Shown in pieces: positions 1 to 64,000 of a stretch of DNA of 64,000 nucleotides. The notes beneath the pieces were generated by a model. The model did no database searches, was not told where the DNA came from, and was given only the letters and a program-made list of their open reading frames with translations. The stretch is from Pseudomonas sp. GD03919 (GTDB taxonomy: Bacteria > Pseudomonadota > Gammaproteobacteria > Pseudomonadales > Pseudomonadaceae): the NCBI RefSeq assembly GCF_029814935.1, contig NZ_CP104582.1, positions 434,001-498,000 of the forward strand. Reading direction: 5' to 3'. The position numbers and the translations under genes were made by a program. Each line of letters begins with the position of its first letter. Position 1 is the first letter of the stretch.

Positions 1-42
1 GGGGTGAGCAGCCTGGGACTGATCACCGAGGCGCCGCAATGA
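1..42 (+). CDS. exbD: ExbD C-terminus (partial, 5' end outside window)
   Basis: The first frame reads VSSLGLITEAPQ and then stops at 40-42. This tail is typical of ExbD, the proton-channel partner of TonB in the inner membrane. The stop overlaps the tonB start in an ATGA arrangement, which supports translational coupling in an exbB-exbD-tonB operon. Only 13 residues are visible, so the call rests on the tail motif and the tonB neighbour. Confidence 0.7.
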   Translation, partial: GVSSLGLITEAPQ

Positions 43-827
43 GCAGCCTGACCCTGCCCGCCGAGCACGACATACGACGCCCGTTCGTGCCGTCCGTGCA
101 CTGGCGCCGTCGTTGCGGCGCGCTGGCGGCCACCCTGGCCCTGCACCTGGGGTTGGGCGCACTGCTGCTCGCCCATTGGCAGATCGGCGAGCCTCTCGCG
201 CCGCAGGTCAGCACGGTGCGGCTGCAACTGCTGACCCTGGACCCGCCGGTACCGCCGGAGCCGCCTGCCGTGATTCCCGAGCCGACGCAGCCGGCGCAAC
301 CCGATCCGGCCATCGAACGCCAGCGTCTGGAACAGGCCGCCCTGGCGCGCAAACGCGCCGAGCAGCAGCGCCTTGAACAGGAGCAGCAACGCCAGCGCGA
401 GGCGCAGCAGCGTGAACAGGAGCGCCAGCGCCGCGAGGCCGAGGCCCGCGAGCAGCTCGAGCAGCAGCGCCTGGCCGAGCAGCGCGAACAGGTCGAGCGT
501 CAGCAGGCGGCTGCGGCAGCCGAACGCGCGCGCCAGGCCGAGGCTGCGGCCGCCGCCAGCCGCGAGTTCCTGCCGATTGCCAAGCAGGCCCCGGCCTATC
601 CGCAGCGCGCCCTCGACAAGGGGCTCGAAGGACAGTGCACGGTGCGTTACCGGGTCAACGAGCAGGGCCGGGTGGAAAACCCCGAGGTCGAACCCGACTG
701 CCACCCACTGTTCGTCCGCCCCTCGCTGAGCGCGGCGAAGAGCTTTCGCTACCAGCCAAGGGTGATCGATGGCCGCGCCGTGGCGGTGGAGAGCGTCAGG
801 AACACCTTCACCTACCGCATCGAATGA
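39..827 (+). CDS. tonB: TonB-family energy transducer
   Basis: A 262-residue protein with a cytoplasmic N-terminus, one membrane segment (about residues 28-48), a proline-rich stretch (about 70-95) and a long Glu/Gln/Arg/Ala-rich region (about 100-175) that probably spans the periplasm as a helix. A C-terminal TonB domain follows (about 180-262, with YPQRALDKGLEGQCTVRYRV and a terminal FTYRIE). TonB couples the proton motive force sensed by ExbB/ExbD to outer-membrane receptors for siderophores and vitamin B12. It overlaps the upstream exbD stop. The charged linker replaces the usual Pro-Lys/Glu repeats, so some annotators might call it TolA-like, but the C-terminal domain is TonB type. Confidence 0.88.
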   Translation: MSSLTLPAEHDIRRPFVPSVHWRRRCGALAATLALHLGLGALLLAHWQIGEPLAPQVSTVRLQLLTLDPPVPPEPPAVIPEPTQPAQPDPAIERQRLEQAALARKRAEQQRLEQEQQRQREAQQREQERQRREAEAREQLEQQRLAEQREQVERQQAAAAAERARQAEAAAAASREFLPIAKQAPAYPQRALDKGLEGQCTVRYRVNEQGRVENPEVEPDCHPLFVRPSLSAAKSFRYQPRVIDGRAVAVESVRNTFTYRIE

Positions 828-987
828 CCACGCAGCGCAACGGAACCTGGCCCATACGCAGCCGGCCGCCGCGCGCACCATCAGTCCCCTCGCACCTCTG
901 GGGAGAGGGTTAGGGAGAGGGGGCATTTAACCGCGTATCCCCGACCCGGCTGCAATCCGGGAACACCAGCCAGCATAGAGAAGCTCG

Positions 988-2943
988 ATGAAGCACGATC
1001 CGCAGGACTTTCACCAACGCCTCGAAGCCCACGACGACCAGTCGATCAACCCCAGCGCCAACCCGTCGCTGGCGACGCTGATCGACCCCACCCGGCGCAA
1101 CCTGCTCAAGGGCGGCTTGGGCCTGGCCGCCCTGGGTTTCTTTGGTGGCGGCCTGGCCGCCTGTAGCAAGGCGTCGGCCAGCCCGTTGCTGAACTTCGCC
1201 AGCGTGCCGCTGCAGTTCGATCCCCAGTTCGACCAGGTACTGGTGCCACCGGGCTACCGCGCCGTGCCGTTCTTCTCCTGGGGCGATGCGGTGGAGCCTG
1301 GCGCGACGGACTGGCGTCCGGACGCCAGCGACGACTGGCAGGCCCAGCTCAAGCAGGCGGGCGACAACCATGACGGCATGAATTTTTTCGCCTTCGAGGG
1401 CGAAGAGGATCGTGGCCTGCTGGTGATGAACCACGAGTACGTCAACCCGCCGTTGCATCCGTCCGGGGTGATCGACCAGAGCCGACCGCGCCCGCTGGAC
1501 GAGGTGCGCAAGGAGCAGGCCGCCCATGGCGTCTCGGTGATCGAGGTGAGAAAAGGCTCGGACGGCCAATGGCACAGAGTCATGGATTCGCCCTACAACC
1601 GACGCATTAGCATGCTCACGCCAATGCGCCTGGCCGGGCCGCTGGCCGGGCTGGAGATGATGAAGACCGCCAGCGATCCCGAGGGCCTGACGGTGCTCGG
1701 CACCCTGAACAACTGCGCCACTGGCGTCACGCCCTGGGGCACCTTCCTCACCTGCGAGGAGAACTGGCACAACTACTTCATCAATCGCGACCAACAGGAT
1801 TATGAGCGTCGTGTGTCGCACAAGCGCTACGGCCTGGCCACCGAGGGCACCAGCAAGAACTACGCTTGGGAAACCGCCGACGCGCGCTTCGACGCCACGC
1901 CCTATGCCGACCAGCCCCACGGCGGGCACGTCAACGAGCCGCACCGTTTCGGCTGGGTGGTGGAGATCGATCCCTTCGACCCCGGCGCGCAGCCGATCAA
2001 GCGCACCGCTTTCGGCCGCTTCAGTCGCGAGTGCGCGGCGCTGGCGCTCGGCGAGGACGGGCGCATGGCCTTCTATTCGGGCGACGACGCACGCGGCGAG
2101 TACGTCTACAAGTTCGTCCCGAGTGGGCGCTTCGACGCCGCCAATCCACGGGCCAACCGCGATCTGCTGGACGAAGGCACGCTGTATGCCGCGCGTTTCG
2201 ATGCCGACGGCAGCGGCCAGTGGTTGGCCCTGGTTCACGGGCAGAACGGCCTGAGCGCCGAGCACGGTTTTGCCAGTCAGGCCGAGGTGCTGCTCAACGC
2301 CCGCGCCGCCGCCGACCGCGCCGGCGCCACGCCGATGGATCGCCCCGAGTGGGCCACGGTGCACCCCGGCACCCGCGAGGTCTATGTCGCCCTGACCAAC
2401 AACGACGGCCGTGGCGACAAGCAGCCCACGGACGCCGCCAACCCGCGTCCGCACAACCTGCACGGGCAGATCCTGCGTTTCAATGAGCAGGGCGGCGACC
2501 CGACCGCCACCGCCTTCACCTGGGAGCTGTTCCTCCTGGCCGGCGAGGCCAGGGGCGCGCGGACTGCTGGCGGTGAGCCGATGCCGGCCAACCTCACCGG
2601 CACCGTCAACGGTGACATCTTCTCCTCGCCGGACGGTCTGGCCTTCGACGCCGCTGGGCGGCTGTGGATCCAGACCGACTACGACGACGAAGAGGCGCCG
2701 ATGCAGGGCATGGGTTGCAACATGATGCTCTGCGCCGACCCCGCTACCCGCGAGGTGCGCCGCTTCATGGTCGGCCCGCGCGGCTGCGAGATCACCGGCC
2801 TGGCCTGGAGCCCGGACGGCAAGGCGATGTGGGCCAATATCCAGCACCCGAGCCTCAGCTACCCGGCCAGCGACGGTCGCAGTCGCCCGCGCTCGACCAC
2901 CGTGCTGGTGACCCGCCTCGACGGCGGAGTGATCGGCAGCTGA
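988..2943 (+). CDS. phoX: PhoX-family alkaline phosphatase (DUF839), Tat-exported
   Basis: A 651-residue protein. A twin-arginine signal lies unusually deep, at about residues 34-65 (TRRNLLKGG, then a glycine/alanine-rich hydrophobic stretch and LAACSKA). The rest is the PhoX beta-propeller with motifs such as LLVMNHEYVNP, GTFLTCEENWHNYF, KNYAWE and WATVHPGTREVYVALTNN. PhoX enzymes are periplasmic Ca/Fe-dependent phosphatases that release phosphate from organic esters. The cysteine in LAAC could also make it a lipoprotein. A long reading frame on the opposite strand is a GC-content shadow. It is monocistronic, with a stem-loop repeat downstream. Confidence 0.9.
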   Translation: MKHDPQDFHQRLEAHDDQSINPSANPSLATLIDPTRRNLLKGGLGLAALGFFGGGLAACSKASASPLLNFASVPLQFDPQFDQVLVPPGYRAVPFFSWGDAVEPGATDWRPDASDDWQAQLKQAGDNHDGMNFFAFEGEEDRGLLVMNHEYVNPPLHPSGVIDQSRPRPLDEVRKEQAAHGVSVIEVRKGSDGQWHRVMDSPYNRRISMLTPMRLAGPLAGLEMMKTASDPEGLTVLGTLNNCATGVTPWGTFLTCEENWHNYFINRDQQDYERRVSHKRYGLATEGTSKNYAWETADARFDATPYADQPHGGHVNEPHRFGWVVEIDPFDPGAQPIKRTAFGRFSRECAALALGEDGRMAFYSGDDARGEYVYKFVPSGRFDAANPRANRDLLDEGTLYAARFDADGSGQWLALVHGQNGLSAEHGFASQAEVLLNARAAADRAGATPMDRPEWATVHPGTREVYVALTNNDGRGDKQPTDAANPRPHNLHGQILRFNEQGGDPTATAFTWELFLLAGEARGARTAGGEPMPANLTGTVNGDIFSSPDGLAFDAAGRLWIQTDYDDEEAPMQGMGCNMMLCADPATREVRRFMVGPRGCEITGLAWSPDGKAMWANIQHPSLSYPASDGRSRPRSTTVLVTRLDGGVIGS

Positions 2944-2970
2944 TCGCTGCTGCAGCGACGCAGCCTCTCC

Positions 2971-3034
2971 GTAGGGTGCGCCGCGCGCACCGATGCCTGT
3001 GCCCGCCTTGGCTGGTGCGCGCAGTGCACCCTAC
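2971..3034. repeat. Inverted repeat, probable bidirectional terminator
   Basis: GTAGGGTGCGC near 2971 is matched by an inverted GTGCACCCTAC arm ending at 3034, with GC-rich inner arms. It sits between the convergent phoX and hydrolase remnant. A single arm of the same sequence family recurs near 19260-19281, after amn, so it is a dispersed extragenic repeat as well as a likely terminator. Confidence 0.6.
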
Positions 3035-3038
3035 GAGG

Positions 3039-3209
3039 TCAGGCCGCGCGGCGCTCGGCGTGCAGCCGCTCGAACCAGTCCAGCGTCTCGTCCCACAGAC
3101 GCTGCGCCGCAGGGCGGAAATAACCCATATGACCGATGGCGCCCAGGCCCTCTGCCTGCGAGTCGAGCGTGCGCGCCTGATAGGGCGCATTCACATAGGC
3201 GGCGCTGAT
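3039..3209 (-). pseudogene. Alpha/beta hydrolase, C-terminal remnant
   Basis: The minus strand encodes 56 residues and then stops, including GLGAIGHMGYFRPAAQRLW and ETLDWFERL. The GHMGYFR segment resembles the catalytic-histidine end of predicted alpha/beta hydrolases. The coding sequence stops abruptly at about 3209, where the plus strand becomes IS5 transposase sequence. The first roughly 80% of the gene is missing, so the fragment is almost certainly inactive. The exact family cannot be fixed from this tail. Confidence 0.6.
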
Positions 3210-4113
3210 GCGGGCGCAGTTGCTGCAGTTGTTCTACTCGCTGCGCAGCGAGCGGATGCTGATGGAGCAGCTGGGCTACAACCTGCTGTTCCGCTGGTTC
3301 GTCGGCCTGGCCATTGATGATCCGGTGTGGGATCACTCGGTCTTCTCGAAGAACCGTGACCGTCTCAATGCCCAGGCAGTGGCCGCCGAGTTTCTGAGCG
3401 AGGTGGTACGCCTGGCGGAGAAGCAGGGGCTGATCTCGGATGAGCACTTCTCGGTCGACGGCACATTGCTGCAAGCCTGGGCCTCTCAGAAGAGTTTCCG
3501 TCCCAAGGACGATACGCCAGACGACCCGGGCCCCGGCCCGCGCAATGCCCCGCCGGACTTCAAGGGGCACAAGCGCAGCAACGACACCCACGCCTCGACC
3601 AGCGATCCGGATGCCCGGCTGTACCGCAAGAGCCACAACACCGGCGCGCAGCTGAGTTACATGGGGCATGTGCTGATGGAACACCGCAGTGGCCTGGTGC
3701 GCAGTGCTCATGTGACTCTGGCCGGTGGCCATGGCGAACGCGAAGCCGCGCTGGCGATGCTGAGCAAGCTGGGTGGTCGCCGTCGACGCACCTTGGCCGC
3801 GGACAAGGCTTACGACACGGCAGACTTCGTGGCCGCCTGTCGTGCCCTCGGCGTGACACCCCATGTTGCGCAGAACACCAATGGTCGGCGCAGCGCCATC
3901 GATGGCCGTACCACGCGCCACGCCGGCTATGGTCTGAGCCTGAAGATTCGCGCCTGGATCGAAACCCACTTCGGCTGGCTCAAGGCGGCGGCCGGCCTGC
4001 GCCAGGTGAAGCAACGCGGACTTGAGCGTGTCGACGCGCTGTTCCAGCTGGCCATGGCGGCAAGCAACCTGGTGCGCCTGCCGAAGCTGCTGGCTACAGG
4101 CTCAATGGCATGA
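3208..4113 (+). pseudogene. IS5-family transposase, N-terminally truncated
   Basis: The 301 residues start at what is normally an internal position of IS5 transposases (RAQLLQLFYSLRSERMLMEQ). Family members usually carry several tens of residues before this. The DDE core is visible: D in FSVDGTLLQAWAS (about residue 83), the AADKAYDTADF block (about 198) and the C-terminal WIETHFGWLKAAAGLRQVK block with the catalytic Glu. The apparent ATG is created by the junction with the hydrolase remnant, so this is a deletion product rather than a functional gene. Confidence 0.8.
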
Positions 4114-4258
4114 GCGCGTTGATGGGGAAGGTGCGCCTGGAGCACGCCAAATCGGGCTATTTCCATCGATTGGCGCCCTAAACGGGAAGTAAACGAGCGC
4201 GACCGCTGCTGCCAGAAGCAGTGGATGTAATCATCGCGGCGAATTTCAACAGGCTGCT
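3211..4258 (+). mobile_element. IS5-family insertion sequence, left end deleted
   Basis: Transposase sequence begins directly at the hydrolase breakpoint without a visible left terminal repeat, so the left end and the start of the transposase gene are missing. The right end is probably near 4235-4258, where the sequence AATTTCAACAGGCTGCT resembles an IS5-type terminal repeat. The exact right boundary and any target duplication cannot be established because the left end is missing. Confidence 0.6.
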
Positions 4259-4439
4259 AGCGGCTCAGGGCCGTTCTATCGTGAGCGCGCGGATACACCA
4301 GCGCGCCTCTGAGGTTTACAGAGCGAGAGTCGTGCCAGGGCACGGTTGGGCCTTCTTGGAAAACGCGCTAAGGCCTGTGGATAAAAGGTCGCAGCGGTTT
4401 ATAACGGGTTCGGCGTGGCTGTTGCAGTGTTGAGCAGTT

Positions 4440-4495
4440 GTCCATTTTTCTGGACTTATTCCATGGTTATGGAATTACAGGTGGAAAATTGTCCA
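4440..4495 (+). promoter_or_regulatory. Nested inverted repeats upstream of cas3
   Basis: The 4259-4684 stretch has no gene. Within it are GTCCA-N6-TGGAC (4440-4455), a perfect ATTCCAT-N4-ATGGAAT repeat (4458-4475) and a further GTCCA at 4491. The stretch is AT-rich compared with its surroundings and lies about 200 bp before cas3. This is the expected place for the cas3 promoter and repressor sites, but no clear -35/-10 pair can be assigned. The rest of 4259-4684 shows nothing I can name. Confidence 0.4.
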
Positions 4496-4684
4496 GAAAC
4501 TTGGATTAAGACGCTGTTGCAGAGGGCGCTGCTGATTTCCCGGTGCTGTTCGCCGGTATGGGGTGCCGATTGTGCCCCGTCTCAGGCCGACGATGCGCTT
4601 GTCCGCCAAGCCTGAGGTGTTGTCTGTTGTCGTGCGCACTGGCACCTTGTCATGCAGCTCGATCAGCCATGCAGGGAGTGACAG

Positions 4685-7342
4685 ATGAAAGGATTCACCG
4701 ATCTCAGCGACCAGGCTCGCCGCCTCTGGGCCAAGAGTGGTGATGGCTTCGGCCATGGTGTGCTGGCGCATTTGCTGGACGTGGCGGCGGTGGCCGAGCG
4801 GATGCTGGCGCATGAACCGCCGAGCACGCTGGTTTGGGCCGCTCAGGCGTTGGGGCTGGAACGCGAGCAGGTGGCGCGCTGGGTTGCCTGCCTGGTGGGG
4901 TTGCATGATTTCGGCAAGGCCATTCCCGGCTTTCAGGACAAATGGCCCGAAGGGCGGCAGACCGACGAGGCGCTGGGGCTGACCTTTCCCGCTCGCTCAT
5001 TGGCTGTGACCGACCATGCCTGCGCCAGTGCGGCGCTGCTCTGGGAGCATCTGCCTGGTCAGGGCATCGGCCATCTGCTGTGGATCCGCCATGTCTTGCA
5101 GGCCATCAGCGCCCACCATGGGTACAACTTCAACCAAAGCGAATTTAATCGGGCCAAACCGGCGTTCGAACCGCCGCTCTGGAGCGAGGCGCGTCAGCAA
5201 ATCTTCGCGGCCTACTGGGCCGTATTGGCGCCACAGGGCGCGCCGCAGAACGAGGCGTTGTCGCAGCCGGCAGTGCAGTGGCTGGCGGGGTTGACTAGCG
5301 TGGCTGACTGGATTGGCTCCAATCCCGAATGGTTTCCCCTGGGCGAGCGCCATGCGCTATTGGCCGAGCATCATGCCGATGCCTGCGCGCGCGCCGATCA
5401 GGCCTTGCGGGAGATCGGTTGGCGTCCCTTTCAGTCTCTGCTGGCCGCCCCGGCCACGGCCGATCAACTGATCGCCCAGATCGTCCAGCGCCCGGAACTG
5501 ACAGCGCGCCCGCTGCAAGCGGAAGCTGATCGCCTGCTCGACGGTGTGCAAGGCCCGGCACTGCTGCTGGTCGAGGCGCCGATGGGCGAGGGCAAGACCG
5601 AGCTGGCCTTTCTCGCTCACCTGCGCTTGCAGGCGGCCAACCAGCATCGCGGCCTCTATGTTGCGCTGCCGACCCAGGCCACGGGCAATGCGCTGTTCAG
5701 CCGTGCGCTGACCTTTCTCCACGGCTTCTCGGGCGATATGGCGTTGGATGTACAGCTTGTGCATGGCGGCGCCGGGCTCAACGAACAGGTGCTGGCGCTA
5801 CGGGGCATTTATGGTGCCGAGGGCGAGAGCGTGTCATCGTCGGCCTGGTTCTCCCAGCGCCGCCGTCCGTTGCTGTCGCCTTATGGCGTCGGCACCGTGG
5901 ATCAGGCGCTGTTCGCCACGCTCAACGTCAAACACCATTTCGTGCGCTTGTGGGGGCTGAGCAACCGCGTGGTGGTGCTCGACGAAGTGCATGCCTACGA
6001 CACCTACACCAGCGGCCTGATCGAAGCACTGCTGCGCTGGCTCAGGGCGATGGGCAGTTCGGTGGTGCTGATGAGCGCGACTTTGCCCGCTCCGCGCCGT
6101 TATGCCTTGCTGCGCGCCTGGGGCGTGGCCCCGGAAACCGCCCCCGAGCTGAGTTACCCGCGCCTCCTGCTGGCCGACGCGCGTGGCGTGGCTGGCGGTA
6201 CGTGCGACTCGCGGCCACTGCCGCCGATTCACCTGCAGGCCGTGGCGGAAGACATCGACAGCCTGGTCGCCAAGGCTTCTGAGTTGGTAGAGCAGGGCGG
6301 TTGCGGAGCGCTGATCGTCAATACCGTGGATCGCGCGCAAAGCCTTTACCTAAAACTCAAGGCCGAGCCGGCTGATGCGGTGCCGCTGCTGCTGTTTCAT
6401 GCGCGCTTCCCGGCAGATCAGCGTAGCCAGCAGGAGCAGGCGGTGCTGGCGCGTTTCGGTCAGGGTGGCGAGCGGCCCGCCAAGGCCTTGCTGATCGCCA
6501 CCCAGGTAGCCGAGCAGAGCCTGGATATCGACTTCGACTTCATGCTCACCGACCTGGCGCCGGTGGATCTGATCCTGCAGCGCGCCGGTCGTCTGCATCG
6601 CCACCAACGTGAGCGCCCCGAGGTGCATCGGCAGGCGACCTTGTTTGTGGCGGGGCTGGCACCGGAAGCCTTGCCCGATCTCAAAAGCACGGCCTGGGAA
6701 TATGTTTACGAGCCCTACATCCTCGGGCGCACCTGGGCGTTGCTGTCGCGTGAGCAGGCATTGCACCTACCGCAGGACATCGATCGTCTGGTGCAGGCAG
6801 TGTATGACAGCGAGGATTTACCGGCGGATCTGGCCGAGGCAGATCGTGCTTTTATCGAGGATGAGGCCTATGGCAGTCACCTGGGCAAACGGCAGACCGA
6901 GCGCATGATGGCACTCAATGTCGCCATCGATCCCGAGGCCGAACCGCAGAACGCCTACACCCAGAAGAATCGCGGTTATGAAGAGGGCGAGGAAGGTTTG
7001 GGGCTGCCCAACTACACCCGCCTGGGCGACGACTCCGTGACCTTGATTCCCGTGCATCAGGTGCCCGGTGGCTGGAGCCTTACGCCAAGTGGCGAGGCCT
7101 TCGACCCCGATCAGCCGCTGTCCAACGCGCTGGCCAAACAGCTCCATGCCCGCCAGTTGAAAACCTCACGCACAGCATTGGTCAAGCATGCGCAAGCGCT
7201 GGAGTCGCGGCGGTCGTTCAGCGAGCATCCGTTGCTGCGTCATCTCAAGCCGCTGGTGCTTACCGATGGCTGCCTGCAGATCGGGCGTTTGACGGTGCGT
7301 CTGGATGATGAACTGGGGTTGGTCTACCAGCGCGAGGCTTGA
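4685..7342 (+). CDS. cas3: CRISPR-associated nuclease/helicase Cas3 (type I-E)
   Basis: An 885-residue fusion of HD nuclease and superfamily 2 helicase. HD-domain residues appear in the first 160 residues (GHGVLAHLL, GLHDFGKAIPGFQDKW, TDHACASAALL, SAHHGYN). The helicase has Walker A APMGEGKTELA (about residue 297), the DEVH box VVVLDEVHAYD (about 432), LMSATLP (about 462), and motif VI QRAGRLHRH in the second RecA lobe. Cas3 is recruited by Cascade bound to target DNA and degrades the foreign strand processively. A good ribosome site (GGGAG) precedes the ATG. It is separated from cas8e by the opposite-strand toxin-antitoxin pair, so it probably has its own promoter. Confidence 0.95.
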   Translation: MKGFTDLSDQARRLWAKSGDGFGHGVLAHLLDVAAVAERMLAHEPPSTLVWAAQALGLEREQVARWVACLVGLHDFGKAIPGFQDKWPEGRQTDEALGLTFPARSLAVTDHACASAALLWEHLPGQGIGHLLWIRHVLQAISAHHGYNFNQSEFNRAKPAFEPPLWSEARQQIFAAYWAVLAPQGAPQNEALSQPAVQWLAGLTSVADWIGSNPEWFPLGERHALLAEHHADACARADQALREIGWRPFQSLLAAPATADQLIAQIVQRPELTARPLQAEADRLLDGVQGPALLLVEAPMGEGKTELAFLAHLRLQAANQHRGLYVALPTQATGNALFSRALTFLHGFSGDMALDVQLVHGGAGLNEQVLALRGIYGAEGESVSSSAWFSQRRRPLLSPYGVGTVDQALFATLNVKHHFVRLWGLSNRVVVLDEVHAYDTYTSGLIEALLRWLRAMGSSVVLMSATLPAPRRYALLRAWGVAPETAPELSYPRLLLADARGVAGGTCDSRPLPPIHLQAVAEDIDSLVAKASELVEQGGCGALIVNTVDRAQSLYLKLKAEPADAVPLLLFHARFPADQRSQQEQAVLARFGQGGERPAKALLIATQVAEQSLDIDFDFMLTDLAPVDLILQRAGRLHRHQRERPEVHRQATLFVAGLAPEALPDLKSTAWEYVYEPYILGRTWALLSREQALHLPQDIDRLVQAVYDSEDLPADLAEADRAFIEDEAYGSHLGKRQTERMMALNVAIDPEAEPQNAYTQKNRGYEEGEEGLGLPNYTRLGDDSVTLIPVHQVPGGWSLTPSGEAFDPDQPLSNALAKQLHARQLKTSRTALVKHAQALESRRSFSEHPLLRHLKPLVLTDGCLQIGRLTVRLDDELGLVYQREA

Positions 7343-7344
7343 GT

Positions 7345-7626
7345 TCAGTCCGCACTGGGCCACTGACGCGCTGTATGCAGCACGCGCAGTATCCGTACCT
7401 GATCATTGGCCAGGTCGTAGATCATCAGGTAATGCTGATGAACAACCAGTTCGCGTGTACCGTTCACCCGGCCTGGTCGCCCCAGGCCGGGGTGATCGGC
7501 CAGACGGCCGGCCTTTTCTGCGAATAACTCATCCAGCGCCAGGGCGGCAATGGGATTGTCCTGAGCGATATAACTGCGGATGGCTTGGCGGTCGTTCAGC
7601 GCAAGGCGCGTCCAGGCCAGCTTCAC
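7345..7626 (-). CDS. RelE/ParE-family toxin
   Basis: A 93-residue basic protein of the RelE/ParE fold. It starts MKLAWTRLALNDRQAIRSYIAQDNPIAA and has the family's LADHPGLGRPGRV and TRELVVHQHYLMIYDL strands, ending RILRVLHTARQWP. ParE members poison gyrase and RelE members cut mRNA; the R-E-L-V-V-x-x-x-Y-L-M-I-Y pattern favours the ParE-like branch. The ATG overlaps the stop of the upstream antitoxin gene (ATGA), giving an antitoxin-first operon. It lies opposite to, and between, cas3 and cas8e. Confidence 0.88.
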   Translation of the reverse strand: MKLAWTRLALNDRQAIRSYIAQDNPIAALALDELFAEKAGRLADHPGLGRPGRVNGTRELVVHQHYLMIYDLANDQVRILRVLHTARQWPSAD

Positions 7627-7913
7627 GACGCGGCGCTGTCCAGCTTGCGGCGCATTTCAGCACGCCATGCGGCGGCTTCGGCTTCGACCTCTTCGCCACT
7701 GAGCAACTCACCAGCATTGGCCGAATCCAGCCCCATCTGTACCTGGCGGCGCAGCCAGACATCGTGCTCGGCGGCCTCCTGCTGCTGTCGGACGAAATCA
7801 CGCATGAAGTCGCGCAGCAACTGCGCGCCAGTGCGGTCGCGGGCTTTGGCAGCCTGGGCAAATTCGCTTTTCAGGGCGTCGTCCACGCGAAAGGTAAAGG
7901 TGGCTTCACTCAT
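7623..7913 (-). CDS. Ribbon-helix-helix antitoxin
   Basis: A 96-residue protein. The first 45 residues form a ribbon-helix-helix DNA-binding domain (ATFTFRVDDALKSEFAQAAKARDRTGAQLLRDFMRDFV), as in RelB/DinJ/ParD antitoxins. The acidic, Glu/Ala-rich C-terminus is the likely toxin-binding arm. The start was placed at the MSEATF methionine because GAGGTG lies at a suitable distance upstream; a longer reading to 7949 lacks family support. It probably autorepresses through the palindromes at 7961-7980. Confidence 0.85.
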   Translation of the reverse strand: MSEATFTFRVDDALKSEFAQAAKARDRTGAQLLRDFMRDFVRQQQEAAEHDVWLRRQVQMGLDSANAGELLSGEEVEAEAAAWRAEMRRKLDSAAS

Positions 7914-7960
7914 GATTGAGCACCTCGATGTGTTACAGGATTGGTGCATCGTAGCACGCA

Positions 7961-7980
7961 GTCATTCAATGACGCGTCAT
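7961..7980. promoter_or_regulatory. Overlapping palindromes, candidate antitoxin operator
   Basis: GTCATT-C-AATGAC (7961-7973) overlaps ATGACGCGTCAT (7969-7980), giving regularly spaced GTCA/TGAC half-sites about 50 bp upstream of the antitoxin start. Arrays of short half-sites are typical operators of ribbon-helix-helix antitoxins. The same interval is upstream of cas8e, about 140 bp before its start on the other strand, so binding could also touch Cascade transcription; that last point is inference. Confidence 0.5.
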
Positions 7981-8121
7981 CATGGACGGGTGGCATTGAC
8001 TAGAGCGGTTTGCTGACCTGACTCATTTTCATGATGGCATTTTGTCTGCTTTACTGCAGATCTGTCGGATTCAGGGAGAGGGATATGGAGTCACGCAGAC
8101 AACAGGGAATGGGGGTGGGGC

Positions 8122-9663
8122 ATGGATGAAGCTTTCAATCTGCTCGACGAGCCATGGCTGGCGGTACGGATGCATGATGGGCAGGTGCGTGAGCTGGGCT
8201 TGCTGGCGCTTTTCGAGCAGGCCGGTGAGATCAGCGCCTTGGCGGAGACTTCGCCGCCGAGTCTGATCGCTCAATACCGGCTGTTGCTGGCCATTACCCA
8301 CCGCGCCATCAGCCAGGCGCAAGGGCGCTGGACGGATGCCGAGCGTGTGCTCTGGTATCAGAGCGGGCTGCCGCTGGCCGCCATTCGCGAGTATCTGCAG
8401 CGTTGGCGCGAGCGCTTTTGGCTATTCCATCCGCAGTACCCCTTCATGCAAGTGGCGGCGCTGGGCGACGCCGAAGAAACCCGCGACAAGCTCAAGCCCT
8501 GGACGCAAATTTCCCTGGCCAGCGCCAACGGCAATGCGCCGGTGGTGTTCGATCACTCCTGTGATCTGGTGCCGCGCAGCATCAGTGCTGCCGATGCGTT
8601 GCGCACCTTGCTGGGCTTTTTGCAGTTCACCCCTGGCGGTCTGGTCAAGACGTTGCGCGATTCCGACAAAGCTGGCGCGTTGGCCAATACGGCAGCGGTA
8701 ATGCCAGTGGGCGATTCGCTGGCGCAAAGCTTGTGTCTGGCCCTGCATCCACCGACTCAGACGGGGCATGACGACCTGCCCGCCTGGGAGCGCAATACGC
8801 TCAGCATTACTCAGCTACGCGGCGACCCTGAGATGGCGAGCGGCCCCAATGATCGCTACACCCGGCAGAGCCGTGCCGTGCTGCTATTGGCGGACGATGA
8901 GCAGCGTGTGCAGTGGATTCGCTTCGCCGCTGGTTTGGCACTGGGCGATGACGTGCAGGCCCCCGACCCCATGGCCAGCTATCGGGCCGGCAGCAATAGC
9001 ATGGTGCGCCTGAGTTTCAGCGAAGGCCGTGCCCTGTGGCGTGATCTTCCTGCTCTGTTGCCGGACGCAGAGGGCAAAGCCTCGCAGCCTGCTGCAGTGC
9101 TGGACTGGGCGGCCAATCTGCAGTTCTACCTGGGCGGTGGCGTGCAGCCGCTACTGATTGCCGGTCTGGCCAGTGATCAGGCCAAACTGCTGCGCTGGCG
9201 CTCTGAGCGCATCGCGCTACCGGCCAAACTGCTTGCCTCAGTCGATCACGCCAACGAGCTGCGCCGCTATGTGCGTGATGCCGAAGAGTTGTTCACCGCC
9301 TTGCGCAAGCTGGCCACCGGCATGCTCGCCGAAACCCTGCCTGACCCCGGCAGCAAGGACACCTGGGCGCGTGCGCGTAGCCTGATCGATGCCGGCCCGG
9401 CAGGTGCTTTGTACTTCGCCAGCGCCGAGCGTCACCTCGGGCGCGTCATGGTGCTGCTGGGCAACGACGAGTTGGACGAGGCCGAAGCGCTTTGGCGCCA
9501 GAGCCTGCATGACGCCGCCCGTGATGCCTGGCAGGCCGTGTTGGCCGGTTTGGGCCGAGGCGCCAAAGCTCTGCGTGCCGAAGCACGTCATCATTCACGT
9601 CTGCTGGGGCTGCTCGCCCCGTTGCGGGCGACTCCCACACCTGACAAGGAGGTTCGCGTATGA
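8122..9663 (+). CDS. cas8e: Cascade large subunit Cas8e (Cse1/CasA)
   Basis: A 513-residue protein that starts FNLLDEPWLAVRMHDGQVRELGLLALFE, the usual Cse1 opening. It carries the central FDHSCDLVPRSISAADALRTLLGFLQFTPGGLVKTL segment that contributes to PAM recognition and Cas3 recruitment. Cas8e is the large subunit of the type I-E surveillance complex. The ATG follows a G-rich stretch (GGGGGTGGGG). The stop overlaps the cse2 start as ATGA. It opens the Cascade operon. Confidence 0.93.
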   Translation: MDEAFNLLDEPWLAVRMHDGQVRELGLLALFEQAGEISALAETSPPSLIAQYRLLLAITHRAISQAQGRWTDAERVLWYQSGLPLAAIREYLQRWRERFWLFHPQYPFMQVAALGDAEETRDKLKPWTQISLASANGNAPVVFDHSCDLVPRSISAADALRTLLGFLQFTPGGLVKTLRDSDKAGALANTAAVMPVGDSLAQSLCLALHPPTQTGHDDLPAWERNTLSITQLRGDPEMASGPNDRYTRQSRAVLLLADDEQRVQWIRFAAGLALGDDVQAPDPMASYRAGSNSMVRLSFSEGRALWRDLPALLPDAEGKASQPAAVLDWAANLQFYLGGGVQPLLIAGLASDQAKLLRWRSERIALPAKLLASVDHANELRRYVRDAEELFTALRKLATGMLAETLPDPGSKDTWARARSLIDAGPAGALYFASAERHLGRVMVLLGNDELDEAEALWRQSLHDAARDAWQAVLAGLGRGAKALRAEARHHSRLLGLLAPLRATPTPDKEVRV

Positions 9664-10202
9664 GTGAGTTCGCGCAGAGCTTTATCGCCCATTTGCAGCG
9701 CCTGCAGGAGCGTGACCGAGGCGCCATGGCCGTGCTGCGCCGCAGCCTGAGCTTCGAGCCAGGTAGCTATCCGCCGGCTTATCCCTATGTGGAGCGTTTC
9801 GTCGCGGTCGAGCGGCATGCTCAGGACGCTTCGCGCCTGGCGCTGTACCTGACAGCGGGCCTATACGCCGTTCATCCTCATCACGCTGCGCGAAGCCTGG
9901 CTGCCAGCCTTGGCGAGCTGATGCGCAAGCGTGAAAGCGCCAGCATCGAGCAGCGTTTCATCGCCTTGCTTGGCGCCGATGCGGAAAACCTGGCGGTGTA
10001 CCTGCGCCAGATCATCAGCCTGCTGGCCGCCGATGACCGGGCGCTGGACTACGCCGTGCTGCTGCGCGACCTGAGCGTCTGGCTCAACCCCTATATCGAT
10101 GCCGAGCGCCGCGACAACGTGCGCCAGCGCTGGGCACGGGACTTCTATCGCGCCTTGGCGGCGCCTGCCGCAGAACCCACCGAACACGCTGCCAACGACT
10201 GA
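9660..10202 (+). CDS. casB: Cascade small subunit Cse2 (Cas11/CasB)
   Basis: A 180-residue, mostly helical protein with the Cse2 features RDRGAMAVLRRSL near residue 20 and FIALLGADAENLAVYLRQIISLL in the middle. Two copies normally sit on the belly of Cascade and stabilise the R-loop. It overlaps cas8e by four bases and is followed after 10 bases by cas7e. Confidence 0.93.
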   Translation: MSEFAQSFIAHLQRLQERDRGAMAVLRRSLSFEPGSYPPAYPYVERFVAVERHAQDASRLALYLTAGLYAVHPHHAARSLAASLGELMRKRESASIEQRFIALLGADAENLAVYLRQIISLLAADDRALDYAVLLRDLSVWLNPYIDAERRDNVRQRWARDFYRALAAPAAEPTEHAAND

Positions 10203-10212
10203 GAGGGACATC

Positions 10213-11355
10213 ATGAGTCTGTTTGTCGAGTTTCACCTGATCCAGAACTTCGCCCCATCCAACCTCAACCGCGACGACACCGGCGCGCCCAAGGATGCCC
10301 TGTTTGGCGGTCATCGCCGCGCGCGGGTCAGCAGCCAGTGCTTCAAGCGCGCCATTCGTCTGGCGGCGCAGGAGCATGATCTGGTCGCCCCGGAGCATCG
10401 CGGCGTGCGTACCAAGAAGCTCAAGGCGCTGTTGCTGGAGCGTCTGGCCGAGCGTGACCCGCTCGAAGCTGAAGGCAAGATCGAAGTCGCCCTTGCCGCT
10501 GCCGGCCTCAAGCTCAAGGACGACGGCAAGACCGAGTACCTGCTGTTTCTCGGCGAGGCCGAAATCGCCGGTTTCGCCAACCTCATTGAGCAACACTGGG
10601 ACGAACTCGCCGGTGCTCCGGCTGGTGGCGAGAAGAAGGGCAAGAAGGAAGCAAAGGCCAGCGCCCCGGCGGATGTGGTGAAAAAAGCCAAGGCCCTGCT
10701 CGACGGTGGCAAGGCCGTGGACGTTGCGCTGTTCGGGCGCATGCTCGCCGATATGCCGGAGGTCAACCAGGACGCTGCCTGCCAGGTAGCCCATGCCATC
10801 AGCACGCATCGTGTGGAACGTGAGTTCGACTACTTCACTGCCGTCGACGACAAGGGCGGGCCGGACGAAACCGGCGCCGGCATGATCGGCCAGGTGGAGT
10901 TCAACTCCGCCACCTTGTACCGCTATGCGGTGGTCGATGCCGGCAAGCTGCTCGGTAACCTGCAGCAGGATCGCGAGCTGACCCTGTCCGCCCTGGAGGC
11001 GTTTACCCAGGCCGTGGTGCGCGCCATCCCGACGGGCAAGCAGAACACCTTCGCCGCGCACAACCTGCCGAGCTTCGTCGGCGTTTGTCTGCGCCATGCC
11101 AGCCCGCTGAATCTGGCCAATGCCTTCGAGAAACCTATCGCCCCACGCCAGGATGCCGCGCTTAGCAGTCTGTCGGTCAGCGAACTGGCCAAGCACGAGG
11201 GCAAGTTGGCGGCGGTCTATGCCGACGCTCGCGACCAGTGGGCCTACCTCGACCTGAGTGAGGCCTGGCCGCAGCAGAAGGGCTTTGCTGTGCAAAACCT
11301 CGGTGAGCTGGCGACCTGGGTACGCACGCAGGTCGCCGCGCAACTGGAGGGCTGA
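10213..11355 (+). CDS. cas7e: Cascade backbone subunit Cas7e (Cse4/CasC)
   Basis: A 380-residue RAMP protein. The start MSLFVEFHLIQNFAPSNLNRDDTG is characteristic, followed by the crRNA-binding RRARVSSQCFKRAIR block. Six copies form the crRNA-binding filament in type I-E Cascade. A linker near residues 135-155 is Gly/Lys-rich (GEKKGKKEAK). The start at 10213 is preferred over upstream options because GAGAGGGA precedes it and because it follows the cse2 stop. Confidence 0.95.
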   Translation: MSLFVEFHLIQNFAPSNLNRDDTGAPKDALFGGHRRARVSSQCFKRAIRLAAQEHDLVAPEHRGVRTKKLKALLLERLAERDPLEAEGKIEVALAAAGLKLKDDGKTEYLLFLGEAEIAGFANLIEQHWDELAGAPAGGEKKGKKEAKASAPADVVKKAKALLDGGKAVDVALFGRMLADMPEVNQDAACQVAHAISTHRVEREFDYFTAVDDKGGPDETGAGMIGQVEFNSATLYRYAVVDAGKLLGNLQQDRELTLSALEAFTQAVVRAIPTGKQNTFAAHNLPSFVGVCLRHASPLNLANAFEKPIAPRQDAALSSLSVSELAKHEGKLAAVYADARDQWAYLDLSEAWPQQKGFAVQNLGELATWVRTQVAAQLEG

Positions 11356-11357
11356 GC

Positions 11358-12020
11358 ATGGCCACCCTGTTGCTGCGTTTGCAGGGGCCGATGCAATCCT
11401 GGGGCACCACCAGTCGGTTCGATGAGCGCGATACCCAGTTGGAACCTTCCAAGTCGGGCGTGCTTGGCTTGATCTGTGCTGCCTTAGGGCGGGATCGGCA
11501 TGAGCCGGTCGAGGATCTGGCTGCCCTGCGTATGGGCGTGCGTGTCGACCATGAAGGCATGCCGATGCGCGACTACCAGACCGCTACTGGCGTGTTGATC
11601 GCCACCGGCAAGTCGGACTTACGCCGTACCGTGGTCAGCCCGCGCTATTACCTCTCCGATGCCTCCTTTCTGGTGGGCCTCGAAGGCGCGGATGAAGCTT
11701 TGCTCGCACACATTCACGCTGCCTTGCGTGCGCCGCATTGGCCGCTGGCATTGGGGCGCAAGAGCTTCACGCCGGGCATGCCGGTCTGGCTGCCCGATGG
11801 TCTATCGCCCCTGCCGCTGGAGGCGGCGCTGGCGCAGTACCCACGGCTGGTCAGTGCGCGCCGAGGTGACCTGCAGCCGACCCTGCGCTGCCTGCTGGAG
11901 GATGATCAGGAAGGCGCAGTCCGTCTGGATCAGCCGGTCGCACCTTTTGCCGAGCGTCGTTTCGGCCCACGTTTCGTGAAATCGGGAGTGCTGCATGTAC
12001 CTGACCAGACTGACGCTTGA
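11358..12020 (+). CDS. cas5e: Cascade subunit Cas5e (CasD)
   Basis: A 220-residue RAMP protein beginning ATLLLRLQGPMQSWGTTSRFDERDT, with PSKSGVLGLICAALG directly after, both hallmarks of Cas5e. It caps the 5' handle of the crRNA. It starts 2 bases after cas7e, and its last 26 bases overlap cas6e in another frame, as is common in this operon. Confidence 0.94.
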   Translation: MATLLLRLQGPMQSWGTTSRFDERDTQLEPSKSGVLGLICAALGRDRHEPVEDLAALRMGVRVDHEGMPMRDYQTATGVLIATGKSDLRRTVVSPRYYLSDASFLVGLEGADEALLAHIHAALRAPHWPLALGRKSFTPGMPVWLPDGLSPLPLEAALAQYPRLVSARRGDLQPTLRCLLEDDQEGAVRLDQPVAPFAERRFGPRFVKSGVLHVPDQTDA

Positions 12021-12609
12021 CCCGCGCAGCGCTCAGGCGCGGCGTGATTTGGCCGATGCCTATGAGATGCACCGCACCCTGGCCCGTGCCTTCGTCACCG
12101 ATGAGCAGAGTGCTCCGGCGCGTTTTCTCTGGCGCCTGGAAGCGGGCAGTAATGCCTGGGCCAGCCCGGTGGTGCTGGTGCAATCGGTGCAGGCCGGCGA
12201 CTGGTCGGCCTTGCAGGTGCTGCCGAACTACCTGCAACGTGAGATCGAAAGCAAACCACTCGACCTCCAAACCTGGACCGAGAGTGGGGCGCGCTATCGC
12301 TTTCGCCTGCAGGCCAACCCGACCGTGACTCGCCAGGGCAAACGCTATGGCCTGGTGGGCGAGCAGGAGCAGCTTGCCTGGTTGAATCGTCAGGGCGAGC
12401 GCCATGGTTTTGTGGTCGAAGCGGCCCTGGTCACGGCCAGTGATGTGCTGGCAAGCCGCAAGGGCAACAGCCGCATCAGCCTGCAACGAGTGTGTTTCGA
12501 GGGACGTTTGCAGGTGCGTGAACTGGCCGCTTTCAGCCGCGCGCTGGAGCAGGGCATAGGCCCCGGCAAGGCATTCGGTTGTGGGCTGCTCAGCGTGGGG
12601 CGCGGCTGA
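11995..12609 (+). CDS. cas6e: crRNA-processing endoribonuclease Cas6e (CasE/Cse3)
   Basis: A 204-residue protein. It starts MYLTRLTLDPRS, has the conserved histidine region DAYEMHRTLARAF (about residues 22-34) that supplies the catalytic His, and ends with the glycine-rich GIGPGKAFGCGLLSV loop of RAMP RNA-binding proteins. It cuts repeat RNA at the base of the repeat hairpin. After it, instead of the usual cas1, comes a KilA-N gene. Confidence 0.94.
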   Translation: MYLTRLTLDPRSAQARRDLADAYEMHRTLARAFVTDEQSAPARFLWRLEAGSNAWASPVVLVQSVQAGDWSALQVLPNYLQREIESKPLDLQTWTESGARYRFRLQANPTVTRQGKRYGLVGEQEQLAWLNRQGERHGFVVEAALVTASDVLASRKGNSRISLQRVCFEGRLQVRELAAFSRALEQGIGPGKAFGCGLLSVGRG

Positions 12610-12634
12610 TGCTGGAGCAGATATGGAGGGCAGC

Positions 12635-13456
12635 ATGAAAGCCAAGCTGCAGGTGCTGGAGCAGGACATCAATACGCATATCAAGGATGGGGTTGAGTAC
12701 ATCTCCATAACGGATATCGCGCGATACAAGAGCCCTGATCGTACGGACATTCTGATCGGTAACTGGTTGCGAAACCGTAATACCGTAGAGTTTCTGGGGA
12801 TCTGGGAGCAACTCAATAACCCAGATTTTAAACCCATCGAATTCGATGGGTTTAAAAAGCAGGCAGGGCTTAATAGCTTCACCCTGACCCCAAAACAGTG
12901 GATCGAGCGAACCTGCGCCATCGGCTTGGTCTCCAAGGCTGGGCGTTACGGCGGCACCTTTGCCCAGAAGGATATTGCCTTCGAGTTTGCCAGTTGGATT
13001 TCGGTGGAGTTCAAGCTCTACCTGATCAAGGAGTTTCAGCGGCTCAAGGAGCAAGAGTTTCAGCAGTTGGGTTGGGATATTCGCCGCAACCTGGCCAAGG
13101 TCAACTACCTGATCCATACCGATGCCATTCGCGAGAATCTGATTCCCGAAACCTTGAGCGCACAGCAGATCAGCTTCGTTTATGCCAGTGAGGCTGACCT
13201 GTTGAACGTGGCATTATTCGGCGTCACCGCTCGACAATGGCGTGATGCCAACCCAGGGCTGAAAGGCAATCTGCGAGATCATGCCGACGTCCATCAATTG
13301 GTCTGTCTGGCTAATCTGGAGTCGATGAACGCCCACTTCATCAGTAACGGGCTGCCACAGTCCGAGCGCCTGCAGAAATTGAACGAACTGGCTATTCGGC
13401 AAATGCGCGTACTGGTCGAAGCTACTCGGCAGCCCTTGCTTGATGAGGGCGTCTGA
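12635..13456 (+). CDS. KilA-N domain protein embedded in the cas operon
   Basis: A 273-residue protein with a KilA-N-type N-terminal half: ISITDIARYKSPDRTDILIGNWLRNRNTVEFLGIWEQLNNPDF, then GGTFAQKDIAFEFASWIS and KLYLIKEFQRLK. KilA-N is a nucleic-acid-binding domain common in phage and DNA-virus proteins. The C-terminal half (SAQQISFVYASEADLLNVALFG onward) is unassigned. It sits between cas6e and cas1 on the same strand, 25 bases after cas6e and only 2 bases before cas1, so it is co-transcribed. Codon use is more AT-rich than the cas genes, suggesting later insertion. A GGAGGG site supports this start. Its role is unknown. Confidence 0.85.
   Translation: MKAKLQVLEQDINTHIKDGVEYISITDIARYKSPDRTDILIGNWLRNRNTVEFLGIWEQLNNPDFKPIEFDGFKKQAGLNSFTLTPKQWIERTCAIGLVSKAGRYGGTFAQKDIAFEFASWISVEFKLYLIKEFQRLKEQEFQQLGWDIRRNLAKVNYLIHTDAIRENLIPETLSAQQISFVYASEADLLNVALFGVTARQWRDANPGLKGNLRDHADVHQLVCLANLESMNAHFISNGLPQSERLQKLNELAIRQMRVLVEATRQPLLDEGV
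12826..12857. repeat. Perfect 32-bp palindrome inside the KilA-N gene
   Basis: The half TTTTAAACCCATCGAA is followed at once by its exact reverse complement, with GAATTC at the centre. It lies within codons for DFKPIEFDGFK. A palindrome of this length is not expected by chance in coding sequence. It could be an operator for the protein itself, a hairpin in the transcript, or a recombination scar. Confidence 0.85.
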
Positions 13457-13458
13457 GC

Positions 13459-14684
<1,226 letters not shown>

Positions 14685-14750
14685 CAAGGAAAAGTTGGTA
14701 GACTTTTAGCGGCTAATTTTCCCCTTTGGGGACAATTGGTTACGCTAAGT
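14685..14750 (+). promoter_or_regulatory. CRISPR leader
   Basis: A 66-bp AT-richer stretch between cas2 and the first repeat, with CCCCTTTGGGG and runs of T. Its position downstream of cas2 and next to the intact repeats, opposite the end that carries the degenerate repeat, identifies it as the leader. It should hold the array promoter and the integration site. No clear -35/-10 pair was identified. Confidence 0.6.
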
Positions 14751-16671
14751 GTGTTCCCCGCGCCAGCGGGGATGAACCGTAGTCCGCGCGCACGCCCTTG
14801 TATGCGTGCATGTGTTCCCCGCGCCAGCGGGGATGAACCGGCGAAACCCTAACAGGCCTGGGCGCCTTCATCGTGTTCCCCGCGCCAGCGGGGATGAACC
14901 GCCACGCCCCATTACCGCACTGCCGTTTCGCGAGTGTTCCCCGCGCCAGCGGGGATGAACCGCCGCCGCGCAGGCATGAAAAAGGCGGCTCGCAGTGTTC
15001 CCCGCGCCAGCGGGGATGAACCGTCGACGCTGCTGATGTTCCTCTGGAAGCTGTTGTGTTCCCCGCGCCAGCGGGGATGAACCGCAACGTGGCGCTGGGC
15101 AGGCTGATCGACGAGAGTGTTCCCCGCGCCAGCGGGGATGAACCGTGGATCAACGACGACGGCCCGGACATGGTCGGGTGTTCCCCGCGCCAGCGGGGAT
15201 GAACCGGCATGAGCACTCACCCGATGCCCGCCTGCGAGGTGTTCCCCGCGCCAGCGGGGATGAACCGCCGTGGCCATGCACGACATCAACCACCCGCACG
15301 TGTTCCCCGCGCCAGCGGGGATGAACCGTGGCCGAGCGCTACCGCACCTACTCCGCCACCGTGTTCCCCGCGCCAGCGGGGATGAACCGCTAGCCGAAAG
15401 AGCGCGAGTTTGATCCCAGCGGTGTTCCCCGCGCCAGCGGGGATGAACCGTTGAGCCCGCTCTGCAGGAACACGCTGGCTCTGGTGTTCCCCGCGCCAGC
15501 GGGGATGAACCGCAGCTGAATGGCATCGAACACCAGGCCGTCGAGTGTTCCCCGCGCCAGCGGGGATGAACCGTGACCGGGGCAGGGCGTGGTTTTGCGG
15601 GGCGCGTGTTCCCCGCGCCAGCGGGGATGAACCGGGGGCGGTGCCGTTGAAGATCCGGTTTAGCCGGTGTTCCCCGCGCCAGCGGGGATGAACCGCGATC
15701 GCCCCAGGCAGCACACCCGCCCCGGCCGTGTTCCCCGCGCCAGCGGGGATGAACCGCGCCTGGCGCTGGATGATGGCGTTGGTCAGGCGTGTTCCCCGCG
15801 CCAGCGGGGATGAACCGATGGTAGGCATGTCGGTATTCCTTCAGCTGCGGTGTTCCCCGCGCCAGCGGGGATGAACCGATGGTAGGCATGTCGGTATTCC
15901 TTCAGCTGCGGTGTTCCCCGCGCCAGCGGGGATGAACCGGCGAACTGCTGATCGAGAACCGTGGCGTGGTGGTGTTCCCCGCGCCAGCGGGGATGAACCG
16001 CACCCATCACGGAAGGCCTCTTCGAGCTGCTCGTGTTCCCCGCGCCAGCGGGGATGAACCGGCTTACCTCATCGGCCTGGCCATCACCGACAGGTGTTCC
16101 CCGCGCCAGCGGGGATGAACCGCCGCCCTGCCACTCCCAGACGTTGCCGCACAGGTGTTCCCCGCGCCAGCGGGGATGAACCGTCAGTCGGTGACGTGTC
16201 GATCAGCTACAACAAGTGTTCCCCGCGCCAGCGGGGATGAACCGTAGAGATTGGCTGTTTGGGAGTTGAGGCTGAGGTGTTCCCCGCGCCAGCGGGGATG
16301 AACCGTAGAGATTGGCTGTTTGGGAGTTGAGGCTGAGGTGTTCCCCGCGCCAGCGGGGATGAACCGCTGCGATCGACGCTGAGAAGCTCGAGCAGGCCGT
16401 GTTCCCCGCGCCAGCGGGGATGAACCGTTCGAGCGGCATGTACTCGGCGCAGAAATCAGGTGTTCCCCGCGCCAGCGGGGATGAACCGACGACCTGCGCG
16501 CCGCCGTGGAGGCCGCATCCGTGTTCCCCGCGCCAGCGGGGATGAACCGATATTGGCGCGCAACATTGCCTGCGAGCGCACGTGTTCCCCGCGCCAGCGG
16601 GGATGAACCGCTGGTGTGCAATAGTCGGCCACATCAGATGTGGTGTTCCCCGCGCCAGCGGGGATGAGCTT
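14751..16671 (+). CRISPR. Type I-E CRISPR array: 32 repeats, 31 spacers
   Basis: Repeats are 29 bp, beginning GTGTTCCCCGCG and ending GGGATGAACCG, with a CCCCGCGCCAGCGGGG hairpin that Cas6e would recognise. Starts fall every 61 bp from 14751. One spacer is 33 nt (15451-15483); the others measure 32. The last repeat (16643-16671) has a changed 3' end (GATGAGCTT), marking the leader-distal end. Spacers 18 and 19 (after the repeats at 15789 and 15850) are identical, and spacers 25 and 26 (after 16216 and 16277) are identical. The other 28 intact repeats I compared look uniform, suggesting an active or recently active array. Confidence 0.98.
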
Positions 16672-16721
16672 GGAGGGGGGCTCGGCACGCTGTTTTTTAG
16701 CCGGGCAGGCGAGTAATCTTG

Positions 16722-16912
16722 CCGCCGATGGTTCTGCGTGCACGTACATGACGCGGATGAAAAGGGAACAGGGTGCGGCGAGTCTCGCCAATGCCCTGGC
16801 TGCCCCCGCAACTGTAAGCGGCGAACGATGCCCGGATGCCACTGACTTCGGTCGGGAAGGCGGGCGAAGTGTCAAGCCGTGAGCCAGGAGACCTGCCATC
16901 GAATCCATCGAT
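16722..16912 (+). promoter_or_regulatory. Cobalamin (B12) riboswitch
   Basis: The order of conserved blocks is that of the AdoCbl riboswitch: GATGAAAAGGGAACAGGGTG (16756-16775), CTGCCCCCGCAACTGTAAGCG including the B12 box region (near 16800-16820), GCCACTG (16838-16844), TCGGGAAGGCGGGCG (16852-16866) and GCCAGGAGACCTGCC (16883-16897). CGATGGTTC near 16726 can pair with GAATCCATCG near 16901 as the closing stem. It lies directly upstream of a CbiM-like gene and would shut it off when B12 is abundant. Confidence 0.93.
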
Positions 16913-16953
16913 CCTCCAACTCGTCGCGCGGTGGGCGCGATCAAGGAACCTCT

Positions 16954-17637
16954 ATGCATATCGAACCCGGTGTCGTCGAAGGCGCCAAGATCTTCCTCAG
17001 CTACGCAACCGCTGTCGGCGCCTTTGGCCTGACTGCCAAACTGGCGCGTGATGCCATTCGCGACAACGGCGGGGCGACCGCCCTGGCGCTGCGCAGCCTG
17101 CTGACCACCGCGCTGGTGTTCTGCTTCTTCGAGGTGTTGCCGCACCATGCGGTGGGGGTTTCCGAGGTGCATCTGATCCTCGGCTCGACCTTGCTGCTGC
17201 TGTTCGGCGCTGGGGCAACGGCCGTCGGTCTGGCGGCTGGCTTGCTGTTGCAGGGCTTGTTGTTCGCGCCGTTCGATCTGCCGCAGTACGGCATGAACGT
17301 CACCACCCTGCTGGCGCCGTTGTGGGCCATCAGTGTGCTGGCCAAGCGTATCGTTGCGCCGGGCACCGCCTACGTCGATCTGTCCTACAAGCAGGCGTTG
17401 GCGCTGTCGACCGCCTACCAGGGCGGCATTGTTGCCTGGGTCGGCTTCTGGGCCTTTTACGGCCATGGCTTCACCAGCGATAACCTGGCCGCTGTGGGCA
17501 GCTTCGGCCTGGCTTACATGAGCGTGATCCTGATCGAGCCTCTGGTCGACCTGGGCGTGCTGGCCGCGGCCAAGGCGCTGGCGCGTTTCAGTCAGGGGCC
17601 GCTGTTCAACGTGCGTCTGCACCAGGCGGCGGTCTGA
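16954..17637 (+). CDS. CbiM-like energy-coupling-factor permease, probable cobalt uptake
   Basis: A 227-residue, strongly hydrophobic protein starting MHIEPGVVEGAKIFLSYATAVGAFGLTAKL, typical of CbiM-like ECF permeases, with about six membrane segments. The His near the N-terminus (residue 2) matches the cobalt-binding N-terminus of CbiM. The B12 riboswitch upstream fits a role in cobalt or corrinoid supply. The usual CbiN, CbiQ and CbiO partners are not adjacent, so it may work alone or with distant subunits. Confidence 0.8.
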   Translation: MHIEPGVVEGAKIFLSYATAVGAFGLTAKLARDAIRDNGGATALALRSLLTTALVFCFFEVLPHHAVGVSEVHLILGSTLLLLFGAGATAVGLAAGLLLQGLLFAPFDLPQYGMNVTTLLAPLWAISVLAKRIVAPGTAYVDLSYKQALALSTAYQGGIVAWVGFWAFYGHGFTSDNLAAVGSFGLAYMSVILIEPLVDLGVLAAAKALARFSQGPLFNVRLHQAAV

Positions 17638-17726
17638 TCAGTGCGCGGTGGCCGCTGGTTCGGTCGCCGCGCTAGGTTTTGCCATGAGGATGCAGGCAAG
17701 ATAGGGGCGTTCGTTCTGCCAGGAAG

Positions 17727-19205
17727 ATGCCTGTGAAAGCCTGCTCCGATGATTTCATCATTGCCCATACCCCCGAAGAGGCCGTCGACCGCCTCGCCGC
17801 CCTGCATCAGGAAGCCACCGGTGCGTTGAGCCAGGCGCTCAAACGCTACCTCAAGGAGCGCATCCGCCCGGATGCCAGCGAGCACTGCCTGTTTCGTTAC
17901 CCCGAGCTGCGCCTGACCTACCTGTGCCAGGGCGAGGTGCCGACTACCGTGCGTGCCTATGCCAAGGTGCAGGTGCCGGGCACCTATGCCATCACCGTGA
18001 CCCAGCCGGCGGCCTTCCGCAAATACCTGCTGGAGCAGCTGCGCCCGCTGATGAACGACTTCACCCTGCGTGTGGAAGTTGGCCGTAGCCAGCAGAACAT
18101 TCCCTACCCGTATGTGGTCGAGGGCGGCGATGAGCTGGCCGGCAGTGGCGTGACCGCCGCCGAGCTGGCGCGGGTATTCCCCAGCACTGACCTGTCCGCC
18201 GCCACCGACGGTACCGCCGATGGCCTGTACGACTGGGAGAACATCGACCCGCTGCCGCTGGCGCTGTTCGACGCGGCGCGCACCGACTTCTCGCTCAAGC
18301 GCATCCAGCACTACACCGGCAGCGACTGGCGCCATGTGCAGCCGTGGATCCTGCTGACCAACTACCACCGCTACGTCGACCAGTTCATCCGCCATGGGCT
18401 GGACATGCTGGTGAACGACTCGCGCTTTACCCGTATGGTGCTGCCGGGCAACGTGGTGGTCGAGCGCGGCATGGCTGAAGGCGAAATGCAGGCGATCATC
18501 GAGAACGTGGTCTGGCACCGTTACCAGATGCCGGCCTACCACCTGCAGGCCAACGATGGTCACGGCATCACCCTGGTCAACATCGGCGTCGGCCCGTCCA
18601 ATGCCAAGAACATCACCGACCACCTGGCCGTGCTGCGCCCGCACTGCTGGCTGATGATCGGCCACTGTGGTGGCTTGCGTCAGTCGCAGACCATCGGCGA
18701 CTACGTGTTAGCCCACGCCTACATGCGCCGCGACGGCATTCTCGACCGCGTATTGCCGCCGCACATTCCGCTACCGGCGCTGGCCGAAGTGCAGCAGGCG
18801 CTGCAGGAGGCGGCCAAGCAGGTGACGGGTGAGCACGGCGATGAGCTGAAGAAGCGCCTGCGTACCGGCACCGTGCTGACTTACGACGACCGCAACTGGG
18901 AACTGCGCTGGGCGCAGGAGCGGCCGCTGATCAACCTGTCGCGTGCGGTGGCGGTGGACATGGAAAGCGGCACAATCGCTGCGCAAGGCTATCGTCTGCG
19001 GGTGCCCTACGGCACGCTGCTGTGCGTATCGGACAAACCCCTGCACAGCGAGATCAAGCTGCCCGGCGCGGCCGGCGCCTTCTACGAACGTGCGGTGACC
19101 CAGCATCTGCACATCGGCATCGCCGCGCTGGAGCTGATGCGCAGCCAGCTCAACTCGCTGCACTCGCGCAAGCTGCGCAGCTTCGACGAGCCGCCGTTCC
19201 GCTGA
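17727..19205 (+). CDS. amn: AMP nucleosidase
   Basis: A 492-residue cytosolic enzyme that splits AMP into adenine and ribose 5-phosphate. It matches the family in length (E. coli Amn is about 484) and order: an N-terminal regulatory domain (FIIAHTPEEAVDRL to about 180) and a C-terminal nucleoside-phosphorylase-like domain with NIGVGPSNAKNITDHLAVLRPHCWLMIGHCGGLR and AVDMESGTIAAQGYRLRVPYGTLLCVSDKPLHSE. A GGAAG ribosome site precedes the ATG. Monocistronic. Confidence 0.95.
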   Translation: MPVKACSDDFIIAHTPEEAVDRLAALHQEATGALSQALKRYLKERIRPDASEHCLFRYPELRLTYLCQGEVPTTVRAYAKVQVPGTYAITVTQPAAFRKYLLEQLRPLMNDFTLRVEVGRSQQNIPYPYVVEGGDELAGSGVTAAELARVFPSTDLSAATDGTADGLYDWENIDPLPLALFDAARTDFSLKRIQHYTGSDWRHVQPWILLTNYHRYVDQFIRHGLDMLVNDSRFTRMVLPGNVVVERGMAEGEMQAIIENVVWHRYQMPAYHLQANDGHGITLVNIGVGPSNAKNITDHLAVLRPHCWLMIGHCGGLRQSQTIGDYVLAHAYMRRDGILDRVLPPHIPLPALAEVQQALQEAAKQVTGEHGDELKKRLRTGTVLTYDDRNWELRWAQERPLINLSRAVAVDMESGTIAAQGYRLRVPYGTLLCVSDKPLHSEIKLPGAAGAFYERAVTQHLHIGIAALELMRSQLNSLHSRKLRSFDEPPFR

Positions 19206-19309
19206 TGGGCAATCCAGTGGTGAAGGCTTGAACGGGGTCAGCAGGTTGCTGTTTGCCAGTGGTGCGCACAGCGCACCCTACACCTTCAGCCACCGCTGGT
19301 AGGCGTAGC

Positions 19310-20281
19310 TCAGGCTGCTGCCGGGGTTTCGTCACGCAGCAGCTCGGCCAGCGCTGCGCGGTCGATGTTGGCGCCGCTAAGCACCACCGCCACGCGCTGG
19401 CCGGCATTGAGCTGGCGCTCCTGTATCAGGGCGGCCAGCGCCGCGGCACCGGCGCCTTCGGCAAGGTTGTGGGTGTCTTCGTGATAGGCGCGGATGGCCG
19501 CGCGGATCTCGTCATCGCTCACCCGCACGATGCGTGCAGCGCCGGCACGCAGCATGTCCAGTGCCAACTGCTGCGGCTGGCGGCAGGCCATGCCGTCGGC
19601 CAGGGTGTCGGCGCGTTCGGTCTGCACCAGGCGACCCTGCTCGAAACTCTGCGCGTAGGCGTCGGCGCCGCTGGCGACCACGCCAATGATCTCGGTGTCG
19701 AGACCGAGCAGGTCACGGGTGCGGATCATGCCGCAGATGCCCGAGCCGAGGCCGATGGGCACGTACACCCGGCGCAGATTCGGCACCGCTTCCAGCAGTT
19801 CCAGCGCATAGGTGGCCATGCCGCGCACCAGATCCTCGTGCAGTGACGGTACCCCATGCAGGCCATCGCGTTCGGCGATGCGCGCGGCCTCGGCACGGGC
19901 CTCGTCGAAGTCGCGGCCATGTTCGATCACCTCGGCGCCGAGGGCGCGCATCGCGGCGTTCTTCTCGCGGGCATTGCCGTGCGGCACCACAATACGGATC
20001 GCTAGGCCGGCCTGGCGCGCGGCCAGCGCCAGGCTCTGGCCGTGATTGCCACGGGTGGCGGTGACCAGCCCGCGCACCTGCGGCTCGCGGCGCAGCAGGG
20101 CGTCGATATAGACCAGTCCGCCGCGTACCTTGAAGGCAGCAGTCGGGGCGTGGTTCTCGTGCTTGACCCAGACCTCGCAGGCGGTGCGCTGCGCCAGCAG
20201 CGGCCAGCTCAGTTGCGGCGTCGGTGCCATGTGGCGGTGAACCAGTGCAGCGCTCTGGCGCAGTTGGGCGAGGTCGAACAT
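19310..20281 (-). CDS. PLP-dependent threonine/serine dehydratase-like enzyme
   Basis: A 323-residue fold-type II PLP enzyme. The Schiff-base lysine is in HAPTAAFKVRGG (about residue 52), with TATRGNHGQSLALAARQ as the substrate loop and PIGLGSGICG as the phosphate-binding glycine loop. It resembles catabolic threonine ammonia-lyases without the C-terminal regulatory domain. The start at FDLAQLRQ is set by family length; a longer frame upstream runs into the divergent promoter. It is divergent from a MocR-type regulator that probably controls it. The precise amino-acid substrate is not determinable. Confidence 0.85.
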   Translation of the reverse strand: MFDLAQLRQSAALVHRHMAPTPQLSWPLLAQRTACEVWVKHENHAPTAAFKVRGGLVYIDALLRREPQVRGLVTATRGNHGQSLALAARQAGLAIRIVVPHGNAREKNAAMRALGAEVIEHGRDFDEARAEAARIAERDGLHGVPSLHEDLVRGMATYALELLEAVPNLRRVYVPIGLGSGICGMIRTRDLLGLDTEIIGVVASGADAYAQSFEQGRLVQTERADTLADGMACRQPQQLALDMLRAGAARIVRVSDDEIRAAIRAYHEDTHNLAEGAGAAALAALIQERQLNAGQRVAVVLSGANIDRAALAELLRDETPAAA

Positions 20282-20325
20282 GGCGAAGGCTCCGGGAGGC
20301 GTTGACCCGGATGCTAGTGCGGCGC

Positions 20326-20355
20326 ATTGTATGGGTAAATCTTTATATTGCATGG
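20326..20355. promoter_or_regulatory. Direct repeats, candidate MocR operator
   Basis: ATTGTATGG (20326-20334) and ATTGCATGG (20347-20355) are direct repeats 21 bp apart, two DNA turns, directly before the MocR start and about 45 bp upstream of the divergent dehydratase. MocR/PdxR regulators commonly bind direct repeats on one DNA face, so this is a good candidate operator for both genes. Confidence 0.5.
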
Positions 20356-20361
20356 CAAACA

Positions 20362-21702
20362 ATGTGGCTTCCTGATCTGCAAGGCAGCGCCCTGCCAACG
20401 TACCTGGCGCTGGTCGAGGCCATCGCGGCGGCCATCGGTCGTGGCGAACTCAAGCCCGGCGAGCGCCTGCCGCCGCAGCGCCGTCTGGCCTGGGCGCTGG
20501 GTATCAACCCGAGCACGGTGATGCTCGCTTACCGCGAGGCGGCGCGCCGGCATCTGGTGTCCGGCGAGGTCGGGCGTGGCACCTACGTGCTGGCCGGCAG
20601 CCGCGAGGCGAGCCTGTTCCGCCTCAAGCAACCGGCCGCGCAGGGCGAACTGATCGACCTGTCGACCAATGTGCCTGTGCATGACCCGGACAATCGCGAC
20701 CTGTCGGCCAGTCTTGCCGAGCTGATTTCGCGCGGTGAGCTGGATGTGTTGCAGGCCTACCCATCTGCAGCCTTGGTCGAGCGTGCGCATCTGGCTGGCG
20801 CCACCTGGCTGCGTCGGCGTGGCCTGGAGCTGGCGCCGGGTGGTCTGCTACTCAGCGCGGGTGCCCAGCAGGGCGTGTCTGCGGCGTTGCTGGCGCTGTG
20901 CGAAGCGGGCGAGCCGATTCTGGTCGAGCGCTACACCGCACCGGGGATCAAGGCCGCCGCACGCCAGCTGCGTTTGCCGCTGCATGGCGTGGCGATGGAC
21001 GCACACGGCATCCTGCCCGATGACCTCGACCGCCAGGCCCGTGCTACCGGGGCGCGCGTGGCGGTGCTGACGCCTTGTTTGCAGAACCCCACCGGCGCCA
21101 GCCTCGATGCTGAGCGCCGCGCGGCCATTGCCGAGGTGGCACGGCGTCGTGGCTTGTGGATCGTCGAGGACGATGTCTACGGCGTGCTCGGCAGCGAGGC
21201 GCCGCTGGCAGTACAGGCGCCGGAGCGTTGCCTGCTGATCAGCAGCCTGTCCAAGAGTGTCGCGCCCGGCCTGCGCCTGGGCTTTATCGCGGGTGCGCCG
21301 GAGCTGCTCGAACGCATCGACCCTGAAGCGCAGGCCACGCGCTGGGCGGTGACGCCGCTGAGTCTGGCGCTGGCCTGTGAGTGGATCGAAAACGGTATCG
21401 CCGAACAGCGCCTGGCCTGGCAGATCGAGGAATTGCAACAGCGCTGGCGCCTGGCCGCGCGCGTGCTCGGCCCGCGCATGCCGCAGGGCAGGACAGTGGC
21501 GCCGCATCTGTGGCTCGATGGCGCGCCGCCTGTGGGGCTGGTCGAGGCGTGTCGGCACAGCGGTGTGGAGGTGGTGCCAGCCGAGGTGTTCGCGGTCGAG
21601 GCCAATCCGGGGCATGCCGTGCGTATCAGCCTTGCGGCGGCGGTTAGCCGGGTCGAACTCAAGCGGGCGTTGGAAGGCATTGTGGCGGCCTGGCCTGTCT
21701 AG
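20362..21702 (+). CDS. MocR-type GntR/aminotransferase regulator
   Basis: A 446-residue protein. A GntR winged-helix domain fills the first 80 residues (YLALVEAIAAAIGRGELKPGERLPPQRRLA, then GINPSTVMLAYREAARRHLV). An aminotransferase class I fold follows, with TPCLQNPTGASLD, WIVEDDVYG and the PLP lysine region LISSLSKSVAPGLRLGFI (about residue 300). Such proteins sense amino acids or PLP. The divergent dehydratase is the likely target. Its stop overlaps that of the convergent GNAT gene at CTAG. Confidence 0.92.
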   Translation: MWLPDLQGSALPTYLALVEAIAAAIGRGELKPGERLPPQRRLAWALGINPSTVMLAYREAARRHLVSGEVGRGTYVLAGSREASLFRLKQPAAQGELIDLSTNVPVHDPDNRDLSASLAELISRGELDVLQAYPSAALVERAHLAGATWLRRRGLELAPGGLLLSAGAQQGVSAALLALCEAGEPILVERYTAPGIKAAARQLRLPLHGVAMDAHGILPDDLDRQARATGARVAVLTPCLQNPTGASLDAERRAAIAEVARRRGLWIVEDDVYGVLGSEAPLAVQAPERCLLISSLSKSVAPGLRLGFIAGAPELLERIDPEAQATRWAVTPLSLALACEWIENGIAEQRLAWQIEELQQRWRLAARVLGPRMPQGRTVAPHLWLDGAPPVGLVEACRHSGVEVVPAEVFAVEANPGHAVRISLAAAVSRVELKRALEGIVAAWPV

Positions 21703-22136
21703 CCCAGCGATAGATGCAGAATCGGAAACGGCCGCCCGCCGCCATCCAGGCGCGAGCGGCCGGTCACCAGGAAACCCAGATGCTGGTAGAAACCCACGGC
21801 CTGTGGGTTCTGCTCGTTGACGTCGACGCGGGTGGCGCCCAGCTCGTCGATGGCATGGCGCATCAGTCGCGTGCCTACGCCCTGACCATGGCAGACCGGA
21901 TCGACGAAGAGCATCTCCACCATGCCTTCGCGGGTGCCGAGAAAGCCCAGTATTCGCCCTGACTCATCGCGCGCGCAGGTCAATTGCACGGCCGGAAAAT
22001 ACTGTGTGCGCAGCAGTGGCTTGATCACCTGCAGATCGGTTGCTGGCAGGAAGTGATGGGTGGCGCGCACGGCAGCCTCCCAGATTTCTTCCAGCACAGG
22101 CAGTTTGGTGTCGGCGGGTGTGTCGAGAATCAGCAT
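21699..22136 (-). CDS. GNAT-family N-acetyltransferase
   Basis: A 145-residue acetyltransferase. It has the acetyl-CoA loop MVEMLFVDPVCHGQGVGTRLMRHAI (about residues 72-95; the Q/RxxGxG/A signature) and the C-terminal VNEQNPQAVGFYQHLGFLVTGRS motif. The substrate is unknown. It is convergent with the MocR gene, sharing CTAG for both stops. The start at MLILDTPAD fits family length. Confidence 0.88.
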   Translation of the reverse strand: MLILDTPADTKLPVLEEIWEAAVRATHHFLPATDLQVIKPLLRTQYFPAVQLTCARDESGRILGFLGTREGMVEMLFVDPVCHGQGVGTRLMRHAIDELGATRVDVNEQNPQAVGFYQHLGFLVTGRSRLDGGGRPFPILHLSLG

Positions 22137-22258
22137 GCTAACAGGCCGTTGAAAAACGTAGGCGAGGCAGGCAAACGGGGGCGGAGTATACCCGTCGGCT
22201 GCGTGTCTCAAGGCTTCTCAACCCTGCGGATTTATCCCTGGAGCGCAACACCCGCGAC

Positions 22259-22322
22259 GGGTAGGAGCCCGCTTGCGGGCGATCCTTCCAGGCCTATGAT
22301 CGCCGGCAAGCCGGCTCCTACA
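22259..22322. repeat. Pseudomonas REP pair (REPIN-like)
   Basis: GTAGGAGCCCGCTTGCGGGC (22261-22280) and its inverted counterpart GCCGGCAAGCCGGCTCCTAC (22302-22321) face each other. These are the classic extragenic palindromes of Pseudomonas genomes. They lie upstream of the GNAT gene and downstream of the alcohol dehydrogenase and may act as a terminator or RNA stabiliser. Confidence 0.9.
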
Positions 22323-22355
22323 CTCAAGTGACGCCGATAGCTGTCGCCCGTGCTG

Positions 22356-23387
22356 TCATTGGCTGGCGTCGAGCACCACGCGGTAGCGCGCCTTGCCGCT
22401 GCGCAGGTGGTCGATGGCCGCGTTCACCTGGCTCATGGGGAAGTGCTCGACCTGCGGCAGGATCTGGTGCCGCGCGCAGAACTCGAGCATGGTCGCCATG
22501 GTTTTCGGCGAGCCTACCGGCGAGCCGGATAGACTCTTCTGCTGCGGGATCAGGTTGAACACATGCACCGGGATGGCGCTGGGCACGATGCCGACGAAGT
22601 GCAGGCGGCCCTTGCCGCGCAGGGTGGCGATCAGCCCCTGCCAGTCCAGATCGGCGCTGGCCGTCACCAGCAGAAAATCCAGGGTGCCGGCTATTGCCTT
22701 CAGTGCCGCGCTGTCGGTGGAGGCCACGACATTGTGCGCGCCCAGGCGTTTGGCTTCGTCCTGCTTGTTCAGCGACGAGGTGAAGGCGGTCACCTCGCAG
22801 CCCCAGGCATTGAGAAAACGCAGCGCCAGGTGACCGAGGCCGCCGATGCCGACTACGCCGACGCAATCGGTGGGCTTGATGTCATATTCCAGCAGTGGGC
22901 TGAACACCGTCGAGCCGGCGCAGAACAGCGGGCCGACCAGGGCCGGGTCGAGGCCGTCTGGCAGTGGTACGGCCCAGGCCCAGTGCGAGCGCAGGCGGTC
23001 GGCGAAACCGCCGTGGCTGCCGACGATGGTCGGTTTCACCGAGCGACACAGCTGGTGCGAGCCTTCCATGCAGGAGCCGCAATGCATGCAGCTGCCCTTG
23101 TACCAGCCGATGCCAACCCGTTGGCCGAGCTTGAGCCCGCGCGCCTGCTCGCCGAGGCGGACGATGGTGCCGACCACTTCATGGCCGGGGATGAAGGGAT
23201 AGCGGGCGTTGCCCCATTCGTTGTCGATCATCGACTGGTCGGAGTGGCAGATACCGCAGTATTCCACGGCGATCTCGACGTCTTCGGCGCCCAGCGGGCC
23301 GGGGTCGTAGCTCATACGCTCCAATGGCGCCCCGGGCGTGGTGGCGGCCCAGCCGGTGAAGGTGGCGTGTTCGGCGTTGTTGCTCAT
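22356..23387 (-). CDS. Zinc-dependent NAD(P) alcohol dehydrogenase (YahK/CAD type)
   Basis: A 343-residue medium-chain dehydrogenase. The catalytic zinc site is ECGICHSDQ-like (YCGICHSD, Cys near residue 41) with GHEVVG. The structural zinc site is CMHCGSCMEGSHQLC, and the cofactor loop is GVVGIGGLGHLALRF (about 180-194). The group reduces aldehydes with NADPH. AGGAGCC precedes the chosen start at MSNNAEH. It is monocistronic on this strand. Confidence 0.93.
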   Translation of the reverse strand: MSNNAEHATFTGWAATTPGAPLERMSYDPGPLGAEDVEIAVEYCGICHSDQSMIDNEWGNARYPFIPGHEVVGTIVRLGEQARGLKLGQRVGIGWYKGSCMHCGSCMEGSHQLCRSVKPTIVGSHGGFADRLRSHWAWAVPLPDGLDPALVGPLFCAGSTVFSPLLEYDIKPTDCVGVVGIGGLGHLALRFLNAWGCEVTAFTSSLNKQDEAKRLGAHNVVASTDSAALKAIAGTLDFLLVTASADLDWQGLIATLRGKGRLHFVGIVPSAIPVHVFNLIPQQKSLSGSPVGSPKTMATMLEFCARHQILPQVEHFPMSQVNAAIDHLRSGKARYRVVLDASQ

Positions 23388-23509
23388 CGGTGGCTCCTGA
23401 GTGCAGGGGTAGACCTGCAGCTTAGTCTCTCTGGCCAGGCGTGGAAGCACCATCAGTGGCGTTTATCGTGCGTTACACTGCGCAGCCCTGTCTGAGCGAA
23501 GATCGTTGC

Positions 23510-24130
23510 ATGTCACGCCCTCGTCCTCCTGCCAGTCGCCGTACCGCAGCCCCGCGTCGTGTGGCCAAGGCGCCGCCTGCGCAGCCGCGCCTGCTGCTGC
23601 TGAACAAACCGTTCGACGTGCTCACCCAGTTCAATGACGAGCAGGGCCGCGCCACGCTCAAGGATTTCGTCGATGTGCCCGGTGTCTATCCGGCCGGGCG
23701 CCTGGATCGCGACAGCGAGGGTTTGTTGCTGTTGACCAATGATGGCCGTCTGCAGGCGCGTATCGCCGATCCGAAGCACAAGCTGGCGAAGACCTATTGG
23801 GTGCAGGTGGAGGGCGAGCCGAGCGAGGAGCAATTGCAGCAGTTACGCGCGGGCGTGACGCTAAATGACGGCCCGACCCTGCCGGCCGAAGCGCGTCTGC
23901 TCGACGAGCCGCAGCTGTGGGACAGAAATCCGCCGGTGCGCTTTCGCAAGAGCGTGCCCACGCGCTGGCTGGAGTTAGTGATCCGCGAAGGACGCAACCG
24001 TCAGGTGCGGCGCATGACCGCTGCGGTCGGTTTGCCCACGCTGCGTCTGGTGCGTGTGGCCATCGGTCCCTGGCGGCTCGATGACTTGCCGCCGGGGCAG
24101 TGGCGCGAGGTGCCGGCCAGGCTGGATTGA
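23510..24130 (+). CDS. rluE: 23S rRNA pseudouridine synthase, RluE-like
   Basis: A 206-residue RsuA/RluB/E/F-family enzyme. A basic N-terminal tail comes first (to about residue 28), then [14 protein letters not shown] and the catalytic motif [21 protein letters not shown] (Asp near 70) and [30 protein letters not shown]. It lacks an S4 domain, like RluE, which modifies U2457 of 23S rRNA in E. coli. It is divergent from the alcohol dehydrogenase. Confidence 0.92.
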
Positions 24131-24177
24131 GATCAGGCGTTTTGTCGCAGGGGTGGCCCTGGCGAACATGACCTGAG

Positions 24178-24570
24178 TCAATAACCGGCCTTGATCACGG
24201 CGATACCTTTGTTCAGCACTTCACGCCAGGCCTGACGCACATCCGCGTCGCACTCCTTGTCGTGTTCGCTGATGGTCAGCAGCAGCGCGTCGAGCCACAG
24301 GTCGTAGAGCTCGGGGCGGATGTCCAGACGCTGGCGCGAGTGCGATTCACCCAGGGCGCGCAGCTTGGTATCGGGCATGCCCCGGGCGTGCATGACCAGG
24401 TTGAGAATGCCCTGGCGTAACAGCTGTTTCTGCGCACTCATGTCGGTGTCGACGAACTTCTCGCGAATCAGCGGCGAGCTGGCGAGGAAGTGGCGGTAGA
24501 AACTGTCAAAGAAATCCGGGCTGGCGCAGCAGCGGCCGTAGCTCTGCATCACCGTATTGACGGCGCTCAT
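24178..24570 (-). CDS. Globin-family protein
   Basis: A 130-residue single-domain globin-like protein: VMQSYGRCCASPDFFDSFYRHFLASSPLIREKFVDTDMSAQ at the start, and MHARGMPDTKLRALGESHSRQRLDIRPELYDLWLDALLLTI, where the His in ESHSRQRLDI is a likely proximal haem ligand. It could bind oxygen or NO, or sense them. It is followed upstream on the same strand by a DUF2788 gene, 66 bp away. Confidence 0.8.
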   Translation of the reverse strand: MSAVNTVMQSYGRCCASPDFFDSFYRHFLASSPLIREKFVDTDMSAQKQLLRQGILNLVMHARGMPDTKLRALGESHSRQRLDIRPELYDLWLDALLLTISEHDKECDADVRQAWREVLNKGIAVIKAGY

Positions 24571-24636
24571 GTGTCACTCCTTGGAAGGGCAGCAGGCCGC
24601 GAATACAGCGGTCAGGTATCGATTGCGCTGGCTGGG

Positions 24637-24855
24637 TCAGCCGTGAATGCCGCGCGCGGTCTCGATGATATAGGTAATGATCGGCTTGGCCAGGAAGGCG
24701 AACAGGCACAGCCCCAGGCCAAGGAACAGGATGGCGGTGCCGAGGCGACCGGCCTTGGACTTCTTCGCCAGGTCCCAGATGATGAAGAACATGAACAGTA
24801 TCAGGCCGCCCACCAGGACGTACATCATCAGGGCTTCGAATTGTTCGGTTTCCAT
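24637..24855 (-). CDS. DUF2788 small membrane protein
   Basis: A 72-residue protein with two membrane segments (about residues 9-28 and 38-62): MMYVLVGGLILFMFFIIWDLAKKSKAGRLGTAILFLGLGLCLFAFLAKPII. This is the DUF2788 pattern seen in Pseudomonas. Its function is unknown. It lies upstream of the globin gene on the same strand and may be co-transcribed with it. Confidence 0.85.
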   Translation of the reverse strand: METEQFEALMMYVLVGGLILFMFFIIWDLAKKSKAGRLGTAILFLGLGLCLFAFLAKPIITYIIETARGIHG

Positions 24856-24945
24856 GGTGCCTCGTGATTCGCAGGGAAAACGCAGGGCGCAAATTATACG
24901 CGCCCCGGCCTGGTGCGCGGCATGATCGGGTTCACCCTGCGACTT

Positions 24946-25425
24946 TCAGTCGCGCAGATGCTGTAAGGGCAACTGCGTGCTGGACAGAATCTGCTGCAGC
25001 ACGAAGCTCGAACGCACGCTGGAAACCCCGTCGATGCGCGTCAGGGTGCCGAGTAGCAGCTTCTGGTAATGATCCATATCCGGCACCACCACCTTGAGCT
25101 GGTAGTCGGCATCCATCCCGGTTACCAGGCAGCACTCCAGCACTTCGGGGCACTTGCGGATCTCGTCCTGAAAGTGCTCGAAACGCTCGGGCGTGTGCCG
25201 GTCCATGCCGATCAGCACGTAGGCGGTCAGGCTCAGGCCGAGCTTCTTGCGATCCAGCAGGGCCACCTGGCCGGTGATATAGCCGTCGTCTTCCAGTTGC
25301 TTGACGCGACGCGAGCAGGGCGAGGGTGACAGGCCGATGCGTTCGGCCAGCTCCTGATTGGACAGGGCAGCGTTGCGCTGCAATTCGGCAAGAATATTCA
25401 GGTCGTAACGGTCGAGTTTGTCCAT
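24946..25425 (-). CDS. Lrp/AsnC-family transcriptional regulator
   Basis: A 159-residue regulator. The N-terminal helix-turn-helix is DRYDLNILAELQRNAALSNQELAERIGLSPSPCSRRVKQLEDDGYI (residues 4-50). A C-terminal RAM ligand-binding domain carries CCLVTGMDADYQLKVVVPDMDHYQKLLLGTL. The family senses amino acids. Its target is not evident: the upstream region to 25775 has no divergent protein gene but ends in a plus-strand terminator. Confidence 0.92.
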   Translation of the reverse strand: MDKLDRYDLNILAELQRNAALSNQELAERIGLSPSPCSRRVKQLEDDGYITGQVALLDRKKLGLSLTAYVLIGMDRHTPERFEHFQDEIRKCPEVLECCLVTGMDADYQLKVVVPDMDHYQKLLLGTLTRIDGVSSVRSSFVLQQILSSTQLPLQHLRD

Positions 25426-25544
25426 TTTTTAATCGGCTAAAGATTTAATTGCGCTAAATAGTGCTCTTTTGGGTGTTAATTGCGCAATTGGTAAATTTGT
25501 AAGCAATATTAGCAATCTTATTTCGGCGTGCCAGGCGTAAGCTT

Positions 25545-25742
25545 TATCTCAGTTTCACGGCCCGGACGACAAGTCCTACCGGCCTCGCCCAACCAGGTGA
25601 GCCGGCGCCGACGATCCTTACCGGATCGCCTCGGCACCCGGGTCCGCACTGCCCAACCAGGCGGGCGACGAAAGCGGCGACAGCATCGCCAGCACCGGAC
25701 AGATTTCCCGAGGGGGCCGCAAGGCCCCTTTTTCTTGCCTGG
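25545..25742 (+). ncRNA. Candidate small RNA or leader with terminator
   Basis: The 25426-25775 gap has no gene. An AT-rich stretch (25436-25520) that could hold a promoter is followed by GC-rich, structured DNA containing the related segments GCCCAACCAGGTGAGCC (near 25587) and GCCCAACCAGGCGGGCG (near 25650). A strong intrinsic terminator then follows (GGGGGCCGCAAGGCCCC plus T-run, 25713-25735). This suggests a stand-alone plus-strand transcript divergent from the Lrp gene. I do not recognise an RNA family. Confidence 0.4.
25713..25736 (+). terminator. Intrinsic terminator
   Basis: GGGGCC-GCAA-GGCCCC followed by TTTTTCTT. It is oriented to end a plus-strand transcript, though no protein gene lies upstream on that strand. 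Confidence 0.8.
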
Positions 25743-25775
25743 CATTTGCGACGGCCGCAAGTCGGGGCGCTCAGG

Positions 25776-26657
25776 TCAGTGCGGGACCACTTCTTGCGGG
25801 TCGGCGTGTACCAGTACCTCGGCACGCGGATAGTGATCATGAATGGCCTTTTCCACGGCGACGCAATGGGCGTGGGCCTGCGACAGGCTCATCTCCCCCG
25901 GCAGTTCCAGGTGCAGCTGGACGAACCAGCGTGTACCGGAGATGCGCGTGCGCAGGTCGTGGGCGCCGAGCACGCCCGGTACGGCTGTGGCCAGCGCGTA
26001 CATGTGCTGGGTGGTTTCGCTGGGCAGTTCCTCGTCCATCAGCACGGCAATCGCGCCGCGCACGATGCTCAGGGCGCTCCAGAAGATATAGACGGCAATG
26101 CCGATGGCGAAGAGTGCATCCATCTGCAGCCAGCCGAAGCGGGTCAGCAGCAGGGCAAGCAGGATGCTGCTGTTGAGGAGGATATCGGAGCGATAGTGCA
26201 GCGAATCGGCATGGATGGCCGTGGAGCCGGTTTCCCGCACCACCTTGCGCTGGAACGCCAGCAGGGCCACGGTCAGCGCCAGCGACAGCAGCATCACCGC
26301 GATGCCGATACCCTCGGCTGCCAGCGGTTGCGGCGACTGCAGGCGCTCGACGCCTTGCAGGCCGATGAGCACGGCGCTGATGCCGATGAACAGCGCCTGG
26401 CCGAGCCCGGCCAGCGCTTCGGCCTTGCCATGACCGTAGCGGTGATCCTCATCGGCCGGGCGCAGGGCGAAGTGCACGGCGATCAGGTTGATCAGCGAAG
26501 CGGCGCTGTCGAGCAGCGAATCGGTGAGACCCGCCAGCAGGCTGACCGAACCGCTCAGCCACCAGGCAATGGCCTTGGCCAGTACCAGGGTCAGCGCTAC
26601 GGTCAGCGCTGCCCGGGTGGCCAGGCGCATCAGCCTGGCGTGCTGGGGTGTGTGCAT
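25776..26657 (-). CDS. fieF: Cation diffusion facilitator, FieF/YiiP-like
   Basis: A 293-residue Zn/Fe/Cd-H+ antiporter of the inner membrane. Six membrane segments precede a cytoplasmic ferredoxin-like domain. Metal-site residues are visible: DSLLDSAASL in TM2 (D-x-x-x-D), HRYGHGKAEALAGL, and HADSLHYRSDILLN in TM5. The C-terminal domain includes TRISGTRWFVQLHLELPGEMSLSQAHAHCVAVEKAI. It is followed 4 bases downstream of the lipoprotein gene's stop on the same strand, so the two may share a transcript. Confidence 0.92.
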   Translation of the reverse strand: MHTPQHARLMRLATRAALTVALTLVLAKAIAWWLSGSVSLLAGLTDSLLDSAASLINLIAVHFALRPADEDHRYGHGKAEALAGLGQALFIGISAVLIGLQGVERLQSPQPLAAEGIGIAVMLLSLALTVALLAFQRKVVRETGSTAIHADSLHYRSDILLNSSILLALLLTRFGWLQMDALFAIGIAVYIFWSALSIVRGAIAVLMDEELPSETTQHMYALATAVPGVLGAHDLRTRISGTRWFVQLHLELPGEMSLSQAHAHCVAVEKAIHDHYPRAEVLVHADPQEVVPH

Positions 26658-26661
26658 GCTG

Positions 26662-27081
26662 TCAGGCTGCCGGGCGCAGGCCGTAGGCGGCCAGTTGCTC
26701 GGCGCTGCCGCTGTGCTGGATCAGACGCGGATCGTCGAGCGGCAGTTGATGGCCGGTGCTGGTCTCGATCAGCGTTTTCAGGGCGTACTGGTCGACCTTG
26801 CCGTCGGCGCCGATCAGTTGCCTGAGCTGTTGCGGATCGACCTGAGCGGTCTGGCCCTGCGGCAGGTAGATGGCACCGGTGGCGAAGTCCACGGCAAAGG
26901 CGATCAGGCCCGGAATCACGTAGAACAGGATGCCGATGGCGTTGGCGCCGGCGATTACCGGGTCGATCTTGCCTTCGATCTGGCCACGACGATCCGGGTA
27001 GAAAATCGAGCCGCAGGCCGTCAGTTGAGTGAGCAGGGTTGCGGCGACAACGCCGGCGATAACTCGGGATTTCGTGCGCAT
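26662..27081 (-). CDS. Putative lipoprotein
   Basis: A 139-residue protein with a lipoprotein signal peptide (lipobox LTAC, about residues 20-23), then GSIFYPDRRGQIEGKIDPVIAGANAIGILFYVIPGLIAFAVDFATGAIYLP, a membrane-embedded stretch. It resembles a conserved Pseudomonas lipoprotein of unknown function. The start at MRTKSR is chosen because GGAGGTGCTC directly precedes it. It lies upstream of fieF. Confidence 0.8.
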   Translation of the reverse strand: MRTKSRVIAGVVAATLLTQLTACGSIFYPDRRGQIEGKIDPVIAGANAIGILFYVIPGLIAFAVDFATGAIYLPQGQTAQVDPQQLRQLIGADGKVDQYALKTLIETSTGHQLPLDDPRLIQHSGSAEQLAAYGLRPAA

Positions 27082-27206
27082 GAGCACCTCCATAAAAACC
27101 TGGCGCAACTATAGCAAGGCGATGATTGCAAAACTGCAGCGCGCTGTTTCAGACCCGCAAGTTGGCAGGCGGTTCGCCGTTATAATCGCCGGCCTGCTGT
27201 GGAGAA

Positions 27207-27592
27207 ATGATGAATACCCTGCCGATCGATTCGCTGCTGCCCGCCCTGCGCGATGCCTTGTCCGCCCGTCACGAAGCCGTGCTGGAGGCGCCGCCCGGCG
27301 CTGGCAAGACCACCCGCGTACCGCTGGCACTGCTGGATGCGCCTTGGCTGGCCGGGCAGAAGATCCTCATGCTTGAGCCGCGCCGGTTGGCCGCTCGTGC
27401 TGCTGCCGAGCGCCTGGCCAGCGAACTGGGTGAGCGGGTTGGCGAGACGGTCGGCTACCGCATTCGCCTGGACAGCAAGGTCGGGCCGAACACGCGCATC
27501 GAGGTGGTCACCGAGGGTATTCTCGCCCGCCGCTTGCAGGACGATCCGGCGCTGGATGGCGTCGGCCTGGTGATATTCGATGAATTTCATGA
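27207..27592 (+). pseudogene. hrpB: HrpB helicase N-terminus, interrupted by the island
   Basis: It starts after CTGTGGAGAA and encodes [39 protein letters not shown] with Walker A, then [16 protein letters not shown], and runs to VIFDEFHE at 27592. The next codons ([10 protein letters not shown]) are unrelated to HrpB and the sequence turns AT-rich, so the helicase is cut within its DExH box. About 128 of some 840 residues remain. The remainder of the host gene should lie beyond the right end of the island, outside this window. The codons for IFDEFHE are themselves AT-rich (ATA, GAT, TTT, CAT), unlike the gene before them. Confidence 0.9.
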
Positions 27593-27597
27593 ATTAC
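27571..27597. other. Candidate island attachment site (left junction)
   Basis: TTCGATGAATTTCATGAATT contains ATGAA-T-TTCAT, an inverted repeat of the kind tyrosine recombinases use as a core. HrpB coding stops matching right after CATGAA. The matching right-hand copy would be past 64000, so the pair of direct repeats cannot be checked here. Confidence 0.55.
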
Positions 27598-27735
27598 TAA
27601 ATGCACGAAAAATCTTAATTCTTGTCAAAAAAAGGGATCTTCATCACGTTTGATGGGCTGGTGATCGCCGCTTGCCCTCACAAGCTCACCATGGTCAACG
27701 TAAAGCAATGTACCAGTGCCCCCATTTGGTCTGAC

Positions 27736-28014
27736 TCAGCTACTTCCTTTATCAGAAAACATCGGATCATTTAACAGCCAGCTGACTAACACCGGATGTA
27801 GAGGTCCATGCTTGTCGGCCAATAGGGAAAGCTCCTGCTTGGATCGCTCTTCCACTCGACCAGCCAACCAGACGGCTTCTGCTGTCGGGTAATGCCGTAG
27901 TAGATTTTTTGCTTGGTACCGTATGCTTTCAGGAAGGCTCGTGTCCCTAGCCAGCTCCTGTAGGAAGTCCCGTGTTTGAACAACGCTACGGGTGCGTTCA
28001 TGGGCCATCGTCAT
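27736..28014 (-). CDS. BPSL0761-family protein
   Basis: A 92-residue protein: MTMAHERTRSVVQTRDFLQELARDTSLPESIRYQAKNLLRHYPTAEAVWLAG. It matches small conserved proteins annotated as the BPSL0761 family in Burkholderia and Pseudomonas, of unknown function and often found in accessory regions. It is the first gene inside the island, about 140 bp from the junction. Downstream (27593-27735) is AT-rich at first and holds no gene. Confidence 0.75.
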   Translation of the reverse strand: MTMAHERTRSVVQTRDFLQELARDTSLPESIRYQAKNLLRHYPTAEAVWLAGRVEERSKQELSLLADKHGPLHPVLVSWLLNDPMFSDKGSS

Positions 28015-28148
28015 GGTATTGCTCCTGAAATGTCCGCAGGGGGAGACGGCTTCCCGTCAACATATTCCACGCCCTAGGGGAACACTTACGGTATCAAGCT
28101 TGATTTCCCTGGATAATTGCACAGCCCTGGAAGCGTGGCCTATCAATG

Positions 28149-29432
28149 TCATTCGCCTTGCGCATCAGAAATGCGCTCGCGGAGCCTGTTCCAGTGTGGC
28201 TTGAGCTGCTTCTTGATCGAGGGGGCGTTCATGGCTCTGGCTGCCCGGTAGCCATAAGAAATGAAGTTCCTTCGGCCCAGGTAGGAGTACCGCTTATACA
28301 GCTTCTTCAGGAACATCGAGCGAGGCAACTGCCCTCTGGCAATTCGCTTGGCGTTGACCTTGTCCATGCGTTTTCCTGCCAGCCAGATTCCTCTGTTTAC
28401 ACGGTCCTGATAGCGAGCTAGTGACGATGAACGCAGGTAAATGTTGGCCCCATCAAAGATAAAGCCCAGATATTGCAGCGGTCGGTCGGATCTCAACCCC
28501 TTGACTGATCGAGTGAATTTGCAGGCCTCCGTCTTGGCAGTCTGGATCTCCAGGCCTATCTCATTGACGCGTAGGTCGACTAGGGCTTTGGCCTCTGCCT
28601 CTTTCTCCAGTGGCACAATTAGCAGTACGTCATCGCAGTATCGGTAGTAGGAACCACCGTAGGATTGGACATACGCGTGGATCTGCTCATCGAAGCCCAT
28701 CATGTACACGTTGGACAGCAGGGCACTGATAGGGGAGCCTTGGGGGATACCCTTTTTGTCCCTGTTGGTTTCGATCAGGCCGCCATCACGAACCTTGGCT
28801 CTGAATTCATGGGGCTCGCAAATTCGCTTGCGGCCTTGCTTGGGGTTGTTCTTGGAGAGGCCCAGCGCTTCGTAGACTTGATCCCTGTAGACGAACGAAT
28901 ACTTTGTGAGGGATCGAAAAACCGCGTAGTGGTCGTCGGGCAAATGGCTGGTGTCGAGAATCGCCTGCCAGGCATTTTTCAGGTGCGTATGGTCTAGGTT
29001 GTCAAAGAAGCCTTTGATGTCGATGGCTATGACGCAGCAGGACTTTCGCGCCGCGATATCCAGGAACGCATCCCGAGCAAAATCGATATTGCTTTTGCCA
29101 AGGGCTCTGAATGCCAAGATTGCTGAGGCCCACCGCACCTTAGCCAGATGTCCCTCGTAGGCCTGGTTCAGCAGGTCGCAGTAGTACGAATAAATATGGC
29201 TGTCGACGTGTGCGGCGTAGGAGATAGGCCGCTGCTTAGGGTCTTTTTTGACCACTTTCCCAATGCTTTTGTCGAAGAACACTTTCTGTGTTTGCGCGAC
29301 ATAGCGAATGAACGGGTAAAAGGCATGCTTAGCAACAGCCTTAGGACTTGAGACGATCTCCAGCGCTGCTGCCTGGTTTATCGGACGATCAAAGTGCAGA
29401 TAGCCTCGAAACTTGTACCAATTTTCTGGCAT
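28149..29432 (-). CDS. Antiviral-type reverse transcriptase, DRT2-like
   Basis: A 427-residue reverse transcriptase beginning MPENWYKFRGYLHFDRPIN. RT motifs in order: VIAIDIKGFFDNLDH with the first catalytic Asp (about 140), KKGIPQGSPISALLSNVYM (about 225), and RYCDDVLLIV with the YCDD active site (about 264), then LQYLGFIF and a basic thumb. YCDD and the short single-domain length fit defence-associated RTs, most like DRT2 (UG2). They do not fit group II intron RTs, since there is no maturase or endonuclease domain. The ATG after AAGGAT is preferred to an upstream codon. An upstream structured region may encode the template RNA. The subgroup is inferred. Confidence 0.75.
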   Translation of the reverse strand: MPENWYKFRGYLHFDRPINQAAALEIVSSPKAVAKHAFYPFIRYVAQTQKVFFDKSIGKVVKKDPKQRPISYAAHVDSHIYSYYCDLLNQAYEGHLAKVRWASAILAFRALGKSNIDFARDAFLDIAARKSCCVIAIDIKGFFDNLDHTHLKNAWQAILDTSHLPDDHYAVFRSLTKYSFVYRDQVYEALGLSKNNPKQGRKRICEPHEFRAKVRDGGLIETNRDKKGIPQGSPISALLSNVYMMGFDEQIHAYVQSYGGSYYRYCDDVLLIVPLEKEAEAKALVDLRVNEIGLEIQTAKTEACKFTRSVKGLRSDRPLQYLGFIFDGANIYLRSSSLARYQDRVNRGIWLAGKRMDKVNAKRIARGQLPRSMFLKKLYKRYSYLGRRNFISYGYRAARAMNAPSIKKQLKPHWNRLRERISDAQGE

Positions 29433-29580
29433 CAGCGTACATCCTTGTTTCGAGCCAACCGGCCAGGCTTGGGATGGCGGCAATCCTCAAGCCGCCTGGC
29501 CGGATAAACCCAAATGTTCCTCACATTATCCAATCGGTCTCAGTCACCCAGTTCCGATTTCGCCGCGATTGCTAGGATCG
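29433..29580 (-). ncRNA. Candidate structured template RNA of the reverse transcriptase
   Basis: On the minus strand, directly upstream of the RT, is a long hairpin (29461-29501) with arms GGCCAGGC/GCCTGGCC, then TTG/CAA and GGAT/ATCC. A second possible hairpin, AATCGG/CCGATT (near 29531-29558), and a TATACG -10-like box near 29581 lie further up. DRT2 systems encode a template RNA just upstream of the RT, so this is the right place. The boundaries and the role are inference. Confidence 0.4.
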
Positions 29581-29613
29581 ACGTATAGTGTCAGCGTCAC
29601 ATTTGGAGTACCT

Positions 29614-29706
29614 ATGAAGATAAGTATCCGAGGGCTGCTGGCCGCATTGCTGGTCAACCTGGGTTGTTATACCTGGGATGCCGCCTTGGGGCTTGACAGC
29701 TTGTGA
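29614..29706 (+). CDS. Small secreted-peptide-like ORF
   Basis: A 30-codon frame, MKISIRGLLAALLVNLGC then YTWDAALGLDSL, preceded by TTTGGAG. It looks like a short lipoprotein signal peptide with LGC as a possible lipobox. It may be the truncated start of a lost gene. It lies antisense to the region upstream of the reverse transcriptase. A hairpin CTTCGGGT-CTAT-ACCCGAAG (29712-29731) follows directly. Confidence 0.3.
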   Translation: MKISIRGLLAALLVNLGCYTWDAALGLDSL

Positions 29707-30030
29707 TGCACCTTCGGGTCTATACCCGAAGCGCTTGCAGGCTAGCATAAATCTGAGCTGAACAGCCCCCGTCTTTTCGAGAGGCATGACACTCCTTCAG
29801 CTAGGTGTCAGGTGCTCTGAAGTCTCCGTGCAACGGAATAGATGCCACAGCGTTGACGTTGGAAGCGCTCTGCCTTCAAGTATCTGGTAGGTGCCAAAAC
29901 TTCATAGGGGTGGGATAGTTCCCGCTTTTGGCCATTTCTGGCTGTGGCCACCGTCAGCTTCGGATCGGCTCCAGTCACTCGTGACAGGCTGCCACAACCC
30001 TCAGCTGCCAGTGACAACTTCAGATCATCC

Positions 30031-30565
30031 CTAGTGTCGAGAAAGGGCTGAAGCTGCACCGTTACTGGAGTTCGCATTGCCAGGGTTGTGCGCTGAAAGA
30101 GCAGTGCACACCGAGTCCACAGCCACGCCGAGTGAGCCGCTGGGAGCATGAAGCAGTGCTCGAAGCGATGCAGAGTCGTCTGGATCAAGGGCCCGAGATG
30201 ATGCGAATCCGCCGTCAGACGGTCGAGCACCCGTTCGGCACGCTGAAGAGCTGGATGGGTGCCACCCATTTCCTCACCAGAACGCTCGACCGGGTGAGCA
30301 CCGAGATGAGCCTGCATGTGCTCGCCTACAATCTCAAACGCGTGTTGAACGTGCTGGGCAGCGGTGCCCTGATGGCAGCGATGAAGGCCTGAGGCCTGTT
30401 TTACGAGTCTTGCCCCCTCTCAACAGGCGCGCCGAAGCCGGAAGTGCCATAGCAACCAGAATCACCGAATGCGCCTGATTGGGTCTCCGGCGGCCTCCTG
30501 GACGCTGAGAAAATCACCCGGCAGTTGATTGCCATCGCTTGCTGCGTTTTTACACGGTCTGGGCC
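30031..30565 (+). mobile_element. 3' remnant of an IS1182-family element
   Basis: 535 bp almost identical to 51974-52508 of the complete IS in this window (two mismatches seen by eye), including the right terminal repeat ending TACACGGTCTGGGCC. The left two thirds of the element are missing. The preceding stretch 29732-30030 holds no gene I can support. Confidence 0.92.
30032..30392 (+). pseudogene. IS1182-family transposase C-terminus
   Basis: It encodes SVEKGLKLHRYWSSHCQGCALKEQC through TVEHPFGTLKSWMGATHFLTRTL to the end, identical to the last 119 residues of the transposase at 50902-52335 apart from one Leu/Pro change (GALMAAMKA). It has no start and no catalytic core, so it is inactive. 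Confidence 0.92.
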
Positions 30566-30572
30566 GAAAGCA

Positions 30573-30585
30573 GACAGTTAATGTC
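30573..30585. promoter_or_regulatory. Inverted repeat upstream of the PtrA-like gene
   Basis: GACA-N5-TGTC lies about 105 bp before the start at 30691. It resembles the spacing of metal two-component regulator boxes (CopR/CusR type). The match is short, so it is only a candidate. The remaining bases to 30690 show nothing else. Confidence 0.3.
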
Positions 30586-30690
30586 AGCATTGTCATCTGG
30601 CCCTCATGCTCTCGTTATCAGCCGATTCGTACCCTGACTAGAGCACTGCTAAGCAGTGCTTTCATCCGTCAGCGCACACAGGTCGAAGAT

Positions 30691-30894
30691 ATGAAGCTCA
30701 GAATAATCATGCTTTCAGTAGTCATTGGAATGACATCTGCAACTGCCTTCGCGAAGGGCGGCGATGGTTTTAACCGCCCCTCTGAAGCATTTTAGCGATT
30801 CCGCGAGAGCCGAGAAAAAGCCCAGGAAAATAAACAAAAAGCCGAAACTCAATCAAAGACCATCAAGCTCGATGACAAAACCTCAAAGCAATAA
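30691..30894 (+). pseudogene. PtrA-like small periplasmic protein with an in-frame stop
   Basis: MKLRIIMLSVVIGMTSATAFA is a clear signal peptide, followed by KGGDGFNRPSEAF and a TAG at 30793-30795. The same frame then continues as RFRESREKAQENKQKAETQ to TAA at 30892. Read through, it gives a 67-residue charged periplasmic protein like the copper-associated PtrA family. A single amber mutation is the simplest explanation; a 34-residue peptide may still be made. The metal-resistance genes next to it fit. Confidence 0.55.
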
Positions 30895-31053
30895 ACATCT
30901 ACATTAAGGAAGGTTTGAAGTAACCCTGTATTTCCGGTCGACTTCAGCCCTCGCTGCTTTTGAAAGCGGGCCGTCGATCAAAACCGACCAGGTAACCCGC
31001 TCAGTTCTGCGTTTTTGGCCGCCGCGAGCACCTCGCAGCAGCCATTTTCCGCA

Positions 31054-32034
31054 TTACAGGCGTACCTCTCCTGCGGTAGTCAGCAAATGTCGGCGCGCCA
31101 TCCATAGGTTCGACAGCGCGAACAGCGTCACCAGCTGAGCGGTGTTCTTGGCCAGGCCACGGAAGCGCACCTTCACGTAACCGAACTGGCGCTTGATCAC
31201 TCGAAACGGGTGCTCGACCTTCGCTCGCACTTGTGCCTTGGCCTTCTCGATCTTGCGCTTGGCTTTGTACAGGGCGCTGCGTTTATCGAGCTTCTTGTAG
31301 GTGCTGCGGCGTGCTGCGACCTGCCAGATCACTTCGCGGCCAGCATGTTCGGGGCGCTTTTCGACGCCGGTGTAGCCGGCATCGGCGCAGACGACGTTCT
31401 CGTCACCGTGCAGCAGTTTGTCGACCTGGGTGACATCCGCCACGTTTGCCGCCGTGCCGACCACGCTGTGCACCAGCCCCGACTCGTCATCCACACCGAT
31501 GTGGGCCTTCATGCCGAAGTAGTACTGGTTGCCCTTCTTGGTCTGGTGCATCTCCGGGTCGCGCTTGCCGTCCTGGTTCTTGGTCGAACTGGGTGCATGG
31601 ATCAGCGTGGCATCGACGATAGTGCCCTGGCGCAGCGACAGGCCGCGATCCCCCAGGTAGCCATTGATTACGCCGAGGATGCCGGCTGCCAGCTCATGTT
31701 TCTCCAGCAAACGACGGAAGTTGAGGATGGTGGTTTCGTCGGGAATGCGCTCCAGGCTCAGCCCGGCGAACTGACGCAGGATGGTCGTCTCGTAGAGCGC
31801 TTCTTCCATGGCCGGGTCGCTGTAGCCGAACCAGTTCTGCATCAGATGGATACGTAACATGGCCATCAGCGGATAGGCTGGACGACCACCTTAACCCTTT
31901 GGGTAGTGTGGCTCGATCAGGGCAATCAATCCCTTCCACGGCACCACCTGATCCATCTCGATCAGGAACAATTCCTTACGGGTCTGCTTGCGCTTGCCGG
32001 CGTACTCGGCGTCGGCGAAGGTCATCTGCTTCAT
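31054..32034 (-). pseudogene. IS5-family transposase with a nonsense mutation
   Basis: The start MKQMTFADAEYAGKRKQTRKELF is at 32034. The frame reads LIEPHYPKG, then TAA, then GGRPAYPLMAMLRIH, where relatives have YPKG-E-GGRP; a G-to-T change of GAA explains it. After the stop the frame is intact to 31054, with DDE motifs IVDATLIHAPSS, VCADAGYTGVEKRP and KVEHPFRVIKRQFGY. A downstream restart is possible at MAMLRIHLMQNWFGY (31866), but the element is probably inactive. Terminal repeats were not located confidently. The 30895-31053 stretch between this and the PtrA-like gene is otherwise empty. Confidence 0.85.
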
Positions 32035-32281
32035 GGAAGAACTCGGGGGGCGGGATTACCGGCGTATTTCACCAGATTCTGGAAGTGTTTTTCAGAGTGT
32101 CCTTAAAGCCAAAGGCGCCCTCTATGCGCCTTTTTTATTAGTCCTACTTTTGGGAATGCCAACCAGCCTTCGACTCAAAGCATTGTCTACTTAAGACCTT
32201 CAGTTAGAACTCAGAAGCAGCCAATACTTACACCCGCACAAACAAAAAAGCCCTACCTGAAAGGTAGAGATTTTTGCTTAT

Positions 32282-32617
32282 TTACTTCTGATTGCGACAC
32301 TGGCCTTGCGAGATATAGCGAATGGTGTGTAAATCCCCCTGAGAGTCCTCATAGGTCATGAGCTTATTTACGTTTCCACAAAACTTAACAGTCGGCGTAA
32401 TATAAATCAGCTTGGCCACGTCAAGCTTCATGCCGTACTTGTAATCACTCGGCTGGGGAGCCGCCTTCCCAACGCTCTGAGCATAATTCTCAGCCGCCTT
32501 CAGGCTTTTCTCCTCAATCTCTTTTTTGGCGCTCTCGGGAAAAGTTACAGAGTACGCATTAGCACTCTGAAACACGAACAGTGCAGAAAGAACAGCAAGT
32601 ACTTTAATGGATTTCAT
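32282..32617 (-). CDS. DUF2790 periplasmic protein
   Basis: A 111-residue protein with a signal peptide (MKSIKVLAVLSALFVFQSANA) and the DUF2790 core YKYGMKLDVAKLIYITPTVKFCGNVNKLMTYEDSQGDLHTIRYISQGQC. The two cysteines probably form a disulfide. Proteins of this family are common in Pseudomonas next to copper-responsive genes, and their function is unknown. A perfect short palindrome lies 64-80 bp upstream. Confidence 0.85.
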   Translation of the reverse strand: MKSIKVLAVLSALFVFQSANAYSVTFPESAKKEIEEKSLKAAENYAQSVGKAAPQPSDYKYGMKLDVAKLIYITPTVKFCGNVNKLMTYEDSQGDLHTIRYISQGQCRNQK

Positions 32618-32680
32618 GGTGCCATCTCCTCGTCAGAATTTACGCAATATTAGCCTTGCAGCACTTACCAGAAGATTGCT

Positions 32681-32697
32681 CGCAAATTACATTTGCG
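32681..32697. promoter_or_regulatory. Palindrome upstream of the DUF2790 gene
   Basis: CGCAAAT-TAC-ATTTGCG is a perfect 7-bp inverted repeat with a 3-bp spacer in the promoter zone of the DUF2790 gene. It also lies just past the terminator of the oprD transcript. It is a candidate metal-regulator site. Confidence 0.4.
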
Positions 32698-32707
32698 ACA
32701 TTAACTC

Positions 32708-32735
32708 AAAAAAAAGGCGCTCATTTCTGAGCGCC
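32708..32735 (-). terminator. Intrinsic terminator downstream of oprD
   Basis: Read on the minus strand: GGCGCTCA-GAAA-TGAGCGCC followed by eight T. It ends transcripts coming from the oprD-like gene. A second GC hairpin (GAGCGCC/GGGCGCTC, near 32906-32932) lies closer to the oprD stop. The 32736-32940 interval between them has no gene. Confidence 0.85.
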
Positions 32736-32940
32736 CAGGATTCACCTCTTCCAAAGGAGCACTAGGCTTCAAAGGTGAATTAGGTAAGACTCCGGACTCC
32801 GCCAAGAGCTAATCAGAGTCGTGTTCGAAAACACTTAGCCAACGACCTAATGTAACTTGCCGCAACTAACAGGAACATGATTGAAAGATTACAAATTTGA
32901 CACTATGAGCGCCCGAGAATCAGGCGCTCACAAATAAGCG

Positions 32941-34263
32941 TTAAAGCACGCTCAGGGGGTACTCGACGATCAGGCGGAACTCGTCCAGATCTGACTCAAA
33001 TTGAGTTGCTCGAGTATTAGCTTGTCGAATGCGGAAGGACATGTCCTTGAGCGAGCCTGTCTGCACCACGTATTTGGCCTCGATGTCCCGCTCCCAACGC
33101 TTTTGATCGACCAGCGGATTACCATCCGCGTCGCGACGCATATAGACGTCGTTGGCGTTGGAGTAATCAGCGTCGGTGCCTTTACCGTAACGAGCCATGA
33201 ACGAGAGACCAGGGATGCCGTATGCCTGCATGTTCAGGTCGTAGCGGACCATCCAAGAACGCTCTTTCGGCGAGTTGAAGTCGGTGTACTGGATGGAGTT
33301 GTCGAGGTAGATCGAGTCCGCTTGGCGCAGATAGTCGAAGTCGTCATCACCGTTGTTGCGCTGGTGCGACAGGGTGACCGTGTGGGCACCAAACTGTACG
33401 CCGACCTTAGCGCTCCAGATGTTGTTGTTCAGCTCGCCCAGCAGCTGCTTCCCTTCATCCTGAACGTTGTAGTAGTTGAAGCCGGTGATCAGGGAAACGT
33501 CTTCGGTGAGGGGCTGGGTCAGAGAAGCACCGAAGTAGTACTGATCCCATGCGTCCTTCAAGCGTGCGCTGTATGCACTGACTTGAAGGTTTTCGTTGAC
33601 GCTGTAATCACCCCCGAAGTAGCCGACCCATGGCGAGTCAACAGGACCCGCATAGAAGGTGGCGAACTTGTCACGCATGTCGCTGGACACCGGCTGACTC
33701 ATAGCGTGGAGACGACCACCCTGCAGAGTGAGTCCATTTACGCTGCTGTTCTCTAGGGTAATACCCCGGAAGGATTCAGGTAGCAGGCGAGAGTCGCCAT
33801 AGTGAACGACGGGAGTAGTTGGAAACACGTCGCCGACTTTAAGGACAGTATCGAAAGCTCGTGCCTTCAGCGCCCCGCCGACCTTGGAGTACTCATCACG
33901 TGCCTCGCCATTGCTATCGACGGGAAGCACATCGAATGTGCTGCGACCACCATTTCGGCCACCACCGGTGTCCAACTTGAGCCCGAGCATTGCAAATGCA
34001 TCAACGCCCACCCCAACAGTCCCGCGAGTGAAGCCAGACTCAAACTGGCCAATGATGCCGTGTGCCCAGGTTTCAGAGTAACCGGCACCGCCAGCACCGC
34101 TCTCGCCGTTACGGTTATCTCGATTGAAGTAGAAATTGCGGTTAAGGATGTTCAGGCTGCTGCCTTCGATGAAGCCCTCGCGCTGCTCTTCAGCATTCGC
34201 GAGAGGGCTGATACCTGCCAGTGCTGCGAGGACGGCAAGCGACAGCTTGGTCTTTGAATTCAT
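32941..34263 (-). CDS. OprD-family outer-membrane porin
   Basis: A 440-residue protein with a signal peptide (MNSKTKLSLAVLAALAGISPLANA) and the OprD barrel opening REGFIEGSSLNILNRNFYFNRD, GYSETWAHGIIGQFESGFTRGTVGVGVDAFAMLGLKLDTG. Internal SWMVRYDLNMQAYGIPGLSFMARYGKG is also typical. OprD porins carry amino acids, small organic acids and sometimes metal chelates. In Pseudomonas, oprD genes are controlled by metal two-component systems, so its place beside czc-type efflux may reflect shared regulation. Confidence 0.93.
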   Translation of the reverse strand: MNSKTKLSLAVLAALAGISPLANAEEQREGFIEGSSLNILNRNFYFNRDNRNGESGAGGAGYSETWAHGIIGQFESGFTRGTVGVGVDAFAMLGLKLDTGGGRNGGRSTFDVLPVDSNGEARDEYSKVGGALKARAFDTVLKVGDVFPTTPVVHYGDSRLLPESFRGITLENSSVNGLTLQGGRLHAMSQPVSSDMRDKFATFYAGPVDSPWVGYFGGDYSVNENLQVSAYSARLKDAWDQYYFGASLTQPLTEDVSLITGFNYYNVQDEGKQLLGELNNNIWSAKVGVQFGAHTVTLSHQRNNGDDDFDYLRQADSIYLDNSIQYTDFNSPKERSWMVRYDLNMQAYGIPGLSFMARYGKGTDADYSNANDVYMRRDADGNPLVDQKRWERDIEAKYVVQTGSLKDMSFRIRQANTRATQFESDLDEFRLIVEYPLSVL

Positions 34264-34405
34264 GTTTGCTCCATTCTAATCGGCAGTTTCTTGTTGATAC
34301 GCGACGGCCTGTTTTCTTGTTGCGCTGCGTGTTGACGGCCGCCCCCTATCCTTACTGCCCGGAGCTTTCTGCAAGATGAGTGAAGAATTACAATTTTGAA
34401 AGATG

Positions 34406-34430
34406 ATCGGCCGGGACATGCCCGGCCGAT
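34406..34430 (-). terminator. Hairpin downstream of the efflux operon
   Basis: ATCGGCCGGG-ACATG-CCCGGCCGAT is a perfect 10-bp stem immediately after the last efflux gene on the minus strand. It is followed by CATCTTTC rather than a pure T run, so termination may be partial. It also lies about 140 bp upstream of the oprD start. Confidence 0.7.
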
Positions 34431-34451
34431 GTTTCAAGGAACTGCAGTTGA

Positions 34452-35690
34452 TCAGGACTCGTCTAGTTTCCAGATCATGTGCGCGTCGATTAGTAGCGAA
34501 AGATGGGTCCGCAATGCTTCAACGTGCGCATCCAGCGCGTTGGTTGAAGCGGTCACCGCCTGACGCCGAGCCAGCAGCAATGATTGCAGGTCAGCCTCGC
34601 CAAGCTCATAGGCACGCTGCATCTGCGCCTCGTTCTGTGCCATTGCCTCTGCACCATCCTTCGCGATGATGTAGCTGTCATAGGCACCATTGGCCTGCAC
34701 AACATCATGCGCGATGCGCATCTCTAGTTCCCGCTTAACCAGAGCAACGTCCTGGGCAGCAGCCTCCTCTTGAGATAGCGCCTGGCTGTATCGTGCACTA
34801 CGCGTACCACTGGGAATCGGCATGCTGATGCTTACGCCGTAGATCCGCTCCCGGCTACCTTGCTCCGAGGTAGTGAAGACACCCAAGGTCGGATCAGGAA
34901 TCTTGTCGGCTCTTGCGCGACTCGCCTGTCCTTGGGACTTGAGCGCCGTCGCCTCTGCACGCCGTAGCTCATCACTTTCCTGCAGAATCCGCTCACGCCA
35001 GCTTGCAAGGTCACCCAGCTCCTTGGACGGTGCTGGTAGCGCAATTTTGTTGCGTTCAATACCTGGGAATCGGTTGGAAAGGCGTGCCCAGTTGGAGGCT
35101 GCCAGTACCTTGGCATCGTTACCCTGCCGTAGTTGCTCCGCCTGCTCGGCACGGGCGAGACTCACATCGAGCTTAGAGGCATCTCCAGCTCTGCTGCGTT
35201 TCTCCACTGCTGCCAGGCTCTCCTTTGCTGACGTCAGCCCCTTATTGGCGATATCCAGAGCATGTTCGGCGGCGAGCCAGTCCAGCCATAACGCCATGAG
35301 CTCCTGAGCCGCCATGTGCCTCGCCTCGCCGTAACCGGCATAGGCTTCCTCAACCACAGCACTGCTGATGTCGTTATCCGCGCTCACCTTGCCTGGCAGC
35401 CTGATAGTGCGCTCTACACCTACGTTCCACTCGTTGTAGTTAGGCCCGCTATCCACACGGCGCTGCTGTCCTGTAGCAGCCACAACAAACTCATAGGGCG
35501 AGCGCCGGATGATGCCTGCCTCTTGCATCATTGCCTCCATGCTCGCTCTGGCCGATGCGACCCGAGGGTCGGAATTAAGTAGGGACGTTGCGATGGGTGT
35601 TGGCAATGCCTCCTGAATGGGCAGTGCCTGCGAGGCTGCAGAACCACTGGCCCCCATTAGCAATACAAGAAGAGCTAATCGTTCCATCAC
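34452..35690 (-). CDS. TolC-family outer-membrane efflux protein (CzcC-like)
   Basis: A 412-residue protein with a signal peptide (MERLALLVLLMGASGSAASQA) and long helical repeats typical of outer-membrane factor proteins (SDPRVASARASMEAMMQEAG, AEQAEQLRQG, RAYELGEADLQSLLLARRQ). It forms the exit duct for the RND pump encoded upstream. It is the last gene of the four-gene operon adaptor, pump, DUF3240, duct, and it overlaps the DUF3240 stop. Confidence 0.9.
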   Translation of the reverse strand: MMERLALLVLLMGASGSAASQALPIQEALPTPIATSLLNSDPRVASARASMEAMMQEAGIIRRSPYEFVVAATGQQRRVDSGPNYNEWNVGVERTIRLPGKVSADNDISSAVVEEAYAGYGEARHMAAQELMALWLDWLAAEHALDIANKGLTSAKESLAAVEKRSRAGDASKLDVSLARAEQAEQLRQGNDAKVLAASNWARLSNRFPGIERNKIALPAPSKELGDLASWRERILQESDELRRAEATALKSQGQASRARADKIPDPTLGVFTTSEQGSRERIYGVSISMPIPSGTRSARYSQALSQEEAAAQDVALVKRELEMRIAHDVVQANGAYDSYIIAKDGAEAMAQNEAQMQRAYELGEADLQSLLLARRQAVTASTNALDAHVEALRTHLSLLIDAHMIWKLDES

Positions 35691-35989
35691 GCGAGCTCTC
35701 CGATGAGATTGATCTGGGCGGTCCAGAATCGCAGCCCTGTCCGAGGGAACTGCTCTCGCAAGATATCCAGTAAGTGCATGACGTGGTCCTGGTCCACTAC
35801 AAGCTGTATCTGCACAGCCCGAGCTCTTCCCATCACCTGCTCAACTGGGTCCAGAGCAGACGTAGAAAGACCATGCGCCGCAACCGGCGTGCTGGTGAAG
35901 ACCTGAGTACCGGCGGTCACAAGAAGTTGATCGATCAGCTTTTCTTCAAGGCTGGGTGGACACAGCAAGGTCAGCCAAATGTTAGACAT
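35687..35989 (-). CDS. DUF3240 protein of a metal efflux operon
   Basis: A 100-residue protein (MSNIWLTLLCPPSLEEKLIDQLLVTAGTQVFTSTPVAAHG, then VEQVMGRARAVQIQLVVDQDHVMHLLDILREQF). The ferredoxin-like, PII-like fold and position match DUF3240 genes found in cobalt/nickel/zinc RND operons. The start overlaps the pump gene stop by 8 bases and its stop overlaps the duct gene start, so it is translationally coupled on both sides. It may tune the pump; its mechanism is unknown. Confidence 0.85.
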   Translation of the reverse strand: MSNIWLTLLCPPSLEEKLIDQLLVTAGTQVFTSTPVAAHGLSTSALDPVEQVMGRARAVQIQLVVDQDHVMHLLDILREQFPRTGLRFWTAQINLIGELA

Positions 35990-38900
35990 CAGCAGTCTCC
36001 CTCTGGGGGTGAGCAAATCGGAGATAGAGGATTGGCAACAGCATTAGCGTCAGCGCTGTTACGGTGATCAGCCCGCCGATGACAACGATGGCCAAGGGGC
36101 GCTGGATCTCAGAGCCGGGGCCCGTAGCAAACAGGAGCGGCACTAGGCCGAAGGCTGTGATGGATGCAGTCATCATTACTGGGCGCAGCCGGCGCTTCGC
36201 GCCCTGCACAACCACATCTCGCAAGGCCATGCCTTCGCCGTATAGCTGGTTGAAGTAACTCACCAACACGATGCCGTTGAGCACTGCGATACCAAGTAAT
36301 GCAATGAACCCAACCGACGCAGGTACCGACAGATATTCCCCTGTGAGCCACAACGCGACGATGCCGCCCACCAGAGCGAACGGGATATTGCTTAGGATGA
36401 GCAGTGCCTGTCGCACAGAGCCGAAGGTGGAGAAAAGCAGTACGAAGATCAGCCCCAAGGCGACCGGGATAACCACGGTCAAGCGCGCGGCGGCACGCTG
36501 CTGGTTTTCGAACTGGCCACCCCAGCTAATGCGATAACCATTTGGCAGCTCGACATTCTTGCCCACCAACGCCTTCGCCTCCTCGACGAAGCCCACCAGG
36601 TCACGACCTGCAACGTTGGCGATTACAACGCTGTAGCGGCTGCCCATCTCACGGTCGATCTTCACCGGCCCCTCGGCACGCTCCAGCTTGGCGACACTGC
36701 GCAGCGGTACGGTACGACCATCCGGCGTGGTGATGCGTACTGCATCAAACTCGGCGGGCGACGCACGCACCGATGCATCCGCACGAATGAGGATGGGCGT
36801 ACGCTGATTGCCTTCGATAACTGTGCCGGCGCGTTGACCTTCGATCTGGGCGCGCAGTGCATCTTGAATGGCCTCGACAGACAGACCGAAGCGGCCAGCC
36901 TGAAGCCGATCGATCTCTACTCGCAGGTACTGCACACCGTCGTTCTGCACGGTGTATACGTCCTGGTTGCCAGGCACAGTTTTCAACAGACCTTCGATCT
37001 GAGCACCGAGCTCGTTGAGCTTGCCCAGCTCCGGGCCATAGACCTTAACCGCTAGGTCCCCACGTACACCGATGATCATCTCGGACACGCGCATCTCGAT
37101 GGGCTGGGTGAAGCTGTAATCGATACCAGGCATTGGATCGAGAACCTTACGGATCTCGTCCATCAGCTCTTCCTTGGTATCCATCCGCCATTCATCGGTC
37201 GGTTTGAGCAGCAGGTAGGTGTCAGTCTGGTTGAGACCCATAGGGTCCAAGCCAATCTCATCCGAGCCAGCTCGCGCGACGATGCCGCGAATTTCCGGTA
37301 TGGCCCCCATCAGCGCCTTGTGGATCTTCTTATCCAACTCAGCAGTCTGCTCCAGGCTCACCGAAGGCAACTTTTCGATGCCAACAATCAGGTCACCTTC
37401 GTCCATGGTCGGCATGAAGGTCTTACCAACCTGGGTGTAAACGAGCCCTGCAACGACCAACAGCGAAACCGCCATTACACCGATTAGCTTCTGTTGGCGC
37501 AGGCCCCAGTCGAGCGCGGGGCTGTAAATCGCCAGAAGCTTGCGGGCCAGCCACGGGTCCTCGTGTTTCACCTCGCGTAGCAGGTAAGACGAAAGCACTG
37601 GGATAACTGTTAGAGACAGCAACAGCGAGCCGGCCAAAGCGAAGACGATAGTCAGAGCAACAGGTACGAAGAACTTGCCCTCTAGTCCCTGCAGAGTCAG
37701 CAGCGGGAGGAACACAGTGATGATGATCAGAATGCCGGAGGTCACCGGCACCGCAACTTCCCGCACCGCTCGATAGATGATGTGCAGACGTGGCAGCTTG
37801 CCTTCAGAGGTGTCGGTGGCAAGGCGCTGCACTATGTTTTCCACCACCACCACCGCAGCATCTACAAGCATGCCGATGGCAATAGCCAACCCTCCGAGAC
37901 TCATGAGGTTCGCGGACATGCCAAAGAAGCGCATGAGGATGAAGGTGATCAAGGCAGCAAGGGGCAGTACCAGTGCTACGGTGAGCGCCGCACGAATGTT
38001 GCCGAGGAATAGTGCTAGGAGCACGATTACCAGAACGGTAGCTTCTAGTAGCGCCTTGGATACGGCACCAACGGCTTTCTCCACTAGGGAGGAGCGGTCG
38101 TAGAAGCTGGTGATCTTGATCCCCTCTGGCAGGGTTGCTTCAAGCTCCTTGAGCTTCTGCTGCACCCCCTTAACAACCTCTTTCGCGTTAGCGCCGGCAA
38201 GACCGAGCACCAGGCCCTGTACCGCCTCGCCATTGCCGTCCTGTGTGACCACGCCGTAGCGCGTCAGAGTCCCGATCTCCACCTCGGCGAGGTCGGCCAC
38301 TCGCACAGGCGAGGAGCCATTGGCGCTCACTACTACCGCACGAAGATCATCCAGGGTGCGAATACTGCCCTCGCTGCGGACCAGCAGGACCTCATCACCC
38401 TCTCCCAGACGACCGGCACCGTCGTTGCGGTTGTTGCCGTTCACGGCCTCGGACAACTGCTCCAGGCTCACGCCATTGGCGGCCATCCGTATCGGGTCAG
38501 GCATGATCTCGAAGGTACGCACCTGCCCACCTAGTGAGTTGACGTCGGCAACGCCGGGTACCGTGCGTAGTGCCGGGCGGATGACCCAGTCCAGCAGGCT
38601 GCGGCGCTCCACCAGTGACATCGATTCACCATCAACCGTGAACATGAACATCTCGCCCAACGGAGTAGTGATGGGCGCCATGCCTCCGGAAATTCCCTCT
38701 GGCAGGCTATCGGTCAGATTGCCTAACCGCTCCGCCACCTGCTGCCGGGCCCAATAGATGTCGGTCCCATCCTTGAAATCGATGGTCACATCAACCAGGC
38801 CGTACTTAGTGACAGAGCGCAGGATTTTGGTGTCCGGGATGCCAAGCATCTCGACCTCGATGGGTACTGCAATCCGGCTTTCCACTTCCTCCGGAGTCAT

Positions 38901-39068
38901 CCCAGGCGCCTTCATGATCACCTTCACCTGGGTGCTGGCGACGTCTGGAAATGCATCAATAGGCAGTCCGCGGTAGGCATACCAACCCGCAGCCGCGATA
39001 AGGACTGTCGCCAGCAGCATGAACAGCCGCTGCGATAACGAAAATTGGACGAGGCGACTAAGCATCAC
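35982..39068 (-). CDS. Heavy-metal efflux RND pump (CzcA/CusA family)
   Basis: A 1028-residue inner-membrane transporter. It starts SRLVQFSLSQRLFMLLATVLIAAAGWYAYRGLPIDAFPDVA, as in HME-RND pumps. The TM4 proton-relay segment reads GGLAIAIGMLVDAAVVVVENIV, with Asp and Glu; this is closer to the CusA-type than the CzcA DFG-type signature. The two large periplasmic loops and 12-helix repeat are intact. It expels divalent or monovalent metal ions across both membranes with the adaptor and duct. The association with DUF3240 suggests Co/Ni/Zn, but the substrate cannot be fixed. Confidence 0.93.
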   Translation of the reverse strand: MMLSRLVQFSLSQRLFMLLATVLIAAAGWYAYRGLPIDAFPDVASTQVKVIMKAPGMTPEEVESRIAVPIEVEMLGIPDTKILRSVTKYGLVDVTIDFKDGTDIYWARQQVAERLGNLTDSLPEGISGGMAPITTPLGEMFMFTVDGESMSLVERRSLLDWVIRPALRTVPGVADVNSLGGQVRTFEIMPDPIRMAANGVSLEQLSEAVNGNNRNDGAGRLGEGDEVLLVRSEGSIRTLDDLRAVVVSANGSSPVRVADLAEVEIGTLTRYGVVTQDGNGEAVQGLVLGLAGANAKEVVKGVQQKLKELEATLPEGIKITSFYDRSSLVEKAVGAVSKALLEATVLVIVLLALFLGNIRAALTVALVLPLAALITFILMRFFGMSANLMSLGGLAIAIGMLVDAAVVVVENIVQRLATDTSEGKLPRLHIIYRAVREVAVPVTSGILIIITVFLPLLTLQGLEGKFFVPVALTIVFALAGSLLLSLTVIPVLSSYLLREVKHEDPWLARKLLAIYSPALDWGLRQQKLIGVMAVSLLVVAGLVYTQVGKTFMPTMDEGDLIVGIEKLPSVSLEQTAELDKKIHKALMGAIPEIRGIVARAGSDEIGLDPMGLNQTDTYLLLKPTDEWRMDTKEELMDEIRKVLDPMPGIDYSFTQPIEMRVSEMIIGVRGDLAVKVYGPELGKLNELGAQIEGLLKTVPGNQDVYTVQNDGVQYLRVEIDRLQAGRFGLSVEAIQDALRAQIEGQRAGTVIEGNQRTPILIRADASVRASPAEFDAVRITTPDGRTVPLRSVAKLERAEGPVKIDREMGSRYSVVIANVAGRDLVGFVEEAKALVGKNVELPNGYRISWGGQFENQQRAAARLTVVIPVALGLIFVLLFSTFGSVRQALLILSNIPFALVGGIVALWLTGEYLSVPASVGFIALLGIAVLNGIVLVSYFNQLYGEGMALRDVVVQGAKRRLRPVMMTASITAFGLVPLLFATGPGSEIQRPLAIVVIGGLITVTALTLMLLPILYLRFAHPQRETADV

Positions 39069-40180
39069 TCACCGTCCTCCTCAAGCCAGGCACCTTTGAG
39101 CGCAACAACGCCACTCACGGCAACCTGGTCCTGGGGAGCGAGATCCCCCTCCACCCTCACCAACTGGCCAGCGCTGGCCTGCACCTTTACCGGCTTCGCA
39201 ACAAATCCATCGGGAGTGCGGACAAAAATCACCGAGTCGTCTTTATTGCGTGCAACTGCAGTGAGCGGAAGCGACCAGGACTGCCCTGAAGATTCGACAG
39301 GGATTTCTACCGTCACCAACTCGCCAGGTCGCAGGAAGCCTGCTGCCGCGCCATCGATTTCGGCACGCAGTACAACGAACTGGTTGTCCGCAGTAATAGT
39401 CGGGCTCAGGCTCAGCACCCGACCAGTGACCTGCTTATCGGCCACTTCAACACGGGCGCCGACCTTGACGCTCAGGCTCGCCGCCGCAGGAATCTGCACA
39501 TCGAGCCACAAGGTATCGACTTGGGTGACGTTGAGAATTGCTGTGGCCGCGTCAACACGCTGGCCAGGCCGCACTGAAATTGCGCTGACAATGCCGTCCT
39601 GTGCAGCAGTCAGCGTGATTGAGTCAGAAGGAACACCAGTGCGGATCACCAGCTCCATCGCCTCTTTCGACATCCCCGCCAAGGACAGCTCAGACTTCGC
39701 CTGAGCAAATGTGGCCTCAGCTTCTTTCAGTACCGCGAGGGACTCCTGGGCACGACGCTGAGGGATGATCCCCTCTTCAAACAGCGACTGCTCACGTACG
39801 TTTGCTTGGCGTGCCAGGGTTACCCGAGCGGAAGCCTGCAGGAGCTGCAGTTGAAGCTGACTCATGGCTGGACTTGAAAGACGTGCCAGCGTTTCACCGC
39901 GCTTCACTGCCTGAAATTCTCCAACTAGTAGCTGCGTTACCAGCCCTTCCAGAGGAGAGCTGATGACCTGTTCCGATTTCGGCGGTACCACCACCTGCCC
40001 CGGGTAGCGGCTACGCACCTCGCCCATGGCGTTCTGCACAGGGATCAACTTGATTCCGAGAGCCCGCATCTGCTCCTCGGAGACAGTGAACTTCTCGGCA
40101 CCGAGAGCAGTTCCGGACAGGAGACAAGCACAGGCAAGCGACAAACTTTTCACATAGCCCAAGTGTCTATTCACTTTCAT
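39065..40180 (-). CDS. RND periplasmic adaptor subunit (CzcB-like)
   Basis: A 371-residue membrane-fusion protein with an N-terminal signal peptide (LSLACACLLSGTALGAEKFTVS). A lipoyl/hairpin region follows (VVVPPKSEQVISSPLEGLVTQLLVGEFQAVKRGETLARLSSP) and beta-barrel motifs (ITLTAAQDGIVSAISVRPGQRVDAAT). It bridges pump and duct. The start MKVNRH has GGGAG upstream. It overlaps the pump gene by 4 bases and is first in the operon. Confidence 0.92.
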   Translation of the reverse strand: MKVNRHLGYVKSLSLACACLLSGTALGAEKFTVSEEQMRALGIKLIPVQNAMGEVRSRYPGQVVVPPKSEQVISSPLEGLVTQLLVGEFQAVKRGETLARLSSPAMSQLQLQLLQASARVTLARQANVREQSLFEEGIIPQRRAQESLAVLKEAEATFAQAKSELSLAGMSKEAMELVIRTGVPSDSITLTAAQDGIVSAISVRPGQRVDAATAILNVTQVDTLWLDVQIPAAASLSVKVGARVEVADKQVTGRVLSLSPTITADNQFVVLRAEIDGAAAGFLRPGELVTVEIPVESSGQSWSLPLTAVARNKDDSVIFVRTPDGFVAKPVKVQASAGQLVRVEGDLAPQDQVAVSGVVALKGAWLEEDGE

Positions 40181-40389
40181 CGGAGAACTCCCATGCAGCA
40201 CCATGCAAAGACATGATTTCGACCTATTTCTTGAGAAAGAAGATGGGGAGATATTCAGCAGCGCCGATCAAGACGAATGGCATCTCCACTCATCTATACT
40301 TCCCATCACGCGATAAATTAATGCCGTAGAGTTTCTCTACACTGAAAATTCTAAGTACCCATGACTGTCAGGAACGTGGCGCTTGAATT

Positions 40390-40403
40390 ACAAATCTGTA
40401 GGG
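40390..40403. promoter_or_regulatory. Candidate response-regulator site in the divergent intergenic region
   Basis: The 40181-40657 gap separates the divergent efflux operon and regulator genes and has no gene. ATTACAAATCTGTAGG contains TACA-AATC-TGTA. Related AATTACAAxTTTG sequences occur upstream of oprD (near 34386) and downstream of it (near 32893). Together these could be boxes for the adjacent OmpR-type regulator. The AT-rich 40590-40650 stretch probably holds the regulator promoter. Confidence 0.35.
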
Positions 40404-40657
40404 TTTGCCCGCAAGCATATTTTTCGCGCTAGAATCGCCAGGCACCCCGCAGGACAAGGGATTCGCCTCATGAGAAAGCATTTCTCAGGGCAATCTCTTT
40501 AAGTGCGGCAAACTGACGCAGAGTTGTGGGGCGACAGAATTAATGCAGGATCGGGGGCGCTGAGCAGCAGCAATTTTCAGCAAACTTAAAAATCACCAGA
40601 GAATAATTCTAATAATCTTCAAGTTAATAAATTCTTACATTATTAGAGCAAATCAAT

Positions 40658-41332
40658 ATGCGTGTACTGGTTGTAGAAGACGAACCCAAAACTGCCGAAT
40701 ATCTTCAACAGGGTTTAACGGAAAGCGGCTATGTAGTAGATCGAGCGGCAAATGGGATCGACGCTCTTCATCTTTTCAGTCACAACACATATAGCCTCGT
40801 CATTCTTGATGTGAACCTGCCCAACCTGGATGGCTGGGGCGTTCTTGAGCACATCCGAAAAACAAGTCGTGTACGCATCATGATGCTGACCGGGCGGGGT
40901 CGCCTTAACGACAAGGTCAAAGGCCTGGAAGGCGGGGCCGACGATTACATGGTCAAGCCATTCGAGTTTCCTGAGCTCCTAGCCCGTGTGCGCTCGCTGC
41001 TGCGTCGGGGTGATGAACTTGCCGAATCGTCCACGCTTCGTGTGGCTGATCTCGAAATGGATCCAGGTCGCCATCGGGCCTATCGCGGCACACACCGCAT
41101 AGACCTGACGACCAAGGAATTTGCACTACTCCACCTGCTCATGAGTCGCACAGGTGAAGTACTGACCCGCTCGCAGATCATCTCCCTTGTTTGGGACATG
41201 AATTTCGACTGCGACACGAACGTCATCGATGTTTCCATTCGGCGACTGCGCGCCAAGATCGATGACCCATTCGATGTGAAGTTAATCCACACACTACGTG
41301 GAGTCGGCTATGTACTTGAGGACCGTTCATGA
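40658..41332 (+). CDS. Heavy-metal response regulator (CzcR/CopR/IrlR type)
   Basis: A 224-residue OmpR-family regulator. The receiver domain has [12 protein letters not shown] and the phospho-acceptor Asp in [15 protein letters not shown] (about residue 51), with the K in [15 protein letters not shown]. The C-terminal winged helix includes [53 protein letters not shown]. The ending [12 protein letters not shown] is typical of the metal-responsive subgroup. It overlaps the kinase gene by 4 bases and is divergent from the efflux operon it probably activates. Confidence 0.93.
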
Positions 41333-42720
41333 GGACAGACAGCCTCGCAACCCGACTTGGGCTGAAGGTTGGTCTGATGAGCGTTGCCCTCGTTGCGCTC
41401 ATCGCTGCAGTTGGCGCCTTGATGCTTCATCAGGGGCTGGAGCGCATTGCCCAATCGAGTGCTAGTACAAAGATGGAGGGCATTGCTCACAGCCTGGCCA
41501 CAGCGATCAATGTCGGTGACATCAGCTCCAAGACTCATGTGCTCGTCGACTTGGCCATGGGGCACAACAACCTCTATGTCAGCATTTTCGACTCGGCTCA
41601 GAGCACTCAGCCCGTGCTTACCCTTGGGTCGAAATCGATAACCTTTGAGTTGCACAGGTTCCCTGCAGAGAAGGTGCTTGGCTTTCACGAATGGCTCGAC
41701 CCGCTTGGCCGTCCGATGCTCAGCGCCTCGCAGCTCATGCGCCTGAAGGATGGCACCGAAGTGGGCGTCTATCTCACTATCGATCAATCAGCGGATGCTG
41801 CCCTCTTGGACGCACTGCTGAAATGGGCACTGATCGCCTCTCCATTCCTGCTGCTGCTAACAATGACTGTTGCCTGGTGGACAGTTCGCCGCGGCCTACG
41901 CCCGCTAACCAGCTTTCTGCGAGTTGCTTCCAAGGTGTCCACCGACAACCTCGAGCACCGACTACCGATGGAAAAGCTCCCGGCAGAGCTGCGCGAGTTA
42001 GCGAACGGTATCAACTTCATGCTCCACCGGCTGGACAATGGGGTACAGCAACTCTCCCAGTTTTCCGATGACCTGGCCCATGAGCTTCGAGCCCCCATCA
42101 CCAACCTGATGGGCAAGGTCCAAGTGACCCTTTCGCGCGAACGCCCACCGCAGGAGTATCGTGAAGTGCTGGAGTCTTGCTCTGAGGAGCTAGATCGTGT
42201 GACCCGCATCGTCTCCGATATGCTGTTTCTCGCGCATGTCAGTCACCCCGCTTCACAAGTGCAATTCGACACGGTAGCGCTCGATGATGAGCTACAGCGA
42301 GTAGGTGACCTGTTCAGCCTTAGTGGTGAAGAGAAAGGGGTGCATCTGGAGTATTGCGGGGGCGGACTGGTTCGAGGCAATCGCTTGATGATCCAGCGTG
42401 CAATCTCCAACCTTCTTTCCAATGCCATCCGCTACTGCCCCTCCGGCGCCTGTGTCCAAATGAGGATCGATCAGAAGGGAGGCCTTGTCCGTCTCTCTGT
42501 CGGTAACCCAGGACATGGGATTGGTGCTGAACACTTGCCGCATCTGTTCGAGCGGTTTTATAGAGTCGACAAGAGCAGAGCACGTAGTGAGGGCGGCACC
42601 GGCCTGGGGCTAGCCATTGTGCGGTCTATCATGAGCCTGCATCAGGGCAACGCCAGGGTCGAAGTGGATGCCGATGGCTACACTCGCTTTTACCTAGAGT
42701 TTCCTGCAGTGGCAGCTTGA
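41329..42720 (+). CDS. Heavy-metal sensor histidine kinase (CzcS/IrlS type)
   Basis: A 463-residue membrane kinase. Two membrane segments (about 13-35 and 165-187) flank a periplasmic sensor domain and are followed by HAMP. The phospho-His is in [21 protein letters not shown] (about residue 250). ATP-binding boxes are [14 protein letters not shown] and [19 protein letters not shown]. It senses periplasmic metal and phosphorylates the adjacent regulator. Confidence 0.93.
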
Positions 42721-42861
42721 GCGCCCGCATAACCAGTCCCAAGAGAGCCATGAGCCAAGTAAATTGCGCCAGACGGTTAGCGATTGTTGGCTCTAGGACT
42801 GAGTCGACGCGAGTGCAGTACGTATGCACTGCAACAACTCGATCAGCCATAGGGAACACAT

Positions 42862-44166
42862 ATGCTTTCAGTCCTGGCCAACCGTACCTATCGGCATCTG
42901 TTTCTGGCCCAATTAATCGCTCTAGCTGGAACTGGCCTAGCTACCGTAGCTCTTGGGTTACTCGCCTTTGACCTTGCGGGCGCACAGGCCGGTGCAGTGC
43001 TGGGTACCGCACTGGCGATAAAAATGACCGCCTACATTGGCGTGGCTCCGATTGCCGCTGCCTTTGCCGAGCGCCTACCGAGGAAGGCAACGCTAGTGAT
43101 GCTGGACTTAGCTCGGGCAGCAGTGGCGATTTTGCTCCCGTTCGTAACTGAGATCTGGCAAGTCTATGTACTGATCTTTGTCCTGCAGTCCGCATCAGCG
43201 GCCTTCACCCCGACCTTCCAGGCCACCATTCCAGACATCCTGCCAGATGAGCGCGATTACACCCGCGCCTTGTCCCTTTCCCGTCTGGCCTACGACCTGG
43301 AAAGCGTCATCAGCCCTATGCTGGCGGCCTTGTTGCTCACTGTCGTCAGCTTTCACAGCCTGTTCGGCGGTACAGTCGTGGGCTTCTTGGTTTCGGCCGC
43401 AATGGTGGCCACCGTGAGCTTGCCAGTTGCACCACCTGTTCCCCAGCGAAGTATTTACGAGAGAACCACCAGGGGCATACGCATCTTCCTTGCGACACCT
43501 CGACTGCGCGGACTCCTCGCACTAAATCTCACCATTGCAGCAGCCAGCGCCATGGTTATCGTCAACACGGTAGTACTAGTGCAATCGAGATTTGGCTTGC
43601 CCCAAGAGGCGACAGCCACAGCACTGATGGCTTTTGGCGCTGGCTCAATGATTGTGGCGCTGGCCTTACCCAGGTTGCTGGACAAGCTCGATGATCGAAA
43701 GATCATGCAAGTCGGTGGAGGGATCCTAGTTGCAGGACTCTTTATGGGAATTTTCCTGCCGAGCTACCAAGGTCTTTTGGGGCTGTGGTTCTTCCTCGGT
43801 ACGGGTTACTCACTGGCCCAAACACCATCTGGTCGGATTCTGCGGAGATCCTCTGCCGCCCAAGATCGCCCTGCATTGTTCGCCGCACAATTTGCCCTGT
43901 CCCATGCCTGTTGGCTGATCACATACCCCCTAGCCGGCTGGCTCGGTGCGAACCTAAGCCTAACGGCATCCTTCGTCGGGTTAAGCCTGCTAGCCATAGC
44001 AGCACTCATGATCAGCCTGAAAATTTGGCGCCCCGAGCATGACCAGGAGATTGTTGAGCATCGTCATAGTGACCTGCCGGAGGACCACCCGCACATTGCC
44101 GACGGCAAGATCCATGCTCATGCGTTTGTCATTGATGACGAGCACCAGCACTGGCCCAGAAGCTGA
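42862..44166 (+). CDS. MFS transporter with a His-rich tail
   Basis: A 434-residue transporter with 12 predicted membrane segments, starting MLSVLANRTYRHLFLAQLIALAGTGLATVALGLLAFDLAG. The C-terminal 40 residues are cytoplasmic and rich in His, Asp and Glu (EHDQEIVEHRHSDLPEDHPHIADGKIHAHAF, then DEHQHW), suggesting metal binding. Together with the flanking metal clusters this supports a nickel or cobalt efflux role, though the substrate is inferred. It lies 141 bp after the kinase gene, with TGCAGT/ACTGCA repeats near 42814 in the gap. Confidence 0.85.
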   Translation: MLSVLANRTYRHLFLAQLIALAGTGLATVALGLLAFDLAGAQAGAVLGTALAIKMTAYIGVAPIAAAFAERLPRKATLVMLDLARAAVAILLPFVTEIWQVYVLIFVLQSASAAFTPTFQATIPDILPDERDYTRALSLSRLAYDLESVISPMLAALLLTVVSFHSLFGGTVVGFLVSAAMVATVSLPVAPPVPQRSIYERTTRGIRIFLATPRLRGLLALNLTIAAASAMVIVNTVVLVQSRFGLPQEATATALMAFGAGSMIVALALPRLLDKLDDRKIMQVGGGILVAGLFMGIFLPSYQGLLGLWFFLGTGYSLAQTPSGRILRRSSAAQDRPALFAAQFALSHACWLITYPLAGWLGANLSLTASFVGLSLLAIAALMISLKIWRPEHDQEIVEHRHSDLPEDHPHIADGKIHAHAFVIDDEHQHWPRS

Positions 44167-44187
44167 GGGCCAGCTCTGGCATCGAGC

Positions 44188-45207
44188 CTATTGCAGCTCC
44201 TTCTTTCGGGCGGCCGGCAACACGGAAATAAAGTTTGATAGGGCTACCTGGTGGGCCACATCGTGCGGCAATGCATCCAAGAATGGATTGAAGCCGAACA
44301 TGTACTTACTCAGGCTGCCGAACGTCCCCACGACATCAGAGCCCACCATGAAGCGGTCGGGATATCTAGCTACTAGGTCTACCCAGTCCGCATCTGCTCT
44401 TCCCTGTTCATCCACGAGGTATGGGTGCAGCACGGTCCACGACATATCGATATAGAGATTGGGATAGCTCTCTAACAGCTGCTCAAGCGTCGGCAGAAGG
44501 AAGCTCATCTTGCCCTGGGTTCGATAGATTTCCATGCTTGTGCCTGCATGAGCCCAGATGAAGCGAACATCCGGATTGGAACGAAGTGCCTCCTCAAACT
44601 CTTCAAGGTACAGTGGATACCGCTCCCGTTTAGAGGTGATGTTGGAGTGGAGTAGAACAGGTAGGTCGAACTCGGCAGCCACCCGATAAACCTTGGCCAT
44701 CGCCTTGCTGTTTGCCCGCGGAGCTTTCCCATAGATCAGTGCCGTCAGATAGTCATGACGGGTAAACACCTCTCCAATCCCTTGCCACAAACCAGGATCG
44801 AGCTCTAGCAGGCGCCGGATCTGGGCATCAGCATTCATATCGTTCGGATTGAATCCCGATATGAATGGGTGGAACCGCTTTTTCTGCTCCGGCGGTAGCT
44901 GCTTGTAGGCATGCGCGATAAGCGTATCGGTCGCGCTGTACCAGTAAGCCCTAGCATCATCCCCCGCATAGTAGCGGGGGCGCTTCGGCTCATCCTCGTC
45001 CCACTCCTTCGCGACTGAAATCCCCGACAACATGGCGTGGTCGATGTTTGCCGCCGCAGCCTCCTCAAGCAGTGGCCGAATTCCGGCACTTGCTTGGAAA
45101 AAATCTACGTAGTGCAGATGTGTATCGCTGTAGCGATAATTGTTGGCCTGGGCGCTAGTGCCCACAAGGCAGACAACTGCAGCCAACAGAAACGACATGG
45201 GGAACAT
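44188..45207 (-). CDS. Exported amidohydrolase-family protein
   Basis: About 339 residues with a signal peptide (MFPMSFLLAAVVCLVGTSAQA) and a TIM-barrel metal-dependent hydrolase fold. The first metal motif is SDTHLHYVDFF (H-x-H). Further metal ligands appear in LPVLLHSNITS, FIWAHAGTS and FMVGSDVVGTFG (catalytic Asp). The start with AGAGG upstream is preferred over a GTG at 45252 that lacks a ribosome site. It follows pcp closely in the same direction, and such pairs recur in metal clusters, but the substrate is unknown. Confidence 0.8.
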   Translation of the reverse strand: MFPMSFLLAAVVCLVGTSAQANNYRYSDTHLHYVDFFQASAGIRPLLEEAAAANIDHAMLSGISVAKEWDEDEPKRPRYYAGDDARAYWYSATDTLIAHAYKQLPPEQKKRFHPFISGFNPNDMNADAQIRRLLELDPGLWQGIGEVFTRHDYLTALIYGKAPRANSKAMAKVYRVAAEFDLPVLLHSNITSKRERYPLYLEEFEEALRSNPDVRFIWAHAGTSMEIYRTQGKMSFLLPTLEQLLESYPNLYIDMSWTVLHPYLVDEQGRADADWVDLVARYPDRFMVGSDVVGTFGSLSKYMFGFNPFLDALPHDVAHQVALSNFISVLPAARKKELQ

Positions 45208-45254
45208 GAAAAAGCCTCTGCTTGGCATCAGCCTCGGCAAATTGAGTTTCACCG

Positions 45255-45872
45255 CTAACTAGCAGCAGTGACCGAGAGAGCAAGGCGAAGGGCTTGAGTG
45301 ACGACAGACTCGGCCATGCTCGGTGCATTCGCTTTATTGGCTGCCTGCCCAGGCAGATAGGGGATATGCACAAAACCAGCCCTGACAGAACGAGGAAGAG
45401 TGCTGACTGCGTGCATAAGGCTGTAGAACAGGCTGTTGCACACATAGGCCCCGGCACTAAGCGATATCTCCACCGGAATTCCGTAAACGCGCAACCTCGT
45501 TGCTATGGCCTTCACGGGCAAGGTTGTGAAATACGCCGCTGGCCCGCCCTCCAGTATCAACTGATCTGTTGGTTGCCTCCCGGCATTGTCCGGGATGCTG
45601 GCGTCCTGCAGGTTGATAGCCACTCGCTCTAGTAAGACCACAGCACGACCACCTGCCTGTCCGACTGCCACGATGATGTCAGGTTGATGCAGCGCCAGGA
45701 GTTGATCCAAACGGAGAAGAGAGTCTGTAAACGTACATGGGAGCAACGCACTGACAACGCGGTGCCCCAAGCCAATTTTCTGGCCATCAAGCCCCCGCAC
45801 GACTTCCCAGGATGCATTGAGTCTTTCTCCACCGAAAGGCTCAAATCCTGTTAACAAGATGGTCTTAGGCAT
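45255..45872 (-). CDS. pcp: Pyroglutamyl-peptidase I
   Basis: A 205-residue C15 cysteine peptidase. It starts TILLTGFEPFGGERLNASWEVV and has the Glu region VGQAGGRAVVLLERVAINLQDA. The catalytic Cys is in GAYVCNSLFYSLM (about residue 144) and the His in FVHIPYLPGQ (about 167). It removes N-terminal pyroglutamate from peptides. It is followed by the exported amidohydrolase on the same strand. The reason for its presence in a metal island is unclear. Confidence 0.93.
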   Translation of the reverse strand: MPKTILLTGFEPFGGERLNASWEVVRGLDGQKIGLGHRVVSALLPCTFTDSLLRLDQLLALHQPDIIVAVGQAGGRAVVLLERVAINLQDASIPDNAGRQPTDQLILEGGPAAYFTTLPVKAIATRLRVYGIPVEISLSAGAYVCNSLFYSLMHAVSTLPRSVRAGFVHIPYLPGQAANKANAPSMAESVVTQALRLALSVTAAS

Positions 45873-45979
45873 TTAGCTTTCCTTGGGCAGAACAACACCG
45901 CGCCGGCCAGTCCGAAGAATGGCCGGCGGGTTGCTTTCAACAGGGTTTCCCTTCCTCTGGGCGAGGAAGGGTTACAGCG

Positions 45980-46657
45980 TTAGATCACACGCTTGATGCT
46001 GATGTAGTCGCCCTCGGTGCGCAGGGTGACAGTCACAGGCTTACTGGAGCGGTTACGCCAGAACCAGCCATGTTTGCCGTCGAAGGCAGCCTCCAGCACA
46101 CCAGAATCCTCCGGCGTGGAGCGGCCTTTCCCGTAGCCATGGTAGAAGTCGCGCGGAGCGTTATAAGGATCGCCATGGGTGTCGTAGTTAACAACGCCAC
46201 CGTTAACACTCCACTGGTAGTGCACTTTGGCGCCTTGCTTCATCTCCAACTTGATCTCGGCGCCCTGGTTTGGGCTCAGAGTGACGGTCATCTCATGCTG
46301 CAGACCAGCAGGCTTTTCAGTCGCCGCTGGTTGGGCGGGAGCTACTGCAACCGGGGCGGGGGGTGGGGCTACTGCCGGAGCTACAGGTGCAGAGGGCGCA
46401 GCTGCCGCAGGTGCCGAAGCAGCCGCCTGAGCCGCAGCCTCATCCGCTAGCGCCTCTTCAGCCAGCTGTATTTTCACTTCGCCCATCTGCGTCAGGCCAA
46501 GAGCGCGACCCACCCCAGTAGGATCCATCGCATATTCCGAAGGCATGACCACTGTAACCAGCAGTCCGCAAGCGACGACTGCTGCGATGATGGTGGAGCG
46601 CAACAGCTGCGCCGAAGAGGGAAGCTCGTTGAGAGTCGGAAGCTTGGTATTGAACAT
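45980..46657 (-). CDS. Transmembrane anchor protein of a metal cluster
   Basis: A 225-residue protein with one membrane segment near residues 20-40 (LLRSTIIAAVVACGLLVTVVMP), an Ala/Pro-rich linker (about 70-115) and a C-terminal beta domain (HEMTVTLSPNQGAEIKLEMKQGAKVHYQWSVNGGVVNYDTHGDPY, then GWFWRNRSSKPVTVTLRTEG). This matches proteins annotated as transmembrane anchor proteins next to HupE genes. It lies 12 bp after hupE on the same strand. Function unknown. Confidence 0.8.
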   Translation of the reverse strand: MFNTKLPTLNELPSSAQLLRSTIIAAVVACGLLVTVVMPSEYAMDPTGVGRALGLTQMGEVKIQLAEEALADEAAAQAAASAPAAAAPSAPVAPAVAPPPAPVAVAPAQPAATEKPAGLQHEMTVTLSPNQGAEIKLEMKQGAKVHYQWSVNGGVVNYDTHGDPYNAPRDFYHGYGKGRSTPEDSGVLEAAFDGKHGWFWRNRSSKPVTVTLRTEGDYISIKRVI

Positions 46658-46669
46658 TATGAGAGTTCC

Positions 46670-47407
46670 TTACTGAGAGACGATCAGGCCGGTGATCTGG
46701 TAGCCCATGAGCAAGAAGCCGGCGCTCATCATGGCGACGTTGGCGGTATAGGCATGGCGCCAGAAGCTGGCAGTACGTCGCCAGTAGCCCATCAGGATGA
46801 GGATGCCGCCGAGGGCCAGCAGTTGGCCGATCTCGACGCCGACGTTGAAGGCAATCAGGTTGGCAATCAGACCGTCAGGAGAGATTTCGAACTCCTGGAT
46901 CTTGGTGGCCAGGCCGAAACCATGAAGCAGGCCGAAGATCAGAGTCGCCGCGCGAGTATCGGGCTGATAGCCAAACCAGCGCTGGAAGGCGCCGAGGTTA
47001 TCCAGTGCCTTGTAGACGACCGAAAAACCGATGATCGCGTCGATCACATACGAGCTGATGCTGATATTGCTCAGCACTCCAAACAGCAGGGTGATCGAGT
47101 GGCCGGCCGCGAACAACGTGACGTACAGACCAACGTCCTTCATGCGGTAGAGGAAGAAGATCACGCCGAATAGGAACAGCAGGTGGTCGTAGCCGGTGAT
47201 CATGTGTTTGGCGCCCATGTAGATGAAGGGCATCAACATCACGCCGGTACTTTCCTGGATGAAGCCCTTGTCGCCTTCGGGCACTCCGTGGGCCAGTGCG
47301 TCCGGCACAACCGCCAGTAAGAGTGCGAGGGCGAGCAGGGGTAGATAGAGCGGTCGACGCAGGCGCGCGATCAGCGCCCCGGCTCCGCTCTGGAGAAGCA
47401 AATTCAT
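46670..47407 (-). CDS. HupE/UreJ-family nickel/cobalt permease
   Basis: A 245-residue membrane protein with about seven segments. The HupE motif is present as MGAKHMITGYDHLLFLFGVIFFLYRMKDV, and FAAGHSITLLFGV follows; the His residues in these motifs bind metal. The family moves nickel or cobalt, usually inward for hydrogenase or urease. Here it sits with RcnR/RcnA, so it may work in homeostasis. Confidence 0.9.
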   Translation of the reverse strand: MNLLLQSGAGALIARLRRPLYLPLLALALLLAVVPDALAHGVPEGDKGFIQESTGVMLMPFIYMGAKHMITGYDHLLFLFGVIFFLYRMKDVGLYVTLFAAGHSITLLFGVLSNISISSYVIDAIIGFSVVYKALDNLGAFQRWFGYQPDTRAATLIFGLLHGFGLATKIQEFEISPDGLIANLIAFNVGVEIGQLLALGGILILMGYWRRTASFWRHAYTANVAMMSAGFLLMGYQITGLIVSQ

Positions 47408-47456
47408 AGAAATTTCCTGGGTTGTAGTGGTCTGGGGCTGCGAGGCGCAGCCGGTT

Positions 47457-47798
47457 TCAGAACACGAACCCAGAGCGTGGTGGTCGCTCGATCAGATAGA
47501 TCGGCCACTCAGGGGTAGTAGCTCGCTGGGAGCGGGGGGGAGGATCTTGCTCGGGGCGTGACTGCAATGTCACCGGCGTCCCGAGATACGGGACCTCATG
47601 TACATGGTCAGCAGCATGCTTGTGACTAGGAATAGATGGTGCGTCTACATCGTGGGAATGACCATGAGAGACAGCCCCGGTGTAATCCCCCGGTATCAAC
47701 GGTGCCTTAATGGCAGTCAGCGAGTGCCCTACCCAGGCCAGCAATAGGGCCAGTATCAGCGCGATAACGGGTTTCTTTGAGGCACTCCGACTAGCCAT
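47457..47798 (-). CDS. His-rich exported protein of unknown function
   Basis: A 113-residue protein with an N-terminal hydrophobic segment (KPVIALILALLLAWVGHSLTA) and a periplasmic part rich in His (SHGHSHDVDAPSIPSHKHAADHVHEV), followed by a Pro/Arg-rich tail. It may bind nickel or cobalt in the periplasm. It is first on its strand in the hupE-anchor group and divergent from the rcnR-like gene, sharing the operator at 47842-47873. Confidence 0.7.
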   Translation of the reverse strand: MASRSASKKPVIALILALLLAWVGHSLTAIKAPLIPGDYTGAVSHGHSHDVDAPSIPSHKHAADHVHEVPYLGTPVTLQSRPEQDPPPRSQRATTPEWPIYLIERPPRSGFVF

Positions 47799-47841
47799 TT
47801 TCCTGCGTCTTGCATCTCTCTATGGAGAAGAGTCTCGCTTG

Positions 47842-47873
47842 CTCACATCCCCTCTGGGGGGATAGGATGTGAG
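47842..47873. promoter_or_regulatory. RcnR-like operator
   Basis: CTCACATCC and GGATGTGAG form a perfect 9-bp inverted repeat around CCTCTGGGGGGATA. RcnR/CsoR-type repressors bind a G-tract flanked by inverted repeats, and this lies 31 bp before the rcnR-like start and between two divergent metal genes. Confidence 0.7.
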
Positions 47874-47903
47874 CGTAATTCATCAAGGCACAGGACTCAA
47901 GTC

Positions 47904-48197
47904 ATGAGCGACCACGAACACGGCCATGGACACCGCCACCAGAGCCACGCCGATGTCATGAAACGCCTGAAGCGCGCCGAGGGCCATCTGCGCAGCACCA
48001 TCGCGATGATCGAAGCCGGCCGCGAGTGCGTGGACATCGCGCAGCAGCTACATGCTGTTGAGAAAGCCGTTTGCCAAGCCAAACGCACTCTCATCCAAGA
48101 CCATATCGACCACTGCCTCGAACACTCGATGGACTCCATCGCCACTGGCCAACGCTCGTCCCTCGAAGACTTTAAGCAGATCACGAAGTACCTGTAG
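47904..48197 (+). CDS. rcnR: RcnR/CsoR-family metal-sensing repressor
   Basis: A 97-residue all-helical repressor. The His-rich N-terminus (DHEHGHGHRHQSHADV) precedes MKRLKRAEGHLRSTIAMIEAGRECVDIAQQLHAVEKAV, where the Cys in ECVDIA is the conserved metal ligand. LIQDHIDHCLEHSM has further His ligands. Nickel or cobalt binding would release DNA and allow rcnA expression. It is 7 bp upstream of rcnA. Confidence 0.92.
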   Translation: MSDHEHGHGHRHQSHADVMKRLKRAEGHLRSTIAMIEAGRECVDIAQQLHAVEKAVCQAKRTLIQDHIDHCLEHSMDSIATGQRSSLEDFKQITKYL

Positions 48198-48204
48198 GTA
48201 TCCC

Positions 48205-49323
48205 ATGTCCAGCTTTGCCGATTTGCTGCAGCAGGGTGCATCCCACGCCTGGCTGTACTTCCCCAGCGCTATCCTCCTGGGGGCATTGCACGGCCTGGAA
48301 CCAGGCCACTCGAAGACCATGATGGCCGCCTTCATCGTGGCCATTCGGGGCACGGTGAAGCAGGCAATCCTGCTGGGTCTGGCAGCAACGATCTCGCATA
48401 CAGCGGTGGTCTGGTTGGTGGCCATGGGCGGTATGTACCTAGGCCAGAATCTGAACGCAGAAACGACCGAGCCCTACTTCCAGCTCGCCTCCGCAGCGAT
48501 CATCGTCACCATCGCTTTGTGGATGTTGTGGCGCACCTGGCGTGGCGAGCAGATGTGGCGCTTCGAAGAAGACGGCTCTCATGATCACCACCATGACGAA
48601 ACCCGACGTATCGATACAGGGCACGGCCGCATTGAGCTATCGATCTTCGAAGAGGGAGTACCTCCGCGCTGGCGCCTGCGGACCCTGAGCGGCCATACCT
48701 GGCCAGCAGAGGAAATCAGTCTGGCTACAACTAGGCCAGATGGTGCGCTCCAGCAGTTCCGTTTTGTGCATCGTGGCGAGTACTTGGAGTCCGTCGCAGA
48801 AATCCCCGAGCCTCACCAATTCATCGCACGACTGAGCCTTGGACATGCCGGCCACTCACACGATTACGATCTGGATTTCCACGAGCATGATCATGGCCAC
48901 GGCCATGCAGATCTGCAGGGTCTGGAGTTATCGCTAGAGGGATACCAGGACGCCCACGAGCGAGCCCACGCCAATGACATCCGCAATCGCTTCACCAATC
49001 GCAACGTCACGACTGGGCAGATCATCCTGTTCGGCCTGACTGGCGGCCTGATTCCCTGCCCAGCAGCGATCACAGTGTTGTTGCTGTGCCTGCAGGTGAA
49101 GGAAGTAGCTCTTGGGGCTGTCCTGGTGCTGTGCTTCAGCATTGGCCTGGCAGTAACGCTGGTTGCCGTCGGAGCAGCCGCTGCAGTAGGTGCCCGCCAA
49201 GCAACCAATCGCTGGCCATGGCTGGGAGCTGTTGCTCGTCGTGCTCCCTATCTCTCCAGCCTGCTCATCATTGGTGTCGGTATCTACGTCGGCATTCATG
49301 GCTGGATTGGCCTGACTGCGTAA
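48205..49323 (+). CDS. rcnA: Nickel/cobalt efflux permease RcnA
   Basis: A 372-residue membrane protein: FADLLQQGASHAWLYFPSAILLGALHGLEPGHSKTMMAAFIVAIRGT at the N-terminus, with the family's HGLEPGHSK motif. A long cytoplasmic loop (about residues 125-265) contains several His clusters (SHDHHHDETR, HAGHSHDYDLDFHEHDHGHGHADLQ). C-terminal segments carry GLTGGLIPCPAAITVLLLCLQ. It exports Ni and Co. The start was chosen at MSSFADLL by homology, after the rcnR stop. Confidence 0.93.
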   Translation: MSSFADLLQQGASHAWLYFPSAILLGALHGLEPGHSKTMMAAFIVAIRGTVKQAILLGLAATISHTAVVWLVAMGGMYLGQNLNAETTEPYFQLASAAIIVTIALWMLWRTWRGEQMWRFEEDGSHDHHHDETRRIDTGHGRIELSIFEEGVPPRWRLRTLSGHTWPAEEISLATTRPDGALQQFRFVHRGEYLESVAEIPEPHQFIARLSLGHAGHSHDYDLDFHEHDHGHGHADLQGLELSLEGYQDAHERAHANDIRNRFTNRNVTTGQIILFGLTGGLIPCPAAITVLLLCLQVKEVALGAVLVLCFSIGLAVTLVAVGAAAAVGARQATNRWPWLGAVARRAPYLSSLLIIGVGIYVGIHGWIGLTA

Positions 49324-49764
49324 ATGTTAGAGCTGTCAGGCTATCTGGGCCTATTCCTCGCCGCCTTTGGCGCCGCAACGCTGATCCCCATGCAGTCCGA
49401 AGCGGTGCTAGCTGGGCTGCTGGCCAGTGGAAGCTATTCGGTCACCATGCTGTTGCTGGTAGCCACGGCAGGCAACGTATTGGGTTCCGCGGCCAACTGG
49501 CTGCTTGGGCGCTATATCGAGCACTTTCGGCACAAGCGCTGGTTTCCGGTCAGTGACGACAAGCTGGCTCGAGCTCAAGTTGCCTACCACCGATACGGCC
49601 GCTGGTCGCTGCTCCTGAGCTGGGTGCCGATCATTGGCGATCCGCTGACGATGATCGCCGGCGTCATGCGCGAACCGCTCTGGAGCTTCTTGCTGATCGT
49701 TCTGCTGGCCAAGTTCTCCCGGTACCTGGCACTAACTGCTATGACTTTGGGAGTGATGGGGTAA
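49324..49764 (+). CDS. YqaA-family membrane protein
   Basis: A 146-residue protein with about four membrane segments and VTT/DedA-like features: GAATLIPMQSEAVLAGLLA, NVLGSAANWLLGRYIEHF, and LSWVPIIGDPLTMIAGVMREPLWSF. Members are small inner-membrane proteins of uncertain function. It starts directly after the rcnA stop and shares one base with the traX-like start, so it belongs to the rcnR-rcnA operon. Confidence 0.85.
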   Translation: MLELSGYLGLFLAAFGAATLIPMQSEAVLAGLLASGSYSVTMLLLVATAGNVLGSAANWLLGRYIEHFRHKRWFPVSDDKLARAQVAYHRYGRWSLLLSWVPIIGDPLTMIAGVMREPLWSFLLIVLLAKFSRYLALTAMTLGVMG

Positions 49765-50465
49765 TGCGCTCGACCAGCCTGGACCTCGTCAAATGGCTCG
49801 CCATGCTGACGATGGTGATAGACCACCTGCGCTACCTCCGGCCTGAGGCGACAGCATGGTTCTTCGTTATCGGCCGATTTGCGTTCCCATTGTTCTGCCT
49901 GGGTATCGCTGCCAACGTATCCCGCTCTCGCCCAGGTGATCTGTACAGTGAAAACAATTTTCGCTATCTGAGTTGGCTACTGGCCTTCAGTTTCGTATCC
50001 GAACTGCCTTACCGAATGCTGTCAGACATGAGCAATACGCTGAATGTCATGCCGACACTGATGCTGGGTCTGTTCGTTGCTTGGAGTGTCCACCATAGCG
50101 GCCGCACCGGTCTGATACTGGGACTCGCCACACTGACTGCTGCTGGCGCTCTTCATGATCAGTTGATGTATGGCGCGTTTGGAGTGCTGCTACCGGCAAC
50201 GATGGTGCTAGCGATACAACGTCCTGGAGCCACCTGGCTCGTACCTGCGGTATTTAGCGTCTTGGCCAATAGCCGTTACGGGTGGACCGGGGTAGGCCCT
50301 TTTGATACTTGGTGGGCACTAGTAAGCACCTTCTTGGCGCCACTGGTAGGCCTCTGGCTCTTGAAACAAAAGATCTCTCGCCATGTATGGCCCGTCGGGC
50401 GCTGGGGATACTTCTTCTACCCCGGCCACATCACCGTGCTAGTAGGACTGCGTGCGGTTATCTGA
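49764..50465 (+). CDS. TraX-family membrane protein
   Basis: A 233-residue membrane protein: STSLDLVKWLAMLTMVIDHLRYLRP, RFAFPLFCLGIAANVSRS, SELPYRMLSD, and GRWGYFFYPGHITVLVGLR at the end. TraX acetylates F pilin in plasmids, but chromosomal homologues are broadly distributed acyltransferase-like proteins. Its place in the nickel/cobalt operon, with no other tra genes, argues against a conjugation role. Confidence 0.85.
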   Translation: MRSTSLDLVKWLAMLTMVIDHLRYLRPEATAWFFVIGRFAFPLFCLGIAANVSRSRPGDLYSENNFRYLSWLLAFSFVSELPYRMLSDMSNTLNVMPTLMLGLFVAWSVHHSGRTGLILGLATLTAAGALHDQLMYGAFGVLLPATMVLAIQRPGATWLVPAVFSVLANSRYGWTGVGPFDTWWALVSTFLAPLVGLWLLKQKISRHVWPVGRWGYFFYPGHITVLVGLRAVI

Positions 50466-50564
50466 CCGTGGAGTAGAAATACCCTTGCCCAATGAAGGCA
50501 CTTTGCCATACTCCGATTCGTGACCTCAGTCACACACAAGAACTAATCAAAACTGAGTTTGAAC

Positions 50565-50699
50565 ATGAAGAAGCTTTCCGCCGCTCTGATCGCCACTGTG
50601 ATTGCCCTATCCTCTGCTGTTGCAGTTGCCCATAGCGGGGGCACCGACTCGAAGGGCTGCCATACCAATCACACCACCGGCGTCTATCACTGCCACTAA
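50565..50699 (+). CDS. Small exported YHYH/GHT-type peptide
   Basis: A 44-residue protein: MKKLSAALIATVIALSSAVAVA is a signal peptide; the mature part is HSGGTDSKGCHTNHTTGVYHCH. The CHTN-x5-YHCH pattern is that of the small YHYH domain and probably binds a metal ion through Cys and His. It follows the Ni/Co efflux operon by about 100 bp and fits a periplasmic metal-binding role, which is inference. Confidence 0.75.
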   Translation: MKKLSAALIATVIALSSAVAVAHSGGTDSKGCHTNHTTGVYHCH

Positions 50700-50828
50700 C
50701 CTCGGCAGCAGTACCAGCCGCCTCAGCCGAGACGGCTGGATTAGCCGTGGCGTAAGCCAACAGTGAAAATAGTCGCGAACCGCTGGGATGGCGTAGGGCT
50801 ATGAGACTCGCATCGAGTGTCCGCTAAT

Positions 50829-52508
50829 GGCCCAGGCTGTGTAAAAACGTTGGCATCGACCTTGCTGTGATTTGATGGATTCGAAATCAGCGGGGGCGCC
50901 AATGAAGCGTTTTATCCAGGGAGAGCATCGAGGGCAAAGCGCGCTGCTTCCCGAGAGCCTGGATGACTACGTGGCGGACACTAACCCGGTGCGGGTGGTT
51001 GATGTGTTCGTCGATGAACTCGACCTTAGCCAACTGGGTTTCGAGGGTGTCGTCCCGGCGGAAAGCGGCAGACCCGCCTACCATCCTGCCGACCTGCTGA
51101 AGATCTACATCTACGGCTACCTCAATCGCATCCAATCCAGTCGCCGCCTTGAGCGAGAGACCCAGCGCAACGTCGAGCTGATGTGGCTGACCGGGCGCTT
51201 GATGCCGGACTTCAAGACCATCGCCAACTTCCGCAAGGACAACGGCAAGGCAATCCGCGGCGTATGTCGGCAGTTCGTGGTGCTGTGCCAGCAGCTTGGC
51301 CTGTTCTCTGAGGCGCTGGTAGCCATCGATGGCAGCAAGTTCAAGGCGGTCAACAACCGCGACCGCAATTTCACCAGCGCCAAGCTTCAGCGGCGAATGG
51401 AGGAGATCGAGTCCAGCATCAACCGTTACCTGACCGCACTAGATGCCGCTGACCGCCAGGAACCTGCCGTAGCGCAGGTCAAAGCAGAACGCCTCCACCA
51501 CAAGATCGCAACGCTGAAAGCCAAGATGCAGGAGCTCAAGGAAATCGAGGTACAGCTCAACGAAACACCGGACAAACAGATCTCCCTGACCGATCCCGAT
51601 GCCCGCTCAATGAAGACGCGGGGCAGCGGCATGGTCGGCTACAACGTGCAGGCGGCGGTCGACACAAAGCACCACCTGATCGTGACGCATGAGGTCACGA
51701 ACGACGGAGTCGATCGCGATCAACTGAGCGCCATGGCCAAGCAAGCGCGAGAGGCCATGGGTGTTGAGAAGCTCTCGGCGGTCGCAGACAGAGGGTATTT
51801 CAAAGGCGAAGAAATCCTGGCGTGCCATGAGGCTGGGATCACCGTTTTCGTGCCCAAGACGCTGACCTCGGGAGCGACAGCGGCTGGCCGCTTCGGCAAA
51901 GGTGATTTCATCTATGACCCAGTAAAGAACGAGTACCTATGCCCGGCTGGGCAAAGCCTGATCTGGCGTTTTTCTAGTGTAGAGAAAGGGCTGAAGCTGC
52001 ACCGTTACTGGAGTTCGCATTGCCAGGGTTGTGCGCTGAAAGAGCAGTGCACACCGAGTCCACAGCCACGCCGAGTGAGCCGCTGGGAGCATGAAGCAGT
52101 GCTCGAAGCGATGCAGAGTCGTCTGGATCAAGGGCCCGAGATGATGCGAATCCGCCGTCAGACGGTCGAGCACCCGTTCGGCACGCTGAAGAGCTGGATG
52201 GGTGCCACCCATTTCCTCACCAGAACGCTCGACCGGGTGAGCACCGAGATGAGCCTGCATGTGCTCGCCTACAATCTCAAACGCGTGTTGAACGTGCTGG
52301 GCAGCGGTGCCCCGATGGCAGCGATGAAGGCCTGAGGCCTGTTTTACGAGTCTTGCCCCCTCTCAACAGGCGCGCCGAAGCCGGAAGTGCCATAGCAACC
52401 AGAATCACCGAATGCGCCTGATTGGGTCTCCGGCGGCCTCCTGGACGCTGAGAAAATCACCCGGCAGTTGATTGCCATCGCTTGCTGCGTTTTTACACGG
52501 TCTGGGCC
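50829..52508 (+). mobile_element. IS1182-family insertion sequence, complete
   Basis: 1680 bp with imperfect terminal inverted repeats: GGCCCAGGCTGTGTAAAAAC at the left and CGTTTTTACACGGTCTGGGC at the right. It contains one intact transposase. No clear target duplication is seen. The right flank is a GGAAGCGG/CCGCTTCC hairpin (52509-52538), the kind of palindromic site this family favours. Confidence 0.9.
50902..52335 (+). CDS. IS1182-family transposase
   Basis: A 477-residue DDE transposase beginning MKRFIQGEHRGQSALLPESLDDYVADTNPVRVVDVFVDEL. Catalytic positions are ALVAIDGSKFKAVNNRDRNF (first Asp, about 140), LSAVADRGYFKGEEI (second Asp) and the Glu in RIRRQTVEHPFGTLKSWMG. No frameshift or stop is present, so it may be active. 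An upstream ATG at 50875 is an alternative start. Confidence 0.93.
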   Translation: MKRFIQGEHRGQSALLPESLDDYVADTNPVRVVDVFVDELDLSQLGFEGVVPAESGRPAYHPADLLKIYIYGYLNRIQSSRRLERETQRNVELMWLTGRLMPDFKTIANFRKDNGKAIRGVCRQFVVLCQQLGLFSEALVAIDGSKFKAVNNRDRNFTSAKLQRRMEEIESSINRYLTALDAADRQEPAVAQVKAERLHHKIATLKAKMQELKEIEVQLNETPDKQISLTDPDARSMKTRGSGMVGYNVQAAVDTKHHLIVTHEVTNDGVDRDQLSAMAKQAREAMGVEKLSAVADRGYFKGEEILACHEAGITVFVPKTLTSGATAAGRFGKGDFIYDPVKNEYLCPAGQSLIWRFSSVEKGLKLHRYWSSHCQGCALKEQCTPSPQPRRVSRWEHEAVLEAMQSRLDQGPEMMRIRRQTVEHPFGTLKSWMGATHFLTRTLDRVSTEMSLHVLAYNLKRVLNVLGSGAPMAAMKA

Positions 52509-52660
52509 GGAAGCGGTCGCTCGTGGGAGGCCGCTTCCGGCAAGAAGCGGATATTTGGGGACTGCTCCGGATTAACCCCTGCGCCGACGGATTTTCATGA
52601 TTGCAGAGTGCTAGTATCCGTGCGCAGGTTTTGAAGCTAGGTGAACGCGAGGGATAGCAT

Positions 52661-53284
52661 TTGCAAGAGCATGAATATTCAGTCATAGGCCATAGCAGAA
52701 GCACTATTGGTCGCTACCTAGGCATGCTTGCCACCGTAGTCGTCTCCCTTCTTCCAGCCGTAGGTATCGGGCTGTCAGAGGCACTAGCCTCAGTCGGCCT
52801 TCCTGATTGGGGGAAGTACTTCCTTGTCATTCCTATCACCGCTGGCGTGATCTATACGGGCATCCACTGGTGCTTCAATAAATTCGCCTGGCGTCCCCTG
52901 AGCTACCTCTCGCAGATTCCACATATAGCGGGCCAGTGGGACTGCGAAGGAAAGACCTACGCCGATGACGGGAGTATTGCCCAGCACTGGGTAGCTGAAC
53001 TGAGCATTTCTCAGACATGGGAAAAGATTCGAGTCCGACTCGAAACCAAGTCATCCATATCACACAGTATTTCTGTTGCCCTCATCCCAGAGGCCGATGG
53101 TTGCTGGATGCTGATGTACAGCTACATGAATCAGCCCAAGGTCGGGAACCTCAACCTCCATGCCCATAAGGGCTACGCCGAAATGAGGTTCACCAAAGGC
53201 TTGAAAGCCGCGAAAGGCGAGTACTTCACGGCGAAAAGCCGTGGCACGGTTGGGGCAATGGAATTCACTAGGAGAGAAGAATGA
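52661..53284 (+). CDS. cap15: Cap15-like CBASS effector (two TM segments plus beta-barrel)
   Basis: A 207-residue protein. Two membrane segments (about residues 20-42 and 48-66) precede a C-terminal beta-barrel domain with HIAGQWDCEGKTY, SQTWEKIRVRLETKSSISHSI and YAEMRFTKGLKAAKGEYFTAKSRGTVG. This architecture is that of Cap15, a CBASS effector that oligomerises on cyclic-nucleotide binding and disrupts the inner membrane. The start is TTG, with GAGGGA 7 bases upstream; the first ATG (52724) would cut into the first membrane segment. It overlaps the CD-NTase gene by 4 bases. Confidence 0.82.
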   Translation: MQEHEYSVIGHSRSTIGRYLGMLATVVVSLLPAVGIGLSEALASVGLPDWGKYFLVIPITAGVIYTGIHWCFNKFAWRPLSYLSQIPHIAGQWDCEGKTYADDGSIAQHWVAELSISQTWEKIRVRLETKSSISHSISVALIPEADGCWMLMYSYMNQPKVGNLNLHAHKGYAEMRFTKGLKAAKGEYFTAKSRGTVGAMEFTRREE

Positions 53285-54369
53285 GCAAGGATGTAAAACG
53301 CCGGCTTTCCGATCTGAAGGCGCGGCGGCAAGGCAGTTTCATAGCGATGGACAGCCTTGTTGAAAACAGTGTGAGCATGGAAAGCTTTGAGGCCCGCTCG
53401 ACCGGTGAGTGGGCGAAATACACGCTCGGAATCATGCAGGAAGTCGATCCCAAATATACGGCAACCTCAATCGCTGAAGGCGAGCGCGTAAAGAATCAAA
53501 TCAAGAACAGAATCAGTACCTCCGTATCGTTCGAGTATCAAGGCTCCGTCCCACTCAACGTGCATATCCGTGGCGCTAGCGACATCGACATCCTGGTTCT
53601 GCTAAGTGGCTACCTGACCTATGACACCAATGGAGTAGGTGCTTCGGGATATCTCCCCTGGACTGGCCTCAGTGGTGTCGACCAGCTCGCATATCTCCGT
53701 ATGGAGCTGGAGGATGGGCTAGAAGTCGCGTTCCCTGAAGCAGACGTGGATACTGCAGGCGATAAAGCCATCGGGCTTTCAGGCGGCAGCCTCAAGCGAA
53801 AAGTTGATGTGGTCCCGTCGTATTGGAACGACTCTGCAACGTACCAAGCGAGTAAGAATAAGAAGGACCGAGAGGTTTGTATTTTCCAAAAGCAGAGCCG
53901 TACGACCTTCAAAAACCGACCATTCCTCCACATCGACAAAGTGAGCGAGAAAGATCGCCGCTGCAATGGAGGGGCGAAGAAGATCATCCGCATGCTCAAG
54001 AACTTGAAAGCGGACTGTGACAACCCCTCCTCGATTGCTGTGAATAGCTACGAGATCGCGGGGCTCGTGTATCACTTCGAAGATCTGCCAATCAGTCTGC
54101 CCGTTTATCGTGAGCTGGCCTTAGTCGCGGTGACCCGGCAGCAGCTAGATCGGATGATCAATAACAAACAGTGGACGATGGGGCTCAGCACTCCAGATGG
54201 CATCCGAAAGATTATCGACTCCGAGGCGAAATTCGACTCCCTGAGACTGCTTCGCGCTGAGGTCAATGAGCTAGCTAAAAATCTCGCCATCGAGCTCACG
54301 CGTGAGATCTGGGTCAGCGACCACGATGCAATTCGTGCACTGAACGAGTCCTATGTTTCTGAGCGCTAA
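53281..54369 (+). CDS. CBASS CD-NTase (cGAS/DncV-like nucleotidyltransferase)
   Basis: A 362-residue enzyme. The nucleotidyltransferase core has SVSFEYQGSVPLNVHIRGASDIDILVL (GS at about 88-89, catalytic D101 and D103) and the third Asp in KRKVDVVPSYW (about 176). Downstream NGGAKKIIRMLKNLKADC and SYEIAGLVYHF are typical of the helical half. It makes a cyclic oligonucleotide upon phage infection. With only the Cap15-like effector beside it, this is a minimal type I CBASS without ubiquitin-like or HORMA/TRIP13 accessory genes. The product and clade (CdnB or CdnE) cannot be told. Confidence 0.85.
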   Translation: MSKDVKRRLSDLKARRQGSFIAMDSLVENSVSMESFEARSTGEWAKYTLGIMQEVDPKYTATSIAEGERVKNQIKNRISTSVSFEYQGSVPLNVHIRGASDIDILVLLSGYLTYDTNGVGASGYLPWTGLSGVDQLAYLRMELEDGLEVAFPEADVDTAGDKAIGLSGGSLKRKVDVVPSYWNDSATYQASKNKKDREVCIFQKQSRTTFKNRPFLHIDKVSEKDRRCNGGAKKIIRMLKNLKADCDNPSSIAVNSYEIAGLVYHFEDLPISLPVYRELALVAVTRQQLDRMINNKQWTMGLSTPDGIRKIIDSEAKFDSLRLLRAEVNELAKNLAIELTREIWVSDHDAIRALNESYVSER

Positions 54370-54468
54370 CTGAAAGAGCCCAGCTAAATCTGAGCAAGAG
54401 CTGAGATTGCAGTGGCCAAGCGGTCTGGCCGCTTGCAATCACACTAGGAGTTCAGTTCTCGGCATAGA

Positions 54469-54497
54469 AAAAGCCCGCCTTTCAGGGGCGGGCTTTT
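54469..54497 (+). terminator. Intrinsic terminator of the CBASS operon
   Basis: AAAAGCCCGCC-TTTCAGG-GGCGGGCTTTT, a strong stem with A and T tracts on both sides, about 100 bp after the CD-NTase stop. It could work in both directions. The remaining gap to 54620 contains nothing recognisable. Confidence 0.9.
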
Positions 54498-54620
54498 CAG
54501 GTGTCTCCAAGGGGAGGCTAGGGCTGACGATGAGTTCGGCCTTGTGCAGCGGAGCGAGTTCTGGAAAGACAACTAAGCTCGGTTCAGATGGGACTATGGA
54601 TACGGGCAGGATATGGGACG

Positions 54621-55067
54621 TTAGCCTCGCAGATGTGATGCAGCAGAGAAGATCACGTGGTTACTAATTCGACTGCCGAGTGACTGACTCGCTGAGGTTG
54701 AGTACGTGCGATCTCCCTCCACTCGGTACTGGTGCCCAAGCTCGCTACCTTGTGCATCACGAATTGAAAGAACCTCCAGTAACGGCTCCATCAACCAGCG
54801 ACCAACCTCGTTCGTATGCCCAGGACTCACAAGATACGCCTGCTCCAGCCAGGCGTGCTCAGTCTGCGCAGCTATGACCTGTTCCAGCAATGGAACCGAG
54901 GGAACCATTAGCATGCTTCGAAAGGCCTGGTTTCCATCGTCCTCAACGATCTGCAAGTAGAACCAGGGCCAGGTCATCTCTAGCTCGACATATGACCAGA
55001 ACTGCACGCCATCTGGCGCTGTTGAGAGCCCAGGAAGCAGTTCCGCATTCCGACTGGTTTTGAACAC
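54621..55067 (-). CDS. Unknown protein divergent from an XRE regulator
   Basis: About 148 residues, with no family recognised: VFKTSRNAELLPGLSTAPDGVQFWSYVELEMTWPWFYLQIVEDDGNQAFRSMLMV, then EVGRWLMEPLLEVLSIRDAQGSE. The composition is soluble and protein-like. The start is uncertain: GTG at 55067 has AGGA upstream; TTG at 55109 gives a longer form but lies inside the inverted repeat. The convergent end lies 124 bp past the CBASS terminator. Divergent arrangement with an XRE repressor across a perfect operator suggests a regulated pair, perhaps linked to defence. Confidence 0.6.
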   Translation of the reverse strand: MFKTSRNAELLPGLSTAPDGVQFWSYVELEMTWPWFYLQIVEDDGNQAFRSMLMVPSVPLLEQVIAAQTEHAWLEQAYLVSPGHTNEVGRWLMEPLLEVLSIRDAQGSELGHQYRVEGDRTYSTSASQSLGSRISNHVIFSAASHLRG

Positions 55068-55102
55068 GAGGCAATTTCCTAATGAGAATTTTGCTTGATT
55101 GA

Positions 55103-55135
55103 TGAACAATATATTTTGTAGTCATATATTGTTCA
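55103..55135. promoter_or_regulatory. Perfect 12-bp inverted repeat, candidate XRE operator
   Basis: TGAACAATATAT (55103-55114) and ATATATTGTTCA (55124-55135) are exact complements separated by 9 bp. The site lies between the divergent unknown gene and the XRE gene, about 37 bp upstream of the latter, and would cover both promoters. Confidence 0.75.
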
Positions 55136-55171
55136 ATCGCGCTTCATCGTCCCATTTTGCGGAGCAGCAAA

Positions 55172-55462
55172 ATGGAAGTCCGGGATTCGTTCGGGAAGGC
55201 GTTGAGGTTCGTGCGACAGCGTAGGGGGCTGACACAGGAAGATTTCTCACTCGTTAGCAGTCGTACCTTCGTAAGCATGCTGGAGCGCGGGGCAACGAGC
55301 CCGACTCTCGAAAAGCTCGATAGCCTCTGCACGGTGCTCGACATTCATCCGGTCACCCTCTTGGCCCTGACCTACTTGCTTGGATCCGAAGCTCCTGAAA
55401 GTTTTGAGCAGCTCTTGGAGAAGGTTGGTGAGGAATTGAGAGATCTAGTCGAACCTGACTGA
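55172..55462 (+). CDS. XRE-family transcriptional regulator
   Basis: A 96-residue protein with a Cro/CI helix-turn-helix at residues 7-60: FGKALRFVRQRRGLTQEDFSLVSSRTFVSMLERGATSPTLEKLDSLCTVLDIHPVTLL. The short acidic C-terminal helix may dimerise. GGAG 7 bases before the ATG sets the start. It probably represses itself and the divergent gene through the inverted repeat at 55103-55135. Confidence 0.88.
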   Translation: MEVRDSFGKALRFVRQRRGLTQEDFSLVSSRTFVSMLERGATSPTLEKLDSLCTVLDIHPVTLLALTYLLGSEAPESFEQLLEKVGEELRDLVEPD

Positions 55463-55566
55463 TTGCTCAGCGGGGCTGTGTGAGGAGGCGGTTCCGTGAC
55501 CGCACAGTGAGTGTTGACCTTGCTGTCCCTCTGTGTTGTTGGCGCTGATGGAAAATTGGGGGTCAT

Positions 55567-56151
55567 ATGTCCGTCGCGCAAGCAATTTTGAATCGAGTCA
55601 AGCACATGCCAAAGGGGAGACCCTTTGTCGGCGCGGTGTTCGCGCAGGTTGGTTCCCGTGCGTCGATTAATAAAGCGCTTTCTAGACTGGTGCAATCAGG
55701 CACGCTGGAGCGAGTGGCTCGCGGTGTCTACATGCGCCCTAAAACGAGCAAGTACACCGGTAGGGTGGTGCGCCCGAGTCCGCTGGCTGTCATGGAGGTC
55801 ATCACGAAGGCGAACGGCGAGACGATCCAGATACACGGCGCGGAGGCTGTTCGGCGGTTGGGCCTCAGCACACAGATGCAGGTGTTGCCGACCTTTTACA
55901 CCAGCGGATCTACTCGCGAGATCAAGGTTGGCAATGCGGTGGTTCGCCTCCGTCACGTATCCAAGGACCGCTTGCAGCACGCCGGCACGACGGTAGGTGT
56001 GGCGCTTACTGCTCTCTACTACATCGGGAAAGAAGGGCTGTCCGCTAATGTGGTTGCCAAGATTGTTAGTGCGCTGAGCGGCGAAGAGCTGATGAAGCTA
56101 AGGGCCTGCAAGATGCCGAGATGGATGCGATCGTCATTGAGCCTTGTGTGA
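55567..56151 (+). CDS. DUF6088 (AbiEi-antitoxin-like) protein
   Basis: A 194-residue protein starting SVAQAILNRVKHMPKGRPFVGAVFAQVGSRASINKALSRLVQSGTLERVARGVYMRPK, a winged-helix like the AbiEi antitoxin N-terminus, followed by ETIQIHGAEAVRRLGLSTQMQVLPTFYTSGSTREIKVG. In AbiE systems the next gene is a nucleotidyltransferase toxin; none follows here. It is therefore an orphan regulator or a broken type IV toxin-antitoxin pair. After it, 56152-56316 is non-coding and contains an 11-C run (56225-56235). Confidence 0.75.
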   Translation: MSVAQAILNRVKHMPKGRPFVGAVFAQVGSRASINKALSRLVQSGTLERVARGVYMRPKTSKYTGRVVRPSPLAVMEVITKANGETIQIHGAEAVRRLGLSTQMQVLPTFYTSGSTREIKVGNAVVRLRHVSKDRLQHAGTTVGVALTALYYIGKEGLSANVVAKIVSALSGEELMKLRACKMPRWMRSSLSLV

Positions 56152-56316
56152 GCGTACGTGGATGCGTCTTGCGTACTGGATCACTTGGCCTCGATGGTGG
56201 TGATGTGTGTGGCGATTCAATCAGCCCCCCCCCCCAGCATTTCACAAGAGAGGAGCCATTCGCTCTGATATGCGTGATCATCTCTGTCAGTCCTCCTTGT
56301 GCACTGTAGAATTAGT

Positions 56317-58839
56317 ATGAGCTTTCTCTCTATCGACGTTGCTCTGCCTGCCCTTCGCTCAGCATTGGCAGAGCGAAATGAAGCTGTTCTTGAAGCTCCT
56401 CCAGGAGCGGGTAAGACAACCCGAGTTCCCCTCGCGCTATTGAATGAGACATGGCTTGGAACCCAAACCATCTTGATGCTCGAGCCGAGGCGTCTTGCTG
56501 CTCGAGCTGCGGCTGAGCGTCTAGCTAGCGAATTGGGTGAGAGAGTAGGTGAAACCATCGGGTACCGGATTCGCTTGGAAAGCAAAGTCGGTCCGAAAAC
56601 CCGAGTTGAAGTCGTCACCGAGGGCATCCTGTCCCGTCGTTTACAAGAGGACCCCGCCCTCGACGGCGTTGGGATTGTCATCTTCGATGAATACCATCTT
56701 CGTACGCTTGACGCAGATTTAGCCTTGGCACTTTGTCTAAACGGCCGTGAGCTTCTTAGGGACGAAAGCCAACCACTTAAGATCCTTCTGATGTCTGCAA
56801 CGCTTGAGGGGAATCGTCTTTCTAAGCTCCTGAACGACGCTCCAATAGTGAAGAGTGACGGCCGTATGTTTCCGGTCACCACGTATTGGGGGAGACCTCA
56901 TCAATTCGGTGAGATCGTCGAGCAGCGCGTGATTCAGGTCTGTCTGCAGGCCCTATCTGAACAAAGCGGGAGCATCCTTGTGTTCCTTCCTGGTCAGGCT
57001 GAAATACGCCGGGTTAACGAGCAGTTGAAAACTCAACTGAAGGACCAAGATAACATTATGCTTTGTCCGCTCCATGGCGAACTTGACCTGTCGTCCCAGC
57101 GAGCAGCTATCGAACCCGCGCCACAAGGCAAACGCAAAGTAGTGCTTGCCACCAACATAGCCGAAACGAGCTTAACCATCGACGGCGTTCGCGTCGTAGT
57201 GGACGCTGGACTAGCACGCGTGCCGCGTTTTGACCCTGTCAGTGGTATGACTCGCCTGGATACGCAACGTGTTTCTCGAGCGGCAGCTACGCAACGTGCT
57301 GGCCGCGCAGGACGCCTAGAACCAGGTGTTTGCTATCGACTCTGGTCGGAATCGCAACATGACCAGCTTGCAGCATACGACGCTGCCGAAATTTTGCAGG
57401 CAGATCTATCTGGACTCGCGCTGCAGCTAGCACGATGGGGTGTGCAGCCTGACGATTTGGCTTGGTTAGATTCGCCTCCTGTAGCAGCTTATGCGCAAGC
57501 TCGTGATCTACTCACCCGGCTAGGAGCATTAGATGAGCGTGGTGTTATTACTGCCCATGGCCAAGCGATGGCTGAGTTACCTGCACATCCTCGAATCGCG
57601 CATCTGTTACTCCGTGGCCAGGCATTCGGGCTCGGTAACCTCGCCTGTAACATAGCGGCGCTGCTTGGAGAAAAGGATATCCTCCGCGGTAACGGCGCTG
57701 ACCTTCATGATCGTCTTAGCGTATTGGGTAATGAAGCGTCCTCACGCGCCAGTCGAGGGGCTGTTCAACGAGCCCGTCAGCTAGCGAGGCAGTTCAGGGG
57801 ATACCTACGCGGTCCGGTATCTGAACCTGTGGCAGACCCTGATCATCCACGGTGGCAAGGGGGGCTCCTGGCCTTCGCTTATCCAGATCGAGTGGCACGT
57901 CAGCGACGCGATGGTGGAGCCGAATACCGATTGGCAAATGGTCGTGCCGCACAGTTTGGCGAGCCTGACGCACTGATGAAAGAGCCTTGGCTAGTCATTG
58001 CAGACCTTGGGAGCAGACAATGTCAGAGAGAGGAGCGCATCTACATTGCCGCAGCACTTGATCCCCAGCTATTCGACACTCTGCTTGCCGAGCAGGTAAG
58101 CCAGCGTGATGAACTCGAGTGGGACGAACGCGAGGGTGTATTGAAAGCCGAGCGGCAGCAGCGTGTGGGCGAGTTGGTATTGAGTCGAGCTGCCATTCCT
58201 GGGCTTGATGAAGAGGCTCGTTCTCAGGCATTGGTCGGGCTCGTACGTCGCAAGGGCATGGCGCTGCTACCGTGGACACCGGAACTTCGTCAGTGGCAGG
58301 CACGAGTGTCTCTTCTTCGTGATCTGGATCTCGAGCAAAAGGGTGAAAGTGAGTGGCCTGATCTGTCAGATAGCGCACTCCAGAGCTCACTTGAAGTGTG
58401 GCTGGGGCCATACCTGGGCAAAGTTAGCCGACTCAGTCATTTCGATAACTTGGATCTCTCAAGCATCCTCCTTGGGTTGCTGCCTTGGCCGTTACCTGCA
58501 CGCCTCGATGAGCTAGCCCCCAAAGCGCTGCAGGTGCCATCTGGCTCGCGCATTGCCATTGATTACTCAGAACATCCTCCCGTGCTTGCCGTTAGGCTAC
58601 AGGAGCTGTTTGGCATGGCTGACACTCCTCGTGTAGCAGGGGGCCGACAGGGGGTGCTACTGCATCTACTTTCTCCAGCTCGCAGACCCGTACAGGTTAC
58701 TCAAGATCTCGCCAGCTTTTGGGCCAATACCTACATTGAAGTAAAGAAAGATCTAAAGGGTCGATACCCCAAGCACTGGTGGCCTGATAACCCTATGGAG
58801 GCAGAGCCAACCGCTAGGAGTAAGCCTAGAAAGCAATGA
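56317..58839 (+). CDS. hrpB: Island-borne full-length HrpB ATP-dependent helicase
   Basis: An 840-residue DEAH-box helicase. Walker [15 protein letters not shown], a DEYH box (FDEYHLRTLDADLALAL) in place of the usual DEFHERSLD, ILLMSATLEGNRL, then ATNIAETSLTIDGVR and QRAGRAGRLEPGVCYRLW, followed by the HrpB-specific C-terminal part to GRYPKHWWPDNP. Over the first 118 residues it differs at about 19 positions from the interrupted host copy at 27207-27592. Codon use is less GC-rich than the host copy. It lies just inside the recombinase operon and convergent to it. It probably replaces the disrupted host function. Confidence 0.93.
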   Translation: MSFLSIDVALPALRSALAERNEAVLEAPPGAGKTTRVPLALLNETWLGTQTILMLEPRRLAARAAAERLASELGERVGETIGYRIRLESKVGPKTRVEVVTEGILSRRLQEDPALDGVGIVIFDEYHLRTLDADLALALCLNGRELLRDESQPLKILLMSATLEGNRLSKLLNDAPIVKSDGRMFPVTTYWGRPHQFGEIVEQRVIQVCLQALSEQSGSILVFLPGQAEIRRVNEQLKTQLKDQDNIMLCPLHGELDLSSQRAAIEPAPQGKRKVVLATNIAETSLTIDGVRVVVDAGLARVPRFDPVSGMTRLDTQRVSRAAATQRAGRAGRLEPGVCYRLWSESQHDQLAAYDAAEILQADLSGLALQLARWGVQPDDLAWLDSPPVAAYAQARDLLTRLGALDERGVITAHGQAMAELPAHPRIAHLLLRGQAFGLGNLACNIAALLGEKDILRGNGADLHDRLSVLGNEASSRASRGAVQRARQLARQFRGYLRGPVSEPVADPDHPRWQGGLLAFAYPDRVARQRRDGGAEYRLANGRAAQFGEPDALMKEPWLVIADLGSRQCQREERIYIAAALDPQLFDTLLAEQVSQRDELEWDEREGVLKAERQQRVGELVLSRAAIPGLDEEARSQALVGLVRRKGMALLPWTPELRQWQARVSLLRDLDLEQKGESEWPDLSDSALQSSLEVWLGPYLGKVSRLSHFDNLDLSSILLGLLPWPLPARLDELAPKALQVPSGSRIAIDYSEHPPVLAVRLQELFGMADTPRVAGGRQGVLLHLLSPARRPVQVTQDLASFWANTYIEVKKDLKGRYPKHWWPDNPMEAEPTARSKPRKQ

Positions 58840-58896
58840 CTGCCGCCCGAGCGAAGCCAAGAAAAACCTAGAGATCGAGATAAGAAGCGACCGAGT

Positions 58897-60318
58897 TTAC
58901 GTGGCGCGTGCCTTGGCAATTTCAAAATCTTCATTACGCAACTTCTTGAGCTTTTCAAGCTCTGTTGCGTACTCGGCAACAGGCATTCCTGCCTTTAAGT
59001 CGTTCAGAAGTTTCTCTTGGCTTTGGTCAAAGACTTCAATCGCCTTGATCATGTAAACTGAGGAAACCGTGGTGTGGTAGTTCGATACCTTCTCGAAGGC
59101 TAGGTGAATGTAGCGCTCTACAGAGTCAGGACTCTGGTGGCCAGTCCACTGCATCACCTCTGCAACGAATTTTTTGCTGTCGAGTAATGCACGCCTGAAG
59201 TCATCTACGCTTTCAAGTTCATGCCTGCGGATGAGCAGAACAAACAAATTAGTTATGAACGCGTGACGGAACATGTGTGCACAAATTGGCTCTTTGATCC
59301 CAGCATGATTCTTCAGTACGAAAACTTCATTTGAAATCGAGTCAGCGTTAAGCCTGGAGCCATTCTGGTCGGAGACAAACAGGAAGCCATGATCATTGGA
59401 TTTTCTGAATTTGCTGATGAGCCTCTTTCGAGGAAAGTCTATGTACTTTTTCAACTCGTTCAGCAGCATCTTCGTGATGGGAATCATACGCTCTACACCC
59501 ACCCCTCGCTTAAGAGTCTCAAGACGCAACATCGGAAACTCCATTGCTAGCGCAGCCAAGACGTCGCTGACTAAAATGTTTGCGATTTCACTACGCCGAG
59601 CACCTGTATGCTCCAGCAGGGAAATCATGACGTGGCGGCGCATCTGCAGATGTCTTGTTTTACCGAGGCTGTTGATGGCCTCCCTTAAACGGTCAATGTT
59701 CTGCGCCGTAATCGGATCACGCGTGCGTGGGCGTCCACCGGATAGTGAAAGCGAGTGATGGTGGATATAGTCCCTTTTTATAACTTTTCCTGAGCGGGTT
59801 TTGATTGTGGCTGTCTTATGAATCGTGCGAATTCTGCCGTTAGGCGAAACAAAGGCATTGTCGCCGTAGAAATGGCCAACGTGGCTCAAAAAGTCCAAGC
59901 AAACCCGGCCAACGTTCAATACCGTAGTCTCTGACTTCCTCTTATGTGTGGAGCCAGGCCTAAGCGCTTCTGTTCGAATTGAGCTGATGAAGCTGCTAAA
60001 TCCATTGTCAGTCAACTCGATGAAATCTATATCATGGCGGAAACAGTAACGTATGAGCTGGCTGATTTTCGCCGCATAGTCCCCCATTGTGCCGCCTTTG
60101 CTGCCTTTTCTGGATAGCCCGGATTGACCGCCTCTCCCTGGTCTGTCTCGCAAGGCCAGCATATAAAGGTTCGCAAGCAAGCAAGGTCGTCCGTCAGGCC
60201 ATACAATAAATGGCATGTTTGATCCATCTTTCGTAACAAGAGAGCCCAAGGCGTGATGGTCAAAGAGCTTTAGGTCGCTGACTGGCCTGAAAAGCTGCTT
60301 TATAGATGACGTACTCAT
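58897..60318 (-). CDS. Tyrosine recombinase (third of the island operon)
   Basis: A 473-residue integrase. The catalytic set is visible: Arg in EHTGARRSEIANIL (about 241), His-x-x-Arg in ICAHMFRHAFITNL (348, 351), His in MQWTGHQSPDSVERYIHL (394) and the nucleophile Tyr403. An N-terminal core-binding domain occupies about residues 80-200. It overlaps the small upstream gene by 4 bases. The gene set of three tyrosine recombinases plus a small protein matches GInt islands, in which all four are needed for integration and excision. Confidence 0.9.
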   Translation of the reverse strand: MSTSSIKQLFRPVSDLKLFDHHALGSLVTKDGSNMPFIVWPDGRPCLLANLYMLALRDRPGRGGQSGLSRKGSKGGTMGDYAAKISQLIRYCFRHDIDFIELTDNGFSSFISSIRTEALRPGSTHKRKSETTVLNVGRVCLDFLSHVGHFYGDNAFVSPNGRIRTIHKTATIKTRSGKVIKRDYIHHHSLSLSGGRPRTRDPITAQNIDRLREAINSLGKTRHLQMRRHVMISLLEHTGARRSEIANILVSDVLAALAMEFPMLRLETLKRGVGVERMIPITKMLLNELKKYIDFPRKRLISKFRKSNDHGFLFVSDQNGSRLNADSISNEVFVLKNHAGIKEPICAHMFRHAFITNLFVLLIRRHELESVDDFRRALLDSKKFVAEVMQWTGHQSPDSVERYIHLAFEKVSNYHTTVSSVYMIKAIEVFDQSQEKLLNDLKAGMPVAEYATELEKLKKLRNEDFEIAKARAT

Positions 60319-60920
60319 TTACGGTACTTGTCGATTTTGGTGACTTTTCGATCATGCTCAATTGGCGGAAAATAATCGAAAGGTGGCGGGTTCATAGAGG
60401 CAATCATCGTCAGCGTCGTTAAAGCATCTTGCACACGCTTCTTGCGAAGCTTCTCGCTAGGCGTATCCCTGACAATTTTCAACTCGCCTATAGCGTACGA
60501 TAAACCCTGTAGTAATATGAAGTTTATCTTTTGATGTTGCTCAAGGTCGCGCTCCATCTCATCTACACGCTTCGTTAGACCGCTTTTCGTACGTTTGTTG
60601 CTTTTTTGACCTCTATTATTGAAAGTGTCGATGCTGTCTTTGGCAGATAATCGAAGATATTTTATCTCTTCAAATCCGCGTTCAAATAGTTCGTTGGCGT
60701 ACGTCTTAAGTGTATTTAAACTGACAGCCTTCGTCTGCTTGATACCTTCATCGTCTTCGAATTCGACTTCCAATGCGGCGATCCCGGCCTGGCTTTTAAG
60801 TGCCGAGATTAGTTCTACATTTTCAGCGAATATATGAGGTCTTGCAGCAACCTGCCTTAGAAAGTCTCGCAGGGCGCTTACAGCGCTTCTGCTATTTAAT
60901 ACCCGTGCGTCAGTCTTCAT
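60315..60920 (-). CDS. Small accessory protein of the recombinase operon
   Basis: A 201-residue, helical, Lys/Glu-rich protein: VLNSRSAVSALRDFLRQVAARPHIFAENVELISALKSQ, SLNTLKTYANELFERGFEEIKYLRL, a basic stretch (NRGQKSNKRTKSGLTKRV) and a predicted coiled coil (VDEMERDLEQHQKINF, then LLQGLSYAIGELKIVRD). It has no catalytic motif. It lies between the second and third recombinases with overlaps or short gaps, so it is probably a DNA-binding partner such as the small Gin protein of GInt islands, or a GmtX-like protein of gamma-mobile-trio elements. Confidence 0.75.
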   Translation of the reverse strand: MKTDARVLNSRSAVSALRDFLRQVAARPHIFAENVELISALKSQAGIAALEVEFEDDEGIKQTKAVSLNTLKTYANELFERGFEEIKYLRLSAKDSIDTFNNRGQKSNKRTKSGLTKRVDEMERDLEQHQKINFILLQGLSYAIGELKIVRDTPSEKLRKKRVQDALTTLTMIASMNPPPFDYFPPIEHDRKVTKIDKYRK

Positions 60921-60927
60921 GGTTAAC

Positions 60928-63009
60928 TCAATCTTTAATTTTTACGATAACGCGCATATGCTTCCCGGCGTTATCGACGAAAAACTCTGGCTCAATGCAA
61001 ACCTCACCTTCCTGGATAAGATCCAGGATATGTTCTTCAAGCTCTTCAGTGTCGACTAGCGCAAAGTCGTCGGTACCATAGCGCGCTCGAAGTAGGTGAG
61101 CGAGCTGGGCGTAACTTTCAGTCCCTCCCTGATGAAGACTCTCGGCAACAAATTGAGCTTTAGCCCCGCGCAGAATCGTTCCGTCCAAGGTCTCGGTTAT
61201 GTAGTTCCACAGGTGCTCAATATCAGTATGGCCAAGCATCCATTGCAGGGTCTCTAAACCACCGAAGCTGGCGGAGTGAAAGAACAGCATTGCAAAAAAA
61301 CGACGTAGCTGGTGCTGGCGAATATAGTAACGTTCACCCTTATTGTTAATTGGGGTTTGGATGTAGTCGCAAAGAAAATCCAGGTTACGGTTGTAGCTAT
61401 AAGAGGTGGGCTGAGAGAACCCAACGTCACCGCGAATTGAAGGTGTTGCAAACAAGTGACACATCTCTTCAATGTAACCCAGGCGAACAAGAATTTTTTG
61501 CATTCGGATCAGGTTTTTAATCATCTGGACAGCTATAGGCTCAATTGGTCGTGCTTCCAGGTTTCTGAGTCCATAAAGACGGTAGGTGCTTTTGCGGTTG
61601 TAAAAATTCAACCATTGCTCAGTGGAGTCCAAGCAATTTGTGCAATGCAAATCTAGTAGCTCGCCAACTCGACGTGCAGTAATAGCACCGACAACTAATT
61701 GTACGGCTCCAATGTAAGCTCCGATGAGCTCAAGTACGGCGCAGTTGGTGCGAAGTTTATTAAAATAACTCTCCTTGCTTTCTATTCTGATTCGCCCAAG
61801 TAATGAATCTTCATTGCGGAATGAGAGTCCAAATTGTCTCACGCCCAAGGCTGCAAGCTCCGGGCCTACTACATGTTGAAGTTCTTTGTCGGATAGTTCT
61901 CCAACTTTAATCTTGTGGATCTTGCAGTAAAGTATGAGTTTGCAAAAGCCGTTCACAATTGTCTTGCCATGCTTAAGGTGGAACTCTACGGAGTCTTTAA
62001 ATGCACCAAACACCACGGCAGATGGAAGCGTCCTAAAACTGCCTGGGCTCGATAGATTAGCCTGGAATTTTAAGACCTCTATTAAATCGCTTACTGGCGG
62101 GGCAGGGATTCCAAGCTCATGCAGTCTTCCCATGCTATAAATAGATGCTTTATATCCATTAAAGGCAGTCGGTGTAATAGTTTTCCTTTCTCCCGTCGTT
62201 ACTCGGACAGGCGGGTACTCACGTCTGAAGTCGGAGGCGGACTTGTAATAAGTTAAAATGTTTATAACTGATTTTGTTTCTGATTTTCCCTTGAGTGTTT
62301 TTTTATATATCACCTCTGATAGCATGGCTGAGTTGGGTGAGTTCCACCTTTGGTTCCCTTTCCTGTAATAGCCTTTAAGATAAAGAGCTGCGCGGATATT
62401 TGGAATTAGGTGAAGTTCTACATCCAGTTCATTTTCGTCCTCTTGGTCTGGGGTCACTATCTGCATTTCTGGTATGGCATCTAAAGTTTTACTGATCAGG
62501 TTTTGATCTATGGATTCAAGAAGTTCCAAACAGTAGGATGACATCCGTTTGCGCCACCCATACACTGACTCAGATGTGTCCGGGTGATAGGTGAGCGTGG
62601 TTAATATTGACTTAAGGTTGTTCGAGGAAAGTCCAGCCAGCCCATAAGTGGAAAACTCATACTCGGCCGAATGCAGAAGCAAATAATCAATTACATGTAC
62701 TGCTCTTGCAAAATTGATTGCTTGAGATTTAATTGAGTTGGAATCTGCGCCGCCACCAGCAACCTTCTCTGTAGCTGAGGTGAGCATGTATTTTAGGCCA
62801 GCAAGCAGATCGTTATTCTTTCTGTCTGTAAGAATACTTCCGTCATCAAGATCTACGCTCCAGTTGAGTGTTTTGTCGCGCTTATAGTCGAAGTTGTAGT
62901 GCCATACGTTGTCGTGAAAGCTACTCTTAAGCCAGTCTGCTCTTTGTAGCTTGCACTTGGAATCCACAAAGAAAGGGTTCAAAAAATTAAGCTCGTGCGG
63001 CATTTCCAT
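60928..63009 (-). CDS. Large tyrosine recombinase (second of the island operon)
   Basis: About 693 residues. Catalytic residues lie in the C-terminal third: Arg in VVGAITARRVGELLDLHC, His-x-x-Arg in YYIRQHQLRRFFAMLFFH, GHTDIEHLWNYITETL with His and the likely Tyr. The N-terminal 350 residues are not assigned. The start MEMPHELNFLNPFF overlaps the end of the preceding recombinase gene by about 20 bases; a frame opening up to 63084 is possible but lies further inside that gene. Size and order fit the middle recombinase of a GInt operon. Confidence 0.85.
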   Translation of the reverse strand: MEMPHELNFLNPFFVDSKCKLQRADWLKSSFHDNVWHYNFDYKRDKTLNWSVDLDDGSILTDRKNNDLLAGLKYMLTSATEKVAGGGADSNSIKSQAINFARAVHVIDYLLLHSAEYEFSTYGLAGLSSNNLKSILTTLTYHPDTSESVYGWRKRMSSYCLELLESIDQNLISKTLDAIPEMQIVTPDQEDENELDVELHLIPNIRAALYLKGYYRKGNQRWNSPNSAMLSEVIYKKTLKGKSETKSVINILTYYKSASDFRREYPPVRVTTGERKTITPTAFNGYKASIYSMGRLHELGIPAPPVSDLIEVLKFQANLSSPGSFRTLPSAVVFGAFKDSVEFHLKHGKTIVNGFCKLILYCKIHKIKVGELSDKELQHVVGPELAALGVRQFGLSFRNEDSLLGRIRIESKESYFNKLRTNCAVLELIGAYIGAVQLVVGAITARRVGELLDLHCTNCLDSTEQWLNFYNRKSTYRLYGLRNLEARPIEPIAVQMIKNLIRMQKILVRLGYIEEMCHLFATPSIRGDVGFSQPTSYSYNRNLDFLCDYIQTPINNKGERYYIRQHQLRRFFAMLFFHSASFGGLETLQWMLGHTDIEHLWNYITETLDGTILRGAKAQFVAESLHQGGTESYAQLAHLLRARYGTDDFALVDTEELEEHILDLIQEGEVCIEPEFFVDNAGKHMRVIVKIKD

Positions 63010-64000
63010 AAATGAGTGACTCCATTTTTTTAGGGTTGCAGTGCGAAAGTGCATCGGAGAGATGTTGCTTAAGCAAATAATCATTCCCTCTATTAATTTC
63101 TTCCACTACTGCCCTTGAAAGGTCGGCCCAATAAGTTGCACGGCCACATACTTTTTCGGGGCTTGAAGCCATATCCACTGCTTTTTCTAAGGAGATAAGT
63201 GCTGTCATTATTCCTGGGTCAATCGAAATCAGCACTTGTTTAACCCCGAGGCTGGTGCTTTTTTCTTTTTCAGCCGATGTGTGTTCTGGATCGCTAAGGT
63301 GATGTGGGATGTCTTTCAGTGCGTGGTTGGTAAGAAAGTTATGCAGCTCTTCCATGTTGGAAAAATTAGCTGCTTCCAATAGGTATGGGCTATCTTTCAT
63401 GGCTTCGCAAATAAAGCCACGCTGAAAGATGCGAATCCATCTTGTTTGGAAAAATGCCAATATAGCCTCTGGTAGATATCTTTTCATAAGTAGCGTGTCA
63501 TATCTGGCGTGACCAAGGGCTTTGGCCATCTCTGTTACGCTTTTTGTTTTCAGGTATACCAAAACTCCTGAGGAGGCTCTTAGTGTGGTAAGGGATACCC
63601 TTGTCAGAAATTTTACGAGTTCTTCTTCTCTGCGATGTGTATAGGGCTCGAATTGTTCTTTTAATATTTTCAGTGCATTCTTCTTGCTTTTAAAGTTTGA
63701 TAGGTTCCACCCAGGGAGTCCGGCGCTCATTGGGTAGGAGAAACCAAGTCCGCACGTAATAAATAGCTCTTGCCAAGTATCATCACCATTCGCCCGCAGG
63801 AAATCTCTAAGCGGCTTGGTTATTTCAATTACCTGCTCAATGAGGAGTGTGGTGGTTTCATTCAGTTTGATTTTTTGCTCAGAAAGCCTGCTGCCTCTTC
63901 TATCTTTAAATCCGATCAGCCAGTTTCCATCTGTTTCCGACTTCCTGAAACCGATGTAATCACCATTTGCATCATGTAAGATCAATTTCTTCAGAAAGCT
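62987..64000 (-). CDS. Tyrosine recombinase (first of the operon; 5' end outside window)
   Basis: The frame is open to the window edge, so the start is missing and at least 337 residues are visible. The C-terminal catalytic part shows RVSLTTLRASSGVLVYLKTKSVTEMAKALGHARYDTLLMKRYLPEAIL, where LTTLR carries the second Arg, GHARYDT a His and KRYLP the probable Tyr. A tail of about 150 residues follows. It overlaps the start of the second recombinase. Being first and transcribed inward, its promoter and the right end of the island should lie a short way beyond 64000. Confidence 0.85.
   Translation of the reverse strand, partial: SFLKKLILHDANGDYIGFRKSETDGNWLIGFKDRRGSRLSEQKIKLNETTTLLIEQVIEITKPLRDFLRANGDDTWQELFITCGLGFSYPMSAGLPGWNLSNFKSKKNALKILKEQFEPYTHRREEELVKFLTRVSLTTLRASSGVLVYLKTKSVTEMAKALGHARYDTLLMKRYLPEAILAFFQTRWIRIFQRGFICEAMKDSPYLLEAANFSNMEELHNFLTNHALKDIPHHLSDPEHTSAEKEKSTSLGVKQVLISIDPGIMTALISLEKAVDMASSPEKVCGRATYWADLSRAVVEEINRGNDYLLKQHLSDALSHCNPKKMESLIYGNAARA

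Follow-up and report, generated by a model that had tools for sequence, protein, structure and literature searches.

How can a mobile element afford to land inside a conserved protein gene? The question is raised by the hrpB locus of Pseudomonas sp. GD03919, which lends itself to a comparative test of it. The window analysed here is a stretch of 64,000 nucleotides (positions 434,001 to 498,000 of contig NZ_CP104582.1) from a genome that consists of a single 4.66 Mb contig, and hrpB denotes throughout the RNA-helicase gene, distinct from the type III regulator sharing that name. In a preliminary description, the window had been read as containing an island that integrates into hrpB at its DExH box and brings the lost gene along as cargo.

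The interrupted hrpB gene and island A

The features of the locus are listed in window coordinates.

25785..27081, minus strand: left flank of native hrpB, a cation efflux gene of fieF type plus the adjacent conserved gene (71% and 63% identity to the hrpB neighbours of P. aeruginosa by tblastn)
27207..27592, plus strand: 5' part of native hrpB, ending inside codon 127, the Glu after the DEFH box (TIGR01970; colinearity with genome G255)
27593..64000, no strand: portion of island A inside the window (empty-site comparison with G255; GC 54.5% versus 64.8% for window 1-27000)
27593..27640, plus strand: left end of island A, which by eye resembles the right end in inverted form, with mismatches (junction listing of 20 islands)
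28149..29483, minus strand: cargo, Drt2-type anti-phage reverse transcriptase (PADLOC Drt2, 661 bits; Pfam RVT_1)
32941..44166, no strand: cargo, OprD porin, outer-membrane efflux protein, RND pump, membrane fusion protein, response regulator, sensor kinase and MFS transporter (Pfam)
52661..54369, plus strand: cargo, CBASS-like pair of a Cap15-type effector and an oligonucleotide cyclase (Pfam Cap15; PADLOC cyclase, 426 bits)
55567..56151, plus strand: cargo, AbiEi-type antitoxin gene (PADLOC AbiEi, 188 bits)
56299..58839, plus strand: complete island hrpB, copy A (TIGR01970, 1181 bits against a cut-off of 546; alignable from 56320)
56698..56700, plus strand: codon 127 of copy A, CTT (Leu) versus native GAG/GAA (Glu) (codon alignment; position computed from residue numbering)
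58897..60318, minus strand: A4, 473 aa, tyrosine recombinase (Pfam Phage_integrase; match to XerA/XerD in the PDB, E 1e-12)
60315..60920, minus strand: A3, 201 aa, small operon protein without a Pfam match, adjoining A2 and A4 in relatives
60928..63084, minus strand: A2, 718 aa, large tyrosine-recombinase-like protein (alignment; without a Pfam match)
62987..64000, minus strand: A1, 767 aa, C-terminal part in the window (ORF L011:987-3290; the gene continues to genome position 499290)

From 27207 to 27592 the window codes for the N-terminal 128-129 residues of HrpB (NCBIfam TIGR01970, E 1e-66), after which the reading departs from the gene. This fragment lies at the native place of hrpB, following fieF and the second conserved neighbour. 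Comparison with G255, a genome of the same species in which the site is empty and hrpB intact, placed the left junction at window position 27592 (96.2% identity over 11.8 kb), in codon 127, which confirms the proposed cut of the host gene at its DExH box by island DNA. On the right side, identity to G255 is 95.9% over 2.1 kb. The 3' part of the native gene, which the preliminary description had suggested seeking beyond position 64000, is present at genome 499378-501470 (from window coordinate ~65378), frameshifted and 37.8 kb from the 5' part. Island A ends at genome 499377, 1377 bases beyond the window, where it abuts this 3' part, and measures 37.8 kb in total. No intact native hrpB was found elsewhere in the 4.66 Mb genome, in which the remaining matches are hrpA-like. 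Since the 3' part lies directly to the right of the recombinases and no intact native copy exists elsewhere, neither of the two outcomes named beforehand as speaking against the proposal was encountered. That the fragment at 27207 might be a leftover of mobile DNA, with native hrpB intact elsewhere, is excluded by the native flanks and the same-species empty site.

The ends of A-type islands appear imperfectly inverted, with a 6-bp spacer at one border, as judged by eye from a junction listing of 20 islands. From the end inwards, the recombinase operon encodes proteins of 767, 718, 201 and 473 aa, and A1 adjoins the 3' part of native hrpB in relatives too. In alignments from which several recombinase rows with in-frame stops were omitted, the R-H-R-H-Y residues of A4 are kept across 11 relatives, and R472, H591, R594, H619 and Y628 of A2 are invariant in eight.

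The stop codon of copy A lies 58 bp away from that of the recombinase operon. Its different codon style, remarked on earlier, is borne out by a third-position GC content of 49.3% compared with 77.5% for the native fragment, and the earlier estimate of about 19 differences in 118 residues becomes 24 of 127 aligned residues on recounting. Together with the position of the copy in a different region of the hrpB tree, these differences rule out a recent duplication, as had been argued. Two further comparisons point to mobility: the 8.56 kb block comprising hrpB and A2-A4 recurs in a different species, Pseudomonas ceruminis, at 99.5% identity, and a Pseudomonas MAG matches the hrpB block at 96.8% but the native 3' hrpB part at 75%.

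Substitution rates indicate purifying selection on the island-borne hrpB copies: dN/dS is 0.13 between copy A and a copy in another host, and 0.05-0.13 in seven of eight island-copy pairs, the closest pair giving 0.28 on 11 changes only. Orphaned native 3' parts are equally low, however (0.02-0.12), so that low dN/dS does not distinguish the island copies and was dropped as proof of their function. The island hrpB is probably expressed and functional.

Recurrence of carried hrpB in islands A and B

The native gene is split at codon 127 in 7 of 149 sampled Pseudomonas genomes. When other genomes were searched for islands at this codon with a second hrpB, as the preliminary description had advised, a second hrpB was found in all 20 A-bearing Pseudomonas genomes split there, one copy (in G359) being frameshifted; G361, which has a weak A2 match, was dropped before counting. 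This recurrence upholds the idea of an element that interrupts a conserved gene while supplying that gene as cargo. Among unsplit genomes bearing A2, only one of 21 tested (G063) has a second hrpB (Fisher p 8e-11 for split versus unsplit, relatedness ignored). A genome of another family, G450, is split at codon 127 beside a distant A1 (23% identity), and no second full hrpB was found in that assembly, which is 86% complete. One further hrpB copy lies on plasmid pPA1609-475.

Could hrpB have been captured by chance from neighbouring DNA at imprecise excision and be carried without any role in the success of the island? Capture would be easy, since the target gene adjoins the island ends, and the island copy lies within ~0.35 kb of the 5' fragment in 8 of the 20 A cases. 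Yet the island hrpB is always complete and co-oriented with the native gene (20/20 A and 10/10 B cases), and its place varies, with no fewer than three locations in A and two in B, and seven position changes on the A recombinase tree. Chance capture also sits poorly with the behaviour of island B and with the recoding of the carried copies, both described below, and we regard it as very unlikely.

A claim that every A-family island carries its target gene was dropped. Where members of this recombinase family sit in other genes, no replacement copy was seen in the 5-80 kb of DNA fetched around them: there was no second YifB/comM-type, YggL, antiporter or sugar-ABC target. This negative is partial, covering fetched DNA of G286, G151, G311, G050, G005 and G386, because the far island ends were not located.

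A second complete hrpB of the same genome (507502-510015), not noted in the preliminary description, lies in island B, which is unrelated to A and inserted at native codon 818. As the last native hrpB codons resume at genome 567375, B measures 66 kb, and a compact element of recombinases plus hrpB was rejected. At one end B carries a four-gene operon, of which three genes encode tyrosine-recombinase-type proteins and the last, B4, a small protein (142 aa). B1 is a Phage_integrase (Pfam), and the catalytic residues are present in B1 and B3; B2 is without the first Arg. B3 matched no solved recombinase structure, and no usable result came from comparing B2 and B3 with A4 by profile.

Islands of type B recur in Pseudomonas and provide a built-in control: at one and the same site, some supply a tail and others a whole gene. 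A complete hrpB is present in 10 of 10 B islands giving an unconserved tail and in none of the 15 that give a conserved in-frame tail. The conserved tail reads LFHKLDPWV[ED]SLN, and its codons vary almost only synonymously (G096, at a contig end, was omitted from the codon listing). Type B islands deal with the break in hrpB either by replacing the C-terminal tail or by bringing the complete gene. That hrpB presence in B is strictly tied to tail restoration argues against chance capture. An initial assignment of two B sites (818 and 826) was given up, as reading of the C-termini gave one site with two kinds of tail.

Most B-borne copies differ at residue 820 and at the Arg codon. Since variation is also seen among native copies and in base composition, no claim of recoding at the B site is made.

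The two kinds of B island also bear on whether the carried hrpB encodes an RNA helicase of altered function that is selected for itself, with targeting serving to remove the native competitor. The authors of a Vibrio cholerae recA island proposed, in the available text of their report, that native disruption avoids interference between two versions (PMC4405046). Against an advantage of this kind, tail-type B islands retain the native gene, and island hrpB showed no enrichment away from hrpB, with G063 alone among the 21 unsplit A2-bearing genomes and the plasmid as instances. We therefore think it improbable that the carried gene is there for its own benefit rather than for rescue.

Codon 127 of native and island-borne hrpB

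The island copies differ from native hrpB at the very codon that A interrupts. Residue 127 is Glu in all 25 native rows; in the 34 chromosomal island copies (33 aligned, plus the frameshifted G359 copy, which was excluded from alignments and carries Leu127) it is Leu, Ser or Ile without exception. Column 127 is the sole one of 466 native-invariant columns that all 33 aligned island copies abandon. The hrpB of plasmid pPA1609-475 keeps Glu127. Recoding at the target codon is a further point against chance capture.

Four genomes (G026, G142, G091 and G037) have Leu127 in a single hrpB copy at the native left flank. These copies group with the island copies; hence they were set aside from the 25 native rows and restored in a second ranking, in which, counted as native, they leave column 127 second of 823 (after residue 47) and column 129 third. 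G026 was also considered as a native/island mosaic, and this claim was dropped, the identities over its first 125 residues being undecisive.

The same four species, with Leu127 in their sole hrpB, would fit a different origin of the change, namely that Leu127 is a trait of an unsampled Pseudomonas lineage that donated the island copies and is no response to the integrase. The B-borne copies point the same way, being also non-Glu at 127 though B does not use that site. However, the AU test rejects a single clade of all non-Glu copies, and with it a single origin (p 0.0035, for a group chosen after a tree had been inspected). Moreover, three residues (Leu, Ser and Ile) are found in place of Glu, the Ser127 copy of G243 nests among native copies (SH-aLRT 98), and Glu is kept in seven of seven distant HrpBs, as far away as Bacteroidota and Actinomycetota. 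Simple descent from such a donor is thus unlikely, and we favour a change connected with the target site, where the loss of Glu127 may block integration.

A proposed mechanism and related systems

We consider it quite probable that A is a tyrosine-recombinase island that inserts into native hrpB at the codon after the DExH box and carries a complete, target-recoded hrpB; the cell would thereby retain a HrpB, and the island's own copy would be no target for it. Observed parts of this scheme are the site-specific insertion with an empty site in the same species, its recurrence at one codon in other species together with a second hrpB in the island, purifying selection on the cargo copies, and their loss of the otherwise conserved Glu127. 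Loss of the island copy would presumably be costly to the cell, which would stabilise the island, and the break itself might be neutral for the host, as the preliminary description had supposed. Points against the scheme are the split G450 assembly, the Glu127 of the plasmid copy, the single Leu127 copies at the native flank, the changed residue 127 of B-borne copies, the frameshift in the G359 copy and the A-family islands in other genes. Because a HrpB deletion in Xanthomonas citri keeps viability, according to the portion of that study available (PMC4804567), rescue may matter for fitness only.

A broader reading, on which our judgement is evenly balanced, is a natural break-and-rescue. Here hrpB would be destroyed beside a catalytic box that the host hardly can change, the recoded copy would be immune to the island and to rivals of like specificity, and the host would become dependent. 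The arrangement would have several origins (A and two B lineages, with at least three losses of Glu127), and rescue alleles would be exchanged between unrelated islands, perhaps serving as the sole hrpB in some species. If true, this would explain the reliance of the element on a target sequence that hosts cannot readily mutate, the sharing of one target gene by unrelated islands, and the replacement of a housekeeping gene across species by island versions, which confuses trees and annotation.

An island carrying its own target gene is already known for recA. For this recA mobile element (RME), from Vibrio cholerae S24, rescue was put forward by its authors, who showed its recA to be functional in E. 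coli. Like A, the RME interrupts a conserved gene at a constant position, has inverted repeats at its ends and bears at one end a complete but divergent version of the gene it targets, the RME integrase lying at the other (PMC4405046). In A, both the fixed site (20 Pseudomonas genomes) and the complete divergent copy (20/20, one frameshifted) are present. The RME differs from A and B in being one island in one strain, in recA and not hrpB, and its report, in the text available, neither compares it with islands that repair the gene in another way nor mentions a change at the target codon (PMC4405046). We found no precedent for a target-recoded carried copy in the literature searched.

In operon layout and catalytic residues, B resembles the GInts (ginABCD), for which the accessible description gives three tyrosine-recombinase-type genes and a small gene at one end, followed by cargo, site-specific insertion near a gene end, and one recombinase without the first catalytic Arg, as in B2 (PMC5385486). 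Unlike B, GInts are described there as tolerated through gene-end insertion, altered C-termini or an outward promoter, not a carried target copy (PMC5385486). Strand-biased circularizing integrative elements (SE), compared with A by description only, seem to share its imperfect inverted ends and short variable spacer at one end, but in the extract available their order is intA-tfp-intB-srap, compared with large, large, small, ordinary in A, and the spacer is at the far end in SE and at the operon end in A (PMC10214605). Phages and islands in tRNA genes restore the gene end as tail-type B does on a protein gene; in the part of the account available, they restore only the piece beyond the crossover, whereas A and gene-type B carry the whole protein gene (PMC4383910).

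The engineered Cleave-and-Rescue and home-and-rescue drives, as outlined in the passages available, likewise disrupt a gene and supply a recoded, resistant copy, although they are insect nuclease systems and A is a product of bacterial recombinases and natural evolution (PMC7951863, PMC7968924). If the codon-127 change blocks integration, the island hrpB would be a natural recoded rescue allele, the design that engineers picked for gene drives. Alteration of the rescue copy at the recognised site, a feature of cleave-and-rescue, is absent from the one plasmid copy and present in all 34 chromosomal copies.

Native hrpB and its two insertions

The genome of Pseudomonas sp. GD03919 (G000) is a single contig of 4.66 Mb, and hrpB here is the gene for a DExH-box RNA helicase, a different gene from the type III secretion regulator that shares its name. 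Island A, which is 37.8 kb long, lies between the 5′ and 3′ parts of the native gene and has a GC content of 54.5%, compared with 64.8% for window positions 1–27000. In a second genome of the species (G255), hrpB is intact and both flanks align across the site at 96%; this comparison places the left junction at window position 27592, within the codon of the Glu that follows DEFH (codon 127). The native flank on the right does not appear until genome position 567375, because the native hrpB is interrupted again, at codon 818, by island B, an unrelated element of 66 kb. Island B begins with a four-gene operon (496, 636, 683 and 142 aa), followed by a complete hrpB. In total, G000 has a native hrpB broken into three and, in each of the two islands, one complete copy. 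The G255 comparison also revealed a tandem-repeat-like region at about window 14750–16670, with many shifted self-matches at 61-bp spacing. Among the cargo of island A are three loci of anti-phage type and a group of transport and regulatory genes, listed below with the two parts of native hrpB.

5′ part of native hrpB: window 27207–27592
3′ part of native hrpB: genome 499378–501470
Drt2 reverse transcriptase, anti-phage type: window 28149–29483
RND efflux set, OprD porin, two-component system and MFS transporter: window 32941–44166
CBASS-like Cap15/cyclase pair, anti-phage type: window 52661–54369
AbiEi gene, anti-phage type: window 55567–56151

The operon at the end of island A reads inwards and encodes A1 (767 aa), A2 (718 aa), A3 (201 aa) and A4 (473 aa). 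A4 is a tyrosine recombinase (Pfam Phage_integrase; PDB matches to XerA/XerD) whose catalytic R-H-R-H-Y residues are conserved or nearly so in 11 relatives. Residues R472, H591, R594, H619 and Y628 of A2 are kept in 8 relatives, and A1 and A3 gave no match in Pfam. Read by eye, the ends of 20 A islands have in common an imperfect inverted motif, with a short variable spacer on the operon side.

Recurrence of the codon-127 insertion and recoding of the carried copy

A match to A2 was found in 42 of 398 genomes of the genus Pseudomonas, and hrpB is split at codon 127 in 20 of these (G000, G055, G064, G085, G115, G131, G143, G165, G169, G215, G217, G235, G243, G245, G256, G282, G359, G383, G387 and G394). 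All 20 contain a second hrpB, that of G359 being frameshifted. Among the 22 A2-bearing genomes without the split, 21 of which were searched for hrpB, a second copy occurs in G063 only, beside the A operon and away from the intact native gene. An independent sample showed the split at codon 127 in 7 of 149 genomes. Splits at other positions (G034, G038, G080, G123, G148 and G286, none at codon 127) look like frameshifts or contig breaks. In an order-wide draw of 390 genomes, E 1e-60 for A2 was reached by the window's own genome only; 178 of 293 genomes in an order-wide sample have an hrpB match at E 1e-100, with more than one match only in the window's genome.

Native HrpB reads DEFH-E-RSLDADL at the box. 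Glu127 is present in 25 of 25 native alignment rows, in three further tail-type B hosts (defined below) and in all seven distant HrpBs (Alphaproteobacteria, Gammaproteobacteria, Bacteroidota and Actinomycetota). At this position the aligned island copies, 23 from A and 10 from B islands, show Leu in 30 cases, Ser in 2 and Ile in 1; the G359 copy, outside these 33, has Leu127. Column 127 is the only one abandoned by all 33 among the 466 columns invariant in the native rows, 120 of which are invariant in distant HrpBs too. Kept out of the native rows were G026, G142, G091 and G037, whose only hrpB has Leu127 and groups with the island copies; adding them to the native rows moves column 127 to second place out of 823 and puts column 129, which belongs to the target as well, in third. 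In these four genomes (L044, L045, L046 and L047) the single gene lies at the native left flank, and the native gene may have been replaced by the rescue allele, or these lineages may be the allele's source. With the site columns left out of the tree, the residue-127 state changes 4 times and the G243 copy (Ser127) nests among native copies; a single clade was rejected (AU p 0.0035, for a group named after a tree had been seen). The hrpB copy on the P. aeruginosa megaplasmid pPA1609-475 keeps Glu127.

We propose, as the most probable mechanism, that the island A recombinases recognise the DNA encoding the DExH box and neighbouring Glu, a stretch that the host can hardly change. Insertion destroys native hrpB, and HrpB function would be kept by the island's own copy, presumed to be expressed and functional. 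This copy is predicted to be a non-target, and so resistant, because its crossover codon differs. B islands insert close to the end of the gene and can supply a new tail instead.

Against this proposal stands G450, from another family of the order, in which hrpB is split at codon 127 beside a distant A1 relative (L155:1–660; 23% identity, E 2e-11) and the 86% complete draft yielded no further full-length hrpB. Furthermore, relatives of A occupy other genes (YifB/comM type, YggL, an antiporter and a sugar-ABC ATPase, named by Pfam and NCBIfam), with no replacement copy within the fetched DNA. According to PMC4804567, deletion of hrpB in Xanthomonas citri caused biofilm and adhesion defects; HrpB is therefore useful rather than essential there.

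Island B: a tail or a whole gene

The B islands, which resemble GInts in make-up, serve as a built-in control. B-type recombinases occur in 27 of 398 genomes, and all B islands at hrpB share one insertion point, behind the GRYPK Lys (codon 818). In 15 tail-type genomes (G004, G030, G031, G032, G046, G047, G096, G139, G143, G196, G231, G333, G344, G383 and G388) the island end supplies an in-frame LFHKLDPWV[ED]SLN, G096 having a variant cut by the contig end. Across the 13 tail codons of the other 14, six places vary, five of them synonymously only. A complete hrpB within B is absent from all 15 genomes; in G143 and G383, island A carries one. Where the tail is short or unconserved (G000, G045, G053, G056, G082, G217, G227, G270, G278 and G288), a complete hrpB is carried in 10 of 10 (Fisher p 3e-7 for 10/10 versus 0/15, ignoring relatedness).

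By their recombinases, eight of the ten whole-gene islands belong to a single clade, in which hrpB follows the operon. Those of G082 and G288 fall among the tail-type islands and have hrpB before the operon; therefore, the whole-gene solution arose more than once, and the B tree shows 3 changes between types. In the displaced native hrpB of G082, before island B, a small lesion that shifts the reading frame coincides exactly with the A target site (L027:12838–12842) and may be the scar of a past A island. G116 harbours, at a non-hrpB site (upstream of L147:7587), a B island nearly identical to the hrpB island of G388, including the tail sequence at the end.

Exchange, mobility and precedents

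Island copies have the native orientation in all 20 A and all 10 B islands, and dN/dS among them is 0.05–0.13 in 7 of 8 pairs. The A copy is at most about 0.35 kb from the 5′ part of native hrpB in 8 of 20 and is next to the operon in others, namely G000, G394 and G235 (58–103 bp) and G243 (1.5 kb); the remainder are located elsewhere. On the tree of A recombinases the location of this copy switches 7 times, and the cargo hrpB tree mixes A-borne with B-borne copies (5 changes; shuffled mean 5.7), so gain or exchange of copies has occurred repeatedly. Recombinases of the A type directed at hrpB do not group into a single clade, on a tree made uncertain by long branches.

An 8.56 kb block (hrpB and A2–A4) in Pseudomonas ceruminis BML-PP028 has 99.5% identity to the window. 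The hrpB block of a Pseudomonas MAG matches at 96.8%, compared with just 75.1% for its native 3′ hrpB part; island B of G270 matches that of G000 at 98–100% per gene. On pPA1609-475, a possible vehicle, a ter gene cluster contains both an A operon and an hrpB, separated by ∼37 kb.

As published in PMC4405046, an island in recA carries its own functional recA, and the same rescue argument is made there. A single sentence in PMC8373256, with four citations, mentions islands in P. aeruginosa hrpB; 'hrpB' is absent from the main text of two of the four sources so cited. The open-licence full-text matches listed did not describe islands that carry hrpB, nor any carried gene copy altered at the target of its own island. 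Within a kind of island that is already known, the unusual features here are the change of the target codon and the choice between a tail and a whole gene.

In G286 an A-type relative lies in a YifB/comM-type gene at the LFLDEL (Walker B) codons (L075:5785–6738), and in G101 a 24-residue identical remnant is found beside the A operon (L074:6177–6248).
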